DNA from: Amycolatopsis umgeniensis | Lineage (GTDB): Bacteria; Actinomycetota; Actinomycetes; Mycobacteriales; Pseudonocardiaceae | Direction: 5' to 3' | DNA: 64,000 bases | NCBI RefSeq assembly: GCF_014205155.1 | Contig: NZ_JACHMX010000001.1 | Location: 5,146,001 to 5,210,000 of the forward strand | Shown here: positions 1 to 64,000 of the stretch, piece by piece | Layout of the letters: each line of letters starts with the position of its first letter | How positions within the stretch are numbered: the first letter of the stretch is position 1 | Made by a program: the position numbers and the translations under genes | The notes under the pieces: generated by a model | What the model was told of the DNA's origin: nothing | What the model saw: only the letters and a program-made list of their open reading frames with translations | Database searches by the model: none

Positions 1-471
<471 letters not shown>

Positions 472-489
472 TCGAAGCGAAATCCACGA

Positions 490-523
490 GAAAGGCCCTC
501 GCCGATTCCGGCGGGGGCCTTTC
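490..523 (+). terminator. Intrinsic terminator after rpoC
   Basis: GAAAGGCCC (490-498) pairs with GGGCCTTTC (515-523), and the interior TCGCCG/CGGCGG extends the stem. The U-tract is poor, as is usual in high-GC actinobacteria. It lies just after the rpoC stop. Confidence 0.8.
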
Positions 524-661
524 CCGTTTCCGGCAATGTTCCGATTTGAACCCCCTTCACCCGAAACAAGTACGCACCCTCCTCGACGCTCGCTAAATTG
601 AACGAGTTCCACGCGGTTCGGGGGCTGTGCGCATTCCATGGGGTATCTGGGGAGACTCTGC

Positions 662-2392
662 GTGAGCAAGAAACCTGGCGCGAGATCGATCGCGCGTGCT
701 GGGGTCGTCTACTTGGCCGCTTTGGCGGCACTGACCGGTGTGTTCGTCCTGCCTGCCGCGGCGGAGCCGCCGGTGCCCACGTCCACCGCACCGGCGACTT
801 CGGAACCGACGAGCAGCTCTCCGGCGCCGACGCCCGTCGAGAGCCCTTCGCCCGCTGCGGCGGAGCCGCGGGCCGAGCGGCCGACGGTCGAGGCGTCCGT
901 CGTCTTCGAGAAGGCCGCTTACCGGAGCGACGAAAACGTCCGGTTCACCTTCAAGGTGACGAACGTCAGCAAGGTCTCCGCGGTCGGTCTTCGGATCAAC
1001 CAATGGCTCACTGTGCCGGGAGCGCTGTCGATCCCCTATGAACCAGGTTGGGGAGAGCTGGGGCGCGCGCCGGGAATGAACCTCGCGCCGGAAGGGACCA
1101 TCGAGTTTTCCGTCACCGGGCAGATCCAGGATCTCGACCTGGGCAAAGCCGTCGTCCGAGGCTTCGTTTCCGACACGAGCGGGTTCGGCGTCGGTAGCTT
1201 CGACGCCGAGGTCGCCGTCACCAAGAACACCGGGCGGGCGACCGGCGTCGTGTTCGGCGACGAGAACAGTGACGGCAAACTCGACGACGGCGAGCAGCTG
1301 ACCGGTCTCCCGCTCACCTTGCGGCACGCCATCAGTGCCAAGGAGTACCACGCCACGAGCGGCCCCGGCGGGAAGATCGATTTCGGTGATGTCCCGGCCG
1401 CCAGATACTTCCTCAGCGGCGACGGGATCAAGGGTTGGTTGTTCCCGTTTCGGACCATCCAGGTCGGTGAGGACACCGAGGACCTGTCCATCCGCGGTGT
1501 GCGACCGTTGAACGGGGCACTCAAGGCGTCGATCTCCTTCGCCAAGGACATCTACAAGTCCGGCGAGCTCGCCCATCTCACCGTGAAGCTGTCGAACTCC
1601 GGCACCCGTCCGCTCGTCGGCATCGTGGCCGGGTGCAATCGCGTCGGAAACGACTTCGAGTTGACGAGCGACGGTGCCGGTTGGGGCGAACTCTCCACTC
1701 TCGGGAGCGGGGCGACGATCCTGCCCGGCCAGACTCGCGTTTTCGACGTGACCAAGACAATCCCGGACGCCGCACTGAACTATGGCCGCGTCTCCGTCGT
1801 CTGCGACTTCGGCTATGCCGACGTCGGTCTCGACGGCAGCCCGGTCGCGATGGACGCGGCCGAGGTGCCGGGTGGGATGGCCACCCTCGCCGGACGGTTG
1901 ATCCGGATCACTGATCCGGGCAAGCCGGAGGTGGGGCTCGCCGGAGTCAAGCTCGTGCTTACCTCCGACGGTGACTGCCCGACCGTCGTCGAAACGACGA
2001 CCGGCGCCGACGGGCGCTTCAAGATCGACAACATCGTGACGGGGCCGAAGTACCGTCTGTTCTTCGCGCCGCCGCAGGGGTGGCGGATGAAGAACGAGAA
2101 CCCGATCAAGGTCTACGCCATCGGCCCGGCGGACAACCTTCACGAGCTACGGTTCGTGGTCGAAGAGGGCCAGGAACCGCCGCTCACCATGCCGTCCCGG
2201 CGTCCCGGCTGTGACGCGTCCGGAACCACCACACCGGCACCCGGACAGCAGGGGTCCGGCGGCGGCCAGGGTCGCTCCGGTCTGGCCAGCACCGGCGCCG
2301 ACGTGATCTGGCTCGGCGCGCTCGCGCTCGCCACGCTGGGTCTCGGCGCGGTCCTGCTTCTGGGCACCCGCCGTCGCCGTTCCGTCGAATAG
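662..2392 (+). CDS. LAxTG-anchored surface protein with SdrD_B/Cna_B-like domains
   Basis: Probable sortase-anchored cell-wall protein of 576 residues. GTG 662 is preferred because GGGGAG at 650-655 lies 6 bases upstream and the protein then starts with a compact signal peptide (basic N-region, hydrophobic core, cut near PAAA|EPP). An in-frame ATG at 638 would add 8 residues. After a Pro/Ser/Thr-rich linker come prealbumin-like repeats. One holds a GDENSDGKLDDGEQ segment typical of Ca-binding SdrD_B modules; a second Cna_B-like module begins near GRLIRITDPGKPEVGLAG. The C-terminus has LASTG about 36 residues from the end, one hydrophobic helix and an RRRR tail. LAxTG is the motif used by class E sortases of actinobacteria. 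No sortase gene is in the window. The ligand or role is unknown. Confidence 0.85.
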   Translation: MSKKPGARSIARAGVVYLAALAALTGVFVLPAAAEPPVPTSTAPATSEPTSSSPAPTPVESPSPAAAEPRAERPTVEASVVFEKAAYRSDENVRFTFKVTNVSKVSAVGLRINQWLTVPGALSIPYEPGWGELGRAPGMNLAPEGTIEFSVTGQIQDLDLGKAVVRGFVSDTSGFGVGSFDAEVAVTKNTGRATGVVFGDENSDGKLDDGEQLTGLPLTLRHAISAKEYHATSGPGGKIDFGDVPAARYFLSGDGIKGWLFPFRTIQVGEDTEDLSIRGVRPLNGALKASISFAKDIYKSGELAHLTVKLSNSGTRPLVGIVAGCNRVGNDFELTSDGAGWGELSTLGSGATILPGQTRVFDVTKTIPDAALNYGRVSVVCDFGYADVGLDGSPVAMDAAEVPGGMATLAGRLIRITDPGKPEVGLAGVKLVLTSDGDCPTVVETTTGADGRFKIDNIVTGPKYRLFFAPPQGWRMKNENPIKVYAIGPADNLHELRFVVEEGQEPPLTMPSRRPGCDASGTTTPAPGQQGSGGGQGRSGLASTGADVIWLGALALATLGLGAVLLLGTRRRRSVE

Positions 2393-2512
2393 CACCCCTC
2401 AGAGAAGCCCCCGGGCCGGGGGCGAGGGGGTCCGACAAACGGTGCGGTATCCGCTTGGATACGCGACGGATGGCGGGCGATCCGGGGGCTGTCGGCCGAA
2501 AGGATGGTCGAT

Positions 2513-3625
2513 ATGGAACCTCTTGTGACAGATGAGATCACGGCCGCGAAGAACCTGAAGTCCGCCTTGGACGGTGTCCATCTGGCAGGCGTGCCGGGTG
2601 TGTTCGCCGAGGTGCGCGCGGGCGAGCGGATCTGGCGCGGCGCCGCCGGAGTCGCCGACCTCGAAACCGGCCGCCCCGTCGAGGCCGGGATGCGGCAGCG
2701 TGTCGGCAGCATCACCAAGACGTTCGTCTCGGCCGCGGTTCTGCGCCAGGTCGAGGAAGGTCGGCTCGGGCTCGACGCGCCGATCGGTGACTACCTGCCG
2801 CAGCTGGTTCCCGGGGAACGAGGCAGGACGATCACGGTCCGCATGCTGCTCAACCACACCAGCGGCCTCGCCGAATACCTGCCCTACGCGTTCCCGTCAC
2901 TCAAAGAACTCGCGCCCGGGAGCCTCGACGACAACCGGTTCCGGCGCTTCAGCGCGGCCGAGTTGATCGAGCTGGGCGTCGGCGCGCCCGCCACCGGCGA
3001 GCCGGGAAGCATTCCCGGGATCTACTCCAACACGAACTACCTGCTCTTGGGTGAGCTCCTGGAACATCTGACCGGCACGCCGGCGGAAGAGCACATCTCC
3101 CGCGCCATCATCGAACCCGCCGGCCTCGCGCATACCGGCTTTCCCGCCGGTCCGCCGATCGTGGGGTCGCACTCGCGGATGTACGAAGCGCTGTTCGGCG
3201 CGATCGACCCGCCGCGCGACTACAGCGTTTACAACATGTCCTGGGTGATGACCGGTGCCGGCCTGATCTCGACCGTCGGGGATCTCAACCGGTTCTTTCG
3301 GAAGCTGCTCGACGGCGAGATCGTCAGCCCGTCGTCGTTGGCGGAGATGCAGCGCACCGTCCCGGTCATCGCCCAGGACGGCCGGACACTCGACTACGGC
3401 CTCGGCCTATACAAGACCGAGACGCCCGAGGGTCGTTACTGGGGACACGACGGCACGGTCTGGGGTGCCTTGACGATGGCGTGGGCCAGCGCCGACAGCG
3501 GGCGGCAGTTCTCCGCCGCCCTGAACCTCGTGCGCTGGCGCAAGCCCGACCCCGAAGACGCCCCGCATCCCATCGACGCCGCACTGGCGACCCTCAAGCA
3601 GGAAGCCCTCCGCGGCCCCGCCTGA
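2513..3625 (+). CDS. Serine hydrolase, class C beta-lactamase/DD-peptidase fold
   Basis: Beta-lactamase-family serine hydrolase (PF00144 type) of about 370 residues. Counting from ATG 2513, the SxxK catalytic motif is S66-I-T-K69, the YxN motif is Y171-S-N173, and an HDG triad stands in for KTG at about 312-314. ATG 2513 is preferred because GAAAGG at 2498-2503 lies 9 bases upstream; the alternative ATG 2504 abuts that Shine-Dalgarno. No signal peptide is evident, so it is probably cytoplasmic, closer to esterases or D-aminopeptidase-like members than to a secreted beta-lactamase. The substrate cannot be told from sequence. It is monocistronic; its stop is followed after 11 bases by the palindromic repeat array that separates it from the convergent dipeptidase gene. 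Confidence 0.85.
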   Translation: MEPLVTDEITAAKNLKSALDGVHLAGVPGVFAEVRAGERIWRGAAGVADLETGRPVEAGMRQRVGSITKTFVSAAVLRQVEEGRLGLDAPIGDYLPQLVPGERGRTITVRMLLNHTSGLAEYLPYAFPSLKELAPGSLDDNRFRRFSAAELIELGVGAPATGEPGSIPGIYSNTNYLLLGELLEHLTGTPAEEHISRAIIEPAGLAHTGFPAGPPIVGSHSRMYEALFGAIDPPRDYSVYNMSWVMTGAGLISTVGDLNRFFRKLLDGEIVSPSSLAEMQRTVPVIAQDGRTLDYGLGLYKTETPEGRYWGHDGTVWGALTMAWASADSGRQFSAALNLVRWRKPDPEDAPHPIDAALATLKQEALRGPA

Positions 3626-3636
3626 CCCCACCCCAG

Positions 3637-3872
3637 GACTCGCCTTTAGCGGGCTAAACGCGATCCGGGGCCTGGGGGCACGACTCGCCTTTAGCCCCCT
3701 AATCGCGATCCGGGCCGCGCCACGCCCCCTGGCCGCCAGATCGCGTTTAGCCCGCTAAAGGCGCTCTGCCCGCCCTTGGCCCGCCCGCCCGCCGGATCGC
3801 GTTTAGCCCGCTAAAGGCGAGTCGTGCCGGTGGGGGAGGGGACGTGCGTTTAGCGGGCTAAACGCGATCCGG
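3637..3872. repeat. Cluster of five palindromic repeat copies between convergent genes
   Basis: Five copies of the dispersed TTTAGCGGGCTAAA-core element lie at about 3637-3668 (+), 3682-3713 (+, with a CCCCC centre), 3737-3764 (-), 3792-3823 (-) and 3841-3872 (+). The + orientation is defined by the flank GCGATCCGG on the right. Inverted neighbours could form long hairpins. The last copy provides the TAG stop of the leftward dipeptidase gene. This is the densest cluster in the window. Confidence 0.9.
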
Positions 3873-4658
3873 GGCGAGGGGGCCGCAGGTCAGGGAGTGC
3901 CGGGAGACGGGGAAGTCGAAGTAGGTGTCCGGGAACGGCTCCCCGTTGAACGTGTAGTGCCACCACTCCTCGGCGAGGTTCCGGAACCCGGCCGCCGCGA
4001 GCGTGCCCTTGAGCAGTTGCCGGTTCGCCCGGGCCTCGCCGGTGATCCGCGGGTCCTCGGTGTGCGAGAGCGTGTCGAAGCAGTCGTAGCCGGTCCCCAT
4101 GTCGACCATGTTGTCCGGGAATCGGTCCGGCGCGAAGCACGGAGTCAGCGCCTCGCCGGGCCGATAGGGGCGCTGAGGCCGAGGCGGCAGCTTCACGATC
4201 GTCAGGTCCACCGTGCTCCCGCGGCTGTGCCCGGACTTCTCCGCGATGTACCCGTCGGCGAACAGGCGGTCCTTCGCCACGTTCGGATAGAACTCCGCCT
4301 TCATCTTCTCGTCGGAGAGGTCCTTGGCCCACCGGACGAAGTGGTCGACGGCGCGCTGCGGCCGGTAGCAGTCGTACACCTTCAGCGTGTAGCCCTGCCG
4401 CAGCAGCCGCCGTTGCGCCGTGCGCAACCCCTCGGCGGCTTGCCGGGTCAGGATGCACAGCGGTTGGACGTACCCGTCGATCTTCCGGCCGACGAAGTTG
4501 TGCTGACCGCGGTACCGGATCTCGTGCAGGATCGTCGGCGCCACATCGGAGAGCGCCACGAACTCTGACGAAGCCTCAGAAGCTTGGGCGGGCGTGGGAA
4601 TCGCGGTGAGTACGGCGAGGGCGGCAGCGGCCAATGCCCTTCTGAACGTCTTCGGCAT
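3858..4658 (-). CDS. Secreted D-Ala-D-Ala dipeptidase, peptidase M15D (VanX-like)
   Basis: Zn-dependent D-alanyl-D-alanine dipeptidase of 266 residues with an N-terminal signal peptide (basic start, hydrophobic Ala/Leu core, cut near AQA|SEA), so it acts outside the membrane. M15 signatures are present: SGHSRGSTVDLT (SxHxxGxxxD zinc ligands and acid), EWWHY with the catalytic Glu and zinc His, and the YDCYRP strand before them. Known exported members release D-Ala-D-Ala or trim stem peptides; cytosolic VanX confers glycopeptide resistance. Here the signal peptide and lack of vanHA neighbours argue for wall recycling rather than resistance. The last residues DRV and the TAG stop come from a palindromic repeat copy (3841-3872). 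Promoter-like elements lie at 4699-4727. Confidence 0.9.
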   Translation of the reverse strand: MPKTFRRALAAAALAVLTAIPTPAQASEASSEFVALSDVAPTILHEIRYRGQHNFVGRKIDGYVQPLCILTRQAAEGLRTAQRRLLRQGYTLKVYDCYRPQRAVDHFVRWAKDLSDEKMKAEFYPNVAKDRLFADGYIAEKSGHSRGSTVDLTIVKLPPRPQRPYRPGEALTPCFAPDRFPDNMVDMGTGYDCFDTLSHTEDPRITGEARANRQLLKGTLAAAGFRNLAEEWWHYTFNGEPFPDTYFDFPVSRHSLTCGPLAPDRV

Positions 4659-4698
4659 GGACCTGTCTTACCTTCTCCGAAGACTCCGTGGACCTGCG

Positions 4699-4740
4699 GA
4701 TCTACCAGAGTTCCCCAGATTGCATAACGAAAACATAACG
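4699..4740 (-). promoter_or_regulatory. Putative promoter with tandem CATAACG direct repeat (MtrA/OmpR-like box)
   Basis: On the minus strand TTATGC (4722-4727) and TAGATC (4699-4704) are separated by 17 bases, a plausible -35/-10 for the dipeptidase gene. Overlapping the -35 region, CATAACG occurs twice on the plus strand (4723-4729 and 4734-4740), spaced 11 bases start to start. One-turn direct repeats of this kind bind OmpR-family regulators. The TAACG half-site resembles the GTAAC-type repeats reported for actinobacterial MtrA, a regulator of wall hydrolases. The assignment is an inference. Confidence 0.35.
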
Positions 4741-5242
4741 CCCGCGGACTTGCCGGATGCAGGTTACTGGTCCGTTGTGACCTGCAGTAGTGCCGCCAGG
4801 TGGCCCAATTCCCATTGCTCGGAAAACCGCCACCCGTTCGGCCTAGTGGCGCATCCGCATCGTGGGAAATTCACTCGACCGTGGCATGTCCCATTCTTTG
4901 ATCACGAGATTGACACTCGGGCGGCTTCGCACGAGTATTTCGCCCATGCAATCCCCAGTCGCCTTGGTGTGGCGCCGGCACGTTGACTTGCGGCAGCAAG
5001 CAAGCGCGCTGTGTACGGATTTCTGACACATTCCGGCTCATTGCGTCGTCCTTGAATTCGTGCATCCGAAACGGATGTGCCCGTTCTTCGTGCGCTGACG
5101 CTTTCCGCTGTGCCGCAACGGTTCCCAGGTCGAACCGGCGGTTGATTGCTTTCCCCTGATCCGTGCCGGTGACGCCTGCGCGAAAGAGGGGAGAGGTGTG
5201 CCAATTTGTCTGGCGCTTCGGTAGCGAAAACAGGGAGAAAGA
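4741..5242. other. Non-coding divergent intergenic region
   Basis: About 500 bases between the dipeptidase gene and the secreted propeller gene contain no convincing gene. Open frames here have no Shine-Dalgarno sequence and poor third-position GC bias. Composition is AT-richer than the surroundings, fitting a promoter region for the rightward operon. AGGGAGAAAG just before ATG 5243 is a good ribosome-binding site. Confidence 0.6.
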
Positions 5243-7099
5243 ATGCTATCCAGCACGCCCAAGCGGCGAAAAGAGTGGCGAAAAGTGGTGATAGGCGCCA
5301 TGGCGGCGGTGCTCGCCGTGGGAATGGTGACCTATACCGGCTCCACGACGAGTGCCTACGCCGACGTCCAGGTCGTCAAGGACGCGAAGAAGGCGGCCGA
5401 CGGCAAGGAGTACTGGGTCCAGAACCACCTGGTGTCCAAGGACGTCGCGGCGTCCCGGAGCGCCGACGGCCAGCGCAAGAAGTGGCTGCTGGTCTGGGCC
5501 GGTGACGAGAACATCGCCGACACCTTGGTCAAGGACATCAAGAACCTGCCGGGTTCGCTCGGCGGTGGTCTGAACAAGATCAAGAACGCCTTGCCCGGTC
5601 CGGACTTCCTCGCCGTGATCGACGCGACGCAGGGCTCGCCGACCTACGGCAAGGTCGTCAACACCGCCACCGTCGGGCCGCTCGTCGAGAACGAGCCGCA
5701 CCACATGCAATACGTGTGGCACAAGGGCGACACGATCTACGCCGGCGCGCTGTTCGCCGCCGCGACGTACGCCTTCGACGTCTCCGCGTTGCCGCAACTG
5801 AAGCTCAAGGGCGTCAGCCTCCCGACCCAGACCCTCGGCGGTTCCGTACCGGACGCGTATTGGGTGCTCAAGGACGGCACCGCGTACGGCACGTACATGG
5901 GCGGCCCGGTGGTACCCGGCCCGCACACCTACGCCAACGGTTCCACCGTGGTGGGCAACGGTTTCGCCGGCAGCCCCGGCGAGGTGGTCCGCTTCGACCA
6001 GAACGCACAGGTGCTCTCCGAGTCCCCGGCGGCCACACCGCAGGGCGACAACAAGAAGCTGTGCGACAACCTCCCGCAGCTGGACAAGCCGACTTGCGCC
6101 AACCCGCACGGCATCCAGGCGCGCGAGGACCTCAACACCCTGGTCACCAGTGACTACGCCGAGCCGCGCAACATCATTCTCGACCCGGTGAAGCAGCCGT
6201 CGCCGTATCTGCGGCGGCCGACCGTCCGCACTTGGGACATCTCCGACCGCAACAAGCCGAAGCTCAAGGCGGTCTCGTATCTGCCGGACGGTCCGAGGGC
6301 CGATCCCGCGGACCCGCTGCACGCCGAGAGCCGCGCGGTCATGGAGACCACGGTGACCAACCTGCCCGGTCACAAGGGCGCGTTCGCCCAGACCATGCAG
6401 GGCGGCGCGGTGTTCTACACGCCGGACATCACCGCCAAGGAGCCGCACTGGATCCAGGTGTTCGACGACGGCGCCGCGAACAAGGCGATCCATCCGAACA
6501 ACGATTCCAACGGTGGCGGGTCGAACGGTGGCTGGATCCAGACCAGCCCCGACGACAAGTACCTCTACCGCGCGATCACCGGACGGTCCAAGGGCGCGCT
6601 CGGCCCGGACGACCCCGGCACCACCGGTGGCGTGTACGTCCTCGACATCCAGAAGCTGCTCGCCGCGGGCGACAAGGTCGAGAACATCAACGGCCGGATC
6701 GACACGAAGGAGAAGTCCCAGCAGGGCGGTGGCGGCGACCTGCCGACCGTCGTCGGCGCGGCGCCGATCAACCCGGGCACCTCGGGTGGCGGACCGCACT
6801 GGGGCGCGTACGACAACTTCGTGCTCGGTGATGACGGCTTCTACCGCGAAACCGACAAGCCGCAGCACCTCGCGGTGTCGAACTATTTCGTCGCACGGTC
6901 CGGTTTGGACGGTGACCACAAGGTCAACCTGCTGAACCTCGCCCAGGACGGGAAGCTCGCCGTCGACCAGAACTTCCGGGACGAGTTCACCGGACAGGTC
7001 GGGATCAACTTCAACCGGAAGACCTGGCCGCACGGGTCTTTCGGCAACGCCAAGCCGCACTCCGAACTGTTCGTCGTGGCTGACGCGGATCTCAAATAA
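5243..7099 (+). CDS. Secreted SELENBP1/methanethiol-oxidase-like beta-propeller protein
   Basis: Secreted protein of 618 residues. The signal peptide spans residues 1-40 (KRRKEWRK basic region, hydrophobic core, cut near SAYA|DV). The mature part resembles the selenium-binding protein 1 family (SBP56, methanethiol oxidase): a PDFLAVIDATQGSPTYGKV opening at about 120-139, ENEPHHMQ at 149-156, and NPHGIQAREDLNTLVTSDY at 287-305, followed by an RTWDIS blade. In known family members such His-containing segments bind copper or another metal and the enzyme oxidises methanethiol. The protein is longer than typical members and has a Gly/Asn-rich insertion near HPNNDSNGGGSNGG. It is the first gene of a rightward set that includes a CopD-like membrane protein. 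Function is inferred from similarity only. Confidence 0.75.
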   Translation: MLSSTPKRRKEWRKVVIGAMAAVLAVGMVTYTGSTTSAYADVQVVKDAKKAADGKEYWVQNHLVSKDVAASRSADGQRKKWLLVWAGDENIADTLVKDIKNLPGSLGGGLNKIKNALPGPDFLAVIDATQGSPTYGKVVNTATVGPLVENEPHHMQYVWHKGDTIYAGALFAAATYAFDVSALPQLKLKGVSLPTQTLGGSVPDAYWVLKDGTAYGTYMGGPVVPGPHTYANGSTVVGNGFAGSPGEVVRFDQNAQVLSESPAATPQGDNKKLCDNLPQLDKPTCANPHGIQAREDLNTLVTSDYAEPRNIILDPVKQPSPYLRRPTVRTWDISDRNKPKLKAVSYLPDGPRADPADPLHAESRAVMETTVTNLPGHKGAFAQTMQGGAVFYTPDITAKEPHWIQVFDDGAANKAIHPNNDSNGGGSNGGWIQTSPDDKYLYRAITGRSKGALGPDDPGTTGGVYVLDIQKLLAAGDKVENINGRIDTKEKSQQGGGGDLPTVVGAAPINPGTSGGGPHWGAYDNFVLGDDGFYRETDKPQHLAVSNYFVARSGLDGDHKVNLLNLAQDGKLAVDQNFRDEFTGQVGINFNRKTWPHGSFGNAKPHSELFVVADADLK

Positions 7100-7179
7100 C
7101 CCTGCTCGGCGCGGAAGGTCGTGGGTGGTGGGCGGACCCCGCCACCCACGACCCCGCCGACCTGCTTCGGAAGGTTCCC

Positions 7180-8931
7180 ATGGATCACCACGTCATACCG
7201 GCGAGTTCGGGTTCCGCCGGAGTCGACATCGCCCTGGTCCTGCTCCGGCTCGGCCTCCTGCTGGCGACCGCTTTCCTCGCCGGTACCGGAATCCTGCGCC
7301 CGCTCGTGGGCGAACTGCCGAAGCGCCTGCACTTCACCATCGCCGTGCTCGGCGGGGTCTCCGCCGTCCTCGCGGCGGTTTCCGCCTTCGCGACCGACGT
7401 CAACGTCATCGCACTGATCGTGCACCTCGTGCTCGCGCTCGCCATTCCGGTCGTCATCCGGTGGCCGTCCGTCGGCCGCTGGGCCTCCCTCGCGCTCGCC
7501 GCGCTGGTGGTGCTCGAAACCTCGCTGGGGCGGACAGGCGTCGAGTTCGCCATCGACACCGTTTACGTCGCCGCGGCTGCCTTGTGGTTCGGAGTCACCG
7601 TTCTTTCCGGGTGGGTGCCCGCCGAGCGGTGGCGCCAGACGAACTTCCGGCTCGGACCGCTTTCCCTGACACTGGGCGGACTTCTCGTCGTCGCGGGTGC
7701 GGTCCAGCTGTTCTCCTCGGGAGTCGGCTTGGACCGCCGGATCTACGAAACGCTCTTCGGCGTCACGTTGCTGGTGATCGCCCTACTGCCGGTGCTCGCC
7801 ACCGTCGTCGCCGGATTCTTCTTCTCCGACGCGGATTCCACGCGTGCCTACCGGTTCGGCGCGGCCGCCGTGGCGATCGGTTTCGTCGCCTGGAGTGCCC
7901 TCGCGGCCATCCCCAAACCGCCTGAACCGCCGATCCCCGGCGTCGCCCTCCTTTCTGACGCTTCTGTCGGTGACCGGCGGTTCCCCGTGCTGGTGAGCCC
8001 GCAGCGGCCGGGCAAGAACCTCGTCCATTTCCCCGCGAGCGCGGGAGACGAACTGTCCGCCGGAATCGAAGGCGGCTTGATCGGCAAGGCCATCGTGCGT
8101 CCCGGCGCCGAAGGCACCTGGGCCGAGGTCGACCTGCCGAAGGGCCGCAGCGACCTGGTCATCAGCCGCGGTGGGGAGAAGACGACGATCGAGGTCGACG
8201 CGGGCGAAGACGAAGGGCCCACCATCGTGGACGCGGACGCGCCCGAGTGCGCTTCGGCCGCGCTGGGCGGCCTGATCGCCGATCGTCGCGAAGCCCTCAC
8301 CTCATGCCCCGCCGACGCGCTTTCGGGCGAGGACAGCGGTTCGCTCGTCAAACTCGTCGAGTTCCTCGCCGCGCGCAAGCCTTCCGCGCTCACCCTCGTC
8401 GAGGATTCCTCACCGCGCAGCGTGGCGGCCGCGAAGCTGGTCCGCGAGACCGCCGCGCGCTCCGGGCTCCCGGTGCGGACCGAGGCGGGCCCGAACACCG
8501 CGCTGGTGGTGGTGTCCGGCTGGGCGGGCGGTTACACGGCGATGACGCGCGCCGCCGAGTCCCAGCGGCTCAAGCCGACCCACCAGTACGGCCTGTATCT
8601 CGCTCCGTGGCTGCTCAACGGGCCGATCGTCAACTCCGTCGCGAGTTCCTCGCTCCCGCTGAGGTTCGACCCTCGCGAGCAGGTCGCCGTGAGCTTCGCC
8701 GTGGCCGCGGGCAACGCCTTCGGCGGTGAAAGCCCGACGCTCGGCGGATTCCGGAACTGGCTGGGAGCCCCGCTGAACGGAGACGTCCAGATCTTCGCGG
8801 CCGCACAGGTCAACGCGATGCCGATATACCCGGGCGAACCGCACGCCGTCGGGATGATCGCCGACCGGAACTACGCGGGGCAGTGGATCCCCGACGGCAC
8901 GATCGTGCCGATCAGCTCGGTACTGCGGTGA
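7180..8931 (+). CDS. CopD-like polytopic membrane protein with large C-terminal domain
   Basis: Protein of 583 residues. The first ~245 residues are strongly hydrophobic with about eight predicted membrane helices, laid out like the copper-resistance CopD family. The remaining ~335 residues are soluble, probably extracytoplasmic, and contain an alpha/beta-looking segment (APECASAALGGLIADRREAL onward) of no family I recognise. ATG 7180 has GGAAGG upstream. It lies 80 bases after the propeller gene and 44 bases before two small secreted proteins, so it is probably co-transcribed. Metal delivery to the metal-dependent propeller is an attractive but unproven idea; the N-terminal half lacks an obvious Cys- or Met-rich copper motif. 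Confidence 0.6.
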   Translation: MDHHVIPASSGSAGVDIALVLLRLGLLLATAFLAGTGILRPLVGELPKRLHFTIAVLGGVSAVLAAVSAFATDVNVIALIVHLVLALAIPVVIRWPSVGRWASLALAALVVLETSLGRTGVEFAIDTVYVAAAALWFGVTVLSGWVPAERWRQTNFRLGPLSLTLGGLLVVAGAVQLFSSGVGLDRRIYETLFGVTLLVIALLPVLATVVAGFFFSDADSTRAYRFGAAAVAIGFVAWSALAAIPKPPEPPIPGVALLSDASVGDRRFPVLVSPQRPGKNLVHFPASAGDELSAGIEGGLIGKAIVRPGAEGTWAEVDLPKGRSDLVISRGGEKTTIEVDAGEDEGPTIVDADAPECASAALGGLIADRREALTSCPADALSGEDSGSLVKLVEFLAARKPSALTLVEDSSPRSVAAAKLVRETAARSGLPVRTEAGPNTALVVVSGWAGGYTAMTRAAESQRLKPTHQYGLYLAPWLLNGPIVNSVASSSLPLRFDPREQVAVSFAVAAGNAFGGESPTLGGFRNWLGAPLNGDVQIFAAAQVNAMPIYPGEPHAVGMIADRNYAGQWIPDGTIVPISSVLR

Positions 8932-8975
8932 AGGATTCCGCTCGATTCCAGTAGCGGTGAAGAAAGGAAGAAGAG

Positions 8976-9209
8976 ATGAAGCGAATCGCGGCCCGTGTGC
9001 TGCTGCCGCTCGCCGTCGCGGGCGCGCTGTCCGGACTCGCGGGCGGGGTCGCCTCGGCCGACCCGCTGCCGGGTCTGCCGACCGGCGGCGGCAACCCCGC
9101 GGTGTGGCTGATTCCCGGCCTCGACCTCGGCGGCTTGCTCGGACCGACCGCCCCCGTGCCCACCGACCTGCTCGCCCCGATCTACGGGATCATCACGCCG
9201 ATTTCTTAA
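8976..9209 (+). CDS. Small secreted protein, 77 residues
   Basis: Hypothetical exported peptide. The signal peptide (MKRIAARVLLPLAVAGALSG core) is cut near ASA|DP, leaving about 47 residues rich in Gly, Pro and Leu with a hydrophobic end (LLAPIYGIITPIS). There are no cysteines. GAAAGGAAGAAGAG directly upstream is a strong ribosome-binding site. The next gene encodes another secreted peptide of exactly the same length and similar plan. The family is not recognised. Confidence 0.75.
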   Translation: MKRIAARVLLPLAVAGALSGLAGGVASADPLPGLPTGGGNPAVWLIPGLDLGGLLGPTAPVPTDLLAPIYGIITPIS

Positions 9210-9236
9210 GAACCGTTACCAGCAAAGGAGAATCTC

Positions 9237-9470
9237 ATGAAGAAGACCTTCGTCCGCGCGGTCACCGGCGCGGCGCTCGCCGGCCTCGTCGTGCTCGGCT
9301 CGGCCGCTCCGGCGCTCGCCGTGCAGGCGGCGCCGAACGATGTCGTGGTCGTCGACGAGCCCGACACGAGCGACCTCGACAACATCTGGACGTTCGCGCC
9401 GCTCGGCGTCCCGGTGCTGGGTCTCATCCAGTCGCTCAACGGCGTTCTCGGCAAGCTGCTGCCGTCCTGA
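9237..9470 (+). CDS. Small secreted protein, 77 residues, companion of the preceding gene
   Basis: Hypothetical exported peptide with signal sequence MKKTFVRAVTGAALAGLVVL, cut near ALA|VQA. The mature part (~47 residues) has an acidic stretch (DEPDTSDLD) and then a hydrophobic tail ending VLGKLLPS. AAAGGAG precedes the ATG. Together with the preceding gene it forms a tandem pair with the same length and hydrophobic C-termini. A surface-active or membrane-associated role is possible, but no family is recognised. Confidence 0.75.
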   Translation: MKKTFVRAVTGAALAGLVVLGSAAPALAVQAAPNDVVVVDEPDTSDLDNIWTFAPLGVPVLGLIQSLNGVLGKLLPS

Positions 9471-9525
9471 TTTCCGTGGCGGCGCGGCTCTCGGGCCGCG
9501 CCGCCGCTTTCGGTGAGGAGAACCG

Positions 9526-10017
9526 ATGGCCGACAGACAACTGATCGGGCGCATCGCCATCGCGGGGATCGTGGTGGCCGCGCTCGCGACCTGTGTGGTG
9601 CTGCTCAACGGCGGTGAAGAACCGCAGGCCGAGACGGTGGCCGTCGTCGGGGAGCCGACCGGCGCCGCGCCGTCGCGAGAGCCGGATCGCACGATCACCC
9701 GGACGCTGAGCCAGGCGCAGCCGCAACCGGTGTCGAACGACTGGCAGATCGCCTACGAGCTCGTCGGGACGGGGACCGCGACCGTGGTCTACGACTCGAA
9801 CGGGCTGGGGCTCGTGCACCAGGAGCTGCAGGTGACGCTGCCGTGGCGCAAGGAGCTCACGTGGAAGAACACCGGCACACCGCCGACCGTCCAGCTGATG
9901 GGGCAGGGTGAGGGCGCCGTCGAATGCCGGGTGGCCGTGGGCGGCGCCGTCGTCACCTCGGAGAAGTCCACCCCGGGCGAGGTCGCCACCTGCGCCGGCC
10001 GCCTGGCCCCCTCCTGA
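9526..10017 (+). CDS. MmpS-like membrane-anchored protein
   Basis: Protein of 163 residues with one N-terminal membrane helix (about 9-28), a Pro/Arg linker, and an extracytoplasmic domain. The pattern TATVVYDSNG ... VTLPWRKELTW ... CRVAVGGAVVTSE ... ATCAGRL matches the MmpS family (TVxYxxxG, LPW, paired Cys). In mycobacteria MmpS partners MmpL transporters; no MmpL gene is present here. GGTGAGGAG lies upstream of the ATG. It is the last gene of the rightward set starting at 5243 and is followed by two repeat copies. Confidence 0.75.
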   Translation: MADRQLIGRIAIAGIVVAALATCVVLLNGGEEPQAETVAVVGEPTGAAPSREPDRTITRTLSQAQPQPVSNDWQIAYELVGTGTATVVYDSNGLGLVHQELQVTLPWRKELTWKNTGTPPTVQLMGQGEGAVECRVAVGGAVVTSEKSTPGEVATCAGRLAPS

Positions 10018-10032
10018 CCACCCCGCGCGCGG

Positions 10033-10117
10033 CGACTTTAGCGGGCTAATCGCGATCCGGCGCCCGGCACGCTCCCGGCCCCGCGCTGCGACTTTTAGCG
10101 GGCTAAACGCGATCCGG
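10033..10117 (+). repeat. Two direct palindromic repeat copies
   Basis: Copies at about 10033-10060 (TTTAGCGGGCTAATCGCGA variant) and 10088-10117 (TTTAGCGGGCTAAACGCGA), both in + orientation, lie in the gap between the MmpS-like gene and the acetyltransferase gene. Confidence 0.9.
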
Positions 10118-10159
10118 TGGTCGGGGAAATTCACTGGCCGGGGTCGGCAGAATGTAGCC

Positions 10160-10660
10160 ATGACCTGGAGCTTCGAAGTCACCCCCGTCGATCACCCGGA
10201 CGCCGCCCGGCTGCTGCGCGAGTACCTGGACGAGATCGCGTCCCGCTTCTACGGGCGCCAGATCACCGACGACGAGCTCGACGCCGCGCTCGAGGAGCAC
10301 CACAGCCGGAATCTGACCCCGCCGACCGGCGCGTTCCTCCTCGCGTGGCGCGACGGGGTGCTCGCCGGTTGCGCCGGGCTGCGGGTCGCCGCTCCCGACA
10401 TCACCGAGCTCACCCGCGTCTTCCTGCGCAAGTCCGAGCGGGGCAAGGGCGGCGCGGCGCTGCTCGTGGCCGCCGCCGAGGACGTCGCCCGCGGCCTCGG
10501 GGCCACGCTGATCCGCCTCGACACCCGTGACGACCTCGTCGAGGCGAGGGCTCTGTACACGCGCCTCGGCTACGAAACGGTCGAGCCCTTCAACGACGAG
10601 CCGTACGCCCATCACTACTTCGCGAAGTCCCTGGCCGCGGCCCTGCCGGATCGCGTTTAG
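10160..10660 (+). CDS. GNAT-family N-acetyltransferase
   Basis: Protein of 166 residues with the GNAT fold: a strand (VLAGCAGLRVA), the acetyl-CoA loop in RVFLRKSERGKGGAALLVAAAE (RxxGxG/A motif A), and a C-terminal ALYTRLGYETVEPF motif B. ATG 10160 starts the homologous region; upstream in-frame sequence is only translated repeat and is unlikely to be coding. The acceptor substrate is unknown. The last residues (DRV) and the TAG stop at 10658-10660 lie inside a palindromic repeat copy shared with the convergent gene. Confidence 0.85.
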   Translation: MTWSFEVTPVDHPDAARLLREYLDEIASRFYGRQITDDELDAALEEHHSRNLTPPTGAFLLAWRDGVLAGCAGLRVAAPDITELTRVFLRKSERGKGGAALLVAAAEDVARGLGATLIRLDTRDDLVEARALYTRLGYETVEPFNDEPYAHHYFAKSLAAALPDRV

Positions 10661-10676
10661 CCCGCTAAACGCGACG
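10646..10676 (-). repeat. Palindromic repeat copy providing stop codons to both convergent genes
   Basis: The copy reads GATCGCGTTTAGCCCGCTAA from about 10649. TAG on the plus strand at 10658-10660 ends the acetyltransferase gene. On the minus strand the mirrored GTTTAG (10665-10667 for TAG) ends the membrane-protein gene. The four bases between the two coding ends are the centre of the element. Confidence 0.92.
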
Positions 10677-12077
10677 TGGGCGGGGGGCGTAGGTGGCCTT
10701 CGCGAGGAGGGTGCCGACGAGGACGGGGGTCAGTCCGATCAGCAGCAGGAAGACGCCTGTGTCCTTGCCTTCGATCAGCGGATGCCACCACAGCGGCGTC
10801 ACGGCGATGTCGACGACGTCGCCACGCTCCGGGAACGTCCCGAACGACATCCACCACAGGTCCTTGACCTCGTGCGCCTCACCGTCGAGTTCGTAGGTGC
10901 CGTCCACCAGGTTGCTGTTGCCGCAGCTCGTGCAGCTAGCCGTACCCGCCTCCGCCCGCAGGGTCGCGGTCACGGTGAGCCGCGCCTCGGGAGCGAGCCC
11001 GGTCAACGCGGTCAGCGAGTTCACCGCGAGCGCCAGCCCCGGCAGCACCAAGGCGAGCGCGACGACCGTGCGCGCCACCAGTGACAGCGTCGACAGCGGC
11101 TGACGCCCGCCGGCTTCCCGGCGCCGGTTGAGCGGCCCGCGGAGCCCCGCGAGCGGGCCCTGCCGCTTCCCGAGCCATCCGGCGTCACTCGTGTCGGAAC
11201 CCGCTGCGACAGCACGGAAATCCGCGTCTTCCCAGTCCACTGTGGACGCCAGTGTGGCCAGACGGCGGGAGTCGGCGAACATCACCTCTTCGGTCAGCGT
11301 CCCGGCTTCGGAGGCCCACAGCGAGCCGCCGTGGAAAGCCACTTCCCGGACCCGGAACCACGGATCGCCGTCCAGCAGGTCACGGACGCCGGTGCCGAGC
11401 AGGGCGCGCGCGAACTCCGGATCGGACGTCGTCACGGTGAACCGGCGGTCGAACTCCGTGCCCGTCTCGAACCGTTCCAGCAGAGCGTCCGGCTTCGGCG
11501 CTCCGACGGTGTTCCGCGTGATGCGGGCGTCCTCCAACGGCGTGAACCGTTCCGGCTCGAACGCGCCCGTGGCGGGAGTGATGACGACCGACGGCACGAC
11601 GGGCGTCCGAAGCTGGATCAGGGCGTACGTCCCGCCCATCAGGTCGCCTGTCCCAGCCGGCTCCGGAGATCCACCGAGCCCGTACTCGACCCCCAGCAGC
11701 CGATGCCCGTTGTGCCCGAACTCGACCGCCGTCACCACGGACTCGGGAGACGCCTGGGCGACCGCGATTCCCCGCACGGGAAGCACACCGAACGAAGGCT
11801 CACCGGCCCCGTCGAGCCTGCCGATCCACGTCTTCTGCCGATAGCCCCGCCACGCCGCCAAAGCCGCGATGACCACCGGGAACGCGAACCACAGCCAGCC
11901 GAACCCCGCCGAGAGCCAGTACAGCGACGTCTCGGACACGAGGATCCCGCAGAGCGCGTAGCTGACGGCCGCCGCTGTCGGCCGCCTGCCGTCGAACCGC
12001 CCGCCGAGCAGGAGCAGCGCCAGTGCCAGTGCGTACCCACCGGCGATGAGCCACGGCCCGGCCAGCTGATCGTCCAT
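10665..12077 (-). CDS. Membrane protein of unknown function
   Basis: Protein of 470 residues. About three membrane helices lie in residues 8-78, a soluble middle region covers ~80-330, and two more helices sit near 333-355 and 436-458. The loop between the last two resembles DUF3592-like extracellular loops and contains a CTSC motif (CxxC) that could bind metal or be redox active. The gene starts 9 bases after the stop of the upstream secretion-substrate gene, so it is the last member of a four-gene leftward set. Its stop lies in a palindromic repeat. The family is not recognised with confidence. Confidence 0.7.
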   Translation of the reverse strand: MDDQLAGPWLIAGGYALALALLLLGGRFDGRRPTAAAVSYALCGILVSETSLYWLSAGFGWLWFAFPVVIAALAAWRGYRQKTWIGRLDGAGEPSFGVLPVRGIAVAQASPESVVTAVEFGHNGHRLLGVEYGLGGSPEPAGTGDLMGGTYALIQLRTPVVPSVVITPATGAFEPERFTPLEDARITRNTVGAPKPDALLERFETGTEFDRRFTVTTSDPEFARALLGTGVRDLLDGDPWFRVREVAFHGGSLWASEAGTLTEEVMFADSRRLATLASTVDWEDADFRAVAAGSDTSDAGWLGKRQGPLAGLRGPLNRRREAGGRQPLSTLSLVARTVVALALVLPGLALAVNSLTALTGLAPEARLTVTATLRAEAGTASCTSCGNSNLVDGTYELDGEAHEVKDLWWMSFGTFPERGDVVDIAVTPLWWHPLIEGKDTGVFLLLIGLTPVLVGTLLAKATYAPRPRRV

Positions 12078-12086
12078 CGCGCGACC

Positions 12087-13250
12087 CTACTGGTCCACGT
12101 CGAGGTTCTCGCGGGTCTCCTCTTCGCTGTGATGTCCGCCGGTGCGGCCGTACTCCTGCCCCGTCATGGTGGTGCGCGAGTTGTCGATCGTCTTGTTCAC
12201 GAAGTCGAAACCGGCCTTGCCCTGATACGCCGACCCCTTCGACAGATCGGCCGGATTGACCCCGACCACCTGCTTGATCGCCTGGTTCGGCACGGACTTG
12301 AGGACGTCCTTCGCGGCATCGCCGAACGTGCCCAGCTGCGTCCCGGAACCCTTGGCGATCGCGCCGACGATCGACTTCTCCTGACCGGGCGTCATCCCGA
12401 TCTTGCCCGCCTTCGTCAGCTTCGAACCCTGTTTGATCAGGTCGTCGGTCCACTTGGCCATGAAGCCCATGAACTTGTCGAGCAGCTTGCCGAGGGCGCC
12501 GAGGTGCTTGGTGATCTTGCGCATGGCGTTCGCGGCCTTGGTGATCGTCGCGGTCATCGCGGCGGCCACCGAGGAGCCGAAGCTGACCACGGACGCGGCG
12601 AGCGCGGGCAGCCAGATGTAGATCGCCCAGGTGACCAGCTCGGAGATGATCGATTTGACGACCTCTTCGATGACGGTCATCACCATCGACCACATCTGCA
12701 GCGTCTCGGCCACCGTCCCGGCGCTGCTGCCGATGCCCTTGATGCCGACGGCGAAGTCGCCGAGCGCGTTGCGAGCGGCGTCGCCCGCGTCGCCCACCCA
12801 GTCCTTCAGCGACTCGTCGCCGGTCTTGACGAAGTCGTCGGCCAGCGTGACGAAACCCTTGGCGATGTTGCCGAAGTTGCCCGCCGCGGTCTTGAGCGCC
12901 GGACCGTCACCCGTGACGAAGTGCAGCGCGTCCTGCAGCGGCTGGATCAGCTCGATCAGGATGTTCAGACCGTTGCTGACCAGCCAGCCCACCGGGTCGA
13001 GCACGAAACTCGCGACGTCCGCGCCCGCCCCCGCGATGAACCCGACGCCGTCCTGCACCAGCTGCCCGCCGGCGGCCGCGACGTCGCCGGGGCCCTGCGC
13101 GGTGCTGAACTTGTCGTAGGCGTTGGCGACCGTGGTGACGCCCTTGCCCGCGATCGGCACCTTCTTCGCCGCGTCGAGCGCGTTCTTGCCGAAGCTGTCG
13201 TCACCCGTGATCTTGACGCCGCCGGCGATGCTCGCCTTCTCGTCGGTCAT
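12087..13250 (-). CDS. Large T7SS-type substrate-like protein (WXG100-superfamily layout)
   Basis: Protein of 387 residues without a signal peptide, Ala/Gly-rich and largely helical. A Gly-rich N-terminus is followed by amphipathic and moderately hydrophobic helices (WLVSNGLNILIELIQPLQDAL; LVTWAIYIWLPALAASVVSF) and a polar C-terminus. This layout is common for large proteins encoded beside small EspC/WXG100-like partners. It lies 13 bases after such a small partner and 9 bases before a membrane protein gene. No toxin domain is recognisable. Secretion is inferred from context. Confidence 0.6.
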   Translation of the reverse strand: MTDEKASIAGGVKITGDDSFGKNALDAAKKVPIAGKGVTTVANAYDKFSTAQGPGDVAAAGGQLVQDGVGFIAGAGADVASFVLDPVGWLVSNGLNILIELIQPLQDALHFVTGDGPALKTAAGNFGNIAKGFVTLADDFVKTGDESLKDWVGDAGDAARNALGDFAVGIKGIGSSAGTVAETLQMWSMVMTVIEEVVKSIISELVTWAIYIWLPALAASVVSFGSSVAAAMTATITKAANAMRKITKHLGALGKLLDKFMGFMAKWTDDLIKQGSKLTKAGKIGMTPGQEKSIVGAIAKGSGTQLGTFGDAAKDVLKSVPNQAIKQVVGVNPADLSKGSAYQGKAGFDFVNKTIDNSRTTMTGQEYGRTGGHHSEEETRENLDVDQ

Positions 13251-13263
13251 GCCGTCCCCCAGC

Positions 13264-13602
13264 TCACTTCGGTCCGTCGATCTTGGCTTCGTACTTCCCC
13301 AGGGTGATCGTCGCGTCGTTTTCGAAGCCGTTGTAGATCGACGCCGCCTGGTTGAACTTCCCGGAGAAGGCGTCCACCCCGGTCTTCATCAGCTCGAGCA
13401 GCTCACGCAGATCGGCGAGCTTGCCGGTGTAGGTCTGTTTCACGGCGAGCCCGATCAGGCCCCACGACTTGTCCGTGACGTCGGCCTGGTCGACGAGGCC
13501 GCCGAATTTGCCAGCCTCGTCCTTGTAGTAACCGAGATTGTTCGCGTAGTCGGTCAAGGCCTGCGTCTTGACCGCGTGCCCGCCGGCACCTGGTCCGGTC
13601 AT
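13264..13602 (-). CDS. EspC/WXG100-like small T7SS-associated protein
   Basis: All-helical protein of 112 residues with no signal peptide. It matches the ESX-1 secretion-associated EspC-type layout (DUF2580): helix, turn near KSWGLIGLA, helix (LRELLELMKTGVDAFSGKF), then a short tail. It overlaps the upstream YbaB-like gene by 4 bases (ATGA), so the two are translationally coupled. It is the presumed heterodimer partner of the 387-residue protein downstream. The classical WxG turn is not exact (SWGL). Confidence 0.7.
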   Translation of the reverse strand: MTGPGAGGHAVKTQALTDYANNLGYYKDEAGKFGGLVDQADVTDKSWGLIGLAVKQTYTGKLADLRELLELMKTGVDAFSGKFNQAASIYNGFENDATITLGKYEAKIDGPK

Positions 13603-14186
13603 CGGTGGTCCTCCTCGTCGAACAGGTTCTTGAGGAACTGGTCACCGGCCGAGTTCCCGCCCGCCGACGGCTGGCCGGGAGTCGCTTCGTCCGACCGCCG
13701 GAGCACCGTCTCCTCGCTGAAGTCGTCCTCGTTCCGAGGGCGGCGGGCGGGGCGGGCGGTCTCCGGTGGTGGCTCCTCCGACATCTGAGACCGCAAATCG
13801 TCGGCCGTGGTTCCCAGCGCTTCCGCTTGGGCTTCCAGAACCTGTTCTTCGACGTTCAGATGGAACGTCGAACCGAACTGCTCGTCGACGATCCCCGCCT
13901 GCTTCCGCGCCGCGTCCGCCACCGCGGTGTGCAAAGTGGACAGAATCGCCGCGGCGAGCTGTTGTGGTTGCTGCCGAAGGGCTTCCGGGCTCAGGCGGAT
14001 GTCCTTCACGGACCCGCCCGGCCCCGCGACGACGGTGACCGAACGGTCCGGCGACGCCGCCACCGACTCCAGCTCGGCCAGTTCCGCCTGCATTTCGCCG
14101 ACCTTCGCGAACTGCGTTTCAGCCTTCTTGATCTTGGACTGGAACTTCTCGAATTCCGCGACCAACTGTTCGAACTCGGCCGACAT
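13599..14186 (-). CDS. YbaB/EbfC-family protein with C-terminal extension
   Basis: Protein of 195 residues. The N-terminal ~110 residues fit the YbaB/EbfC nucleoid-associated fold: a coiled-coil opening (FEKFQSKIKKAETQFAKV), SVTVVAGPGGSVKDIRLSPEAL strands, then a helix (LAAAILSTLHTAVADAARKQ). The C-terminal ~80 residues are acidic and Pro-rich, unlike the ~100-residue housekeeping YbaB. Actinobacteria often place such YbaB-like genes directly upstream of EspC/WXG100-like genes, as here. Whether it binds DNA is not shown. It is the first gene of the leftward set, with GGGAGGG before the ATG. Confidence 0.8.
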   Translation of the reverse strand: MSAEFEQLVAEFEKFQSKIKKAETQFAKVGEMQAELAELESVAASPDRSVTVVAGPGGSVKDIRLSPEALRQQPQQLAAAILSTLHTAVADAARKQAGIVDEQFGSTFHLNVEEQVLEAQAEALGTTADDLRSQMSEEPPPETARPARRPRNEDDFSEETVLRRSDEATPGQPSAGGNSAGDQFLKNLFDEEDHR

Positions 14187-14364
14187 GGACCCTCCCGTGC
14201 TCGCGCTGCGTCAACCGGCCATCACTGTGACCGGTGTCATCGTGACCCATTCGCCGCTTTGACGCGATGGTGTGCTTTCCGGATCCATCCGGCTCACCCG
14301 TTGGGGGAATAGGTAGCGTGGTTCGCCGAGTAAGGCGATATCAGCACAGCGAGGGGAGGGCGTC

Positions 14365-14511
14365 GTGGACGCCGAGCAGCAGGAAAGCACCGAAGAACCC
14401 AGGCGGGGGAGTCACGCGGCGCCGGAGGGGGCACCCGTGCATCCGTTGATCGACCTCAACCGGGATCCGCATCCCGGCCGGGCGGATCACGCCAAGCCCG
14501 ACGAGGAATAG
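14365..14511 (+). CDS. Small hypothetical protein, 48 residues
   Basis: GTG at 14365 follows GAGGGGAGGG (14351-14360), a strong Shine-Dalgarno. The 48 codons have about 79% GC at third positions. The peptide is polar, Pro/Glu-rich and probably disordered, with VHPLIDLNRDPHPG in the middle. No family is recognised. It is divergent from the YbaB-like gene and precedes the rpsL leader. It could be a small regulatory or accessory protein, or spurious. Confidence 0.5.
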   Translation: MDAEQQESTEEPRRGSHAAPEGAPVHPLIDLNRDPHPGRADHAKPDEE

Positions 14512-14835
14512 GACGGCCCGAAACGCCGTTCCATCAGGGTGGCCGCGGCGTGACGCCCGGCACGATATAGTTATCGACCCCCCGATTTGGCCGGTCCGGA
14601 AGTGGCCGGGTATCTTTGGAGACCGTGCCCGGCAGGCGTCGGGCCGTCCCGTGTGCCGTGCGGCATGGACGGGGTGCTCAGGCATCCGGTCCGAAGGCTT
14701 CGCCCACACGGGATCCGACGGAAAATCCCTACGGGAAGTTACCGGTCGAGAGACCGTGACGCGGGCCGACACGCCCGACCGCGGGGGCCGGAGACAGACA
14801 CGTAGTAGCAAGATCGCGAACAGAAAGCTGGTCCA
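14512..14835 (+). promoter_or_regulatory. rpsL (str operon) promoter and leader region
   Basis: The 324-base gap holds a -10-like TATAGT (14566-14571) without a clear -35. A CGGTC-GAGA-GACCG hairpin lies upstream of a 17-base motif CGACACGCCCGACCGCG (14767-14783), which recurs exactly in the rpsJ leader. The motif is followed by CCGGAGACA. The region probably contains the str operon promoter and a structured 5' leader. Confidence 0.5.
14767..14797 (+). promoter_or_regulatory. Leader motif shared with rpsJ
   Basis: CGACACGCCCGACCGCG is identical to 19443-19459. The next 14 bases are also similar (CCGGAGACA against CCGGACACA). GGGC/GCCC bases around CGACAC can form a small hairpin. It lies 52 bases upstream of the rpsL start. 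Confidence 0.6.
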
Positions 14836-15210
14836 TTGCCCACGATCCAGCAGCTGGTCCGTAAGGGCCGCCAGGACAAGGCTGCCAAGCAGAAGACCGC
14901 GGCCCTCAAGGGGAGCCCGCAGCGGCGTGGCGTGTGCACTCGCGTGTACACCACAACCCCCAAGAAGCCGAACTCGGCGCTTCGCAAGGTCGCTCGTGTG
15001 AAGTTGACCAGCGGCATCGAGGTCACCGCCTACATTCCCGGTGAGGGCCACAACCTGCAGGAGCACTCGATGGTGCTCGTGCGTGGTGGTCGTGTGAAGG
15101 ACCTTCCGGGTGTCCGTTACAAGATCATCCGCGGTTCGCTCGACACCCAGGGTGTCAAGAACCGTAAGCAGGCGCGCAGCCGGTACGGCGCGAAGAAGGA
15201 GAAGAGCTAA
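14836..15210 (+). CDS. rpsL: 30S ribosomal protein S12
   Basis: S12, 124 residues, full length. It starts at TTG ([12 protein letters not shown]), the conserved N-terminus, so the rare start codon is well supported. K43 and K88, the positions mutated in streptomycin resistance, are both wild-type lysine (TPKKPNS and GGRVKDLP). S12 sits in the decoding centre of the 30S subunit. The stop overlaps the rpsG start by one base (TAATG), implying coupling in the str operon. Confidence 0.98.
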
Positions 15211-15680
15211 TGCCCCGCAAGGGTCCGGCCCCTAAGCGGCCGCTGATCTCTGACCCCGTCTACGCATCCCCGCTGGTCACCCAGCTGGTGAACAAGGTGC
15301 TGAAGGACGGCAAGCGGTCCCTGGCCGAGCGCATCGTCTACGGCGCTCTCGAAGGCGCTCGCGAGAAGACCGGCACCGACCCGGTCGTCACGCTGAAGCG
15401 CGCCCTTGACAACGTGAAGCCCACCATCGAGGTGAAGAGCCGCCGCGTCGGTGGTGCCACCTACCAGGTGCCGATCGAGGTCAAGCCGGGTCGTTCGACC
15501 ACCCTCGCCCTGCGTTGGCTGGTCTCCTTCTCCGCGGCCCGCCGCGAGAAGACCATGATCGAGCGCCTGCAGAACGAACTCCTCGACGCGAGCAACGGCC
15601 TCGGCGCCAGCGTGAAGCGGCGCGAGGACACGCACAAGATGGCCGAGTCCAACAAGGCCTTCGCGCACTACCGCTGGTGA
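15210..15680 (+). CDS. rpsG: 30S ribosomal protein S7
   Basis: S7, 156 residues, the usual bacterial length. It begins [12 protein letters not shown] and ends FAHYRW, and the central [18 protein letters not shown] segment is diagnostic. It nucleates assembly of the 16S 3' major domain. In E. coli S7 represses the str operon; no equivalent site was identified here. It overlaps rpsL by one base and precedes fusA by 63 bases. Confidence 0.98.
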
Positions 15681-15743
15681 TGACCGCCCGGCTGCCGATC
15701 AAAGCCTTGCCGGGCCCCAATTTTGAGACAGGGGAACACTCTC

Positions 15744-17843
15744 GTGGCACGTGAAGTGCTGACCGACCTGAACCAGGTCCGCAACATCGGCATCATGGCC
15801 CACATCGACGCCGGTAAGACCACCACCACCGAGCGGATCCTGTTCTACACCGGGGTCAACTACAAGATCGGTGAAGTCCACGATGGCGCCGCCACCATGG
15901 ACTGGATGGAGGAGGAGCAGAAGCGGGGTATCACCATCACCTCGGCTGCCACCACCACTTTCTGGGCCGATCACCAGATCAACATCATCGACACCCCGGG
16001 CCACGTCGACTTCACCGTCGAGGTGGAGCGTTCGCTCCGCGTGCTCGACGGTGCCGTCGCCGTCTTCGACGGCAAGGAAGGTGTCGAGCCGCAGTCCGAG
16101 CAGGTCTGGCGTCAGGCGGACAAGTACGAGGTTCCTCGTATCTGCTTCGTCAACAAGATGGACAAGCTCGGCGCGGACTTCTACTTCACCGTCCGCACCA
16201 TCGAGGAGCGCCTCGGCGCCCGCCCGCTGGTCATCCAGCTGCCGATCGGCGCCGAGAACGAGTTCGAAGGCGTCATCGACCTGGTCCGCATGAAGGCGCT
16301 GACCTGGCGCGGCGAGGTCCAGAAGGGCGAGGACTACGCCGTCGAGGAGATCCCGGCCGAGCTCGCCGACAAGGCGGCCGAGTACCGGGAGAAGCTGGTC
16401 GAGGCCATCGCCGAGACCGACGACTCCCTGATGGAGAAGTTCCTCGAGGGTGTCGAGCTGACCGAGGCCGAGCTGAAGGCCGGTATCCGGAAGCTCACCG
16501 TCGCCCGCGAGGCGTACCCGGTGCTCACCGGTTCCGCGTTCAAGAACAAGGGCGTTCAGCCCATGCTCGACGCGGTCATCGACTACCTTCCGTCGCCGCT
16601 GGACGTCCCCGCCGTCGAGGGCACGCTGCCCGACGGCGAGACCCCGGTCTCCCGGAAGCCGTCCGTCGACGAACCGTTCGCCGCTCTGGCGTTCAAGATC
16701 GCCGCGCACCCGTTCTTCGGCAAGCTGACCTACATCCGGGTCTACTCGGGCAAGGTCGCCTCCGGCGCGCAGCTGATCAACGCCACCAAGGAGCGCAAGG
16801 AGCGCATCGGGAAGCTCTTCCAGATGCACTCCAACAAGGAGAACCCGGTCGACGAGGCCCAGGCCGGCCACATCTACGCGGTCATCGGCCTGAAGGACAC
16901 CACCACCGGTGACACCCTCGCCGACCCGCAGAACCCGGTCGTCCTCGAGTCGATGACGTTCCCGGCGCCGGTCATCCGCGTCGCGATCGAGCCGAAGACG
17001 AAGGCCGACCAGGAGAAGCTGTCCCTGGCGATCCAGAAGCTGGCCGAAGAAGACCCGACGTTCCAGGTCAACCTGGACGAGGACACCGGCCAGACGATCA
17101 TCGCGGGTATGGGCGAGCTGCACCTCGAGGTGCTGGTCAACCGGATGAAGTCCGACTACAAGGTCGAGGCGAACATCGGTAAGCCGCAGGTCGCCTACCG
17201 CGAGACGGTGCGCAAGACGGTCGAGAAGCTCGACTACGTGCACAAGAAGCAGACCGGTGGTTCCGGTCAGTTCGCGAAGGTCATCGTCAAGCTCGAGCCG
17301 CTCGAGTCCACCGATGGTGCCCTTTACGAGTTCTCCAACAAGGTCACCGGTGGCCGCGTGCCGCGGGAGTACATCCCGTCGGTCGACGCGGGCGCGCAGG
17401 ACGCCATGCAGTACGGCGTGCTGGCGGGCTACCCGCTCGTCGGGTTGAAGTTCACCTTGCTGGACGGCGCGTACCACGAGGTCGACTCTTCGGAAATGGC
17501 CTTCAAGATCGCCGGCTCCATCGCGATGAAGGAAGCCGCGAGGAAGGCCGGCCCGGTCATCCTCGAGCCGCTGATGGCCGTCGAGGTCACCACGCCCGAG
17601 GATTACATGGGCGATGTGATCGGCGACCTCAACGCCCGCCGTGGCCAGATCCAGGCCATGGAGGAGCGCGCCGGCACCCGTGTCGTCAAGGCTCTGGTGC
17701 CGCTGTCGGAGATGTTCGGCTACGTCGGTGACCTGCGGTCGCGTACCCAGGGACGTGCCAACTACTCGATGGTGTTCGACTCCTACGCCGAGGTTCCCGC
17801 GAACGTCGCGAAGGAAATCATCGCGAAGGCGACGGGGGAGTAG
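15744..17843 (+). CDS. fusA: Elongation factor G
   Basis: EF-G, 699 residues. GTG 15744 is chosen because the protein then starts [21 protein letters not shown] and AGGGGAA lies 7 bases upstream. The G1 loop is AHIDAGKT (19-26), G3 DTPGH (83-87), G4 NKMD (137-140). Domains II-V follow, with [14 protein letters not shown] in domain IV. It catalyses ribosomal translocation with GTP. It lies between rpsG and tuf in the canonical str order. Confidence 0.98.
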
Positions 17844-17967
17844 TTCCCGTCCGCTCGCGGGCATAAGGAACACTCCTGAACGTCCGCAGCATCCGTCCAG
17901 AAACGAATCTCCGTCCGACAGCCACGTTGGCCGGTGAGTAAGCAAAACAGTCCAGGAGGACATTCCA

Positions 17968-19161
<1,194 letters not shown>

Positions 19162-19170
19162 TTTAACGCC

Positions 19171-19197
19171 ACCCGGGGGTCTGATACACCCCCGGGT
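19171..19197 (+). terminator. Intrinsic terminator after tuf
   Basis: ACCCGGGGGT (19171-19180) pairs perfectly with ACCCCCGGGT (19188-19197) around a 7-base loop, ten bases after the tuf stop. No strong U-tract follows. Confidence 0.85.
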
Positions 19198-19555
19198 TCA
19201 AGGCGTCAAATCACGTGTGCGACACTATTCAGGTTGCTCGTCCTGGGGCGGCCGAATCCTGTAAGTCATTCGACAAGCAGGTTCCGGCCGCCCTGGTATG
19301 AGTGGCCATGGTCCGTGAAGCTCTTCCTTCGGTTGAGGCCAGCGGGCACGGCGGTTGAGACGGCACGGCCGGATCGCTGCCTCCTCACATGAGGAAGACC
19401 AGCAAGACGAAGATCCCAAGGGATCGGTCTGTGCGTCGGGTGCGACACGCCCGACCGCGTGGACCGGACACAGGGCCGTTGAGCTGGGAAAACCTCAGGC
19501 ACGACCGAGGTTTGAAGAGACAAAGCGGCACGAGACGACAAGGAACGCAGCCACC
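19198..19555 (+). promoter_or_regulatory. S10 operon promoter and leader region
   Basis: About 358 bases between the tuf terminator and rpsJ. Features seen are the inverted repeat GATCCC/GGGATC (19412-19425), a CGGTC (19425-19429) able to pair with GACCG (19453-19457), and between them the motif shared with rpsL. No protein-coding gene is convincing: an open frame across this region runs into rpsJ but lacks a start signal and homology. A structured r-protein leader is likely. Confidence 0.5.
19443..19473 (+). promoter_or_regulatory. Leader motif shared with rpsL
   Basis: CGACACGCCCGACCGCG (19443-19459) is identical to 14767-14783 and is followed by the similar CCGGACACA. It lies about 97 bases upstream of the rpsJ start, inside a possible stem formed by CGGTC and GACCG. 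Confidence 0.6.
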
Positions 19556-19861
19556 ATGGCGGGACAGAAGATCCGCATCCGGCTCAAGGCCTACGACCAC
19601 GAGGCGATCGACACCTCGGCGCGCAAGATCGTCGAGACGGTCACGCGCACCGGCGCCCGTGTTGTCGGGCCGGTGCCGCTGCCCACCGAGAAGAACGTTT
19701 ACTGCGTCATCCGCTCGCCGCACAAGTACAAGGACTCGCGCGAGCACTTCGAGATGCGCACGCACAAGCGTCTGATCGACATCCTCGACCCGACGCCGAA
19801 GACGGTCGACGCGCTCATGCGCATCGACCTGCCGGCGAGCGTCGACGTCAACATCCAGTAG
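19556..19861 (+). CDS. rpsJ: 30S ribosomal protein S10
   Basis: S10, 101 residues. ATG 19556 gives the conserved start [19 protein letters not shown]; upstream in-frame sequence is leader. The [21 protein letters not shown] segment is diagnostic. S10 joins the 30S head and is also NusE, partner of NusB in antitermination. First gene of the S10 operon. Confidence 0.98.
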
Positions 19862-19892
19862 CGGCTGGCGAGCGGCGGAGAGTAAGAGACTC

Positions 19893-20543
19893 ATGTCTGA
19901 CAGGCAAGTGAAGGGCATCCTGGGCACCAAGCTCGGCATGACCCAGGTCTTCGACGAGAACAACCGGGTCGTCCCGGTGACCGTCGTGCAGGCCGGTCCG
20001 AACGTGGTCACCCAGGTTCGGACCCAGGAAACCGACGGCTACAAGGCCGTGCAGCTGGCTTTCGGCGCGGTCGACCCGCGCCGGGTGAACAAGCCGCGCA
20101 CCGGCCACTTCGACAAGGCGAGCGTGACCCCGCGTCGTTTCCTTGCGGAGCTGCGTACCACCGACGCCGAGACCTACGAGGTCGGCCAGGAGATCACCGC
20201 TGAGGTGTTCGAGGCCGGTATCGAGGTCGACGTGACCGGTACCAGCAAGGGCAAGGGCTACGCCGGTGTCATGAAGCGTCACGGCTTCAAGGGCCAGGGC
20301 GCGAGCCACGGTGCCCAGGCCGTGCACCGCAAGCCCGGCTCGATCGGTGGCTGCGCCACCCCGGGCCGTGTCTTCAAGGGCCTGCGCATGGCGGGCCGGA
20401 TGGGCAACGACCGGGTCACCACGCAGAACCTGACCGTGCACGCCGTGCGTGCCGAGGACGGCCTGCTGCTGATCAAGGGCGCCGTGCCCGGTCCCAAGGG
20501 CGGCCTGCTGTTCGTTCGCAGCGCCGCGAAGGGTGGTAACTGA
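19893..20543 (+). CDS. rplC: 50S ribosomal protein L3
   Basis: L3, 216 residues, beginning [24 protein letters not shown]. The long loop approaching the peptidyl-transferase centre is present ([20 protein letters not shown]). It initiates 50S assembly. It is separated by only 2 bases from rplD. Confidence 0.98.
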
Positions 20544-20545
20544 AG

Positions 20546-21232
20546 ATGAGCAGCGTCGAGCTGAAGACCCCGGCCGGTAAAGCCGACGGCACGGTCGAGC
20601 TCCCCTCGGAGATCTTCGACGTGCAGGCCAACGTGCCCCTCATGCACCAGGTCGTCGTCGGCCAGCTGGCCGCCGCGCGCCAGGGCACGCATGACACCAA
20701 GACCCGCGGTGAAGTCCGCGGTGGTGGCAAGAAGCCGTACCGCCAGAAGGGCACCGGCCGCGCCCGCCAGGGTTCGACCCGTGCGCCGCAGTTCACCGGT
20801 GGTGGCGTCGTCCACGGCCCCACGCCGCGTGACTACACCCAGCGGACCCCGAAGAAGATGAAGGCCGCCGCCCTGCGTGGCGCCCTCTCCGACCGGGCCC
20901 GCGCCGGACAGCTGCACGTCGTCACCGAACTGGTGACCGGCGAGAAGCCGTCCACCAAATCCGCCAAGGCCGTCATCGCCGCGGTGACCCAGGCCAAGCG
21001 CGTTCTCGTGGTGCTGCACCGCGACGACGAGCTGAGCTGGAACTCGCTGCGCAACCTGGCCGAGGTCCACATCATCACGCCCGACCAGCTCAACACCTAC
21101 GACGTGTTGGTCAACGACGACGTGGTGTTCACCAAGGCCGCTTACGACGTTTTCGTCGCCGGCCCCGTCCGGGGCAAGAGCGCGAAGGCTTCGGCCCGGT
21201 CGAGCGAGGTTGAAGGGAGTGACGAGCAGTGA
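20546..21232 (+). CDS. rplD: 50S ribosomal protein L4
   Basis: L4, 228 residues, with the exit-tunnel loop [19 protein letters not shown]. Its globular part binds 23S domain I; in E. coli L4 autoregulates the S10 operon. The C-terminus is extended by a Ser/Lys-rich tail. The stop overlaps the rplW start (GTGA). Confidence 0.98.
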
Positions 21233-21540
21233 GTGCGATCGCCATCCCCGATCCCCGCGACATCTTGCTCGCGCCGGTGATCTCCGAGAAGTCCTACGGG
21301 CTGCTCGAGGACCACAAGTACACGTTCGTGGTTCGCCCGGACGCCAACAAGACCCAGATCAAGATCGCGGTCGAGAAGGTGTTCGGCGTCAAGGTGGTCA
21401 GTGTCAACACCCTCAACCGCCAGGGCAAGCGTAAGCGGACTCGCGCCGGCTTCGGCAAGCGCAAGGACACCAAGCGCGCCATCGTGACTCTTTCGGCTGA
21501 AAGCAAGCCGATCGAGATCTTCGGCGGACCCACCGCGTAA
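21229..21540 (+). CDS. rplW: 50S ribosomal protein L23
   Basis: L23, 103 residues, GTG start overlapping the rplD stop by 4 bases. It includes [20 protein letters not shown] and the exit-tunnel loop [20 protein letters not shown]. It is the docking site for trigger factor and SRP at the tunnel exit. Confidence 0.98.
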
Positions 21541-21556
21541 AGGACTGAGCTGACAC

Positions 21557-22390
21557 ATGGGCATCCGCAAGTACAAGCCGACGACCCCGGGTCGTCGTGG
21601 CTCCAGCGTCTCCGACTTCGCCGAGATCACTCGGTCCACCCCGGAGAAGTCGCTGCTGCGTCCGCTGAGCAAGTCCGGCGGCCGTAACTCCAGCGGCAAG
21701 ATCACCACCCGCCACAAGGGCGGTGGCCACAAGCGTGCGTACCGGCTGATCGACTTCCGCCGGAACGACAAGGACGGCGTTCCCGCCAAGGTCGCGCACA
21801 TCGAGTACGACCCCAACCGGTCCGCTCGTATCGCGCTCCTGCACTACGCCGACGGCGAGAAGCGCTACATCATCGCCCCGGAGAAGCTCAAGCAGGGTGA
21901 CACGGTCGAGAACGGCCCCCGCGCCGACATCAAGCCGGGTAACAACCTGCCGCTGCGCAACATCCCGGTCGGCACCGTGATCCACGCGATCGAGCTCCGC
22001 CCCGGTGGCGGCGCGAAGATGGCGCGGTCCGCCGGTGCCAAGGTGCAGCTGGTGGCGAAGGACGGGCCTTACGCCCAGCTTCGTCTCCCGTCGGGCGAGA
22101 TCCGGAACGTCGACGTGCGCAACCGCGCCACCATCGGCGAGGTCGGCAACTCCGATCACTCCAACATCAACTGGGGCAAGGCGGGTCGTAACCGCTGGCG
22201 CGGCAAGCGCCCCACCGTCCGTGGTGTCGTCATGAACCCGGTCGACCACCCGCACGGTGGTGGTGAGGGTAAGACCTCCGGTGGTCGCCACCCGGTGAAC
22301 CCGAACGGAAAGCCCGAAGGCCGCACCCGCCGCCGCAAGGCCTCCGACGCCATGATCGTCCGCCGCCGGCGTACCGGCAAGAAGCGCTGA
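21557..22390 (+). CDS. rplB: 50S ribosomal protein L2
   Basis: L2, 277 residues. It starts [20 protein letters not shown] and contains the conserved [20 protein letters not shown] segment near the peptidyl-transferase centre, including the essential histidine of HPHGGG. It is one of the last proteins added to an active 50S. Ordinary length and codon use. Confidence 0.98.
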
Positions 22391-22408
22391 GCAGGGAGGT
22401 AGAAGAAC

Positions 22409-22690
22409 ATGCCACGTAGCCTCAAAAAGGGCCCCTTCGTGGACGACCACCTGCTCAAGAAGGTGGACGTTCTCAACGAGTCGGGCAAGAAGACCGTCAT
22501 CAAGACCTGGTCGCGACGCTCCACGATCATCCCGGATTTCCTGGGTCACACGATCGCGGTGCACGACGGTCGCAAGCACGTCCCGGTGTTCGTCACCGAG
22601 GCGATGGTGGGTCACAAGTTGGGCGAATTCGCCCCGACTCGGACCTTCAAGGGCCACATCAAGGACGACCGCAAGTCGCGCCGCCGCTGA
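22409..22690 (+). CDS. rpsS: 30S ribosomal protein S19
   Basis: S19, 93 residues, [19 protein letters not shown] to the basic tail DRKSRRR. It forms a pair with S13 in the 30S head near the A-site tRNA. AGGGAGG lies upstream. Confidence 0.98.
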
Positions 22691-22718
22691 GCGGGCACGA
22701 GAGAACAAGGAACTAGCG

Positions 22719-23135
22719 ATGAACGCCCAGAACGACGTGGCCGAGGCTTTGCCGACGGCTTACGCGCGGGCTCGCTTCGTCCGGGACTCGCCTACCAAGG
22801 TGCGCCGGGTGATCGAGCTGATCAAGGGACGTAGCGCCGCCGACGCCTTGGCCGTGCTCCAGTTCGCCCCGCAGGCGGCAAGCGAGCCGGTCGCGAAGGT
22901 GCTCGCCAGCGCCGTGGCCAACGCCGAGAACAACCTCGATCTCGACCCTGACACCCTCTGGGTCAAGAACGCCTACGCCGACGAGGGCCCGACCCTCAAG
23001 CGCATCCGTCCGCGGGCCCAGGGCCGCGCGTACCGGATCCGCAAGCGGACCAGCCACATCACCGTCGAGGTGGAGTCGCGTCCCAAGGCCGAGGCCAAGA
23101 AGGCACAGGGCAAGAAGAAGGCAGGTGGCCGGTAG
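22719..23135 (+). CDS. rplV: 50S ribosomal protein L22
   Basis: L22, 138 residues. The tunnel hairpin region [20 protein letters not shown] is intact, with no sign of the macrolide-resistance insertions or deletions. The tail is Lys-rich ([12 protein letters not shown]). Its stop overlaps the rpsC GTG by one base. Confidence 0.98.
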
Positions 23136-23986
23136 TGGGCCAGAAGATCAACCCGCACGGCTTCCGCCTGGGTATCACCACGGACTGGAAGTCGCGTTGG
23201 TACGCCGACAAGCAGTACGCGGAGTACGTGGCCGAGGACGTCAAGATCCGGAAGCTGCTGTCCACGGGCATGGAGCGCGCCGGGATCTCCAAGGTCGAGA
23301 TCGAGCGCACCCGTGACCGTGTCCGCGTCGACATCCACACCGCCCGGCCGGGCATCGTCATCGGCCGCCGCGGCGCGGAGGCCGACCGGATCCGCGGCGC
23401 GCTGGAGAAGCTGACCGCCAAGCAGGTCCAGCTGAACATCCTCGAGGTCAAGAACCCCGAGGCCGACGCCCAGCTCGTCGCTCAGGGTGTCGCGGAGCAG
23501 CTGAGCAACCGTGTGGCGTTCCGCCGCGCGATGCGCAAGGCGATCCAGACCTCCATGCGTTCGCCGCAGGTCAAGGGCATCCGCGTGCAGTGCGGCGGTC
23601 GTCTCGGCGGTGCCGAGATGTCCCGCTCCGAGCACTACCGCGATGGCCGCGTCCCGCTGCACACGCTGCGTGCCGACATCGACTACGGCTTCTTCGAGGC
23701 CAAGACGACGTTCGGTCGCATCGGCGTGAAGGTGTGGATCTACAAGGGCGAGCTCGTGGGTGGCCTCAAGGCCCGTGAGGCGCGTGACGCCGCCGCGGCC
23801 GCCGAGCGCGCCCCGCGCCGTGACCGTGGTGACCGTCCGTCCCGCCCGCGCCGTTCCGGCGCGTCGGGCACGACGCCGACCTCGACCGAAGCCGGTCGGG
23901 CCGCTGCCGCCGCCAAGAGCGACGACACCGCCCCCGCGGCCACCGAGGCCCCGGCTGCTGAGACTGCAGAAAAGACGGAGGGCTGA
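23135..23986 (+). CDS. rpsC: 30S ribosomal protein S3
   Basis: S3, 283 residues, GTG start. The KH domain carries [15 protein letters not shown]; the C-terminal domain includes [20 protein letters not shown]. It has an extra ~60-residue tail, first basic (Arg-rich) then Ala/Thr/Glu-rich, as common in high-GC actinobacteria. It forms the mRNA-entry helicase region with S4 and S5. Confidence 0.98.
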
Positions 23987-23989
23987 CAC

Positions 23990-24409
23990 GTGCTCATCCC
24001 GCGCAGGGTCAAGCACCGGAAGCAGCACTCCCCGAAGCGCCACGGTGCCGCCAAGGGCGGTACGAAGGTGAGCTTCGGCGAGTACGGCATCCAGGCGCTT
24101 GAGCACAGCTACGTGACCAACCGGCAGATCGAGTCCGCTCGTATCGCCATGACGCGTCACATCAAGCGTGGCGGCAAGGTGTGGACGACCATCTACCCGG
24201 ACCGCCCGCTGACCAAGAAGCCGGCGGAAACCCGCATGGGTTCCGGTAAGGGTTCGCCCGAGTGGTGGATCGCCAACGTGAAGCCGGGCCGCGTGATGTT
24301 CGAGATCTCGTTCCCGAACGAGGAGACCGCCCGTGAGGCGCTCCGCCGCGCGATCCACAAGCTGCCCATGAAGTGCCGCATCGTGACCCGTGAAGGTGGT
24401 GAGTTCTGA
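23990..24409 (+). CDS. rplP: 50S ribosomal protein L16
   Basis: L16, 139 residues, GTG start ([17 protein letters not shown]). It contains [21 protein letters not shown], the loop reaching the A site. Its stop overlaps the rpmC start (TGATG). Confidence 0.98.
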
Positions 24410-24657
24410 TGGCGAAGGCAAGTGCCGCACTGGCATCAGAGCTGCGTGAGCTCACCGCGGAAGAGCTCGTTCTGCGTCTGAAGGAATACAAGGAGGAGCT
24501 CTTCAACCTCCGCTTCCAGATGGCGACCGGACAGCTCGACAACAACCGTCGTCTGCGCACCGTCCGTACGGACATCGCGCGGATCTACACGGTCATGCGC
24601 GAGCGTGAACTCGGCCTGTCCGTTTCCCCTGACGCCGAGAGTGAAGGTGCCGCATGA
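24409..24657 (+). CDS. rpmC: 50S ribosomal protein L29
   Basis: L29, 82 residues, two-helix protein with [20 protein letters not shown] and [20 protein letters not shown]. It lies at the tunnel exit beside L23. It overlaps rplP and rpsQ at both ends. Confidence 0.97.
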
Positions 24658-24932
24658 GCGAGCAGCCCACCGAGGCGGCCGGCCGCAACGACCGTAAGGT
24701 CCGTGAGGGCTATGTCGTCTCGGACAAGATGAACAAGACGATCGTGGTCGAGCTCGAGGACCGCAAGAAGCACCGTCGTTACGCCAAGGTTCTCCGCAGC
24801 ACCAGCAAGGTCAAGGTGCACGACGAGAACAACGAGGCGGGCGTGGGCGACCGGGTCACCTTGATGGAGACCCGCCCGCTGTCGGCGACCAAGCGCTGGC
24901 GTCTGGTGCAGATCGTGGAGAAGGCCAAGTAA
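24654..24932 (+). CDS. rpsQ: 30S ribosomal protein S17
   Basis: S17, 92 residues, OB fold: [20 protein letters not shown], then [23 protein letters not shown] (split here at NN). An ATGA overlap couples it to rpmC. It is the last gene of the S10 operon before a 90-base gap that could hold a separate spc promoter; none is obvious. Confidence 0.97.
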
Positions 24933-25022
24933 GTAGGGCTCATTGAGTCCCTTAGTTCCGCAAGGCTCGCGTCGCTGTGACATTCAAGAACGCGAGAACC
25001 AGCGCGACATACAGGAGTAGAC

Positions 25023-25391
25023 GTGATCCAGCAGGAGTCGCGGCTTCGGGTTGCCGACAACACGGGCGCGAAGGAAATCCTTTGCATCCGCGTTCTCGGC
25101 GGCTCGGGGCGGCGCTACGCGGGCATCGGCGACATCATCGTCGCCACCGTGAAGGACGCCATGCCGGCTGCCGGCGTGAAGAAGGGTGACGTCGTCAAGG
25201 CGGTCATCGTTCGCACGCGCAAGGAGCGCCGTCGTCCGGACGGTTCTTACATCCGCTTCGACGAGAACGCTGCTGTGCTCATCAAGAACGACAATGAGCC
25301 CCGCGGCACCCGCATCTTCGGCCCGGTGGGCCGCGAGCTGCGCGACCGAAAGTTCATGAAGATCATTTCGCTCGCGCCGGAGGTGTTGTAG
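25023..25391 (+). CDS. rplN: 50S ribosomal protein L14
   Basis: L14, 122 residues, GTG start, [20 protein letters not shown] to IISLAPEVL. It contacts L19 and the 30S body and is the binding site of RsfS. First gene of the spc operon, 3 bases before rplX. Confidence 0.98.
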
Positions 25392-25394
25392 AGC

Positions 25395-25709
25395 ATGAAG
25401 GTGAAGAAGGGCGACACGGTCGTCGTCGTCGCCGGCAAGGACAAGGGTGCCAAGGGCAAGGTCATTCAGGCCTACCCCGAGCGCGAGCGTGTGCTGGTCG
25501 AGGGCGTGAACCGGATCAAGAAGCACACGCGGATCTCCCAGACCCAGCGCGGCGCGCAGTCCGGCGGCATCGTCACGCAGGAGGCGCCCATCCACGTTTC
25601 GAACGTGATGGTCGTCGACTCCGACGGCAAGCCGACCCGGGTGGGCTACCGCATCGGCGAGGACGGCAAGAAGGTCCGGGTCTCGCGCCGGAACGGTAAG
25701 GACATCTGA
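25395..25709 (+). CDS. rplX: 50S ribosomal protein L24
   Basis: L24, 104 residues, with the N-terminal KOW motif ([20 protein letters not shown]) and the [12 protein letters not shown] segment. Assembly initiator protein. It is 2 bases before rplE. Confidence 0.98.
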
Positions 25710-25711
25710 TC

Positions 25712-26275
25712 ATGACCACCGCAGAGAAGATCGCCCCGCGCCTCAAGGTGCGGTACCGCGAGGAGATCAAGGGACAGCTCCAGGAGGAGTTCTCCTTCGA
25801 GAACGTCCACCAGATCCCGGGCGTCGTCAAGGTCGTCGTGAACATGGGTGTCGGAGACGCCGCCCGTGACAGCAAGCTGATCGAAGGCGCCATCAAGGAC
25901 CTGGCCGCGATCACCGGGCAGAAGCCCGAGGTTCGCAAGGCTCGTAAGTCCATCGCGCAGTTCAAGCTGCGTGAGGGCCAGCCGATCGGTGCGCGCGTGA
26001 CGCTGCGCAACGACCGGATGTGGGAGTTCCTCGACCGGCTGCTGACCATCGCGCTGCCGCGTATCCGTGACTTCCGCGGGCTTTCGCCGAAGCAGTTCGA
26101 CGGCAACGGCAACTACACGTTCGGTCTCAACGAGCAGTCGATGTTCCACGAGATCGACCCGGACGCCATCGACCGCCCGCGCGGTATGGACGTCACTGTC
26201 GTCACCACCGCCAACACCGACGACGAGGGCCGCGCGCTGCTTCGCAAGCTCGGCTTCCCGTTCAAGGAGAACTGA
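25712..26275 (+). CDS. rplE: 50S ribosomal protein L5
   Basis: L5, 187 residues. It contains [20 protein letters not shown] and [20 protein letters not shown]. It binds 5S rRNA and contacts P-site tRNA in the central protuberance. Four bases separate it from rpsN. Confidence 0.98.
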
Positions 26276-26279
26276 GTCG

Positions 26280-26465
26280 ATGGCCAAGAAAGCACTGGTC
26301 CACAAGGCCGCGAAGACGCCGAAGTTCAAGGTTCGCGGTTACACGCGCTGCCAGCGGTGCGGTCGCCCGCACTCGGTGTTCCGCAAGTTCGGGCTCTGCC
26401 GGATCTGCCTTCGCGAGATGGCACACGCGGGCGAGCTGCCCGGCGTCCGCAAGTCCAGCTGGTAA
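26280..26465 (+). CDS. rpsN: 30S ribosomal protein S14, zinc-binding type Z
   Basis: S14 of 61 residues. Four cysteines, C24-x2-C27 and C40-x2-C43, form the zinc ribbon, so this is the C+ paralogue. ATG 26280 gives [16 protein letters not shown]. Actinobacteria often keep a zinc-free S14 elsewhere under Zur control; none is present in this window. Confidence 0.97.
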
Positions 26466-26647
26466 GAGTCCTTTTTGCCAATTCGGCCGAAAGCAGGCGG
26501 ATACGGACCGCGAGCCCAAGGGCTCACCGGTTCCCTTTCCGCCGTGACTGCCGGTCGGATTGGCAAACAATCGGATACAGAACTCCCACTTCGCCACAGG
26601 CCTTGCAGTTCTGCAGGGAACCAGGCGAGAAAGGTTGACAGGTCACC

Positions 26648-27046
26648 ATGACGATGACCGACCCCATCGCAGACTTCTTGACCCGTCTGCGTAACGCGAA
26701 CTCGGCTTACCACGACGAGGTCGTGCTTCCCCACTCGAAGATCAAGGCGAACATCGCCGAGATCCTCAAGCGCGAGGGCTACATCTCGGGATACCGGGAC
26801 GAGCCGGGCGAGAAGCACAAGAACCTCATCGTTGAGCTGAAGTACGGCCCCAACCGTGAGCGCAGCATCGCCGGCCTCCGCCGCGTGTCCAAGCCCGGCC
26901 TGCGGGTCTACGCAAAATCGACCGAACTGCCGTCCGTTCTGGGTGGCCTCGGCGTCGCGATCATCTCGACGTCGTCCGGCCTCCAGACCGACCGTCAGGC
27001 CAAGCGCAACAGCGTGGGCGGCGAAGTCCTCGCCTACGTCTGGTAA
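26648..27046 (+). CDS. rpsH: 30S ribosomal protein S8
   Basis: S8, 132 residues, [21 protein letters not shown] with the C-terminal [20 protein letters not shown] region. In E. coli it represses the spc operon. A 182-base gap precedes it and holds only a short GAGCCC/GGGCTC inverted repeat; GAAAGG lies upstream of the start. An alternative start at ATG 26654 would remove two residues. Confidence 0.97.
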
Positions 27047-27062
27047 GGAAGGGGGCACAGAC

Positions 27063-27602
27063 ATGTCACGCATCGGAAAGCTGCCGGTCGCCGTCCCCTC
27101 CGGGGTCGAGGTGACCATCGAAGGTCAGCAGATCAAGGTCAAGGGGCCCAAGGGCACTCTTGAGCACACCATCGCCGAGCCGATCACCGTGGAGCGCGCC
27201 GAGGACGGCACGCTGCAGGTGAAGCGTCCCGACGAAGAGCGCAACAGCCGTGCCCTGCACGGTCTCACCCGGACGCTGGTCAACAACCTCGTCGTCGGTG
27301 TGACCGCGGGCTACGAGAAGAAGCTCGAAATCCACGGTGTCGGTTACCGCGTGCAGGCCAAGGGTTCGGACCTCGAGTTCGCCCTCGGCTACAGCCACCC
27401 GGTGAAGATCGAGGCCCCGGAAGGCATCACCTTCAAGGTCGAGACCCCCACCCGGTTCTCGGTCTCGGGCATCGACAAGCAGAAGGTCGGCCAGATCGCC
27501 GCGGTCATCCGCAAGCTGCGCCGCCCGGACCCGTACAAGGGCAAGGGCCTGCGCTACGAGGGTGAGAAGATCCGCCGCAAGGTCGGAAAGACGGGTAAGT
27601 GA
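27063..27602 (+). CDS. rplF: 50S ribosomal protein L6
   Basis: L6, 179 residues, [20 protein letters not shown] to the conserved [19 protein letters not shown] tail that binds 23S near the sarcin-ricin loop. AGGAAGGGGG precedes the ATG. Confidence 0.98.
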
Positions 27603-27604
27603 TC

Positions 27605-28003
27605 ATGAGCGACACGACTACGAAGCGCAAGCCGGTCGGCAAGGACATCTCGACCCGCCGCCGCGTCGCGAAGGCCCGTCGGCACTTCCGCCTTCGCAAG
27701 AAGATCAACGGCACGGACCAGCGTCCGCGCCTGGTCGTCAAGCGTTCGTCGCGGCACATCGCCGTGCAGCTGATCGACGACCTCGCCGGCAAGACCCTGG
27801 CGTCGGCGTCCACCCTCGAGGCGGACGTTCGCGCGCTGGACGGCGACAAGAAGGCCAAGGCCGCCAAGGTCGGGGAGCTTCTCGCCGCCCGCGCCAAGAA
27901 CGCCGGTGTCTCGACCGTGGTGTTCGACCGTGGAGGCAACGCCTACCACGGCCGCATCGCGGCGCTCGCCGACGCTGCCCGTGAGGCGGGGTTGGAGTTC
28001 TGA
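27605..28003 (+). CDS. rplR: 50S ribosomal protein L18
   Basis: L18, 132 residues. ATG 27605 is preferred over the in-frame GTG 27599, which overlaps the rplF stop. It includes [18 protein letters not shown] and [20 protein letters not shown]. It binds 5S rRNA in the central protuberance. Confidence 0.97.
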
Positions 28004-28034
28004 TGCAGATGCTCGTGAATGGAAGGAAAGCCTG

Positions 28035-28670
28035 ATGCCGGGACGTACACGGCAATTCGGCGGCGGCCAGGGCGGGCAGGGCGGCAACGACCGCAATGAC
28101 CGTCGCGACCGCCGTGACCGGCGCGACAGCGGCCGTGGCGGGGCCGGCCAGGAAAAGACCCCGCACCTCGAGAAGGTCGTGACGATCAACCGCGTCGCCA
28201 AGGTCGTCAAGGGTGGTCGTCGCTTCAGCTTCACCGCCCTGGTGGTCGTCGGTGACGGCGACGGTCAGGTCGGCGTCGGCTACGGCAAGGCCAAGGAAGT
28301 TCCCGCGGCCATCGCCAAGGGCGTCGAGGAAGCGAAGAAGAACTTCTTCCGCGTTCCCCGCGTCGGTGGCACCATTCCCCACCCCATCCAGGGTGAGGAA
28401 GCCGCCGGTGTCGTGCTGCTGCGTCCGGCCTCGGCCGGTACCGGTGTCATCGCCGGTGGTCCGGTCCGCGCGGTGCTGGAGTGCGCGGGTGTCCACGACG
28501 TGCTGTCGAAGTCTCTCGGCTCCGACAACGCGATCAACATCGTGCACGCGACCGTGGCGGCCCTGAAGGGTCTGCAGCGTCCCGAAGAGGTCGCGGCCCG
28601 CCGCGGTCTCCCGCTCGAGGACGTCGCCCCGGCTCGGATGCTGCGTCAGCGCGCGGGCCAGGGGGTCTGA
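28035..28670 (+). CDS. rpsE: 30S ribosomal protein S5
   Basis: S5, 211 residues. A ~40-residue Gly/Arg/Asp-rich N-terminal extension (typical of actinobacteria) precedes the core [19 protein letters not shown] and [20 protein letters not shown]. It takes part in decoding fidelity and in the mRNA-entry helicase. GGAAGGAAAG precedes ATG 28035. Confidence 0.97.
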
Positions 28671-28671
28671 C

Positions 28672-28857
28672 ATGACTCAGCTCAAGGTGACCCAGGTCAA
28701 GAGCAAGATCGGCACGAAGCACGCTCACCGCGAGTCGCTGCGCACCCTCGGGCTGCGCAAGATCCGCCAGAGCGTCGTGCGTGAAGACACCCCCCAGGTT
28801 CGCGGCCTCATCCACACGGTCCGCCACCTGGTGGAGGTCGAGGAGGTCAAGGCATGA
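28672..28857 (+). CDS. rpmD: 50S ribosomal protein L30
   Basis: L30, 61 residues, with [20 protein letters not shown] and a C-terminus ending VEVEEVKA. It lies one base after rpsE and overlaps rplO by 4 bases (ATGA). Confidence 0.97.
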
Positions 28858-29300
28858 CTGCCATCAAGATCCACCACCTTCGTCCGGCTCCGGGCGCGAA
28901 GCGCGACAAGATCCGCGTCGGCCGTGGTGAGGGCTCGAAGGGCAAGACCGCCGGTCGCGGTACCAAGGGCACCAAGGCCCGGAAGAACGTGCCCGCCGGT
29001 TTCGAGGGTGGGCAGATGCCCATCCACATGCGGCTCCCGAAGCTTCGCGGCTTCAAGAACCGCTTCCGCACCGAGTACCAGCCCGTGAACCTGGGCGACA
29101 TCGCCCGCGTGTTCCCGGACGGTGGCACGGTCGGCAACGAGGAGCTCGTCGCGAAGGGTCTTGTTCGCAAGAACAAGCTCGTGAAGGTGCTCGGCAACGG
29201 TGACCTGAACGGCGTCAAGCTGGACGTCACCGCCGATGCTTTCTCCGGCTCCGCCAAGGAGAAGCTCTCCGCCGCCGGTGGCTCCGCCACCACGCTCTGA
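28854..29300 (+). CDS. rplO: 50S ribosomal protein L15
   Basis: L15, 148 residues. The Gly/Lys-rich N-terminal extension ([18 protein letters not shown]) and [18 protein letters not shown] are diagnostic. Last gene of the spc operon here; secY is not adjacent but about 2.1 kb downstream, behind two unrelated genes and several repeats. Confidence 0.98.
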
Positions 29301-29320
29301 GCTTTCTTCGCTCGCTTCAC

Positions 29321-29357
29321 CGAAAGGCCCGCCCGGCTCCGCTGGGCGGGCCTTTCG
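29321..29357 (+). terminator. Intrinsic terminator after rplO
   Basis: CGAAAGGCCCGCCC (29321-29334) pairs perfectly with GGGCGGGCCTTTCG (29344-29357), a 14-bp stem with a 9-base loop, 20 bases after the rplO stop. Confidence 0.9.
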
Positions 29358-29410
29358 CTTGCGCTCGCTTCGGTCGCGCGCCCTCGCTCCGCTCGGCTCC
29401 GCTCCACCGG

Positions 29411-29606
29411 CGCGACTTTCGCGGGCTAATCGTCATCCGGCCCCTTCTCCCTGGCCCTCCCGGGGGCTCGCCTTTAGCGGGCTAAACGCGATCTGGGGCC
29501 CTGAGCCCTCCCGGCCCAGCGCGGCGACTTTAGCGGGCTAATCGCGATCGGGTGGTCGCCCGGGCGCCCGCGGCCCAGATCGCGTTTAGCCCGCTAAAGT
29601 CGCCGC
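29411..29606. repeat. Four palindromic repeat copies after the spc operon
   Basis: Copies lie at about 29411-29440 (+, degenerate: TTTCGCGGGCTAATCGTCA), 29467-29496 (+), 29521-29552 (+) and 29576-29606 (-). The last two are inverted to each other with a single mismatch in the arms and could form a long hairpin. The gap between rplO and the next gene (29301-29649) holds only these, the terminator and a low-complexity CGCTCGCTTCGGTCGCG-like stretch. Confidence 0.9.
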
Positions 29607-29649
29607 GCCGGGCGTGGCGGCTGCGGCGCTGTGCTGGGAGAATCACGAG

Positions 29650-30417
29650 GTGGACACACCTTCCGGGCAGGATCGGCGGCCCTTCCAGCAGCAGCCGGAT
29701 GTCCAGCCGACGGTCGTATCCGTTTCAGGTCCCCTCGATCCTCCAGGAGAACCAAGCCGGCCTGAGCCTCGCAGGCTCGTCACGGCGGGGCTGGTCGCTC
29801 TGGCCCTGGTGCTGACCCTCGTAGGCTGCTTCTTCCCGCTCTTCAGGACCGAGCATCGGTTCACTTTCGAAGCCGTCGAACAGACCATGTTCGTATTCGT
29901 GCAGAGCGCGTGGGACACGACCGCGGAACAGCGCGGCCAACCCGCCTCCGCGACGTCGACATCGACGTCACCGATCGGTATCCCGCTCTTGGCTGCCGCG
30001 ACGCTCCTGCTGGCGGCTGCGGTCGTCAGCACGCGGCTCGTCGGGCGTCCTCGCCCGAGAGCTCTGGACAAGTGGCTCACCACCATCGCGGCGGTATTCC
30101 TCGCCGGCGTCGTCAGCTGCGTCGCCACGCTGGGGGTCGGACCCCGACTGGGAGATGACGTCAAGGTGACCGTGACCCTCGAAGCGGGCATGTGGGCTCT
30201 CTTCGCCGCAGTCGCCGCATCACTGGGTGCCGCGGTCATGAGCCACCGTGTCGAGGAGGCCGAGGTCCCGGTGAGCGGCGACCTGAGTCTCGCGGAGATG
30301 CCCACTCCGAAGGACGGCATCTCCATCACGGTGCTTCCGCCGGAGCCACAGCCCGAGCAGCCGGACTACTCGGCCTTCGCCCCGCCTCCGGATCCCGGTC
30401 CGAAAGAGCGCGATTAG
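29650..30417 (+). CDS. Tetra-spanning membrane protein of unknown function
   Basis: Protein of 255 residues from GTG 29650 (GGGAG 9 bases upstream; upstream in-frame codons belong to repeat). A Pro/Gln-rich cytoplasmic N-terminus is followed by about four membrane helices (LVTAGLVALALVLTLVGCFF first), with an extracytoplasmic loop after the first, and a Pro/Glu-rich C-terminal tail. No family is recognised. The final RD and the TAG stop fall inside a palindromic repeat (30405-30432). It lies 50 bases before a LysE-type exporter gene. Confidence 0.7.
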   Translation: MDTPSGQDRRPFQQQPDVQPTVVSVSGPLDPPGEPSRPEPRRLVTAGLVALALVLTLVGCFFPLFRTEHRFTFEAVEQTMFVFVQSAWDTTAEQRGQPASATSTSTSPIGIPLLAAATLLLAAAVVSTRLVGRPRPRALDKWLTTIAAVFLAGVVSCVATLGVGPRLGDDVKVTVTLEAGMWALFAAVAASLGAAVMSHRVEEAEVPVSGDLSLAEMPTPKDGISITVLPPEPQPEQPDYSAFAPPPDPGPKERD

Positions 30418-30432
30418 CCCGCTAAACGCACT
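30405..30432 (-). repeat. Palindromic repeat copy supplying a stop codon
   Basis: GCGCGATTAGCCCGCTAAAC from about 30408. TAG at 30415-30417 ends the upstream membrane-protein gene. Confidence 0.9.
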
Positions 30433-30467
30433 CGCGTCGGTCGATACGGTGGGCGAGGAGGTGGCCG

Positions 30468-31100
30468 ATGACTTGGGCGATGATCTTTTTCGGAGCGGCG
30501 GTGCTCGTGGCTTTTACGCCAGGGGCGAACAATCTGCTCGGTCTGCACCACGGCATGACACAGGGAGCGTGGAAGGGGCTCGCCGGCCTGTTAGGCCGAT
30601 TGGCCGCATTCACGGTCTTGATCGCGGCTGTCGCCGCAGGGCTCGGACAGCTCCTCGCAGCCTCTGAACTTGCACTCACGGTGATCAAATGGGTGGGTGT
30701 CGCCTACTTGGTCTGGATCGGCGGACGGCTGTTGTGGTCGACGTGCCGCGGCGGCTCGGCCGCCCTGGTCCAAGAGCCCCGAGCCACCGAGCCCGTACCG
30801 GCCTTGAGGATCGCGAGGAAGGAATTCGTCGTCGCGATCACGAACCCGAAGGCGATCCTCATCTTCACCGCGTTCGTGCCCCAGTTCATCGACGCAGCTC
30901 ACGGCTCATTTCCCGGCCAGATCGCGATCCTCGGCGCTGTATATCTGCTGGCCGAGTTCGTCGCGGGCGCGACCTACATCGGAGTCGGCACGCTCGTGAA
31001 ATCGCTCAGGCTGTCCCGCCGCGCCACTCGCAACGTCGATCGCGGCACCGGCGCAGTGCTCCTCGGCATGGCGGGCGCACTCGCCGCTTCGAGCTCCTGA
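30468..31100 (+). CDS. LysE/RhtB-family amino-acid exporter
   Basis: Protein of 210 residues with five to six membrane helices. The LysE-type opening VAFTPGANNLLGLHHGM (consensus TPGPN) and the ITNPKAILIFTAFVPQFI motif (NPK) are clear. It probably exports an amino acid or derivative; substrate unknown. GAGGAGG lies 8 bases before ATG 30468. It is the second gene between rplO and secY. Confidence 0.9.
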   Translation: MTWAMIFFGAAVLVAFTPGANNLLGLHHGMTQGAWKGLAGLLGRLAAFTVLIAAVAAGLGQLLAASELALTVIKWVGVAYLVWIGGRLLWSTCRGGSAALVQEPRATEPVPALRIARKEFVVAITNPKAILIFTAFVPQFIDAAHGSFPGQIAILGAVYLLAEFVAGATYIGVGTLVKSLRLSRRATRNVDRGTGAVLLGMAGALAASSS

Positions 31101-31118
31101 GCCCGGTCTCCGATCACA

Positions 31119-31147
31119 GCGCGTTTAGCGGGCTGATCGCGATGCGG
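31119..31147 (+). repeat. Palindromic repeat copy between the LysE-type gene and secY
   Basis: A slightly diverged copy (GTTTAGCGGGCTGATCGCGA) lies 19 bases after the exporter stop. Confidence 0.85.
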
Positions 31148-31281
31148 TGAGGGCCGGAAAGTGGGGAACGGCAAGGCGTTCTGTCAAGGTTCCGGAGCAA
31201 GATGAGGAAGTCGATCAACCTCAAGGACCAACCTTCGTTCGGAAAACCCACACGCACTGCGGACACGCCCTGTGAAGCTGT

Positions 31282-31324
31282 TAGAGTCGGCGACACGCTT
31301 CGGGACGAGTGTGCCCCGAAGCGT
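31282..31324 (+). promoter_or_regulatory. secY promoter -10 and 5' leader hairpin
   Basis: TAGAGT (31282-31287) is a good -10. Shortly after it ACGCTTCGGG (31295-31304) pairs perfectly with CCCGAAGCGT (31315-31324) around a 10-base loop, so the transcript would begin with a hairpin. CGACACGC (31291-31298), also present in the rpsL and rpsJ leader motif, overlaps the 5' arm. No clear -35 was found. The remaining ~100 bases to secY show nothing else. Confidence 0.5.
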
Positions 31325-31422
31325 TCCTGGCTTGTGCCAGAAAGCTGTGTGTTCCCGCCGGCCCCAGGTCGGCCAAGCCGATCGTCGGTAAGACAGCCGA
31401 CGACGCCGAGGAGGTCCCCCGC

Positions 31423-32730
31423 GTGCTCAGCGCCTTCCGCTCGGCTCTCGCGACGCCGGATCTACGTAAGAAGATCCTGTTCACGCTAGCCATTGTCGCG
31501 GTCTACCGAATCGGTGCCACCATCCCGGCCCCGGGCATCTCGTACTCCGCCGTCCAGCAATGTACGGAAACCGGGTCGCAGGAGGGCGTCTATCAGCTGC
31601 TGAACCTGTTCAGCGGCGGTGCGCTGCTGCAGCTCTCGCTGTTCTCGACCGGCATCATGCCGTACATCACGGCGAGCATCATCGTCCAGCTTCTCACCGT
31701 GGTCATCCCGCGGTTCGAGGAGCTGAAGAAGGAAGGCCAGGCCGGCCAGGGCAAGCTGACCCAGTACACCCGGTACCTGACGATCGCGCTCGCGGTCCTG
31801 CAGGCCACCGGTGTGGTGGCGCTCGCCGACCGCAAGCAGCTCTTCCCGCAGTGCGACACCGCGATCATCCCGGACAACAGCGTCTACACGCTGGCCATCA
31901 TCGTCATCACGATGACCGCCGGTACGGCCGTCATGATGTGGCTGGGTGAGCTGATCACCGAGCGCGGCGTCGGCAACGGCATGTCCGTCCTGATCTTCCT
32001 GAACATCGCGGCCCGCATCCCGATCGAGGGTGGCAACATCCTCAGCAGCGCGGGTGGCGTCGTCTTCGCTCTGATCTGTGTGTTCGGCCTGGTGATCATC
32101 GCCAGCGTCATCTTCGTCGAGCAGGGCCAGCGCCGGATCCCGGTGCAGTACGCCAAGCGCATGATCGGCCGCCGCATGTACGGCGGTACCTCGACCTACC
32201 TGCCGATCAAGGTGAACCAGGCCGGTGTCATCCCGGTCATCTTCGCCTCGTCGCTGCTCTACCTGCCGGACCTGATCAGCCGCCTCGTCGGTGACGCCAA
32301 CAGCAACTCCGGCTGGCAGGTCTTCATCCAGAACTACATCGTCAACCAGTCCAGCTGGGCCCACGTCCTGCTGTACTTCGCGTTGATCATCTTCTTCACG
32401 TACTTCTACATCACGATCACGTTCAACGTGGACGAGCGTGCGGAGGAAATGAAGAAGTTCGGTGGCTTCATCCCGGGTATCCGCCCGGGGCGTCCCACCG
32501 CGGAGTACCTCAGCTACGTCCTCGGCCGGATCACCCTGCCGGGCTCGCTGTACCTGGGCATCATCGCGATCCTTCCGAACTTCTTCTTGTCCGTCACCGG
32601 TAGCGGGAACAACCAGAACTTCCCGTTCGGTGGCACGGCTGTGCTGATCATGGTCGGTGTCGGTCTCGACACCGTGAAGCAGATCGAAAGCCAGCTGATG
32701 CAACGTAACTACGAAGGGTTCTTGAAGTGA
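31423..32730 (+). CDS. secY: Preprotein translocase subunit SecY
   Basis: SecY, 435 residues, ten membrane helices, channel of the Sec translocon. GTG 31423 gives [20 protein letters not shown] and has GAGGAGG just upstream. Plug and loop regions such as [19 protein letters not shown] and the cytosolic loop [20 protein letters not shown] are intact. The stop overlaps the adk GTG by 4 bases (GTGA), so secY-adk is coupled. Confidence 0.97.
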
Positions 32731-33281
32731 CGCGCCTGGTTCTCGTTGGCCCTCCTGGCGCGGGCAAAGGTACTCAGGCGGTAGCACTGTCGGAGAAGCT
32801 CCGGATCCCGCACATCTCGACCGGCGATCTGTTCCGCGCCCACGTGGGCGAGCAGACGCCGCTGGGTCAGGAAGCCAAGCGCTACCTGGACTCCGGCGAA
32901 CTCGTGCCCGACTCGGTCACGAACGAGATGGTGCGCGAGCGCCTTGCCGAACCCGACGCCAAGGTCGGCTTCCTGCTGGACGGGTTCCCTCGGAACACGA
33001 AGCAGGCCGACGTCCTCGGTGAGATCCTCGGCGAGGTCGACACTGAGCTGAACGCGGTCATCCAGCTCCAGGTCTCGGAAGACGTCGTCGTCGAGCGGCT
33101 GCTGTCCCGCGGCCGCTCGGACGACACCGAAGAGGTCATCCGTCGCCGCCAGCAGATCTACGTGTCCGAGACGGCTCCGCTGCTCGAGTACTACGCGGAA
33201 ATCCTGGTCACGGTCGACGGTGTCGGCTCGGTCGACGAGATCTCCGCCCGCGTGCTGGAAGCGCTGCGCGACCGCACGTGA
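32727..33281 (+). CDS. adk: Adenylate kinase, short type
   Basis: Adenylate kinase (ATP + AMP to 2 ADP), 184 residues, P-loop GPPGAGKGT at 8-16, and FLLDGFPRN. It is the short form without the zinc-binding LID insert: [14 protein letters not shown] occupies the LID position. Its TGA overlaps a GTG that could extend map, but map more likely starts at 33326. Confidence 0.97.
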
Positions 33282-33296
33282 ACCTCGGAGGACTGC

Positions 33297-33329
33297 GTGT
33301 ACTGCAACGGCTTCGTCGTGGGCGCATGA
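33297..33329 (+). other. Putative 10-codon upstream reading frame coupled to map
   Basis: GTG at 33297 follows GGAGGA (33287-33292) by 4 bases and encodes MYCNGFVVGA, then TGA at 33327-33329, which overlaps the map ATG (ATGA). map itself has no Shine-Dalgarno close to its ATG, so it may be translated by re-initiation after this mini-frame. The inference rests on spacing alone. Confidence 0.4.
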
Positions 33330-34102
33330 TCGAACTCAAGACCCCGGGTGAGCTCCAGGCGATGAGGGCCGCGGGCCTGGTCGTCTGGCGCACCCTCACC
33401 GCGGTGCGCGAGATCGCCAAGCCTGGGGCGACCACGGCCGATCTCGACGAACTCGCCGAGCAGACGATCCGCGACGCCGGCGCGGTGCCCTCGTTCAAGG
33501 GGTACCACGGCTTCCCGGCGTCGATCTGCGCGTCGGTGAACGAGCAGATCGTCCACGGCATCCCGTCGAAGACGCAGGTCCTGAACGACGGCGACATCAT
33601 CTCCGTCGACTGTGGAGCGATCCTCGACGGCTGGCACGGCGACTCCGCGGTCACCATCGCGATCGGCGAGGTGTCGGAGGCGGATTTGGCGCTTTCGGCG
33701 GCCACCGAAGCGGCGATGTGGGCGGGGATCGCCGCGGTGTCGTCGGGCGGCCGACTCACGGACATCTCGTATGCCGTGCAGACCGCGGCCGAGAAGGCGG
33801 GCCGGGACGACGGCATCGAGTACGGGATGATCGTCGAATACGGCGGCCACGGCATCGGGCGCCAGATGCACATGGACCCCTTCCTGCCGAACCTGGGCAA
33901 ACCTGGCAAGGGCCCGCGGCTCAAGACCGGGATGGCGCTCGCGATCGAGCCCATGCTGACCGGTGGCGGCGGTGAGACCGTCGAACTCGAGGACGGGTGG
34001 ACCGTCGTGACCGCGGACGGCTCGCGGGCGTCGCACTGGGAACACACCGTCGCCATCACCGATGACGGCCCGTGGGTGCTGACAGCCCCCGAAGACGCCT
34101 GA
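33326..34102 (+). CDS. map: Methionine aminopeptidase, type I
   Basis: MetAP, 258 residues, removing N-terminal Met from nascent proteins. ATG 33326 (MIELKTPGELQAMRAAG) matches family N-termini. Metal ligands lie in SVDCGAILDGWHGDS (D95, D106), GHGIGRQMH, AIEPML and WEHT; H77 is in QIVHGIP. An upstream in-frame GTG at 33278 would add a 16-residue basic leader and cannot be excluded. It follows adk, as in secY-adk-map operons of Streptomyces. Confidence 0.96.
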   Translation: MIELKTPGELQAMRAAGLVVWRTLTAVREIAKPGATTADLDELAEQTIRDAGAVPSFKGYHGFPASICASVNEQIVHGIPSKTQVLNDGDIISVDCGAILDGWHGDSAVTIAIGEVSEADLALSAATEAAMWAGIAAVSSGGRLTDISYAVQTAAEKAGRDDGIEYGMIVEYGGHGIGRQMHMDPFLPNLGKPGKGPRLKTGMALAIEPMLTGGGGETVELEDGWTVVTADGSRASHWEHTVAITDDGPWVLTAPEDA

Positions 34103-34113
34103 CGCCTCTGGCC

Positions 34114-34311
34114 CCGGATCGCGTTTAGCCCGCTAAAGGCGAGGTGGCCAGAGCGCGATTAGCCCGCTAAACGCAAGTCCGCCCGCTGGTCGGCGTAGTG
34201 CCGAAGCCCGCCGATGAGGCGCCCGGGCGTTGCCTCCATCGGGTGCACCTCGTCCGCCGAGCGCGCCAGGCCACCGCCCCGCCGGATCGCGTTTAGCCCG
34301 CTAAACGCAGG
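34114..34311 (-). repeat. Three palindromic repeat copies between map and infA
   Basis: Copies at about 34114-34144, 34150-34177 and 34282-34311, all in minus orientation (GGATCGCGTTTAGCCCGC form). They occupy the first half of the 466-base gap after map; the rest holds the putative infA promoter. No gene is convincing in the gap. Confidence 0.9.
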
Positions 34312-34402
34312 TCGGCGGAGGCGTACGATGGCAAAGGTCGCTACTGGTGGGCTCAGCGGTCACCTAACACGGTTACCCCCCGTTTGGGGCTCACGACACG
34401 GG

Positions 34403-34431
34403 TTGCGTACACTGTCAAGTCGGTGTACTCA
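34403..34431 (+). promoter_or_regulatory. Putative infA operon promoter
   Basis: TTGCGT (34403-34408) and TACTCA (34426-34431) are 17 bases apart, about 140 bases upstream of infA and downstream of the repeat cluster. Moderate match only. Confidence 0.35.
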
Positions 34432-34568
34432 TCGCGCCCGGATCCTGCGCGCTCGTGATTTCTCGCGAACGGACATTGGACCCGGGGAGGAGTGTGCCGA
34501 AGCACCACCCAGCCAAGCACTCAAGCTCTGACTGATAACACAGCGTAGCGACAGGAAATGCGGAGGAC

Positions 34569-34790
34569 ATGGGCAAGAAAGACGGGGCCATCGAGGTCGA
34601 AGGCCGCGTAGTCGAGCCGCTCCCCAACGCGATGTTCCGCGTCGAGTTGGAGAACGGCCACAAGGTCCTTGCACACATCAGCGGCAAGATGCGGCAGCAC
34701 TACATCCGCATCCTGCCCGAGGACAGGGTTGTCGTGGAGCTCTCGCCCTACGACTTGTCTCGTGGTCGCATCGTCTACCGCTACAAGTGA
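34569..34790 (+). CDS. infA: Translation initiation factor IF-1
   Basis: IF-1, 73 residues, an S1-like OB fold: [40 protein letters not shown], and the C-terminal RGRIVYRYK. It binds the 30S A site during initiation. CGGAGG lies close upstream. It is 36 bases before rpmJ. Confidence 0.97.
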
Positions 34791-34826
34791 TCACGACGAG
34801 TTAGCACAAGCAGGAGAGCAGGAGAC

Positions 34827-34940
34827 GTGAAGGTCCAGCCGAGCGTCAAGAAGATCTGCGACAAGTGCAAGGTGATCCGCCGTCACGGCCGGATCATGGT
34901 GATCTGCGAAAACCTGCGGCACAAGCAGCGGCAGGGCTGA
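34827..34940 (+). CDS. rpmJ: 50S ribosomal protein L36, zinc type
   Basis: L36 of 37 residues, GTG start with GCAGGAGA upstream. The zinc ribbon C11-x2-C14-x12-C27-x4-H32 is complete, so this is the zinc-binding form. It lies between infA and rpsM as usual. Confidence 0.96.
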
Positions 34941-34993
34941 TCACTCGCACTCGTTCAGAGTGGATTGACGGCTAAACAATCTCCCCGCACCTG

Positions 34994-35040
34994 CCGGGCC
35001 GTGAGAACGGCCCGGTTCACCCCCGGGCTTCAGGCCGGGG
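34994..35040 (+). promoter_or_regulatory. Tandem hairpins in the rpsM leader
   Basis: CCGGGCCGT (34994-35002) and ACGGCCCGG (35007-35015) form a 9-bp stem closed by a GAGA (GNRA) tetraloop. It is followed by CCCCGG/CCGGGG (35021-35026 and 35035-35040). They lie in the 205-base gap between rpmJ and rpsM. A terminator/antiterminator or r-protein binding leader is possible. Confidence 0.5.
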
Positions 35041-35145
35041 CCGGGACACCCGAAGCGCGAGCCAAGGGCACGACAGGCGAGTCGGTCCCGGGACCGGACG
35101 GGGAGCAGACCTGAAGATGAATTCTATGAAGGAGCATCAACGCCA

Positions 35146-35526
35146 ATGGCACGACTCGCTGGCGTAGACCTCCCCCGCGAAAAGCGGTTGGAGATCGCGC
35201 TGACCTACATCTACGGCATCGGCCGTACCCGCTCGAAGCAGCTCATCGCGGCTGCCGAGCTCAACGCGGACACCCGCGTCAAGGATCTGAGCGATGACGA
35301 CCTCGCCAAGCTGCGGGTCTACATCGAAGAGAACTTCAAGGTCGAGGGTGACCTTCGCCGTGAGGTGAACGCCGACATCCGTCGGAAGATCGAGATCGGG
35401 TGCTACGAGGGCCTTCGCTGGCGTCGCGGACTGCCCGTCCGTGGTCAGCGCACCAAGACCAACGCACGCACCCGCAAGGGTCCGAAGAAGACGGTCGCCG
35501 GCAAGAAGAAGGCTGGCAAGAAGTGA
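35146..35526 (+). CDS. rpsM: 30S ribosomal protein S13
   Basis: S13, 126 residues, [20 protein letters not shown] to the basic tail [11 protein letters not shown]. It contacts P-site tRNA and the 50S bridge. GAAGGAG is upstream. Its TGA overlaps a GTG that begins a 61-codon frame not usually present in this operon. Confidence 0.97.
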
Positions 35527-35708
35527 GCGTCCAGGGCAAGAAGGTCGTGCAGATGGGCGGCGTCCACCGCCGCGGCTCGGCTTGTGTCTCGCCCAAGGCG
35601 CTCTACGCCCGCCCGATGGCGCTCCGCAACCTGTACACCGACGCCGGATCGATCATCCGTCGCGGCCAGGCCGAAGCGGTCGCCGCTCACCAAGAGAACG
35701 CGCGCTAA
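35523..35708 (+). CDS. Small basic protein encoded between rpsM and rpsK (unknown)
   Basis: A 61-codon frame starts at GTG 35523, overlapping the rpsM stop (GTGA), and ends TAA 35706-35708, 18 bases before rpsK. It is coding-like: about 88% GC at third positions (7 of 61 codons end in A or T) and operon-like coupling. The product is basic (3 Lys, 7 Arg against 3 acidic residues): [20 protein letters not shown], then a [20 protein letters not shown] segment and an [13 protein letters not shown] helix-like part. It has one cysteine, no signal peptide and no membrane helix. In the r-protein operons I know, rpsK follows rpsM directly. I recognise no family. An RNA-binding or ribosome-associated role is inferred only from charge and position. 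Confidence 0.65.
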
Positions 35709-35726
35709 CAGGAGAACCCTCAGAAC

Positions 35727-36134
35727 ATGCCACCGAAGTCTCGTACTGCGGCGGGGGCCAAGAAGGTCCGCCGTAAGGAAAAGAAGAATGTCGCGCACGG
35801 CCACGCGCACATCAAGAGCACCTTCAACAACACCATCGTCTCGATCACGGACCCGACCGGTGCCGTGATCGCGTGGGCGTCGAGTGGTCACGTGGGCTTC
35901 AAGGGCTCGCGTAAGTCCACCCCGTTCGCCGCGCAGATGGCCGCCGAGAACGCCGCCCGCAAGGCTGCCGAACACGGCATGAAGAAGGTCGACGTTTTCG
36001 TGAAGGGCCCGGGTTCGGGCCGCGAGACGGCGATCCGCTCGCTGCAGGCGGCCGGCCTTGAGGTCGGCACCATCCAGGACGTGACCCCGCAGCCTCACAA
36101 CGGCTGCCGCCCGCCCAAGCGGCGCCGGGTCTGA
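35727..36134 (+). CDS. rpsK: 30S ribosomal protein S11
   Basis: S11, 135 residues, [20 protein letters not shown] then [20 protein letters not shown], ending [10 protein letters not shown]. It lines the E-site side of the platform. CAGGAGA lies upstream. Confidence 0.97.
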
Positions 36135-36157
36135 GGAACGGGGAGGAGTAAGAAGAA

Positions 36158-36763
36158 ATGGCTCGTTACACCGGCCCCGCGACGCGTATTTCGCGTCGCC
36201 TCAAGGTTGACCTCATCGGCGGCGACCAGGCTTTCGAGCGTCGCCCCTACCCGCCGGGCCAGCACGGCCGCGGGCGCATCAAGGAGTCCGAGTACCTCCT
36301 GCAGTCGCAGGAGAAGCAGAAGGCTCGTTACACCTACGGCGTTCTCGAGCGTCAGTTCGTCCGGTACTACAAGGAAGCCGTCCGGCGTCCGGGTAAGACC
36401 GGTGAGAACCTGCTGCAGATCCTCGAGTCCCGCCTGGACAACGTGATCTACCGCGCCGGTATCGCCCGCACCCGCCGTCAGGCGCGTCAGCTGGTGAGCC
36501 ACGGTCACTTCGTGGTCAACGGCGTCAAGGTCAACGTGCCCTCGTTCCAGGTCAGCAAGTGGGACATCATCGACGTGCGGCCGAAGTCGTTCGCGATGCT
36601 GCCCTTCGTCGCTGCCAAGGAGTCGTTCGGCGAGCGTCCCGTTCCCGCGTGGCTCCAGGTTGTTCCGTCCAACCTCCGGGTGCTGGTCCACCAGCTCCCG
36701 GAGCGCGCTCAGATCGATGTTCCGGTTCAGGAACAGCTGATCGTCGAGCTCTACTCGAAGTGA
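36158..36763 (+). CDS. rpsD: 30S ribosomal protein S4
   Basis: S4, 201 residues: [31 protein letters not shown] and the S4 RNA-binding domain [20 protein letters not shown]. It is the zinc-free type (no N-terminal Cys cluster). It initiates 16S assembly and in many bacteria represses the alpha operon. A terminator follows within 7 bases. Confidence 0.97.
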
Positions 36764-36769
36764 TCCATC

Positions 36770-36796
36770 ACCGGGCCGGAGATCCTCCGGCCCGGT
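36770..36796 (+). terminator. Strong hairpin between rpsD and rpoA
   Basis: ACCGGGCCGGAG (36770-36781) pairs perfectly with CTCCGGCCCGGT (36785-36796) around ATC. It may attenuate or stop transcription before rpoA, which lies 94 bases further on. Confidence 0.75.
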
Positions 36797-36890
36797 ATGG
36801 GTTCGCGCGGCGGCGTTCAGAATGCGCCGCCGCGTCGCCATCCCTTTCGGTGTCATATGGCGGGCGCCGTTTGGAAAGGAATTAGGAAAG

Positions 36891-37964
36891 ATGCTGATTT
36901 CCCAGCGACCGGCTCTCGGCGAAGAGACGGTCAACGAGACCCGCTCCCGGTTCACCATCGAACCGCTGGAGCCCGGCTTCGGCTACACGCTCGGCAACTC
37001 GCTGCGTCGTACGCTGCTGTCGTCCATTCCGGGCGCGGCCGTGACGAGCATCCGCATCGACGGCGTGCTGCACGAGTTCACCACCGTTCCCGGGGTGAAG
37101 GAAGACGTCACCGACATCATCCTGAACCTCAAGGAGCTCGTGGTTTCCTCGGAAGAGGACGAGCCGGTCACCATGTACCTGCGCAAGCAGGGCCCCGGTG
37201 AGGTCACCGCTGCCGACATCGTGCCCCCGGCCGGTGTCACCGTGCACAACCCGGATCTGCACATCGCGTCGCTGAACGGCAAGGGCAAGCTCGAGATCGA
37301 GCTCGTCGTCGAGCGCGGCCGCGGTTACGTTCCGGCCCTGCAGAACAAGCAGGCGGGCGCGGAGATCGGCCGGATCCCGGTCGACTCTATCTACTCCCCG
37401 GTGCTGAAGGTGACCTACAAGGTCGAGGCGACCCGTGTCGAGCAGCGCACCGACTTCGACAAGCTGATCCTGGACGTGGAGACGAAGCCGTCGATCACGC
37501 CGCGGGACGCTGTCGCGTCGGCCGGTAAGACGCTGGTGGAACTGTTCGGTCTCGCGCGCGAGCTGAACGTCGACGCCGAAGGCATCGAGATCGGCCCGTC
37601 GCCGCAGGAGGCGGACACCATCGCCGCCTACGCGATGCCGATCGAGGACCTGGACCTCACCGTCCGGTCGTACAACTGCCTCAAGCGCGAGGGCATCCAC
37701 ACCGTCGGCGAACTGGTCTCGCGCAGCGAGGCCGACCTGCTGGACATCCGCAACTTCGGTGCGAAGTCGATCGACGAGGTCAAGCTCAAGCTCGTCGGTC
37801 TCGGCCTCGCGCTGAAGGACAGCCCGCCCGGGTTCGACCCGACCGCGGCCGCGGCCAGCTACGACGGTGAAGGCTGGTCCGAGGGCGTCGACAGCATCAC
37901 GGACGGAATTTCGGACAACGGCCACGACGATGGCCAGGACTACGCAGAGACGGAGCAGCTGTAA
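36891..37964 (+). CDS. rpoA: RNA polymerase alpha subunit
   Basis: Alpha subunit, 357 residues. ATG 36891 ([19 protein letters not shown]) has AGGAAAG upstream. The N-terminal domain contains [18 protein letters not shown]; the C-terminal domain contains [20 protein letters not shown] and [13 protein letters not shown] for UP-element and activator contacts. A ~50-residue acidic tail follows, as is usual in actinobacteria. Confidence 0.98.
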
Positions 37965-38039
37965 GGCCAGCTTCGGCTCCCTCACCGGTAGGGGTGGGGG
38001 AGCCCCGGCCTCCAGCTGTGAGCTGAACGAGGAGAACCG

Positions 38040-38603
38040 ATGCCCACCCCCACAAAGGGACCCCGTCTCGGCGGGTCGCCCGCGCACGAACGGCTGATCC
38101 TGGCCAACCTGGCCACCCAGCTGTTCGAGCACGGCAAGATCACGACGACCGAGGCGAAGGCCCGGCGGGTGCGCCCGCTGGCCGAGAAGCTGATCACGAA
38201 GGCGAAGCGGGGCGACCTGCACAACCGTCGTCAGATCCAGCGCATCGTGCGCGACAAGGACGTCGTGCACAAGCTGATCGCCGAGATCGGCCCGTTCTTC
38301 GCGGAGCGTCCGGGTGGCTACACCCGGATCACCAAGACGATGGCGCGCAAGGGCGACAACGCCCCCATGGCGGTCATCGAGCTGGTGGCCGAGAAGACCG
38401 TCACCGCCGAGGCTGAGGCCGCGCGCAAGACGAAGTTCGCCAAGGACGAGCCGAAGGCTGCCGCCCCGGCCGCCGAGGAGACCACCGACGCCCCTGAGGC
38501 GGCCGACAAGGCCGCCACCGAGGCTCCGGAGGCCACCGAGGCTCCCGCCGCCGACGAGGCCGCTGAGGCCCCCGCCGCGGACGCGGACAGCAAGAAGGAC
38601 TGA
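38040..38603 (+). CDS. rplQ: 50S ribosomal protein L17
   Basis: L17, 187 residues. The core ([20 protein letters not shown] to APMAVIELV) is followed by a ~65-residue Ala/Glu/Pro-rich acidic tail that E. coli L17 lacks. GAGGAGA precedes the ATG. It lies 4 bases before the presumed truA start. Confidence 0.97.
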
Positions 38604-38607
38604 CGTC

Positions 38608-39510
38608 CTGACGGCACCGAACACCCCGGACGAGCCCGCCACTCCCACTGCGGAGGGCGGGCTCGTTCGTCTGCGTCTGGATGTTTCCTACGACGGCACC
38701 GATTTCTCGGGCTGGGCCCGACAGCCCGGGCGGCGCACGGTCCAGGGAGTCCTCGAAGAGGCGCTCGCGAAGCAGCCTCCGGGAGCTTCGGTCCCGAAGT
38801 CCGTCGTCGTCGCCGGCCGCACCGATGCCGGTGTGCACGCCTCCGGCCAGGTGGTCCACGTCGACGTGTCGCCTTTAGCGGGCAAAACGCGATCCGGCCG
38901 CCTGGAACTGGACGAGCAGGGCATTCCTGACCTGGGGCGGATGCGTCACCGATGGAATCGGTACCTGCCGGGTGACGTGCGGGTGCTGGATGCCCGGGTC
39001 GCCGCGCCCGGATTCGACGCGCGGTTCTCCGCTGTACGGCGGCACTACCTCTACCGCGTCTCGGATGCGCCTTGGGGCGTGGATCCCCTGCGGCGTCACG
39101 ACACGCTCGCTTGGGGGCGGCCTCTCTCGATCGAGGCGATGAACGAGGCCTCGGCGTCTCTGATGGGGCTCCAGGACTTCGCGGCCTTCTGTAAGCAGCG
39201 CGAGGGCGGGACGACCATTCGAGAGCTGCAACGGCTTGTCTGGCGGCGGACAGGACCACACGCTGTCGAGGTCGACGTCTCCGCTGACGCGTTCTGTCAC
39301 TCAATGGTGCGCAGCCTGGTCGGGGCGCTGCTCTTGGTCGGCGACGGTCGTCGCCCGCTGGATTGGCCCGGAGACGTCCTCGAGAGCCGCACGCGCGATA
39401 GCGCTGTCGCTCCCGCGCACGGCCTCACGCTGATGGCCGTCGACTACCCGCCGGACACCGAACTCGCGGCCCGCGCCGATCAAACGCGCGCCATGCGCAC
39501 TTCCTCCTGA
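38608..39510 (+). CDS. truA: tRNA pseudouridine synthase TruA
   Basis: TruA, about 300 residues, makes pseudouridine at positions 38-40 of tRNA. The catalytic Asp is D73 in GRTDAGVH, and FSAVRRHYLYRV and CHSMVRSLVGALLLVG are family motifs. No ATG, GTG or TTG lies in frame between the rplQ stop and the conserved domain. CTG 38608, 8 bases after AAGAAGGA, is the likely start. Residues 88-97 (SPLAGKTRSG) are a translated palindromic repeat copy, placed in a surface-type loop after the catalytic region, with its in-frame TAA changed to AAA. The 3' end overlaps the convergent DUF559 gene by 31 bases. Confidence 0.93.
   Translation: MTAPNTPDEPATPTAEGGLVRLRLDVSYDGTDFSGWARQPGRRTVQGVLEEALAKQPPGASVPKSVVVAGRTDAGVHASGQVVHVDVSPLAGKTRSGRLELDEQGIPDLGRMRHRWNRYLPGDVRVLDARVAAPGFDARFSAVRRHYLYRVSDAPWGVDPLRRHDTLAWGRPLSIEAMNEASASLMGLQDFAAFCKQREGGTTIRELQRLVWRRTGPHAVEVDVSADAFCHSMVRSLVGALLLVGDGRRPLDWPGDVLESRTRDSAVAPAHGLTLMAVDYPPDTELAARADQTRAMRTSS
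38869..38897 (+). repeat. Palindromic repeat copy inside truA, stop removed
   Basis: The copy reads TTTAGCGGGCAAAACGCGAT where the usual element has GGGCTAAACGCG. The base at 38884 is A instead of T, turning the in-frame TAA into AAA (K93). The rest matches, including the GCGATCCGG flank. Confidence 0.92.
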
Positions 39511-40439
39511 CCCGCCCGCGGCACAGTTAGCGGGCTAAACGCGCCGCGTCGGGCGCGCCAGACGGCCTCGACGATGCCGTGGAAGTCGTTCGCCAGGTCT
39601 TCGGCGGTGACGATGACGAAGCGCCAGCCTTCGGCTTCCGCTCGTCTTCGGCGTTTGCGGTCGTGGGCTTGTTGCTTCGGCGTGTTGTGCCATCGGCCGT
39701 CGTATTCGATGGCGACCCGGAACTGCTCGTCCCCTAGGTCGAGGCGAGCGACGAAATGACCCGTTCGGGAGAAGACCTCGAACTGAGGAGTCGCGGTGAT
39801 GCCGGCGGCAGCCAGCACGATGCGGACTTCCGATTCCGGGGGTGACTCCGCACGAGGGTCGGACAGCCACAAAGCATGTCTTGCCAAGCGGATTCCCCGA
39901 TTGCGACGACCGTAAAATTCGCCGTTGAGATGCAGATCGGTCAGTTTCTCGGCTCTCATGAACTGGTCCAGATCCGGGACGCCGATGCGGAGCCGTCGGA
40001 CCCACCCGGATTTGCGAGGAGAAAGCCGGAGCAGCAGGTCCAGCGCGACCCGGATCTTACGTGCGATACGAATGCCGTTCCAGGGCTTCGATTCTTCGGG
40101 TTTGATCTCGGTACGTCGAATCCTGATACCGTCTATCGGGCCGAATCGGTGCTTCTCCGGTACCACCATCTCGACCGGATCGTTGGGGTTGGCCAGCTCG
40201 ACGCCTTGAACGGTCGCGGCCGATCGCCCGGTCAGCACAGCTTCCGGAGGCGCCAGCAACGCGGCGCCCCGGCAACGCAGTTCGTGCGTGACTTCCACGT
40301 CGGCGCGTGTGTAGACGTCCTGGAACAGCCTCCGGACGCTGGAACCGCGCAGCCGGCTCGCCGTGATGAGGCCCGCTTTGCGCGCCTCGGAGCCGCGGAA
40401 AACGTCGGGGAGATGGGATGAATCGAATGGCTTGGTCAT
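39480..40439 (-). CDS. DUF559 (Vsr-like nuclease fold) protein
   Basis: Protein of 319 residues of a type abundant in actinobacteria. The N-terminal ~170 residues resemble the winged-helix/AbiEi-like region (GLITASRLRGSSVRRLFQDV; VLTGRSAATVQGVEL). The C-terminal DUF559 domain carries PPESEVRIVLAAAG, VARLDLGDEQFRVAIEYDG and the WHN...D..R..R pattern of the PD-(D/E)xK/Vsr fold. Its biological role is unknown. The C-terminal tail (RGAFSPLT onward) is read through a palindromic repeat, which seems to have extended the gene into the 3' end of truA. Two TTATCCACA sites lie 61-87 bases upstream of its start. Confidence 0.8.
   Translation of the reverse strand: MTKPFDSSHLPDVFRGSEARKAGLITASRLRGSSVRRLFQDVYTRADVEVTHELRCRGAALLAPPEAVLTGRSAATVQGVELANPNDPVEMVVPEKHRFGPIDGIRIRRTEIKPEESKPWNGIRIARKIRVALDLLLRLSPRKSGWVRRLRIGVPDLDQFMRAEKLTDLHLNGEFYGRRNRGIRLARHALWLSDPRAESPPESEVRIVLAAAGITATPQFEVFSRTGHFVARLDLGDEQFRVAIEYDGRWHNTPKQQAHDRKRRRRAEAEGWRFVIVTAEDLANDFHGIVEAVWRARRGAFSPLTVPRAGQEEVRMARV
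39523..39547 (+). repeat. Palindromic repeat copy in the 3' end of the DUF559 gene
   Basis: GTTAGCGGGCTAAACGCG with a shortened left arm. On the minus strand it is read in the open frame as AFSPLT within the DUF559 protein tail. Confidence 0.85.
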
Positions 40440-40499
40440 GCCACCACGGTGATCTACCTGACCGACAACACACCGCCATCGCCGCCTCTCAGAGGCGAT

Positions 40500-40526
40500 T
40501 TATCCACAACCCCCGGCTTATCCACA
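40500..40526 (+). promoter_or_regulatory. Two perfect TTATCCACA DnaA-box-like sites
   Basis: TTATCCACA occurs at 40500-40508 and 40518-40526, spaced 18 bases, upstream of the leftward DUF559 gene. A third site, TGTGGACAA (TTGTCCACA on the other strand), lies at 40639-40647. Their density is unusual outside oriC. Confidence 0.5.
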
Positions 40527-40578
40527 GCCGACGCGATTGCCCCTTGACGGACTACTCGCGCCCCGCTTCCCGCCTCAG

Positions 40579-40608
40579 GTCGACTTTAGCCGCCTAATCG
40601 TCACGCGG
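40579..40608 (+). repeat. Degenerate palindromic repeat copy
   Basis: GACTTTAGCCGCCTAATCGT: centre changed to GCCGCC and the GATCCGG flank replaced. It lies 14 bases from the terminator described at 40616-40655. Confidence 0.75.
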
Positions 40609-40615
40609 GGCGGAC

Positions 40616-40655
40616 GCAAAAACGGGGGCACTGTCCGATGTGGACAATGCCCCCG
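40616..40655 (-). terminator. Intrinsic terminator of the leftward eccE gene pair
   Basis: On the minus strand CGGGGGCATTGTCC pairs with GGACAGTGCCCCCG (one mismatch pair) and is followed by TTTTTGCG. It is one of the few terminators here with a real U-tract. It lies about 40 bases after the 240-residue protein gene. Confidence 0.85.
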
Positions 40656-40656
40656 C

Positions 40657-40685
40657 GGAGCGCGATTAGCCCGCTAAAGTCGCCG
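40657..40685 (-). repeat. Palindromic repeat copy after the eccE gene pair
   Basis: GCGCGATTAGCCCGCTAAAG form, located between the stop at 40693 and the terminator at 40616-40655. Confidence 0.88.
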
Positions 40686-40692
40686 TGTCGGG

Positions 40693-41415
40693 TTAGTCGC
40701 CGCGCCGGACCGGGCCCAGGATTTGCTGCTCTTTCGCGGTGGTGACCAGGCGAAGGGGACGCCAAAGGTTGCGGCCGAGCGCGACGACCTGGTCGTCCTT
40801 CAACGTCGTGAGCTGCTTCATCATCTGCGGCGGGAGCCGCCAGATCCGCGCGGCCAGTTCGGCCTGCCCCGGCGGGAGCCGCTGCATCAGCACCAGGTCG
40901 GCCGCGTTCGCGGTCGCCCCGGCCTGCGGGTGCAGGTACGGCAGCACGTAAACCGTCGTCTGCCACGGGGACCGCGGCGGGAACAGGTCCTGCGGCGTCG
41001 GCCCACCATCGGTCACCACCAGCAGCGGCGCGTCCTCGGACGGGCGCGGGAGATCCACCGGCGACAGCCGCCGGATCTGCACCAGCGGCGAAGGCCTGCC
41101 GTTGGGCTGATTTCCCGCCGCCTGGGGGAGGACCTGCCACGCGGCGGGACGACCTGTCGCCACGACGACCCAAGCCCCGACCGCCATCGCCCGCAGCGCC
41201 ACCTGGCGAGCCAGGTACAGCCCGCCGACGAGCACGATCCGGGTCGGCGTCGAGCGCAGTGCGGAGATCGTCAGCGGCTCACCCTTGAGCCCGGAGCCGA
41301 GGACGATCCCGCCTCGGTCGCCGGACGGGCTGATCGCGTCGAGCATCGCCGGGTCGACGGTGAATTCCGGGGCGACACCGGCGTTCTGACCGGCGTCACG
41401 CATACGGGTGCTCAT
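40693..41415 (-). CDS. ESX-locus-associated cytosolic protein of unknown function
   Basis: Protein of 240 residues with no signal peptide or membrane helix. It has alternating strands and helices, e.g. TRIVLVGGLYLARQVALRAM and APLLVVTDGG, which suggests an alpha/beta nucleotide-binding-like fold without a clear P-loop. It overlaps eccE by 4 bases (ATGA) and is therefore translationally coupled. I recognise the type only as a companion of eccE-like genes in actinobacteria; its function is unknown. Confidence 0.65.
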   Translation of the reverse strand: MSTRMRDAGQNAGVAPEFTVDPAMLDAISPSGDRGGIVLGSGLKGEPLTISALRSTPTRIVLVGGLYLARQVALRAMAVGAWVVVATGRPAAWQVLPQAAGNQPNGRPSPLVQIRRLSPVDLPRPSEDAPLLVVTDGGPTPQDLFPPRSPWQTTVYVLPYLHPQAGATANAADLVLMQRLPPGQAELAARIWRLPPQMMKQLTTLKDDQVVALGRNLWRPLRLVTTAKEQQILGPVRRGD

Positions 41416-42968
41416 GCTGTGCCTCCGATCGGCAAAGTCGCGGAGAACCCGGAGATCTGCAGGCCGCGCAACGGCGTCAGCGCCACACCCAACCGGTCCG
41501 AGATGCCCTGCAGCCGCTGGTCGGCCGCGTCCAGTTCACGCGGATTCCGCGCGCTCAGGCGCACGATGCCCCGCAGGCCGATCTTGCCTTCGTCCGCGGA
41601 CGGCGAGATCGACATCGCCACCGTCGCCGACAGCGCGCGGACACTGGTCAGCGCGTTCAGGCTGCCGCTGATCTTGCCCTTCGGCCAGCTGGTGATCGCG
41701 TAGCTCGCGTGCCCGATGCCTGCCGCGGTGACGCCGGTCCAGCGCTCCTGCAGACCGACTTTCGCGGGCGAACCGGCGACCGCGGTCAGTTCCGCGGCCG
41801 AAATGCTGGACCGCAGCAGCTCGTCCGGGTCGAGCGGCCTCGTCGGCACTCCCTGCGATTCCAAGGCGTTGCGCACCCGCGACAGCGCGCCGATCAGCGC
41901 GCGATGCGCACCGACGACGCCGCCGCCGCGCTCGCGGATCGCGGCCGGGCACCGGCGCGGGTCGAGCCGGATGGCGACCCAAGTCGTCCGCCGCGCGGCC
42001 GCGGGAAGCGGGCCGAGCACCTCCATGTAGGAGCTGAGCGCAGGCGAGTCCGACGGAAGCGCCGCGCTACCGGGGTAGCAGTGCCAGATCATCTGGATCG
42101 AGTCGAGGACCACACCGCGGTCTTCGAGGCACGGCGCGAGCGCGGACAGCGGCAGGCTCGGCGCGCCGCCGGCCTGGGTGATCAGCGCGGGCGCGGGTTC
42201 GACGAGCAGGACCGCGGTCCACGTCCCGTCGTTCCACGCGAGGCCGACCTGCTGGCGCTCGTGGTCGACGCCGTGCGCGACGACGAGATCGGGAACAGCG
42301 AGACGAAGCAGGTTCACGCGGGCGTCGTCGGGGCCGGTGACGGCGTCCTCTTCGGCGGCGAGCGCTTCGATGCTGCTCGGCGGAAGCGGATTCGCCACCC
42401 GATCGTGCGAACGGAACATGTACCGCATGGTGAGTCCGGCCCATTGGGTGAACCAGCGGCCGCCCCAACGCAGGAACGCGATGATGATCGCGACCCCGAG
42501 TACGCCCATGGCGACGTACTTCAGCTTCATTTCGATCGCGAGCAGGACGAGGCCGATCGCGAGCCCGAGTTCGAGCACGACCAGATTCGCCACGGGCAGC
42601 GGGCCGAGGTTGATCCCACCGGTCCGGCGCCTCGAGGGCGCCGCGATCCGGGTCACCGGAGCGGGCGGAGGACCGGGCTGCGGGGCGGGGCCACCGGACG
42701 GAGGACCGCCAGGGCCGCCTGGCCCACCGGGGCCTCCCGGACCGCCAGGTCCACCGGGGCCCCCAGGCCCTCCCGGGCCACCGGGACCACCAGGCCCCTG
42801 AGGACCGCCAGGTCCACCGGGCCCGCCGGGTCCCCGAGGAACACCGGGACCTCCCTGGCCTCCGGCCGGGCCACCTGGTCTGCCGGGCCTTGGCGGCGGT
42901 CCCGGCGGACGGCCTGGAGGTTGCGACCCCGGAGGGCCGGGCGGACGTGGAGGAGTGGTGACGGACAT
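41412..42968 (-). CDS. eccE: Type VII secretion protein EccE with collagen-like N-terminus
   Basis: Protein of 518 residues. ATG 42968 is chosen because GAGGGGA lies just upstream; earlier in-frame codons lack support. Residues ~5-110 are Pro/Gly-rich, with an uninterrupted run of GGP/GPG triplets resembling collagen. Two membrane helices follow (NLVVLELGLAIGLVLLAIEM; YVAMGVLGVAIIIAFLRW), then a ~330-residue cytosolic domain, the EccE layout. EccE stabilises the ESX inner-membrane complex. M. tuberculosis ESX-4 lacks EccE whereas fuller ESX-4 loci such as that of M. abscessus have it. It is divergent from eccB, with a 156-base gap between them. Confidence 0.8.
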   Translation of the reverse strand: MSVTTPPRPPGPPGSQPPGRPPGPPPRPGRPGGPAGGQGGPGVPRGPGGPGGPGGPQGPGGPGGPGGPGGPGGPGGPGGPGGPGGPGGPPSGGPAPQPGPPPAPVTRIAAPSRRRTGGINLGPLPVANLVVLELGLAIGLVLLAIEMKLKYVAMGVLGVAIIIAFLRWGGRWFTQWAGLTMRYMFRSHDRVANPLPPSSIEALAAEEDAVTGPDDARVNLLRLAVPDLVVAHGVDHERQQVGLAWNDGTWTAVLLVEPAPALITQAGGAPSLPLSALAPCLEDRGVVLDSIQMIWHCYPGSAALPSDSPALSSYMEVLGPLPAAARRTTWVAIRLDPRRCPAAIRERGGGVVGAHRALIGALSRVRNALESQGVPTRPLDPDELLRSSISAAELTAVAGSPAKVGLQERWTGVTAAGIGHASYAITSWPKGKISGSLNALTSVRALSATVAMSISPSADEGKIGLRGIVRLSARNPRELDAADQRLQGISDRLGVALTPLRGLQISGFSATLPIGGTA

Positions 42969-43124
42969 CCGCGCTTTCTCTTCCCCTCGTGCGTGCTGCG
43001 TACCCGGAAAGCCGGTCCCGAGGAACTTGACACTAGCTGGAGTTGGTAGAAACCCCACACCAGACGGTCCCCGTACGGCTATCCTGCGGAACCGTACCGC
43101 GACGGGGAGGACTGTAGGTCGAGA

Positions 43125-44750
43125 ATGCCATCAACACCGACTACTAAGTCTCAAGTTCAGGCTTATCAGTTCGTTCTGCGCAGGATGCAATCCGCGCTGG
43201 TCCGTCGCGACGCCGTCATGCTCCACGACCCCATGCGGACGCATACGCGCGCCACCATCGTGGGCGTCGTCCTGGCCGCTCTGGGCGTCCTGGTCTTCGT
43301 GATCTGGGGGCTGCTGAGCCCGAAGCCCTCCGTGCCGGAAGCGGGCAACATCGTCATCGGCGAACAGTCCGGGACGGTGTACGTCGTGGCGGGGAACCCG
43401 AAGAAACTGATCCCGACCTTCAACCTCGCCTCCGCACGGCTGCTGATCATCGCGCAGTCGAAGCAGGGGGCGCAGCAGGCGGGGACCAAGCCTTCCGGGC
43501 CCGCGCAGGCCTCCGAAGTGAAGAACCCCACAGTCGTTTCGGACGAGCAGCTGAAGAACATTCCCCGCGGTCAGCTGATGGGCATTCCCAACGGCCCGCA
43601 GCTGATGCCGACGGAAGGTCAGCGCGTCAGCGCGGACTGGGGCGTGTGCGACGAGGTCATGTACGACCAGTCGGTGCCGAAGCCCGATCTGACGAAGACG
43701 GAAACGACCGTCTACGCCGGTGTGAAGCAGCTCGGAAACCGTGAGCTCGGCCAGAACGAGGCTCTGCTGGCCAAGGCCACCAACGGCAGGACCTATCTGA
43801 TCTACCGGCTGGCAGCGAATCCCAACCTCCCGAACGCGAACGCCGTCAAGGCCGAGATCAAGCCTGACGCGAGCGCGGTCCTTTCCGCGTTGAAGCTGCC
43901 CGACCAGCCTCGCGGGATTTCGCAGGGCCTTCTGGACGCGATTCCCGAGGTGCCGGAGCTGAAGCTGCCGGACGTCGAGGGCAAGGGGGAGAACCCCAAC
44001 TTCCAGATCGAAGGCCTGAGGGTCGGCGACGTCTTTTCCACCGAGCAGGCCGAGGGGCAGAAGAACTTCCACCTCATCTTGAGGGAAGGGATCCAGCCCA
44101 TTTCGCCGGCGGTCGCGGACATCGTCCAGACCGGGAAGAACGACGGCAGCACCTCGGTGATGTCCGTCGCGCAGGGCAAGATCCGCAACGTCACGCGGGT
44201 GACCGCGGGACAACAGGGCTTTGTCGACCTCGACGCGTACCCCCAGGCCGTGCCGACCGTGCTCAACGCGACTCAGGGTTCGCGGGTTTCGTGCCTGAGC
44301 TGGTCCATCACCGGCGAAGGCGCCAGCAGGGACGGGCACACCGCGGTGTTCGTCGACGACAAGATGCCCAAGGGCAGGAACGCCGACGGTTCGGCGCCCG
44401 GCGTCAAGATCGGCACCCCTGGTCCGGTCGGCGCGCCGATCAACAGCTTCTTCATGGATCCCGGTTTCGCGGCCGTCGTCCAGTCGGCGACGGGCAGGGA
44501 GACCTTCGACAAGGGACCGATCCAGCTGATCTCCGATCGTGGGATCCGGTACGGCATCCCCGACGCGGTCACGGCGGACTCGATCGGGCTCAACAAGCGG
44601 GTGCCCGCGCCCGAGTCCATCGTCCGGATCCTGCCCACCGGTGCTTCACTGAACACGCAGGACGTGCTCCGCACGTTCGACACGGTGCCGATCGACGATC
44701 GGGCCGGCTCGGTCGCCACGCAGTCGCAGCAGACTCCGGCGGGCAACTGA
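43125..44750 (+). CDS. eccB: Type VII secretion protein EccB
   Basis: EccB, 541 residues. The cytosolic N-terminus (MPSTPTTKSQVQAYQFVLRR) is followed by one membrane helix (about 44-64) and a large periplasmic domain with R1-R4-like repeats. Two cysteines (GVCDEV and VSCLSW) probably form the family disulfide. EccB is the periplasmic part of the ESX core complex. GGGGAGG lies upstream of the ATG. It begins a rightward group with two substrate-type genes. Confidence 0.92.
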   Translation: MPSTPTTKSQVQAYQFVLRRMQSALVRRDAVMLHDPMRTHTRATIVGVVLAALGVLVFVIWGLLSPKPSVPEAGNIVIGEQSGTVYVVAGNPKKLIPTFNLASARLLIIAQSKQGAQQAGTKPSGPAQASEVKNPTVVSDEQLKNIPRGQLMGIPNGPQLMPTEGQRVSADWGVCDEVMYDQSVPKPDLTKTETTVYAGVKQLGNRELGQNEALLAKATNGRTYLIYRLAANPNLPNANAVKAEIKPDASAVLSALKLPDQPRGISQGLLDAIPEVPELKLPDVEGKGENPNFQIEGLRVGDVFSTEQAEGQKNFHLILREGIQPISPAVADIVQTGKNDGSTSVMSVAQGKIRNVTRVTAGQQGFVDLDAYPQAVPTVLNATQGSRVSCLSWSITGEGASRDGHTAVFVDDKMPKGRNADGSAPGVKIGTPGPVGAPINSFFMDPGFAAVVQSATGRETFDKGPIQLISDRGIRYGIPDAVTADSIGLNKRVPAPESIVRILPTGASLNTQDVLRTFDTVPIDDRAGSVATQSQQTPAGN

Positions 44751-44818
44751 TCGCGGGAACCCCTTGGACGGCGCGAGCGTCTCAACGCCCAAGCAGTACC
44801 GGGTGAGTGGAGGGTGCA

Positions 44819-45133
44819 GTGGCCGGCCTGAAGATCGACGGCACCGTCGTCGGTGATTACGCGAAGCGGGTGGACGCGGCCGCCGGAGAGCTCGAGTTGG
44901 CGGCCGCCGACGTGACCGGGGACGGCGTCACCGTCGAGTCCCACGGCGCGCTGGGGGAGGAATTGGGGCTGGGCGCGTCGTATGGACGTGCGACCGAGAC
45001 CATCCGGCGTCAGCTGGTGGAAGGCGCGGCCGCGCTGCGGTCGGCCTCGGAGGCGCTGCACACGGTGACCGCGCGGCACGCCGGGCACGACGACGAGGCC
45101 GCCCAGATGATCAAACGCGCCGTGGAGCTCTGA
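44819..45133 (+). CDS. EspC/WXG100-like small protein
   Basis: About 104 residues, helical, with no signal peptide. The opening (AGLKIDGTVVGDYAKRVDAA) is typical of EspC-type (DUF2580) T7SS-associated proteins. There is no WxG. GTG 44819 is chosen with GGAGGG (44809-44814) upstream; GTG 44807 is an in-frame alternative adding 4 residues. It lies 5 bases before the larger partner gene. Confidence 0.75.
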   Translation: MAGLKIDGTVVGDYAKRVDAAAGELELAAADVTGDGVTVESHGALGEELGLGASYGRATETIRRQLVEGAAALRSASEALHTVTARHAGHDDEAAQMIKRAVEL

Positions 45134-45138
45134 ACCGC

Positions 45139-46290
45139 ATGATCGCCGAGTCGGACAACCCGACCGATTCCATCCCGCACCCGATGGCGGCCGCACGCCA
45201 AGCCGCTCCCGAGGCGACCCCGATCGCGTTTAGCCCGCTAAACGCGACCGGCTCGGGCGGTGAAGACCTGGTCGAGGCCGCGGCGCCGCATCTCGCCTTC
45301 GTTTCGGAACTGTCCGGCCAACTGGGGCTGATCGATCCGGTCGAGACCTACCTGACCCCGCTCGCGGGGCGCTGGGAGGACTTGAAGGACGAGGCGGACA
45401 AGCTCCGGAAAGCAGCGGCGACCGCGGGCACCGTGTCGAAAGAATTGTCGGAGGATCTCGGCCGCCTCGACGCGGGGTGGTCCGGTAAGGACGCCGATGC
45501 GTTCGTCGCCTACATCGCGGACATCAACGTCGCGGGCAATGACGTCGAAGACGCCCTCAACACGCTGGCGGGTTCGCTCGACGAGCTGGTGCTGTCGATC
45601 CGTCGCATCCTGACCGATCTGGTCGAGGTTCTGGTCGATACGGCCGAACTGACCTCCGAGACCGCCATGTTGCCGGTCGGCGGCGTCCGGCGGGCGCGAG
45701 CTCAGCTGGAGGAGGCGCAGGAGTCGGCCAAGGCGCTTTTCGAAGCCGCTCGCAACGTCCTTGAGGGATTCGTGCGGCTTTGCGACGGCGTCGATGATCC
45801 TGACGCCGTCTCGCGAAGCATCGCGATCGCCCACCGGTACCCGCAGGACGAGTTCAAGCTCCACGACGATTCCGAGGCGGCCAGTGCGCCGGCGCCGGAG
45901 AGGGACGCCGCTGAACCGGATTCCGGTGCCGCGTCCGAGGAGCAGTCGACGTCGCCGTCCGCGGCCGATCCCGCCGACGGCCGGAAGACCGGCTCGCAGG
46001 AACCACTGACCGAGCAGGGGCAGGCGCTGATCCCGGAGGTCGCGCCCGTGCAGGCCGCTCCGGCTCAGGGGCAGGCCGCGGGGACGGGCTCGGCGATGAT
46101 GCCGATGGGGATGGCGCCCATGATGGGGATGGGCGGTGGTGGTGGAGGCCGGACGGCTCACCAGTCGAAGACGCGGCCCGCGTCCAAGCCGTCCGATGTG
46201 GTCGGGGAGCCCGGCCAGGTCGTCCCGCCCGTGATCGGCGAGGACGACGCCCCGGCGAAGCCCGCTCAGAAGCCCAAGCCCGCCAAGTAG
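45139..46290 (+). CDS. Large WXG100-domain T7SS substrate-like protein
   Basis: Protein of 383 residues. The N-terminal ~27 residues are polar, then a translated palindromic repeat (IAFSPLNAT, 29-37). A WXG100-type helical hairpin with W-S-G at ~114 (LDAGWSGKDADAF) follows, a coiled-coil-like helix to ~215, and a disordered Ala/Pro/Glu-rich C-terminus with a Met/Gly patch (MMPMGMAPMMGMGGGGGG) and Pro/Lys tail. The layout recalls EspB/PPE-like substrates. It is probably secreted by the adjacent ESX system together with the small protein upstream. Confidence 0.75.
   Translation: MIAESDNPTDSIPHPMAAARQAAPEATPIAFSPLNATGSGGEDLVEAAAPHLAFVSELSGQLGLIDPVETYLTPLAGRWEDLKDEADKLRKAAATAGTVSKELSEDLGRLDAGWSGKDADAFVAYIADINVAGNDVEDALNTLAGSLDELVLSIRRILTDLVEVLVDTAELTSETAMLPVGGVRRARAQLEEAQESAKALFEAARNVLEGFVRLCDGVDDPDAVSRSIAIAHRYPQDEFKLHDDSEAASAPAPERDAAEPDSGAASEEQSTSPSAADPADGRKTGSQEPLTEQGQALIPEVAPVQAAPAQGQAAGTGSAMMPMGMAPMMGMGGGGGGRTAHQSKTRPASKPSDVVGEPGQVVPPVIGEDDAPAKPAQKPKPAK
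45219..45250 (-). repeat. In-frame palindromic repeat copy in a T7SS substrate gene
   Basis: GATCGCGTTTAGCCCGCTAA from about 45222, read as IAFSPLNAT in the only stop-free frame of this orientation. Confidence 0.93.
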
Positions 46291-46305
46291 GTGCCCCATG
46301 GGCGG

Positions 46306-46390
46306 AGCGACTTTAGCGGGCTAAACGCGATCTGGGCGGCTCGGAGGCGAGACCCGGACAGATCGCGTTTAGCCCGCTAAACGCGAGTCC
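46306..46390. repeat. Inverted pair of palindromic repeats between convergent genes
   Basis: A + copy at about 46306-46336 and a - copy at 46359-46390 share a perfect inverted arm of about 23 bp, separated by about 22 bases. They fill the 99-base gap between the WXG substrate gene and mycP. They could act as a bidirectional terminator. The mycP stop directly abuts the right copy. Confidence 0.92.
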
Positions 46391-48066
46391 TACGGGGTTT
46401 TGCGGCCAGGTGAGGTGGTCGGCCGGTTTCGGCGCACCGAGTGCACCACGAACAGCGTGACGAGCAGTGCCACCAGGCCTCCGCCGGTACCGGCGAGCGC
46501 GACGATCATCGGAGCGGAATCGCGGTCGTTCGCGGGCGGCAGGTCCGCGGGCAGCTGAACCGACTTTGCCTTGTCCGCCTCCGACGGCACGATCGCCGTC
46601 AGCGCCGCGATCGGGTCGATGACCCCGAAGCCGACGAAGTTGTCACGGCCGCCCGGCGCCGCGGGGTGCTGCGCCGTCGCCTTGATCCGGTTCATCACCT
46701 CGCGCGCGTTCAGCTCCGGGAACTTCGCGCGCACAAGTGCGGCCACACCGGCGACATACGGGGCGGCGAAGCTGGTCCCCTGAATGGCACCCGGCTCCCC
46801 GTTGCCCTCGATAGTCAGGTTGGCCAGGCTGCTGGACCCCTCCGCCGGGTCGAGCGAGATGATCTTGGTGCCCGGAGCGGCGACGCTGACCCACGGCCCG
46901 TGGACGCTGAATTCCGCGACGCCGCCGGTGTCGTCGATCGCCGCGACCGACAGCACGTCGTCGGAGAACCAAGGCGGCGTGACGATCGTCTTGGGGGACT
47001 TGGGGTCCGGCTGATCGTTCTGCGGGCACTTGTCGCCGACGTTGCCCGCCGCCGCGACGACGACCACGTTGTTCTGGACGGCGTAGTTCACCGCCGCTTG
47101 GAGTTCCTGCTCGCCCTTGCTGATGCTGCCGGTGGCCGAACGGCAGTTGTCGACCGACATGTTGATGACATTGGAGCGCTTGTCGACGGCCCGGACCACG
47201 GCCTGCGCGAGCGTTGCCAGCGTGCCCGCGGTTTTGCCCTGCTCCTGCTGTCGTCCGCCCTTGTCCTGGCCCGGTGCGGTTCCGTCCGCCGCGCCGCCGA
47301 CCGCGCCGTTTCCCTGCGACGAAGGCGGAAGCTGCGACCCCGGATTGTTCGATGAAGGAGGCGGAGCGGAGTTCGACACGGGCGGAGGTTCGGACTTCTT
47401 CTCCGCTTCCTCGTAGTTCTGGCTCGACTGACGGATCGACAGAATCGTGGCATCCGGCGCGACACCCCGGAACCCGATACTCGCGTCGGGTGGGTTCGCC
47501 GCGATGATCCCCGCCACCTCGGTGCCGTGACCGTCACAGTCCTCGAGCCCCGGCGCTTTGCCGCCGCCGGGGGTCGCGACGTAGTCACCGCCCGATTCCA
47601 CAGGATTCGTGAAGTACGGGTGCGCGGAGACGCCGGTGTCGATCACGGCGACCCTGACGCCGCCACCGATCGACTTCTTGGCGCCGCGCATCAGCTGGTG
47701 CACCTTTTCGATCTGCAGGTACTCCTGGCCCCAGGGCCGGTTCTTGATGTCGACCTGGTCACCGCCGAGCTTGCTGCGCTGCACGCACTCGGTTTTCTTC
47801 TCGTAGGTCTTGTCCGGTTTACCCGAGTCGGTCGGCTTCTTGGACGTGTCCACCGGAGGCGGGGTCGCGTAGTAGCCACCGGCGTCCGGCGCGACGCTGC
47901 TTTGCTGCGCCCATGCGGGAAGCGCCACCGAAGCCGGTGAGAGGACACCGATACCGGCTGCCAGCAGCACCGTTCCGGTACGTCCGGCGAGGCCGAGGTG
48001 GCGGACGCGCGTCCCCCTGGACTTCCGCGCTGCGGCCATCAGAGCATCATCCGATCGAGTCGTCAC
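46390..48066 (-). CDS. mycP: Mycosin, membrane-anchored subtilisin-like protease
   Basis: Mycosin, about 558 residues. The triad is D143 (AVIDTGVSAHP), H180 (DGHGTEVAGI) and S432 (GTSFAAPYVAG). The N-terminus has a signal sequence cut near AWA|QQS; a C-terminal helix (VALAGTGGGLVALLVTLFVV) and basic tail anchor it. Residues ~221-280 are a Pro/Ser/Gln-rich insertion in the catalytic domain, as known for mycosins. GTG 48066 overlaps the eccD stop (GTGA) and is preferred; ATG 48039 is an alternative. MycP is required for ESX complex stability and secretion. Confidence 0.93.
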   Translation of the reverse strand: MTTRSDDALMAAARKSRGTRVRHLGLAGRTGTVLLAAGIGVLSPASVALPAWAQQSSVAPDAGGYYATPPPVDTSKKPTDSGKPDKTYEKKTECVQRSKLGGDQVDIKNRPWGQEYLQIEKVHQLMRGAKKSIGGGVRVAVIDTGVSAHPYFTNPVESGGDYVATPGGGKAPGLEDCDGHGTEVAGIIAANPPDASIGFRGVAPDATILSIRQSSQNYEEAEKKSEPPPVSNSAPPPSSNNPGSQLPPSSQGNGAVGGAADGTAPGQDKGGRQQEQGKTAGTLATLAQAVVRAVDKRSNVINMSVDNCRSATGSISKGEQELQAAVNYAVQNNVVVVAAAGNVGDKCPQNDQPDPKSPKTIVTPPWFSDDVLSVAAIDDTGGVAEFSVHGPWVSVAAPGTKIISLDPAEGSSSLANLTIEGNGEPGAIQGTSFAAPYVAGVAALVRAKFPELNAREVMNRIKATAQHPAAPGGRDNFVGFGVIDPIAALTAIVPSEADKAKSVQLPADLPPANDRDSAPMIVALAGTGGGLVALLVTLFVVHSVRRNRPTTSPGRKTP

Positions 48067-49463
48067 TTGAAGTTGAGGTGGCGCAGCGTCGTGTAGAGAT
48101 CCATGACGCCGAGCGCCAGCGGGAGCACCGTCGCGATGAAGACGGCCTCGAAGATCTCCACGGTCCGCCGCAGCGGCGGCGAGAAGCGCTGGTTCGGGAA
48201 GATCACGCCGACCACGAGTGCGCCGGCGCCGATGAGCAGCAGCGCGCCGAACACGAACAGGACGCGGTTCAGCGGGCTCGCCGACCACATCCAGCCGAGC
48301 AGGATGCCCGCGCCGGACACCATGCCGGTGGTCAGCAGCGCGATGGCCTGGGCGCCGTTCGCGTACGCCCGCGCCCGAAGGAGCAGGACCAGCGTGGCGA
48401 CGACGCCGAGGATCGGGCCGAAGACCGACGGAGACGTCGAGGCGATGATCGCGAACAGCGCGGTAGCCGCGCCACAGCCGGTCAGCAGACCGGTCATGTA
48501 CTCGTGGGCGACCGCGGTGCGGCGCTCGATGGCGCGGTAGTCCGGGAAGCCGGAGTCTTCCTTGAGTTCTTCGGCGCTGCCGGGAACATGCGGCGTCGGG
48601 AGGGCGGCGAGCTTGATCGTCGCGCGCGGCAGGATCGAGATGAGAGCCAGCGACAGCGCGGTGGCACCGGCGGCGACACCGGCGATCGGGGTGTCGATGA
48701 GCGTCGCGGCCAGAAACGTCAGCGCCGAGATCGTGGCCGTCGTCGCGGCCGCGATGAAGGTGGTGATCCCGTGTCCGATGACGAGGATGCAGACCGCCGC
48801 CACGATGATCACGAGCGTGCTCGCGAGCAGCAGGTTCGCCCACAGGGACAGCCCCGGCACGATGTAGAACCCGCTGACGAAGGCCAGCGGGAGGCCGCCT
48901 GTCGCGGCGATCAGCACGCCTGTCGCCTCGGCCTTGTAGGCCTTGGCGAGTGTCGCGCCGACCGCGACGCACGCGATCGCGCCGACACCGCCCGCGATCG
49001 CGGCGGCGAGGGCGTTGCCGCCGTAGAACGACCCACTGGTGAAGAGCGCGAGAGCCGAGAAGAACAGCGCCAGGCCACCGGCGATGTGCCCGAAGCGGCG
49101 TGCCGTCTCCTTGGTCCACGGACGGAAGCTGTCCGGGGACGACTCGGCGATCGCGTCGACGACGTCGTCGTACAGCGGCGGCGGCGGGTTCTCGTTGCGT
49201 TTGCGCAGCTGCAGCAGTTCGCCGTCGACGACGCCGAGGGACGCGAGGGTCCGGCTCGGGTCGAGGGGTGCGTCGCCCAGCTTCGCCAGGGCCCAGCCGC
49301 CGTGGCGGGCGCCGCCGTCCGGCGTCGCCTCCTTCGCCATCTCCAACAGCATGGGCAGCAGGTCCGCCACCGCGACGTCAGCCGGCAAAGCCACGTCGAT
49401 CCGGGTGCGTGGCGCGACCACCGTCACCCTGCTGAATACCGTCGTGCCCGTTGCCACTGCCAT
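48063..49463 (-). CDS. eccD: Type VII secretion integral membrane protein EccD
   Basis: EccD, 466 residues. The N-terminal ~95 residues are the ubiquitin-like domain (FSRVTVVAPRTRIDVALPAD; LASLGVVDGELLQLR), then about eleven membrane helices. EccD forms the membrane vestibule of the ESX core. ATG 49463 (MAVATGTTVF) has GCAGGGGG upstream. It is coupled to mycP through a 4-base overlap and is divergent from eccC. Confidence 0.93.
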   Translation of the reverse strand: MAVATGTTVFSRVTVVAPRTRIDVALPADVAVADLLPMLLEMAKEATPDGGARHGGWALAKLGDAPLDPSRTLASLGVVDGELLQLRKRNENPPPPLYDDVVDAIAESSPDSFRPWTKETARRFGHIAGGLALFFSALALFTSGSFYGGNALAAAIAGGVGAIACVAVGATLAKAYKAEATGVLIAATGGLPLAFVSGFYIVPGLSLWANLLLASTLVIIVAAVCILVIGHGITTFIAAATTATISALTFLAATLIDTPIAGVAAGATALSLALISILPRATIKLAALPTPHVPGSAEELKEDSGFPDYRAIERRTAVAHEYMTGLLTGCGAATALFAIIASTSPSVFGPILGVVATLVLLLRARAYANGAQAIALLTTGMVSGAGILLGWMWSASPLNRVLFVFGALLLIGAGALVVGVIFPNQRFSPPLRRTVEIFEAVFIATVLPLALGVMDLYTTLRHLNFK

Positions 49464-49885
49464 CCCCCTGCCCTGAAAGTCTGGTCCCGGGGAACCTATA
49501 CCGAACCCGGGTGCCCACATCATCGACTGTCGGAAAAAGACCGGCAAAAGTAGGCGAGGCGACTTCCGAAGCCCCTCACGCCGGCTCCGCGCGCGTCGAC
49601 TTTAGCCCCCTAATCGCGACGCTTAGGGGGCCTAAGTGTTCCGGAGGTCCCGTGGCCGTCGGATCGCGATTAGCCCCCTAAAGTCGACGTGGGTCGGCCG
49701 GAGGCCTGCGGGTTCGTTGGGGACTGTCGGTCCGGAGCCCTACACTCCCGACATGCGTACGGCCCCGGCCGGGGCCGTTCTCGGCGTTGTCCGGATTTCA
49801 CCGGCCACGTTCGATAGGTTGTCTCGCGCACCAGTACGCGCACCAACGGTGGCCGCCATCGTCGAGTTTGAAGAGGGGTCCTTCG
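49464..49885 (+). promoter_or_regulatory. Divergent eccD/eccC intergenic region with putative eccC promoter
   Basis: The 422-base gap holds two repeat copies (see 49595-49690) and a possible promoter TTGGGG (49717-49722), 18 bases, TACACT (49741-49746). A perfect palindrome GGCCCCGGCCGGGGCC (49761-49776) follows downstream. No gene is convincing here. Confidence 0.4.
49595..49690. repeat. Inverted pair of the C5/G5-centred repeat subfamily
   Basis: Copies at about 49595-49622 (GACTTTAGCCCCCTAATCGC) and 49658-49690 (inverted, CGATTAGCCCCCTAAAGTCG). Between them CTTAGGGGGCCTAAG (49622-49636) looks like a further partial core. The centre is five C or G instead of GCGGGC. Confidence 0.88.
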
Positions 49886-52800
49886 ATGAGCACGCTGCAG
49901 TTCAAGAAGTCACCGCGCCTGGCGGCGCCGCGGCCGCCGGGCGGCGAGGTGCATCTCGAACCGCCGCCTGAGGTGCCGCGCACCATCCCGGGCAACATCG
50001 TCATGAAGCTGCTTCCCGCGGTGATGATCGTCGCCTCCCTCGGGATGATGGTCTTCATGTTCACCACGGGTGGACGCAATCCCATGATGATGATGATGGG
50101 CGGCATGATGGTGCTCAGCACCGTCGGCATGATGGCCGGCGGCGCGGGCAAGGGCGGCGGCGCCAAAAAAGCCGAGATGGACGAGGACCGCAAGGACTAC
50201 CTGCGCTACCTCGGCCAGATGCGTGACAGGGCCCGTGAGGCCATGGTCGACCAGCGCGCCGCGCTCGAATGGGTCCACCCCGACCCGCAGACGCTGTGGT
50301 CGCTGGCCGCGAGCCGCCGCATGTGGGAACGCCGCCAGAACGACCAGGACTTCCTCCACCTCCGCGTCGGCCGCTCCTCGCACCGTCTCGCGACGCGGCT
50401 CGTGCCGCCGCAGACAGGCCCCGTCGACGAACTCGAGCCGATCGCGACGCTCGCCCTGCGCCGGTTCGTCCGCGCGCACTCGATCGTCCCGGACCTGCCC
50501 ACCCAGATCACCCTCCGCGGGTTCGCCGCGGTCAGCATGCAGGGCGACCGCGGCCTCACCCGCGGCCTGACCCGGGCGATGCTGGCCCAGCTGGTCACCT
50601 TCCACAGCCCCGACGACGTCCTCATCGCGGTCGCGACGGCAGGCCGTGCCAAGGAAGAGTGGGAGTGGGCGAAGTGGCTGCCGCACGCCCAGCACCCGGC
50701 GCTCGCCGACGGCATCGGCCAGCTGCGGATGATGGCGGGCTCCCTCGCGCAGATCGAGCAGTGGCTCGACGAAGAACTCCGTGACCGCCAGCGGTTCTCC
50801 CGTAACGCGACGCCCGCCCCGGACCAGCCGCACGTCGTCATCATCGTCGACGACGCCGAGGTCACCCGCGAGGAGCAGATCATCCTCGAAGAGGGTCTGG
50901 TCGGCGTCACGCTGATCGACCTTTCCGACTCCATCGGCAACCTCGCGGCCCGTCGCGGCCTGCGGCTGGTCGTCGAGGAAGACCGCCTCGGCGCGCGCAG
51001 CGCCGGCGGCGTCGAGTGGTTCGGCCGTCCGGACACCCTCAGCGTGGTCGAATCCGAAGCGCTGGCACGACTTCTCGCCCCGTACCGCGTCGGCACCGCC
51101 GCGCAGGACGCCGCCGAGGAAGAGCCGCTGCTGTCCAACCCCGGTCTGCTCGAACTGCTGGGCATCCCCGGCGACCCGATGACCTTCGACGTCCAGCAGG
51201 CCTGGCGTCCGCGCCCGGTGCGAGACCGCTACCGCGTCCCGTTCGGCGTCGGCGAGTACGGCCAGCCTGTCGAGCTGGACATCAAGGAAGCCGCGATGGA
51301 GGGCATGGGCCCGCACGGCCTGTGCATCGGGGCGACCGGTTCCGGTAAGTCCGAGTTCCTCCGCACCCTGGTGCTCGGCATGCTCGCCACGCACTCGTCG
51401 AGCACGCTGAACTTCGTCCTCGTCGACTTCAAGGGTGGTGCGACGTTCCTCGGTCTGGACGCCGCCCCGCACGTTTCCGCGGTCATCACCAACCTCGCGG
51501 ACGAGGTCACGCTGGTCGACCGGATGAAGGACGCGCTGGCCGGTGAGATGAACCGGCGCCAGGAGGCGCTGAAGAACGGCGGTAACTTCAAGAACGTCTG
51601 GGAGTACGAGAAAGCCCGTGAGAACGGCGCCGACCTCGACCCGCTGCCCGCGCTCTTCATCGTCTGTGACGAGTTCTCCGAACTGTTGGCCGCGAAGCCG
51701 GACTTCATCGACCTGTTCGTCGCCATCGGACGGCTGGGCCGGTCGCTGCAGATGCACATGCTCCTCGCGTCGCAGCGGCTGGAAGAGGGCAAGCTGCGCG
51801 GTCTCGACTCGCACCTTTCCTACCGCATCGGTCTGAAGACCTTCTCCGCCGCGGAATCCCGTGCCGCGATCGGCGTGCCCGACGCGTTCGAGCTGCCGTC
51901 CGTGCCGGGTGGCGGTTACCTCAAGTACGACACCTCGACGCTGGTCCGCTTCAAGGCCTCGTACGTCTCGGGCCCGTATCGGCCCGCCGGTATCAAGGCG
52001 GCGGGCCCGGTCGCGACCGTGGTCCGCGCGGACAAGCGGCCGCAGCTGTTCGTCCCGGACTTCGTCGAGCTGCCGAAGGAACCGGAGCCTCAGCAGATCG
52101 AGGCCGCGCCGGTGGAGCAGGCCAAGTCGGAGGAAGCCGTCGAGCCCAGCGAGCTCGACGTGATCGTGTCCCGGCTGATCGGCCAGGGCCCGCCCGCGCA
52201 CGAGGTGTGGCTGCCGCCGCTGAAGGAACCGAACTCGCTCGACACCCTGCTGCCGAACCTGAACCCCACCGACGACCGCGGCCTTTCCCCGGTCGGGTTC
52301 TTCGGCAACGGGCGGCTGCAGGTGCCGATGGGCATCGTCGACCGACCGTACGAGCAGCGTCGTGACCTGCTCTGGGGGGACTTCTCCGGTGCCGCTGGGC
52401 ACGGCGTGATCGTCGGCGGTCCGCAGTCGGGCAAGTCGACCATGCTCCGGACCCTGATCATGTCGATGGCGCTGACCCACACCCCCGAGGAAGCGCAGTT
52501 CTACGCGCTCGACCTCGGTGGCGGTACGTTGGCCGGTCTCCAGGGCCTGCCGCACGTCGGTGGTGTCGCCGTCGCCCGGCGCGAGCCGGACAAGGCCCGC
52601 CGGATCGTGGCCGAGCTGACCACCCTGCTCACCGAGCGGGAAGGCCGGTTCGGTGCCATGGGCATCGACTCCATGAACGAGTTCCGCAACCGTAAGCGGC
52701 GGGGCGAGATCAAGCCCGAAGAGGACGCCTTCGGTGACGCCTTCCTGATCGTCGACAACTGGAAGGCGCTGCGGGACGACTTCGACGAGCTGGAGACCTC

Positions 52801-53893
52801 GATCACCAAGCTCGCCACCCAGGGTCTTTCCTACGGCGTGCACGTCATCATCGCGGCGAACCGGTGGGCGGACATCCGCCCGGCGATCAAGGACATGATC
52901 GGCACCCGGTTCGAGCTGCGCCTCGGTGACCCGAGCGAGTCGGACATCGACCGCCGGGTCGCGGTGAACGTCCCGTCCGGCCGTCCCGGCCGCGGTCTGA
53001 CCAGGGACAAGCTGCACCTGCTGACCGGTCTTCCCCGCATCGACGGATCGAGCAACCCGGACGACGTCGCCGCCGGTGTCGCCGACGCGGTGGCGAAGAT
53101 CAAGGCCGCGTGGCGGGGCCGCCCGGCACCGCAGGTCCGCCTGCTGCCGGAGATGGTCACCTACGACGAGGTCCTGTCCATCGACACCAAGCGCAACACG
53201 AAGCTGGTGCCGATCGGTGTCAACGAGGAAGACCTCCAGCCGATCTACCTCGACTTCGCCGCCGATTCGCACTTCTACGCGTTCGCCGACGGCGAGTCGG
53301 GCAAGACGAACCTGCTGCGCCAGATCACCCGGGGCATCACCGAGCGGTACACGACGCAGGAAGCGGTCGTCATCCTCGTCGACTACCGGCGCACGATGCT
53401 CGGCTTCGTCGGCGGAGACCAGTTGCTCGGCTACGCGGTTTCCGCCGCGCAGCTGGACAGCATGGTCAAGGACGTCCACGGGTCGATGAGCAGGCGGCTC
53501 CCCGGTCCGGACGTGACGCAGGAGCAGCTGAAGACCAGGTCCTGGTGGACCGGTCCGGAGCTGTTCATCATCGTCGACGACTACGACCTGGTCGCCACCC
53601 AGACGAGCAACCCGCTGAAGCCGCTCGCCGAGTTCCTCGCGCAGGCGAAGGACGTCGGTCTGCACGTGATCGTGGTGCGCCGCAGTGGTGGTGCGAGCCG
53701 GGCGATGTTCGACCCGATCCTCGGCAAGCTCAGGGAGATCGCGGCGCCCGGTATGGTCATGAACGGCTCGCGGGACGAGGGCAACCTCGTCTCCAACGTG
53801 AAGCCGAGCCAGATGCCGCCGGGACGGGGAAACCTCGTGACCCGGAAGCACGGCAAGCAGCTCATGCAGGTCTCGTGGATCCAGCCGGACTGA
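49886..53893 (+). CDS. eccC: Type VII secretion ATPase EccC (fused EccCa-EccCb)
   Basis: EccC, 1335 residues. ATG 49886 (MSTLQFKKSPRLAAPRPPGG) has AGAGGGG upstream. Two membrane helices (about 38-60 and 66-86, with a Met-rich loop) are followed by three FtsK/SpoIIIE ATPase domains. Walker A motifs are GATGSGKS near 480, GGPQSGKS near 845 and ADGESGKT near 1135; the first domain also has LFIVCDEFSELL (Walker B). EccC recognises the YxxxD/E tail of substrates and powers secretion. The single-chain form is typical of ESX-4 and of non-mycobacterial systems. Confidence 0.95.
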   Translation: MSTLQFKKSPRLAAPRPPGGEVHLEPPPEVPRTIPGNIVMKLLPAVMIVASLGMMVFMFTTGGRNPMMMMMGGMMVLSTVGMMAGGAGKGGGAKKAEMDEDRKDYLRYLGQMRDRAREAMVDQRAALEWVHPDPQTLWSLAASRRMWERRQNDQDFLHLRVGRSSHRLATRLVPPQTGPVDELEPIATLALRRFVRAHSIVPDLPTQITLRGFAAVSMQGDRGLTRGLTRAMLAQLVTFHSPDDVLIAVATAGRAKEEWEWAKWLPHAQHPALADGIGQLRMMAGSLAQIEQWLDEELRDRQRFSRNATPAPDQPHVVIIVDDAEVTREEQIILEEGLVGVTLIDLSDSIGNLAARRGLRLVVEEDRLGARSAGGVEWFGRPDTLSVVESEALARLLAPYRVGTAAQDAAEEEPLLSNPGLLELLGIPGDPMTFDVQQAWRPRPVRDRYRVPFGVGEYGQPVELDIKEAAMEGMGPHGLCIGATGSGKSEFLRTLVLGMLATHSSSTLNFVLVDFKGGATFLGLDAAPHVSAVITNLADEVTLVDRMKDALAGEMNRRQEALKNGGNFKNVWEYEKARENGADLDPLPALFIVCDEFSELLAAKPDFIDLFVAIGRLGRSLQMHMLLASQRLEEGKLRGLDSHLSYRIGLKTFSAAESRAAIGVPDAFELPSVPGGGYLKYDTSTLVRFKASYVSGPYRPAGIKAAGPVATVVRADKRPQLFVPDFVELPKEPEPQQIEAAPVEQAKSEEAVEPSELDVIVSRLIGQGPPAHEVWLPPLKEPNSLDTLLPNLNPTDDRGLSPVGFFGNGRLQVPMGIVDRPYEQRRDLLWGDFSGAAGHGVIVGGPQSGKSTMLRTLIMSMALTHTPEEAQFYALDLGGGTLAGLQGLPHVGGVAVARREPDKARRIVAELTTLLTEREGRFGAMGIDSMNEFRNRKRRGEIKPEEDAFGDAFLIVDNWKALRDDFDELETSITKLATQGLSYGVHVIIAANRWADIRPAIKDMIGTRFELRLGDPSESDIDRRVAVNVPSGRPGRGLTRDKLHLLTGLPRIDGSSNPDDVAAGVADAVAKIKAAWRGRPAPQVRLLPEMVTYDEVLSIDTKRNTKLVPIGVNEEDLQPIYLDFAADSHFYAFADGESGKTNLLRQITRGITERYTTQEAVVILVDYRRTMLGFVGGDQLLGYAVSAAQLDSMVKDVHGSMSRRLPGPDVTQEQLKTRSWWTGPELFIIVDDYDLVATQTSNPLKPLAEFLAQAKDVGLHVIVVRRSGGASRAMFDPILGKLREIAAPGMVMNGSRDEGNLVSNVKPSQMPPGRGNLVTRKHGKQLMQVSWIQPD

Positions 53894-53961
53894 CCTCCCG
53901 CGGAACCAGGTGAGGGACGGGCCGGGCTCGGGGTGACGACGACGATCTGCGGGAGTGGCTT

Positions 53962-55872
53962 GTGACTGTGCGGGTAGCGGTGGACTTCGGGACATCGAGC
54001 ACCTGCGTAGTGGCGTCGATCAACGGCCGCGAGCCGCAGGTCGTCGTGGTGGACGGGCAGCCCCTGATGTCGTCGGCGGTCTACGCCGCGCCGGACGGGA
54101 CGCTGTTCGTCGGCCAGGAGGCGGAACGGCAGGCGGCGGTGGATCCGTCGCGCTACGAGCCGAATCCGAAGCGCCGGATCGACGAAGGCGACCTGCTGCT
54201 GGGCGACAACGTCCTCCGCGTCACCGACGTCGTCCACGCAGTGCTGAAACGCGCGGTGACAGAGGCTCGCCGGCTCGCCGGTGACGCCGAGGTCGAGTTG
54301 CTCGTCCTGACCCACCCGGCCGATTGGGGCGCGACCCGGACCCGTCTGCTCCGGCAGGCCGCGGGCGGGCTCGCGCGTCAGGTCGCCCTCGTGCCGGAGC
54401 CGGTCGCCGCGGCGGTCTACCACGCGGCGACGTTCGCCCCGGCCGATCTCAACTCCGAGCGCACCGTCGAGTTCAGCGGCAGGCCGGGGGACGCCCTCGC
54501 GGTGCTCGACCTCGGTGGCGGCACCGTCGACGTCTCCGTGGTCCAGCGCATGCCCGGCAGTCCGGCGGATCGCAGTTTGCCCGCTAAACGCGCCGGGTTC
54601 CAGGTGCTGGCCACCCGGGGGGATCCGAGCTTCGGGGGCGCAGACGTCGATCAGGCGCTCCTGGAACACGTGGGTTCGCTGGTGTCGTCCGTCGATCCGC
54701 CGGAATGGCGGAAGCTGGTCGAAGGCCGAGAGCTGACCGACAGGCGGCGTCGCCGAGTCCTGAGGCAGGACGTGCGTGGCGCGAAGGAGACGCTGTCGCG
54801 GCACGCGTACACCGACGTTCCGATGCCGCCGCCGTTCGCCGACGCCCACGTGACCCGCGAGGACCTCGAGCGGATCATCGCGGGCCCGCTCGGCCGCGCG
54901 GTCGAGCTGACCGTGGCCGCGATCGGTGATTCCGGGCTGCGGCCGAAGCAGCTGACGGCGATCTTCCTCGTAGGCGGGTCGAGCCGGATCCCGATGGTGT
55001 CCCGGCTCGTGCACGAACGGACCGGTGTCGTCCCCACGACCCTGGACCAGCCGGAGACCGTGGTCGCCCGCGGCGCCCTGCGCGCCGTGCTGATCGACCC
55101 GGACCGGACCGGATCGCTGGCGGGTTCCGCGGTCTCCCGTGTCGGCGGCGCCCCCGCACCGGCTCCCGCCGACCGGCGCCCTCAGTTCGCCCCAGGCCCT
55201 CGCCAGCCCGCCCCGCCCCCGCAGAGCGCGTTTAGCCCGCTAAACGCGACGCGGCAGGGGCCGCCGACACCGCCGCCCTGGCGGCCGGGTGAGCCCTCCC
55301 GTGAGACCAAGCCCGCCGAGCGAGGCGGCAAGGGCAAGAAGACGCCTTGGATCATCGCGGCGGCCGTCGTGGTCGTGGCGGCCGTAGTCGGCGGCGTGCT
55401 CTTCGCGGTCAACAGCGGTGAGGACGAGCCGGAAGGTCGGACGCTCGCCCAGTACGACTATCGCTTCATCGCGCCGCTGGACTGGATGCAGACCGACGAC
55501 CGCGTCGCCAAGCGTCAGGTGGTGATCCATCCGAACGACTCCCTCGCCGGGGACGACCTCGTGGTCGCCCAGGAGTACGTGATGAACTACGACGCGACGG
55601 CCGACAGACAGAAGCTCGTCGACGACCTCGGCGCCGAGGCCGGGCGAGAGCCGGACAAGTACAGCGGTTTCAACGGTTCCGCGACCTACGCGGGCAAAAC
55701 CGTCATCTACTACCGCGAGACCAAGCCGAAGGCACGCGTCGACTGGTACGTCGTCGCTCAGGGAAAGATCCGCGTCCACATCGGTTGCCAGTACGGCACC
55801 GGCTCACCGCTCGAACAGCGGGTGAGCGCGGCCTGCGAGCAGGTCGTCAAAACGATGGTGGTCGTCAACTGA
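53962..55872 (+). CDS. Hsp70-like ATPase fused to T7SS-associated extracytoplasmic domain
   Basis: Protein of 636 residues. Residues 1-~375 are an Hsp70/actin-fold ATPase: phosphate-1 DFGTSSTCVV (8-17), phosphate-2 VLDLGGGTVDVSVV (181-194), and adenosine motif FLVGGSSRIPMV (~330-341). A Pro-rich linker, one membrane helix (~463-485), and a ~150-residue extracytoplasmic domain follow. The latter resembles the Rv3446c-type T7SS-associated family (TIGR03931) found beside eccC in ESX-4 loci. There is no substrate-binding SBD or lid. Two palindromic repeats are translated within it: DRSLPAKR at 203-210, where the usual TAG has been lost, and AFSPLNAT in the linker. The gene starts 68 bases after eccC. 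Confidence 0.8.
   Translation: MTVRVAVDFGTSSTCVVASINGREPQVVVVDGQPLMSSAVYAAPDGTLFVGQEAERQAAVDPSRYEPNPKRRIDEGDLLLGDNVLRVTDVVHAVLKRAVTEARRLAGDAEVELLVLTHPADWGATRTRLLRQAAGGLARQVALVPEPVAAAVYHAATFAPADLNSERTVEFSGRPGDALAVLDLGGGTVDVSVVQRMPGSPADRSLPAKRAGFQVLATRGDPSFGGADVDQALLEHVGSLVSSVDPPEWRKLVEGRELTDRRRRRVLRQDVRGAKETLSRHAYTDVPMPPPFADAHVTREDLERIIAGPLGRAVELTVAAIGDSGLRPKQLTAIFLVGGSSRIPMVSRLVHERTGVVPTTLDQPETVVARGALRAVLIDPDRTGSLAGSAVSRVGGAPAPAPADRRPQFAPGPRQPAPPPQSAFSPLNATRQGPPTPPPWRPGEPSRETKPAERGGKGKKTPWIIAAAVVVVAAVVGGVLFAVNSGEDEPEGRTLAQYDYRFIAPLDWMQTDDRVAKRQVVIHPNDSLAGDDLVVAQEYVMNYDATADRQKLVDDLGAEAGREPDKYSGFNGSATYAGKTVIYYRETKPKARVDWYVVAQGKIRVHIGCQYGTGSPLEQRVSAACEQVVKTMVVVN
54562..54595 (-). repeat. Palindromic repeat copy in the Hsp70-like gene, stop removed
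   Basis: GATCGCAGTTTGCCCGCTAA from 54568 against the usual GATCGCGTTTAGCCCGCTAA. GTTTAG has become AGTTTG, so the in-frame TAG is now TTG and the reading frame is preserved. Confidence 0.9.
55223..55253 (-). repeat. In-frame palindromic repeat copy in the Hsp70-like gene linker
   Basis: GCGCGTTTAGCCCGCTAAAC from about 55226, translated as AFSPLNAT in the Pro-rich linker before the membrane helix. Confidence 0.93.
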
Positions 55873-55884
55873 AGGGGGAGGCAC

Positions 55885-56247
55885 ATGCCACCCGAACCCG
55901 AGACAGCCTCCGAGCACTTCGCGCGCACAGGGCGCGACGCGGTCACCTATGCCCGGCAGGTCGCTCGCACGGCCAAGGCGCGGTACGAACGCCGCCGGGG
56001 CGAGAACGCCGAACTGGCGAAGCAATTCGGCAAGGGACGGCTCGCGGGCGGTGAGACCGCGCCGACACCCGCCGCCCTCCGGAACGCCGCGAAACGGTTC
56101 CGCACGGGCGCCGGTCTTCCGGTTCCCGCTTTGCCCTCAGCGGCAGACTTGGTTCCCTTTCGGCCAGAACCGGCGGCCAGACGGCCACGTGTGGGTGACG
56201 ACGACGAGGACTTTTCGCAGTCGCGAATCATGCGCCGCGTGGAATGA
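55885..56247 (+). CDS. Hypothetical basic protein in the ESX locus
   Basis: Protein of 120 residues, with AAGGGGGAGG before the ATG, 12 bases after the Hsp70-like gene and probably co-transcribed. It has a charged helical N-terminal half (DAVTYARQVARTAKARYERR) and an acidic C-terminal patch (GDDDEDFSQSRIMRRVE). No signal peptide, membrane helix or known family. It could be a cytosolic accessory of the secretion system; function unknown. Confidence 0.7.
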   Translation: MPPEPETASEHFARTGRDAVTYARQVARTAKARYERRRGENAELAKQFGKGRLAGGETAPTPAALRNAAKRFRTGAGLPVPALPSAADLVPFRPEPAARRPRVGDDDEDFSQSRIMRRVE

Positions 56248-56478
56248 TCGACCGCTGTGCGTTTGCGAAATCCCGTGGTGAAAGGCCATTTCTCCGGATG
56301 ATTCGCAAGGTGTGGACGGTCCATCGCGGCCCGGTTCCCATGGGGAGCGTTCACGCAAGCAACTACTTGAAACCAAACAGCGACAAGGGGGAACCAGACG
56401 TGGCAGGGTCTCCGTCGTAGGTCCGTACGAAACGAACACACCAAGTGCGGATAACCACGAACGAAGGGGGTAGCTCCC

Positions 56479-56799
56479 ATGGCTGCTGGTTTTCAAGGAA
56501 GCGTCGAACAGTTCACCCAGTCCGAGAAGCGGGTGACCGAGGTTCGCGTTTCGATGGACCAGAACCTGAGCAAGCTTCGCGACAACATCGAGGCCACCCG
56601 CGCTGGGTGGACCGGTGACGCGGCTCTTGCGTTCAACAACGTGATGAAGCGCTTCGACGAAGCGGGCCGGGGGCTGAACCAGGCCCTCCAGAACATCGGT
56701 GAACTGCTGGAGCAGGCGGGCTCGAAGTACAACGCTTCCGAGCAGCAGCAGCAGGAACTCATCAACTCGGTCAACAAGGGCTTCGGCGTCCTCGGCTGA
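56479..56799 (+). CDS. WXG100 protein, Esx family (first of pair)
   Basis: WXG100 protein of 106 residues with the W44-T-G46 turn between two helices. C-terminal Y84-N-A-S-E88 fits the YxxxD/E secretion signal read by EccC. AACGAAGGGGG lies upstream. The next gene is a second WXG100 protein, so the two likely form a CFP-10/ESAT-6-like heterodimer. The position between the Rv3446c-like gene and rplM matches esxU/esxT of mycobacterial ESX-4. The 231-base gap before it probably holds their promoter; no clear elements were found. Confidence 0.92.
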   Translation: MAAGFQGSVEQFTQSEKRVTEVRVSMDQNLSKLRDNIEATRAGWTGDAALAFNNVMKRFDEAGRGLNQALQNIGELLEQAGSKYNASEQQQQELINSVNKGFGVLG

Positions 56800-56852
56800 T
56801 CTTCTGTTCCACCCGATCAAAACCAAGTCTTTCTTGAGTACTGGAGGAAATC

Positions 56853-57137
56853 ATGGCCGATATGAAGGTCGATTACGCCACGATCCACGCGGCGGCGGAC
56901 GACTGCTCGAGCACCGGCGGCGAACTGGAGTCCCTGTTCGGTCAGCTGAAGAGCGACCTCGCCCCGCTGGTCAACACCTGGCAGGGTGACGCGCAGACCG
57001 CGTACCTGGCCGCTCAGCAGGAGTGGGACAACAAGTTCGACGAGCTCAAGCAGCTCCTCGCGCAGGTCGCCGGCGTGCTGCCGCAGCTGGCCGACGGTTA
57101 CCAGAGCACGGAGCAGGGCGTCACCGGCCTGTTCTGA
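56853..57137 (+). CDS. WXG100 protein, Esx family (second of pair)
   Basis: WXG100 protein of 94 residues, W43-Q-G45, ESAT-6-like size. It has Y83-Q-S-T-E87 near the C-terminus, so both members of the pair carry a YxxxE-like motif. CTGGAGG lies upstream. It lies 53 bases after its partner gene and is followed by a terminator at 57215. Confidence 0.92.
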   Translation: MADMKVDYATIHAAADDCSSTGGELESLFGQLKSDLAPLVNTWQGDAQTAYLAAQQEWDNKFDELKQLLAQVAGVLPQLADGYQSTEQGVTGLF

Positions 57138-57214
57138 GTCTCACGCTCCGAACGAGCAACGGCGGGCAGGCATCTTCGGATGCCGAGCCCGCCGTTTCGT
57201 TTGGGGTAAAGAAA

Positions 57215-57246
57215 AAAGCCGCGACGGGTGTTCCCGTCGCGGCTTT
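57215..57246. terminator. Bidirectional intrinsic terminator
   Basis: AAAGCCGCGACGGG (57215-57228) pairs perfectly with CCCGTCGCGGCTTT (57233-57246), a 14-bp stem with a 4-base loop. Read leftward it ends in TTTTTTC, so it is strong for the DUF4333 gene; read rightward it serves the WXG100 pair. Confidence 0.92.
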
Positions 57247-57253
57247 CGGCGTA

Positions 57254-58006
57254 TCAGTGGGGCGCTCCGACTTCGAATTCCGGCGTGGTGTTCAGCACCC
57301 GGACGGTGACCTTCTTCCGTTGTCCCGAAAGGTCGATCGAGCAATCGAAAGTGGTGCCGTTCACCACCGGTTGTCCGGAAGGACATTCCGCGTTCTTCAC
57401 GTCCGGCTCCCCGTAGTGCTCGTTGAGCACGCGGACGACACCGTCCTGGACCGACTTCTGATCGAGACTGTCGCCCGCGAAAGCGCCGAGCAGCCAAGCC
57501 CCGACGCCACCCGCGATCACGACGGCCGCGGCGACCCCGCCGATCAGCAACGTCTTCTTCGAAACCTTCGGCTTCTTCTCTGGCCCCGCGCCGAAAGCGC
57601 CGAGCCCGCCGTACTGGGACGACTGCGCTGGCTGGAACCCGCCGCCGTACTGCCCCTGCGGGGGAGTGCCCGGAACCTGGTGCTGTGCCTGCCAATCCTG
57701 CTGCTGCGGCGGCGCCGGCTGCTGCTGCGGTTGCTGCTGCCAAGCCGGCGCCGGACCGGCGGTTTGCTGCCAGGGCCCGGAAAACGAGCCGGTGACGCCG
57801 GGCTGCGGGGACTGCTGCCACTGCCCCGTGTAGGAGCCGGTGCTCGCCGCGCCCGCGTCGTTCTGCTGCCACTGACCGGCATGCGGCCCGGTGGCCTGCC
57901 CTTCCTGCTGCCAGCCCTGTTGCTGGTTCCCGGGATTCGCCGGTGGCTGCCACCACTGCTGCGGCTGTTGTGGCTGTTGCGGTTGCTGTTCGGGCGGCTG
58001 GCTCAT
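57254..58006 (-). CDS. Membrane protein with Gln/Trp-rich N-terminus and DUF4333-like domain
   Basis: Protein of 250 residues. Residues 1-~145 are disordered and extremely rich in Gln, Pro and Trp, with repeated WQQ units (GWQQ, GQWQQ twice, GPWQQ, AWQQQ). One membrane helix spans ~152-175 after a KKPKVSKK stretch, and the outer ~70 residues resemble DUF4333 (SVQDGVVRVLNEHYGEPDVK; CPSGQPVVNGTTFDC with two cysteines). The N-terminus should be cytoplasmic. Function unknown; DUF4333 proteins are common cell-envelope proteins in actinobacteria. It lies 62 bases after a lipoprotein gene. Confidence 0.75.
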   Translation of the reverse strand: MSQPPEQQPQQPQQPQQWWQPPANPGNQQQGWQQEGQATGPHAGQWQQNDAGAASTGSYTGQWQQSPQPGVTGSFSGPWQQTAGPAPAWQQQPQQQPAPPQQQDWQAQHQVPGTPPQGQYGGGFQPAQSSQYGGLGAFGAGPEKKPKVSKKTLLIGGVAAAVVIAGGVGAWLLGAFAGDSLDQKSVQDGVVRVLNEHYGEPDVKNAECPSGQPVVNGTTFDCSIDLSGQRKKVTVRVLNTTPEFEVGAPH

Positions 58007-58068
58007 CGGTGGTCACCTCGGGGCGTCGAGAACTGCACGGCGTCGGGACGAAGGCGTTCGGCCATGCT

Positions 58069-58959
58069 TCAGACGCCCTTCAACTCGTTGTACCGGCGGT
58101 TGAAGTCGTCCTTGGCCGCCTTGTCCGGCAGCACGGTGATCTGCGAGGCGTCCGGCAGCTTCGGCAGGTCCTGTGTGCTCGCCTTGCCGGTGAAGCGGAA
58201 GTCGTAGCGCAGCTCGATCTTGTGCCCGTTGCCCTCGATCTTCGCCTCCATCACGATCTGGCTCAGCGTCCCGTCCGGGTCGAGGGAGACCGTGGTCCGC
58301 ACCGGGGCCTTCTTCATCTCGTCCGTGATGCCGCTGCTGATCGACGCCGGCAGGACCTCCACCCGGCGTTCGATGAACTTCCCGAACGGGACGTCGGCGG
58401 TCAGCTCGGTCCGCTTGTCCGGAAGACTCTTGGCGCCCTTCACGATCTTCTTGTCCGCGTTGTAGGCCACGGCGATCGCGTCGGCCATCTTGCAGGCGTG
58501 GATGATCCCGACCCAGGCGCAGGGAATGGTCAGCCCGGCCTCGGACTTCAGCATCGAAACCCACGGCGTCGGGGCGAGGCTCTTGTAGACGGGCCCGAGG
58601 TACACGTACTCGACGGCCCCGTCCGCCGGGGTGTACCAGTCGATGCTGTCGTCCGGGTTCTTCTGCGAGCGCTGACGGCTGACCCGGCCTTCCGGGGAAC
58701 CGGTGCGGGCCGAGGAGATCGTGCTGCGGACGTACTTCTCGTCGAACCGGAAGTAGGCGCCCGATTCGCTGGTGACGTCACGCTGGTCGCCGATGGTGTC
58801 CTGCAGCTTGTTCATCGCCGCTTCGAACTTCGTGCCGACGTAGGTCGCCGCGTCGTCGCCCTTCGGCACGGCGGTGCCCGCACGCGCTTGGCCGCAGGCG
58901 GTGGTGAGCGCCAGCACGGCGCCCAGCACGCACAAAATGGTCGTTGGCCGTTTGTTCAT
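58069..58959 (-). CDS. Secreted lipoprotein of unknown function
   Basis: Lipoprotein of 296 residues. ATG 58959 (MNKRPTTILCVLGAVLALTT followed by AC) gives a signal peptide with lipobox LTTAC, and CAGGGGAA precedes it. The mature part has a VSLDPDGTLSQIVMEAKIEG strand-rich region reminiscent of LppX/LprG-type or LolA-like lipid-binding folds, but the match is weak. It is encoded upstream of the DUF4333 protein and may share its promoter. It lies between the ESX locus and rplM. Confidence 0.75.
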   Translation of the reverse strand: MNKRPTTILCVLGAVLALTTACGQARAGTAVPKGDDAATYVGTKFEAAMNKLQDTIGDQRDVTSESGAYFRFDEKYVRSTISSARTGSPEGRVSRQRSQKNPDDSIDWYTPADGAVEYVYLGPVYKSLAPTPWVSMLKSEAGLTIPCAWVGIIHACKMADAIAVAYNADKKIVKGAKSLPDKRTELTADVPFGKFIERRVEVLPASISSGITDEMKKAPVRTTVSLDPDGTLSQIVMEAKIEGNGHKIELRYDFRFTGKASTQDLPKLPDASQITVLPDKAAKDDFNRRYNELKGV

Positions 58960-59234
58960 CGCCGTTCCCCTGATCGAGTCCCCGCGCGCGGTGCGCGTCC
59001 GGATCGTCTCATCCTCTCCCGCGAAGGACGATGCCGTGGGCGGTTCCGCCACACCGGCGAGGTACAGTTGCGGGGCGCCCGCCGGGCGCCGGTCCTAGTA
59101 TGGGACCCCGGACCGACCCCCGCTTCGCAGTAGGGTCGGGCGTGGGGGTATCTTCATATGTCGTTGTGCGCTGCGGCGCGTAAGCGCTAGGCCCGCACAG
59201 AACCCACACGCAATGTTGACGACGAGGTAGACCC

Positions 59235-59687
59235 TTGCCCACGTACAGCCCCAAGCCCGGCGACGTCACTCGTGCCTGGCACGTGATCGACGCCGAGGAT
59301 GTCGTGCTCGGCCGGCTCGCGACCGAGGTCGCCACGCTGCTGCGCGGCAAGCACAAGCCGACCTACGCCCCGCACGTGGACACCGGTGACTTCGTCATCA
59401 TCGTCAACGCCGAGAAGGTTGCGCTCACCGGAAACAAGCGCGAGCAGAAGTTCGCGTACCGGCACAGCGGTTACCCCGGCGGCCTGCGGAAGCGCTCCTT
59501 CGGCGAACTGCTCGACACCAAGCCCGAGCACCTGCTCGAGAAGGTCGTCAAGGGCATGCTCCCGAAGAACAAGCTCGGCCGCGCCCAGGCGAAGAAGCTC
59601 AAGGTGTACGCCGGCGCCGAGCACCCGCACGCCGCGCAGCAGCCGCAGGCGCGCGAGATCACCAAGATCGCGCAGGTCGCGCAGTGA
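59235..59687 (+). CDS. rplM: 50S ribosomal protein L13
   Basis: L13, 150 residues. TTG start supported by the conserved [20 protein letters not shown] opening. It includes [18 protein letters not shown] and [17 protein letters not shown]. An early 50S assembly protein. Its stop overlaps the rpsI GTG (GTGA). The 275-base gap before it holds a GGCGCCC/GGGCGCC hairpin (59074-59090) but no clear promoter. Confidence 0.97.
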
Positions 59688-60217
59688 GTGAGGAACAGTC
59701 TGTGACCAGCACCGAGGAGACCGCGACCGAGGCCACCACCGAGGCCGTCGCGACCACGGAGACCCCCGCAGTCGGCGACGCCGTCGCGACCAGCGAGACG
59801 CCTGCCGCCCCGCGGCCGTCGCGTGCCGCCGGTGGCAACGCCCAGACCGTCGGCCGCCGCAAGGAAGCCGTGGTCCGGGTGCGCGTCGTTCCCGGTACCG
59901 GTGAGTTCAAGCTCAACGGCCGCACGCTCGAAGAGTACTTCCCGAACAAGGTGCACCAGCAGCTCATCCGTGAGCCGCTGGTGACGGTCGACAAGCCCGA
60001 CTCGTTCGACATCTTCGCCAACCTGCACGGTGGCGGGATCTCGGGCCAGGCCGGCGCGCTCCGTCTCGCGATCGCCCGTGCGCTCGTCGAGGTCGACGCC
60101 GACGACCGCCCGGCCCTGAAGAAGGCCGGCTTCCTGACCCGTGACGCTCGCGCCACGGAGCGGAAGAAGTACGGCCTCAAGAAGGCCCGTAAGGCTCCGC
60201 AGTACAGCAAGCGCTGA
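59684..60217 (+). CDS. rpsI: 30S ribosomal protein S9
   Basis: S9, 177 residues. A ~45-residue Thr/Ala/Glu-rich N-terminal extension precedes the core [20 protein letters not shown] and ends in the conserved [12 protein letters not shown], whose terminal Arg touches P-site tRNA. GTG start overlapping rplM. A terminator follows 22 bases later. Confidence 0.97.
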
Positions 60218-60239
60218 TCGCGCCTCTGGCGCAACCCGC

Positions 60240-60274
60240 GGAAGCGCCCATCCGTCTTTCGGATGGGCGCTTCC
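60240..60274 (+). terminator. Intrinsic terminator after rpsI
   Basis: GGAAGCGCCCATCCG (60240-60254) pairs perfectly with CGGATGGGCGCTTCC (60260-60274), a 15-bp stem with a TCTTT loop. Confidence 0.92.
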
Positions 60275-60338
60275 GTGTTTCCGGGGTCCCGCCGTTCTCT
60301 CGGGCCCCGTTGTCACAGCAGTCCCGCGTGCCCCACGC

Positions 60339-60400
60339 GTTCGCCTTTAGCGGGCTAAACGCGCTCCGCGCGTCGCGTTTAGCCCGCTAAAGGCGAAGTC
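60339..60400. repeat. Perfect inverted pair of palindromic repeats upstream of glmM
   Basis: A + copy (60340-60363) and a - copy (60374-60397) are exact inverted repeats over 24 bp with a 10-base loop. They lie between the rpsI terminator and the glmM Shine-Dalgarno and could form a long hairpin in the gap. Confidence 0.95.
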
Positions 60401-60468
60401 AGGGGTGCGGGGAGGCGGGCATGGGCACTCGCTAGGTTGTCGTGGTGGTTTTTCAAGGAGGTCGACAG

Positions 60469-61803
60469 ATGGCTCGTCTATTCGGTACCGACGGCGTACG
60501 TGGCCTCGCCAACGAGGAGCTGACTCCGGAGCTGGCGCTCTCGCTCGCCGCCAGCGCCGCCCGCGTCCTCGCCGCCCACGACCGTTCGCACCGCCCGGTC
60601 GCGGTCGTCGGCCGTGACCCGCGTGCCAGCGGCGAGATGCTCGAGGCCGCCGTCGTGGCGGGCCTCACCTCCGCCGGTGCCGACGTGCTCCGTCTCGGCG
60701 TCCTCCCGACACCCGCCGTCGCGTATCTGGTGGGCTCGCTCGAAGCCGACCTCGGCGTGATGATCTCCGCCTCCCACAACCCCATGCCCGACAACGGCAT
60801 CAAGCTCTTCGCGGCGGGCGGGCACAAACTCCCCGACGGGATCGAGGACGAGATCGAGGCCGGTCTCGCCGCTCCCGTCACCCGCCCGACCGGAATCGGC
60901 GTCGGCCGCGTCAAGGACGTCCCCGACGCGGGTGAGCGCTACACCCAGCACCTGCTGTCGGCCACCCCGCATCCGCTCGCGGGGCTGCGCGTCGTCGTCG
61001 ACTGCGCCAACGGCGCGTCGTCCTTCGCCGCCCCCGAGGTCTACCGCAAGGCCGGCGCCGAGGTCATCGCGATCCACGCCGACCCGGACGGCGTGAACAT
61101 CAACGAGCACTGTGGTTCGAATCACCCGGACGCGTTGCGCGCGGCCGTCGTCGAGCACGGCGCCGACCTCGGGATCGCGCACGACGGTGACGCGGATCGC
61201 TGCGTCGCTGTCGACGCCGCGGGCGAACTCATCGACGGCGACCAGATCATGGCCGTCCTCGCGCTCGCGCTCGCCGAGAGCGGCGAGCTGACCAAGAACA
61301 CCCTGGTCGCGACCGTGATGAGCAACCTCGGCCTGCACTTGGCGATGCGCGCGCACGACATCAACCTGGTCACCACCGCCGTCGGAGACCGCTACGTCCT
61401 CGAAGAGCTCCGCGCGAGCGGGCTCGCGCTCGGCGGCGAGCAGTCCGGCCACGTCGTCCTGCCCGCGTTCGCGACCACCGGCGACGGTCTCCTCACCGCG
61501 CTGCGGGTGATGAGCCGCATGGCGGCCACCGGCAAATCGCTCGCCGACCTCGCCGCCGTCATGAACCGCCTGCCGCAGGTGCTGGTGAACGTTCCCGTGG
61601 CGGACAAGGCGGCTGTCGCCGTCTCGGCCGCTGTCCGCGACGCCGTCGGCGCCGTCGAGGCCGAACTCGGCGACGAGGGCCGTGTCCTGCTGCGCCCGTC
61701 GGGCACCGAGCAGCTGGTCCGCGTCATGGTCGAGGCCCCCGCGCACGACACCGCACAGGCGGCCGCCGACAGGCTCGCGGGAGTCGTTTCCTCCGCCTCG
61801 TAA
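60469..61803 (+). CDS. glmM: Phosphoglucosamine mutase
   Basis: GlmM, 444 residues, converts glucosamine-6-phosphate to glucosamine-1-phosphate for UDP-GlcNAc and peptidoglycan synthesis. ATG 60469 ([20 protein letters not shown]) has AAGGAGG upstream. The phosphoserine loop is ISASHNP with S102. The Mg-binding loop is DGDADR, and a C-terminal [14 protein letters not shown] phosphate-binding motif is present. It follows rplM-rpsI as in M. tuberculosis (mrsA). Confidence 0.97.
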
Positions 61804-61887
61804 GCCCACTCACGATCTTCCCAAGTCGCTGCGCCTGGGTTACCGGCCCGGTACATTCCGTGTGCGTATACCTAGGGGAGGGTGACG

Positions 61888-62196
61888 GTGGCGGGTAAAG
61901 GGCACAAGGTCGATCCGGCGCAGCTGAACGAGGCCGCGAAGGTCCTGCAAGACCTGCCGAAGCAGGCCTGCGAAGGGCCGATCGCGGCGGTCGAGCAGAT
62001 CAATCTGAGCGCCGCGAGCTTCGGCCCGGCACACGGGGACTGCTTCACCGGTTATTCCGCGAGCATCCAGCGCATGGCGAAGTGCGCGCGCAGCTACCTC
62101 GCGGCGTCGGACGAGTTCGGCCGCAAACTCGCGGCGTCCAAGGACCTCTATCAGTCCAATGAGGACGCCAACGCGGCCGAGATGAGGAAGCACTGA
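61888..62196 (+). CDS. EspC/WXG100-like small T7SS-associated protein
   Basis: Helical protein of 102 residues with no signal peptide. It resembles EspC-type (DUF2580) proteins: HKVDPAQLNEAAKVLQDLPK, a turn, then SIQRMAKCARSYLAASDEFG. It has three Cys and no exact WxG. GTG 61888 has GGGGAGG 6 bases upstream. The stop overlaps the next ATG by one base (TGATG), coupling it to the large partner. Confidence 0.75.
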   Translation: MAGKGHKVDPAQLNEAAKVLQDLPKQACEGPIAAVEQINLSAASFGPAHGDCFTGYSASIQRMAKCARSYLAASDEFGRKLAASKDLYQSNEDANAAEMRKH

Positions 62197-64000
62197 TGCC
62201 TCTCGCGGACGTCGGTGGTGACACCGGGCACGACATTCCCAGCCGGGCCGAAGTCGAGAAGATCCTCAACGACCCGAACATCGACCGCGACACCAAACGC
62301 GAGCTCGCCCTCAACTACATCGACTACATCGAGGACGAGTCGCCGGAAAGCTGCGGTTTCGCCAGCGAAGCCGAGCGGAACGGCTTCCGGGACCACCTCA
62401 AGTCGATGAACGGTGACTGGATCACCGAGGGTGACCTCAACGTCAATGACGGTTCCCTCGAAGAGGTCAAAAAGGCTTACAAGACCGCGCAGGAAAAGTA
62501 CGACGCGAGCCAGGCCGCGGGACGGCAAGGCGATCGCGACGCGCTGAACAAGGACGCGGCGAAAAGCCAGGAGATCGCCGGTCGCGCCACCGAGACCGAC
62601 CCGGGCTGCGCGAATTCGAACGACATCATGGTCCCCGGTCTTTCGGGGTTCAAGGTCTACGAAACCTTCCACCCGCTCTACCTCCGCGCGCTGAGCCTGG
62701 CGGGCGGAGGAGCGGCCATCGCCCTCACCGAACTCCAGCGGCTGTACCACGAGCAGGACAACATCCCGTTCAACCTGTTCAAGGCGAGCGCGGACGAGCT
62801 GACCGCGGTCGGCACCGCGATCGCCGGATCGGCGCAGGACGTCTCCGGGAAGCTGGGGAATTCGCTCGGCACCTGGGACGGCGCGGCGGCGGATCAGGCG
62901 CGTGCCTATCAGAAGGCCTATTCGGACAAGACCGGTCTGGTCGCCGAGGCTTTCAAGGCCGCCGGTGACGGGCTTCTGCGGACCAACGCCTCGGTGGGCA
63001 AGTTCTGCCGGGAGAAGGTCGATTGGCTGCAGAAGTGGTACACCGACAACATCGACGGTGCCACGGCGCAGGACATCGAGCGGATCATCCGCATCGCCGA
63101 CGGTTCGTGCAGCCAGAACGACATCATCCACTGCATCAAATTCCTGAGCATCGAAGCCAAGAACGCCTTCAACGACGACGGCGGTGACATCGACCAGAGC
63201 ACCATCGACGAGGTCATCAAACCTCAGGCGGTCGCTTGGCTGAAGACCGTCTTCCTCGGCTGGTTCGGCAAGCACATCGAGAATTTCCAGCTGGTGTGCA
63301 AGAACACGCGCGACGCGATCAACGGCGCGTGGAAGGCGTACTTCGATTCACTCGGTCAGGTGGTCGAGAATCCCTACGGGGATCTGGGCAAGACCCCGGA
63401 GACGGGTGGCGAAAAGCCCGTCGAGAAGGGCGGCGGCGGGAAGGACACCGGCGGCGGCCCGTCCTCCGGCGGTGGCGGGAAGTCTTCGGGTGGCGGTGGG
63501 CAGATGCCGCCGCCGAGCGCCGTCGAATACAAGCAGCCGGAGAAGTCCGAGACGCCGGAAGTGCCGGGGCAGGAGAAGAACCCGGTCACGGACAAGCCGC
63601 TCGACGTCGACCCGGCCACCGGCGAGCCGTATCCGATCGACCCCCGTACGGGTGAGGCGATCAAGAGCGACACCGACGGCACCCAGCCCGAGACGATGAC
63701 GGTCGAGCAGGGCGACCGCAAGATCTCCATGGCCGAGCCGGGAGCCGACGGGAAGATGGGCATCTCCGTCCAGGACGGCGCCGGTCAGGCCAAGGACTAC
63801 AACCTCGATTTCGGCGACGGCAAGGCCACGCCGGGAACCGGTGACGCGGCGGGCGGGCCGGTGCACCGGGACACTCCCGAGTCGGCGTCGCGGCCCACCG
63901 CGAGCCAGGGACAGGTCTATCAGCCCGGTCCCGACGGCAAGATCCACATCGAGGACGGCGGGCTCAAGATCACCGCGGAACGGCCCGGTGGTCCTGGCGG
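62196..64000 (+). CDS. Large T7SS substrate-like protein (partial, runs off window)
   Basis: Open from ATG 62196 to the window end, more than 600 residues, no signal peptide. The N-terminal ~220 residues are polar and helical. W-D-G near 226 (LGTWDGAAADQARAYQKAYS) marks a WXG100-type hairpin, and helices follow to about 400. Then comes a Gly/Ser/Pro/Glu-rich linker with GGGGKSSGGGG and a region of short DG-containing turns (GADGKMGISVQDGAGQ, GPDGKIHIEDGG). The layout fits long WXG polymorphic-toxin-like or adhesin-type T7SS substrates; the C-terminal domain that would show the activity is outside the window. Confidence 0.75.
   Translation, partial: MPLADVGGDTGHDIPSRAEVEKILNDPNIDRDTKRELALNYIDYIEDESPESCGFASEAERNGFRDHLKSMNGDWITEGDLNVNDGSLEEVKKAYKTAQEKYDASQAAGRQGDRDALNKDAAKSQEIAGRATETDPGCANSNDIMVPGLSGFKVYETFHPLYLRALSLAGGGAAIALTELQRLYHEQDNIPFNLFKASADELTAVGTAIAGSAQDVSGKLGNSLGTWDGAAADQARAYQKAYSDKTGLVAEAFKAAGDGLLRTNASVGKFCREKVDWLQKWYTDNIDGATAQDIERIIRIADGSCSQNDIIHCIKFLSIEAKNAFNDDGGDIDQSTIDEVIKPQAVAWLKTVFLGWFGKHIENFQLVCKNTRDAINGAWKAYFDSLGQVVENPYGDLGKTPETGGEKPVEKGGGGKDTGGGPSSGGGGKSSGGGGQMPPPSAVEYKQPEKSETPEVPGQEKNPVTDKPLDVDPATGEPYPIDPRTGEAIKSDTDGTQPETMTVEQGDRKISMAEPGADGKMGISVQDGAGQAKDYNLDFGDGKATPGTGDAAGGPVHRDTPESASRPTASQGQVYQPGPDGKIHIEDGGLKITAERPGGPG

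What the first reader, a model, noticed from the sequence alone, without database searches (positions are those of the whole stretch)
3637..60400. Dispersed, oriented palindromic repeat family with core TTTAGCGGGCTAAA, 30 copies in 64 kb
I count 30 copies of a ~28-32 bp element. It has a TTTAGC/GCTAAA inverted core and an asymmetric flank ending GCGATCCGG on one side; the other flank is GACTCGCC, GCGAC or GCG. A core of 14 bases should occur less than once by chance in this length. No copy lies in the 14.8-29.3 kb r-protein operons; most sit at operon ends or between convergent genes, and several form inverted pairs. Bacterial REP/BIME elements and Rickettsia palindromic elements are the nearest precedents. 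I do not recall a description of this one and see no transposase here.
Basis: partly seen in the sequence, partly recalled or inferred. Interest (0 to 1): 0.88.

Follow-up and report, generated by a model that had tools for sequence, protein, structure and literature searches.

The report
Palindromic repeats confined to chromosome territory
A short hairpin-like DNA repeat in an Amycolatopsis bacterium is packed almost entirely into one stretch, about one twentieth, of the chromosome, sits at the same places in related species, and differs there by whole sequence versions, which suggests that such repeats can copy over one another only within a chromosome neighbourhood.

Summary
The repeat is real: 30 copies in the window, core far above chance. 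It is not dispersed: of 65 exact cores in the 9.23 Mb chromosome, 60 lie in 415 kb, 0.53-0.94 Mb from dnaA. In relatives copies are again regional, mostly at orthologous places. In the close relative G019, 51 of 52 anchored loci hold a core. The elements differ there by discrete types: at 10 of 72 aligned sites three adjacent core bases differ together, 4 of them in loci of equal length. Arrays gain or lose units. Flanks differ between species but in several stay complementary. Types are well mixed inside the territory. A genome-wide palindrome family is missing from most of it. G040 has a second territory on the opposite arm. No Y1/RAYT transposase in 80 Amycolatopsis genomes. Best reading: a REP/BIME-like, transposase-less hairpin repeat kept by ectopic copy replacement within a chromosome compartment. 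Sites for an unknown domain protein, or a local mobiliser, remain possible. New variant of a known kind; mechanism unproven.

The parts
3637..3668 (+). copy 1 (exact core)
3682..3713 (+). copy 2 (CCCCC..AAT type)
3736..3767 (-). copy 3 (exact core)
3792..3823 (-). copy 4 (exact core)
3841..3872 (+). copy 5 (exact core); copies 1-5 form one array
   Evidence: G019 has 2 cores here
10029..10060 (+). copy 6 (AAT type)
10086..10117 (+). copy 7 (exact core), 57 bp from copy 6
10646..10677 (-). copy 8 (exact core), between convergent genes
29409..29440 (+). copy 9 (TTTCGC..AAT type, CGTC next to the core)
29465..29496 (+). copy 10 (exact core)
29521..29552 (+). copy 11 (AAT type)
29575..29606 (-). 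copy 12 (exact core); copies 9-12 are 56 bp apart
30403..30434 (-). copy 13 (AAT type)
31116..31147 (+). copy 14 (GAT type), a single-copy locus; G019 has CCCCC..AAT at the same place, locus length unchanged
34114..34145 (-). copy 15 (exact core)
34148..34179 (-). copy 16 (AAT type)
34282..34313 (-). copy 17 (exact core)
38866..38897 (+). copy 18, inside an ORF with a tRNA pseudouridine synthase domain (PF01416), read as SPLAGKTRSG; the core's TAA reads AAA
39518..39549 (+). copy 19 (diverged)
40577..40608 (+). copy 20 (diverged core TTTAGCCGCCTAAT)
40655..40686 (-). copy 21 (AAT type)
45219..45250 (-). copy 22 (exact core), near the start of an ORF with a WXG100 domain (start codon by my gene call), read as IAFSPLNAT
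46304..46335 (+). copy 23 (exact core)
46358..46389 (-). copy 24 (exact core), 56 bp from copy 23
49593..49624 (+). copy 25 (CCCCC..AAT core)
49659..49690 (-). copy 26 (AAT type)
54565..54596 (-). copy 27, inside an ORF with an HSP70 domain, read as RSLPAKRAG; the base that would give TAG differs
55221..55252 (-). copy 28 (exact core), in the open frame of the same ORF, read as SAFSPLNAT
60338..60369 (+). copy 29, in the gap between a ribosomal-protein gene (rpsI by eye) and the gene at 60469-61803 (glmM by eye)
60368..60399 (-). copy 30, inverted partner of copy 29; together one 26-bp-stem hairpin

Best explanation
A REP/BIME-like family of imperfect palindromes (28-36 bp; core TTTAGCGGGCTAAA, hairpin of 5-6 bp with a CGGG loop and variable lower arms) that has no Y1 transposase and lives in a chromosome territory. 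Shown: copies sit at loci shared between species, often at gene 3' ends; orthologous copies differ by discrete types, arrays expand and shrink by whole units, and types are mixed throughout the territory. Inferred: a copy is from time to time overwritten from another copy (short-tract ectopic template exchange, probably when the hairpin is single-stranded at a replication fork or is cut and repaired), and the exchange partners are limited to DNA in the same nucleoid neighbourhood. New loci arise rarely, so the family stays regional. Any cellular function (3'-end RNA structure, protein binding) would be secondary.
For: 60 of 65 exact cores in 415 kb (p 1e-74 if copies were independent, which arrays are not). 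Regional in relatives, exact cores: G021 15 of 15 in 121 kb, G072 32 of 34 in 319 kb, G019 41 of 45 in 376 kb, G052 48 of 51 in 459 kb. Of 29 first-copy loci of genus relatives, 21 align to the own territory. 51 of 52 anchored own loci hold a core in G019; 57 loci, 5 without anchors. At 72 of 94 sites aligned to G019, core positions 7-9 differ all three together in 10, two in 2, one in 3, none in 57; 4 of the 10 are in loci of equal length within 1 bp, one of these a single-copy locus. The alternative type TTTAGCCCCCTAAT exists at other sites too: 5 in the own territory, 15 in that of G019. Element-bearing gains and losses such as 35, 36, 46 and 53-54 bp. At 28 sites shared with G030 the make-up of types differs: own 13 TTTAGCGGGCTAAA, G030 2. 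Complementary flanks that differ between species around a fixed core in several relatives and strong hairpins for some point to a single-stranded or hairpin stage. No isolation by distance: r -0.051 over 53 loci, p 0.82. G040's two territories differ in flank types (CGCGCTC 0 of 20 against 17 of 55; CGTCGTC 8 of 20 against 5 of 55; p 0.004 each, types chosen after looking). In-frame intragenic copies with stop-avoiding differences look like inserted sequence. PF01797 in 0 of 80 genomes.
Against: No exchange and no donor was observed, and the direction of the type differences is not known. Four of the ten three-base differences lie in arrays whose length differs between the two genomes, so different copies may have been paired there; two more lie in loci that differ by 13 bp. 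No enzyme is identified. Over its full 28 bp the element is no more conserved than its flanks (2.88 against 2.17 and 2.94 differences). Single own elements fold weakly (z -1.3, -1.5, +0.8). No strand bias (44 and 50). The compartment is inferred from the repeat itself; there is no contact map. G040's second territory lies 0.75-1.17 Mb from dnaA, the first 0.71-1.33 Mb, but in G018 and G072 the glmM part of the main territory lies 1.8 and 1.24 Mb from dnaA if those contigs are circles, so the distance is not fixed. Another genus of the family (G087) has the core genome-wide with other flanks, so confinement is not a property of the core itself.
Confidence: 0.47

Rival explanations
1. The copies are binding sites of an unknown DNA-binding protein that organises this chromosome domain, in the manner of matS/MatP. 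Arrays at about 56 bp would be cooperative sites.
For: Confinement and stable loci; spacing of 55-58 bp in 19 of 32 close pairs although the spacers match poorly; arm positions 0.978 identical between own and G019 (19 of 864 differ) against 0.898 in flanks (569 of 5597 differ), the 12 arm positions being chosen after the fact; a second territory on the opposite arm in G040.
Against: The centre differs as GGG against CCC at orthologous sites and the element as a whole is no better conserved than its flanks. In the non-carrier G059, 0 of 38 anchored gaps hold it and no comparably enriched palindrome stands in its place. Exact-core numbers run from 1 to 79 among the 31 carriers of the genus. Arms covary as in hairpins in several relatives. 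Outside 55-58 bp the helical phasing is weak (p 0.07). A gene list for the region gave no convincing factor.
Confidence: 0.2
2. An unidentified, cis-preferring mobiliser (not of the Y1 family) encoded in or near the territory spreads the copies locally, as REPs gather near some rayt genes.
For: Published precedent: REPs accumulated near rayt genes, in regions of at most two hundred kilobases, in three gammaproteobacteria and partly in Thauera (PMC2817692, section 8 read); T. roseum GTAG-23 elements clustered in blocks at few loci (PMC3733652, section 15 read). Intragenic copies. Few-copy relatives G012 and G075 have their exact cores by glmM, within 15 and 25 kb.
Against: No Y1 gene in 80 genomes. 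Little sign of recent free insertion: one empty locus among 52. No distance effect inside the territory. No transposase-like gene noticed among 58 territory genes missing from or weak in the G059 stretch (judged by eye from sequence starts).
Confidence: 0.15
3. The elements act as RNA: 3'-end hairpins that stop transcription or protect mRNAs of this core-gene region.
For: Enriched in convergent gaps; complementary arms; very stable pair at 60338-60399 (z -8.7).
Against: At the gap before the gene at 60469 a separate terminator-like hairpin is seen in all 14 loci that show the gap, 10 carriers and 4 non-carriers, of 30 loci printed (by eye). The flank after the core is CGCGATC in most copies, not a T run. 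It would not explain absence elsewhere. Copies also lie in divergent gaps and inside ORFs. No Rfam match in the window.
Confidence: 0.1
4. A 400 kb segment was imported from a donor in which the repeat is genome-wide (such as the G087 lineage).
For: G087 has 117 copies; the 71 listed lie on seven contigs.
Against: G087 flanks are different (gtac, gggac); deep Amycolatopsis lineages carry copies in the same place; for 38 of 57 loci the flanking sequence can be anchored in the non-carrier G059.
Confidence: 0.03

Closest known systems
REP/BIME repeats with RAYT (Y1) transposases
   Same: Short imperfect palindromes in intergenic space, convergent preference, inverted pairs and arrays, some intragenic copies, sequence variants that keep the palindrome; regional REP accumulations are on record near some rayt genes (PMC2817692, abstract, passages and section 8; PMC3733652, abstract, passages and section 15).
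   Different: No Y1 gene in 80 genomes; no constant GTAG or CGTC tag; confined to one territory, larger than the published two hundred kilobases, without a rayt gene.
CGTC-REPs and Rickettsia palindromic elements
   Same: Reported to lack a dedicated transposase and to occur inside ORFs (PMC3733652, abstract, passages and section 15).
   Different: CGTC stands next to the core in 2 of 94 own sites, plus one diverged window copy at 40585; in G040 8 of 20 and 5 of 55 right flanks read CGTCGTC, whether as an unpaired tag was not tested.
matS/MatP and similar domain-marking sites
   Same: A short site repeated tens of times in one domain: matS is a 13-bp target repeated 23 times in 800 kb (PMC3330122, abstract and outline).
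   Different: No protein known; type differences at orthologous sites; the territory lies 0.53-0.94 Mb from dnaA; not found in the non-carrier group.

Membership tests
REP (RAYT-associated) | 20-40 bp imperfect palindrome, many intergenic copies, pairs and arrays | tested here: met
REP (RAYT-associated) | cognate Y1 transposase gene in the genome | tested here: not met
   PF01797 in 0 of 80 Amycolatopsis genomes; control rang in 5 of 14
REP (RAYT-associated) | constant GTAG (or CGTC) at one end | tested here: not met
   of 94 own sites, CGTC next to the core in 2, GTAG within 14 bases in 4
REP (RAYT-associated) | spread over the whole genome in most cases | tested here: not met
   60 of 65 exact cores in 415 kb; published exceptions exist
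matS/MatP-like domain sites | sites confined to one domain at stable loci | tested here: met
matS/MatP-like domain sites | cognate DNA-binding protein | tested here: inconclusive
   58 territory genes missing from or weak in the G059 stretch, looked at by eye, no convincing candidate; the rest of the genome was not searched
matS/MatP-like domain sites | effect on domain structure | not testable with these tools
   needs contact maps
parS | parS sequence near oriC | tested here: not met
   parS-like matches (consensus recalled) lie at 4.4658-4.4691 Mb, dnaA at 4.473 Mb; the repeat is a different sequence elsewhere
intrinsic terminator | hairpin followed by a T run | tested here: not met
   right flank CGCGATC in most copies; separate terminator-like hairpin at one gap

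The most novel reading that the evidence does not exclude
The repeat is a natural record of nucleoid compartments: hairpin repeats overwrite one another only among loci that meet in the cell, so each compartment breeds its own repeat types, well mixed inside and distinct outside, and the opposite chromosome arm at a similar distance from oriC can be colonised because the arms lie side by side.
Probability: 0.2. Interest if true: 0.82.

Novelty: new variant of a known kind. Interest (0 to 1): 0.62.

Why it matters
Bacterial palindromic repeats are usually tied to transposases and are usually genome-wide. Here is a family without the usual transposase that stays in one conserved territory of the core chromosome across part of a genus and appears to change types in concert there. 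It gives a way to ask whether ectopic exchange in bacteria is limited by chromosome compartments, and it offers dozens of natural, scorable sites per genome to measure this.

Tried and rejected
Genome-wide dispersal: rejected. A general exclusion zone for palindromes at this place: rejected, since in the non-carriers G059 and G054 another family is spread over the genome and also occurs in or near the orthologous part (3 exact copies in the 400 kb stretch of G059, expected 2.9). Strict exclusion between this family and palindrome family B: rejected; B stands between two copies at 5.109 Mb and B-like hairpins alternate with copies at 3.770 Mb, and the absence of B from 5.109-5.540 Mb is p 2e-7 by copies but 4e-4 by doublets, on an interval chosen after looking. 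Helical phasing as proof of protein binding: weak outside 55-58 bp (p 0.07). Distance decay of types inside the territory: none. Strand bias: none (44 and 50). Simple replacement of B by this family in G040: of 45 G040 clusters only 15 could be anchored in the own left arm, with B in 4 own gaps (one of these also with family C), this family in 1, neither in 10 (own gaps up to 1.4 kb, so not always the same spot). Territory span growing with copy number (an early note): dropped, because exact-core counts miss changed types. Candidate trans factor: 58 genes listed, none convincing. Rfam: nothing in the window. Precise insertion ends: not obtained, because G059 gaps are too diverged and only one locus is empty in G019. 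Papers: nine of ten searches used; none of the listings named this repeat, and searched six core strings directly.
Full report
Check of the observation. TTTAGCNNGCTAAA with up to 3 mismatches occurs 35 times in the window against 3.57 expected. Five of the 35 have 3 mismatches and poorly matching flanks and were dropped; 30 copies remain, 16 with an exact core. A wider consensus (TTTAGCGGGCTAAACGCGATC, up to 5 mismatches) gives 97 sites in 4.986-5.430 Mb of the own chromosome, 28 of them in the window. The three sites with 5 mismatches, all outside the window, look like chance and were dropped; the 94 sites with up to 4 mismatches were used below.

Not dispersed. The own chromosome (9,225,930 bases, one contig) has 65 exact cores; the reversed pattern has 1. 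All 65 are in the listing: 60 between 4.9987 and 5.4140 Mb, four at 3.770 Mb, one at 4.155 Mb. dnaA lies at 4.473 Mb and parS-like sites (consensus recalled) at 4.4658-4.4691 Mb, so the territory is 0.53-0.94 Mb to the right of dnaA and the small cluster 0.70 Mb to the left.

Relatives. With the pattern TTTAGCSSGCTAAA, 33 of 150 genomes (own included) match, 31 of them among the 80 of the genus, two of the 31 with a single copy. Places could be read for 14 of the 31 carriers, for some in part; for the other 17 I saw only the count and at most the first copy. In the readable ones the copies are regional: G030 8 of 8 in 183 kb, G020 21 of 21 in 166 kb of one contig, G053 8 of 8 in 114 kb, G075 4 of 4 in 25 kb, G012 3 of 3 in 15 kb; in part, G042 26 listed of 33, all in 241 kb, G018 24 of 25 listed (35 in all) in 212 kb, G006 13 of 15 listed (36 in all) in 103 kb of one contig. 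From: G021 15 of 15 in 121 kb, G072 32 of 34 in 319 kb, G019 41 of 45 in 376 kb, G052 48 of 51 in 459 kb. Of 29 first-copy loci from genus relatives, 21 align well to the own territory, one (G052) only weakly, seven not. Of those eight, six map to the own left arm: G019, G018, G079, G006 and G052 at own 3.634, 3.641 and 3.770 Mb and G043 near 3.88-3.89 Mb; G048 and G040's first copy match neither region. The gene at window 60469-61803 (glmM by eye) was found in 79 of 80 genus genomes: 95-99% identical in 17 close relatives, all carriers; 86-90% in a large group without exact cores except G069 (21 copies) and G032 (1); 80-85% in G053, G040, G076, G070 (1 copy), G020, G043, G010, G055, G075 and G012, all carriers, and in G004 and G062, non-carriers. 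So the repeat looks ancestral in the genus and lost, or changed beyond the pattern, in a middle group; no tree was built, and transfer is not excluded. The closest named relatives are Amycolatopsis; contig lengths tie G015 to A. regifaucium GY080 and G069 to an Amycolatopsis MAG. Among 80 named glmM loci, 3 carry a core with up to 1 mismatch.

Two territories in G040. G040 has 79 exact cores: 40 at 2.82-3.43 Mb, 6 scattered at 3.62-4.18 Mb, 33 at 4.89-5.31 Mb; dnaA is at 4.145 Mb. Of 15 G040 loci read up to 3.29 Mb, 12 align to the own territory, in inverted order. The second territory is collinear with the own left arm: 67 of 70 5-kb pieces from 4.97 to 5.32 Mb have their best hit at own 3.60-3.97 Mb, one of them out of order (only the two own regions were searched). 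With up to 4 mismatches G040 has 54 sites in 4.92-5.32 Mb, 47 of them in the collinear part, against 6 in the own left arm. So a territory can arise on either arm. Whether its similar distance from oriC means anything is open: in G018 and G072 glmM lies 1.8 and 1.24 Mb from dnaA if those contigs are circles.

Loci stay, types differ. Of 57 own clusters, 52 could be anchored in G019 and 51 of these have at least one core there; the exception is 5.0888 Mb. Many length differences carry an element (35, 36, 46, 53-54, 64, 66, 76 bp, and larger in long arrays); a few do not involve it. 72 of 94 sites could be aligned without a gap in the core. Core positions 7-9 differ together in 10 of them, two differ in 2, one in 3, none in 57, often with the last A against T. 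Of the ten, four lie in loci equal in length within 1 bp (5122811, 5122847, 5177124, 5310805), two in loci that differ by 13 bp, and four in arrays of different length, where different copies may have been paired. The alternative type exists at other sites: 5 times in the own territory, 15 times in that of G019. In four G030 stretches (80 kb), 31 own sites were aligned, 28 without gaps in the core; there the own genome has 13 TTTAGCGGGCTAAA and 8 TTTAGCGGGCTAAT, G030 has 2 and 7, with 6 TTTCGCGGGCTAAT and 4 GTTCGCGGGCTAAT. Across relatives the core stays and in several the flanks change on both sides together, for instance in G020, G043 and G055; in others they pair only in part. Inside the territory, type similarity does not fall with distance: 53 loci, r -0.051, p 0.82. 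G040's two territories differ in flank types, p 0.004 for each of two types chosen after looking, from 20 sites of the first (not all of it was read) and 55 of the second. Against selection on every copy: over 28 bp the element is as divergent as its flanks (2.88 against 2.17 and 2.94 differences); only its arm positions stand out (19 of 864 differ against 569 of 5597 in flanks, the 12 positions chosen after the fact).

Anatomy. The right flank begins CGCGATC in 58 of 86 sites with a near-exact core; left flanks fall in a few classes; the AAT ending goes with a GAC left flank in 16 of its 26 copies. In 19 of 32 neighbouring pairs under 100 bp the spacing is 55-58 bp with poorly matching spacers. 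The inverted pair at 60338-60399 folds at -35.7 kcal/mol (z -8.7); three single own elements fold weakly, one each of G020 and G043 strongly. A separate terminator-like hairpin stands upstream of the pair in all 14 loci that show this gap, 10 carriers and 4 non-carriers, of 30 printed (by eye). Four window copies lie inside ORFs that match Pfam domains (tRNA pseudouridine synthase, WXG100, HSP70 twice); in two of them the frame would meet TAA or TAG, and a base differs so that it stays open.

Other palindromes of this genome. Family B (CGAAAGTGGCTTTCG, 332 exact copies, many in doublets 30 bp apart; only the first 100 places, to 3.55 Mb, were listed) and family C (GAAGGGGCCCTTC, 91 copies, all listed) occur along the chromosome. 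With up to 2 mismatches B is absent between 5.1092 and 5.5403 Mb, within the 844 kb that I read there (exact copies expected 15.5, p 2e-7, or 4e-4 by doublets). C is too rare to judge. In the non-carriers G059 and G054 a further family is spread over the genome and not kept out of the corresponding region, so the place itself does not repel palindromes.

Transposase and literature. PF01797 (Y1) is in 0 of 80 genus genomes; the control rang in 5 of 14. REPs that gather near a rayt gene, in regions of at most two hundred kilobases, are on record (PMC2817692, section 8), as are REPs clustered in blocks at few loci, REPs without a dedicated transposase and REPs inside ORFs (PMC3733652, abstract, passages and section 15). 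That REPs may evolve by gene conversion is an old idea: a review title of 1988 asks it (seen only in a reference list). PMC2267715, PMC4681348, PMC3116915 and PMC6006769 were seen in passages only, PMC3330122 in abstract and outline.

Conclusion. A REP/BIME-like hairpin repeat without the usual transposase, confined to a conserved territory. I commit to compartment-limited ectopic copy replacement as the most likely mechanism (0.47; lowered from 0.5 on checking, because only four of the ten three-base differences lie in loci of equal length), with an unknown domain protein (0.2) and a local mobiliser (0.15) as rivals. Shown: confinement, shared loci, discrete type differences, unit gain and loss, complementary arms in several relatives, no Y1 gene. 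Inferred: the exchange itself, its trigger, and the compartment.

Noticed in passing
own chromosome, e.g. L066 and L159-L178 (3.56-3.98 Mb): Palindrome family B: 332 exact copies of CGAAAGTGGCTTTCG, often doublets 30 bp apart; one unit folds into a 25-bp perfect stem.
   Followed up: partly
own chromosome, e.g. 3.9438 and 3.9535 Mb: Palindrome family C: 91 exact copies of GAAGGGGCCCTTC, some in series 30 or 60 bp apart.
   Followed up: partly
G059 and G054, e.g. L325, L326: Non-carriers have another hairpin family GTGAG..GTTAGAAC..CTCAC, 70 and 143 copies over the genome, with stems that vary but often stay complementary.
   Followed up: partly
G087, L067-L095 (odd numbers): A different genus of the family carries the same 14-bp core 117 times (71 listed, on seven contigs) with other flanks (gtac, gggac).
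   Followed up: partly
window 38866-38897: One copy lies in an ORF with a tRNA pseudouridine synthase domain; PMC3733652 section 15 reports REPs in such genes in several other species.
   Followed up: no
L055, near 5213230: A copy inside a called gene shows a 36-bp longer version in G019, 12 codons, so the frame would be kept.
   Followed up: no
window 3858-4559: A Peptidase_M15 (D-Ala-D-Ala dipeptidase) gene stands beside the five-copy array; no match was found in the G059 stretch.
   Followed up: no
window 45139-53893: Genes with WXG100, subtilase and FtsK/SpoIIIE domains suggest a type VII secretion locus (the locus label is recalled).
   Followed up: no
the five stretches compared: The palindrome GTCCACNGTGGAC is over-represented in carriers and in the non-carrier alike (8-12 copies per 400-444 kb).
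   Followed up: no
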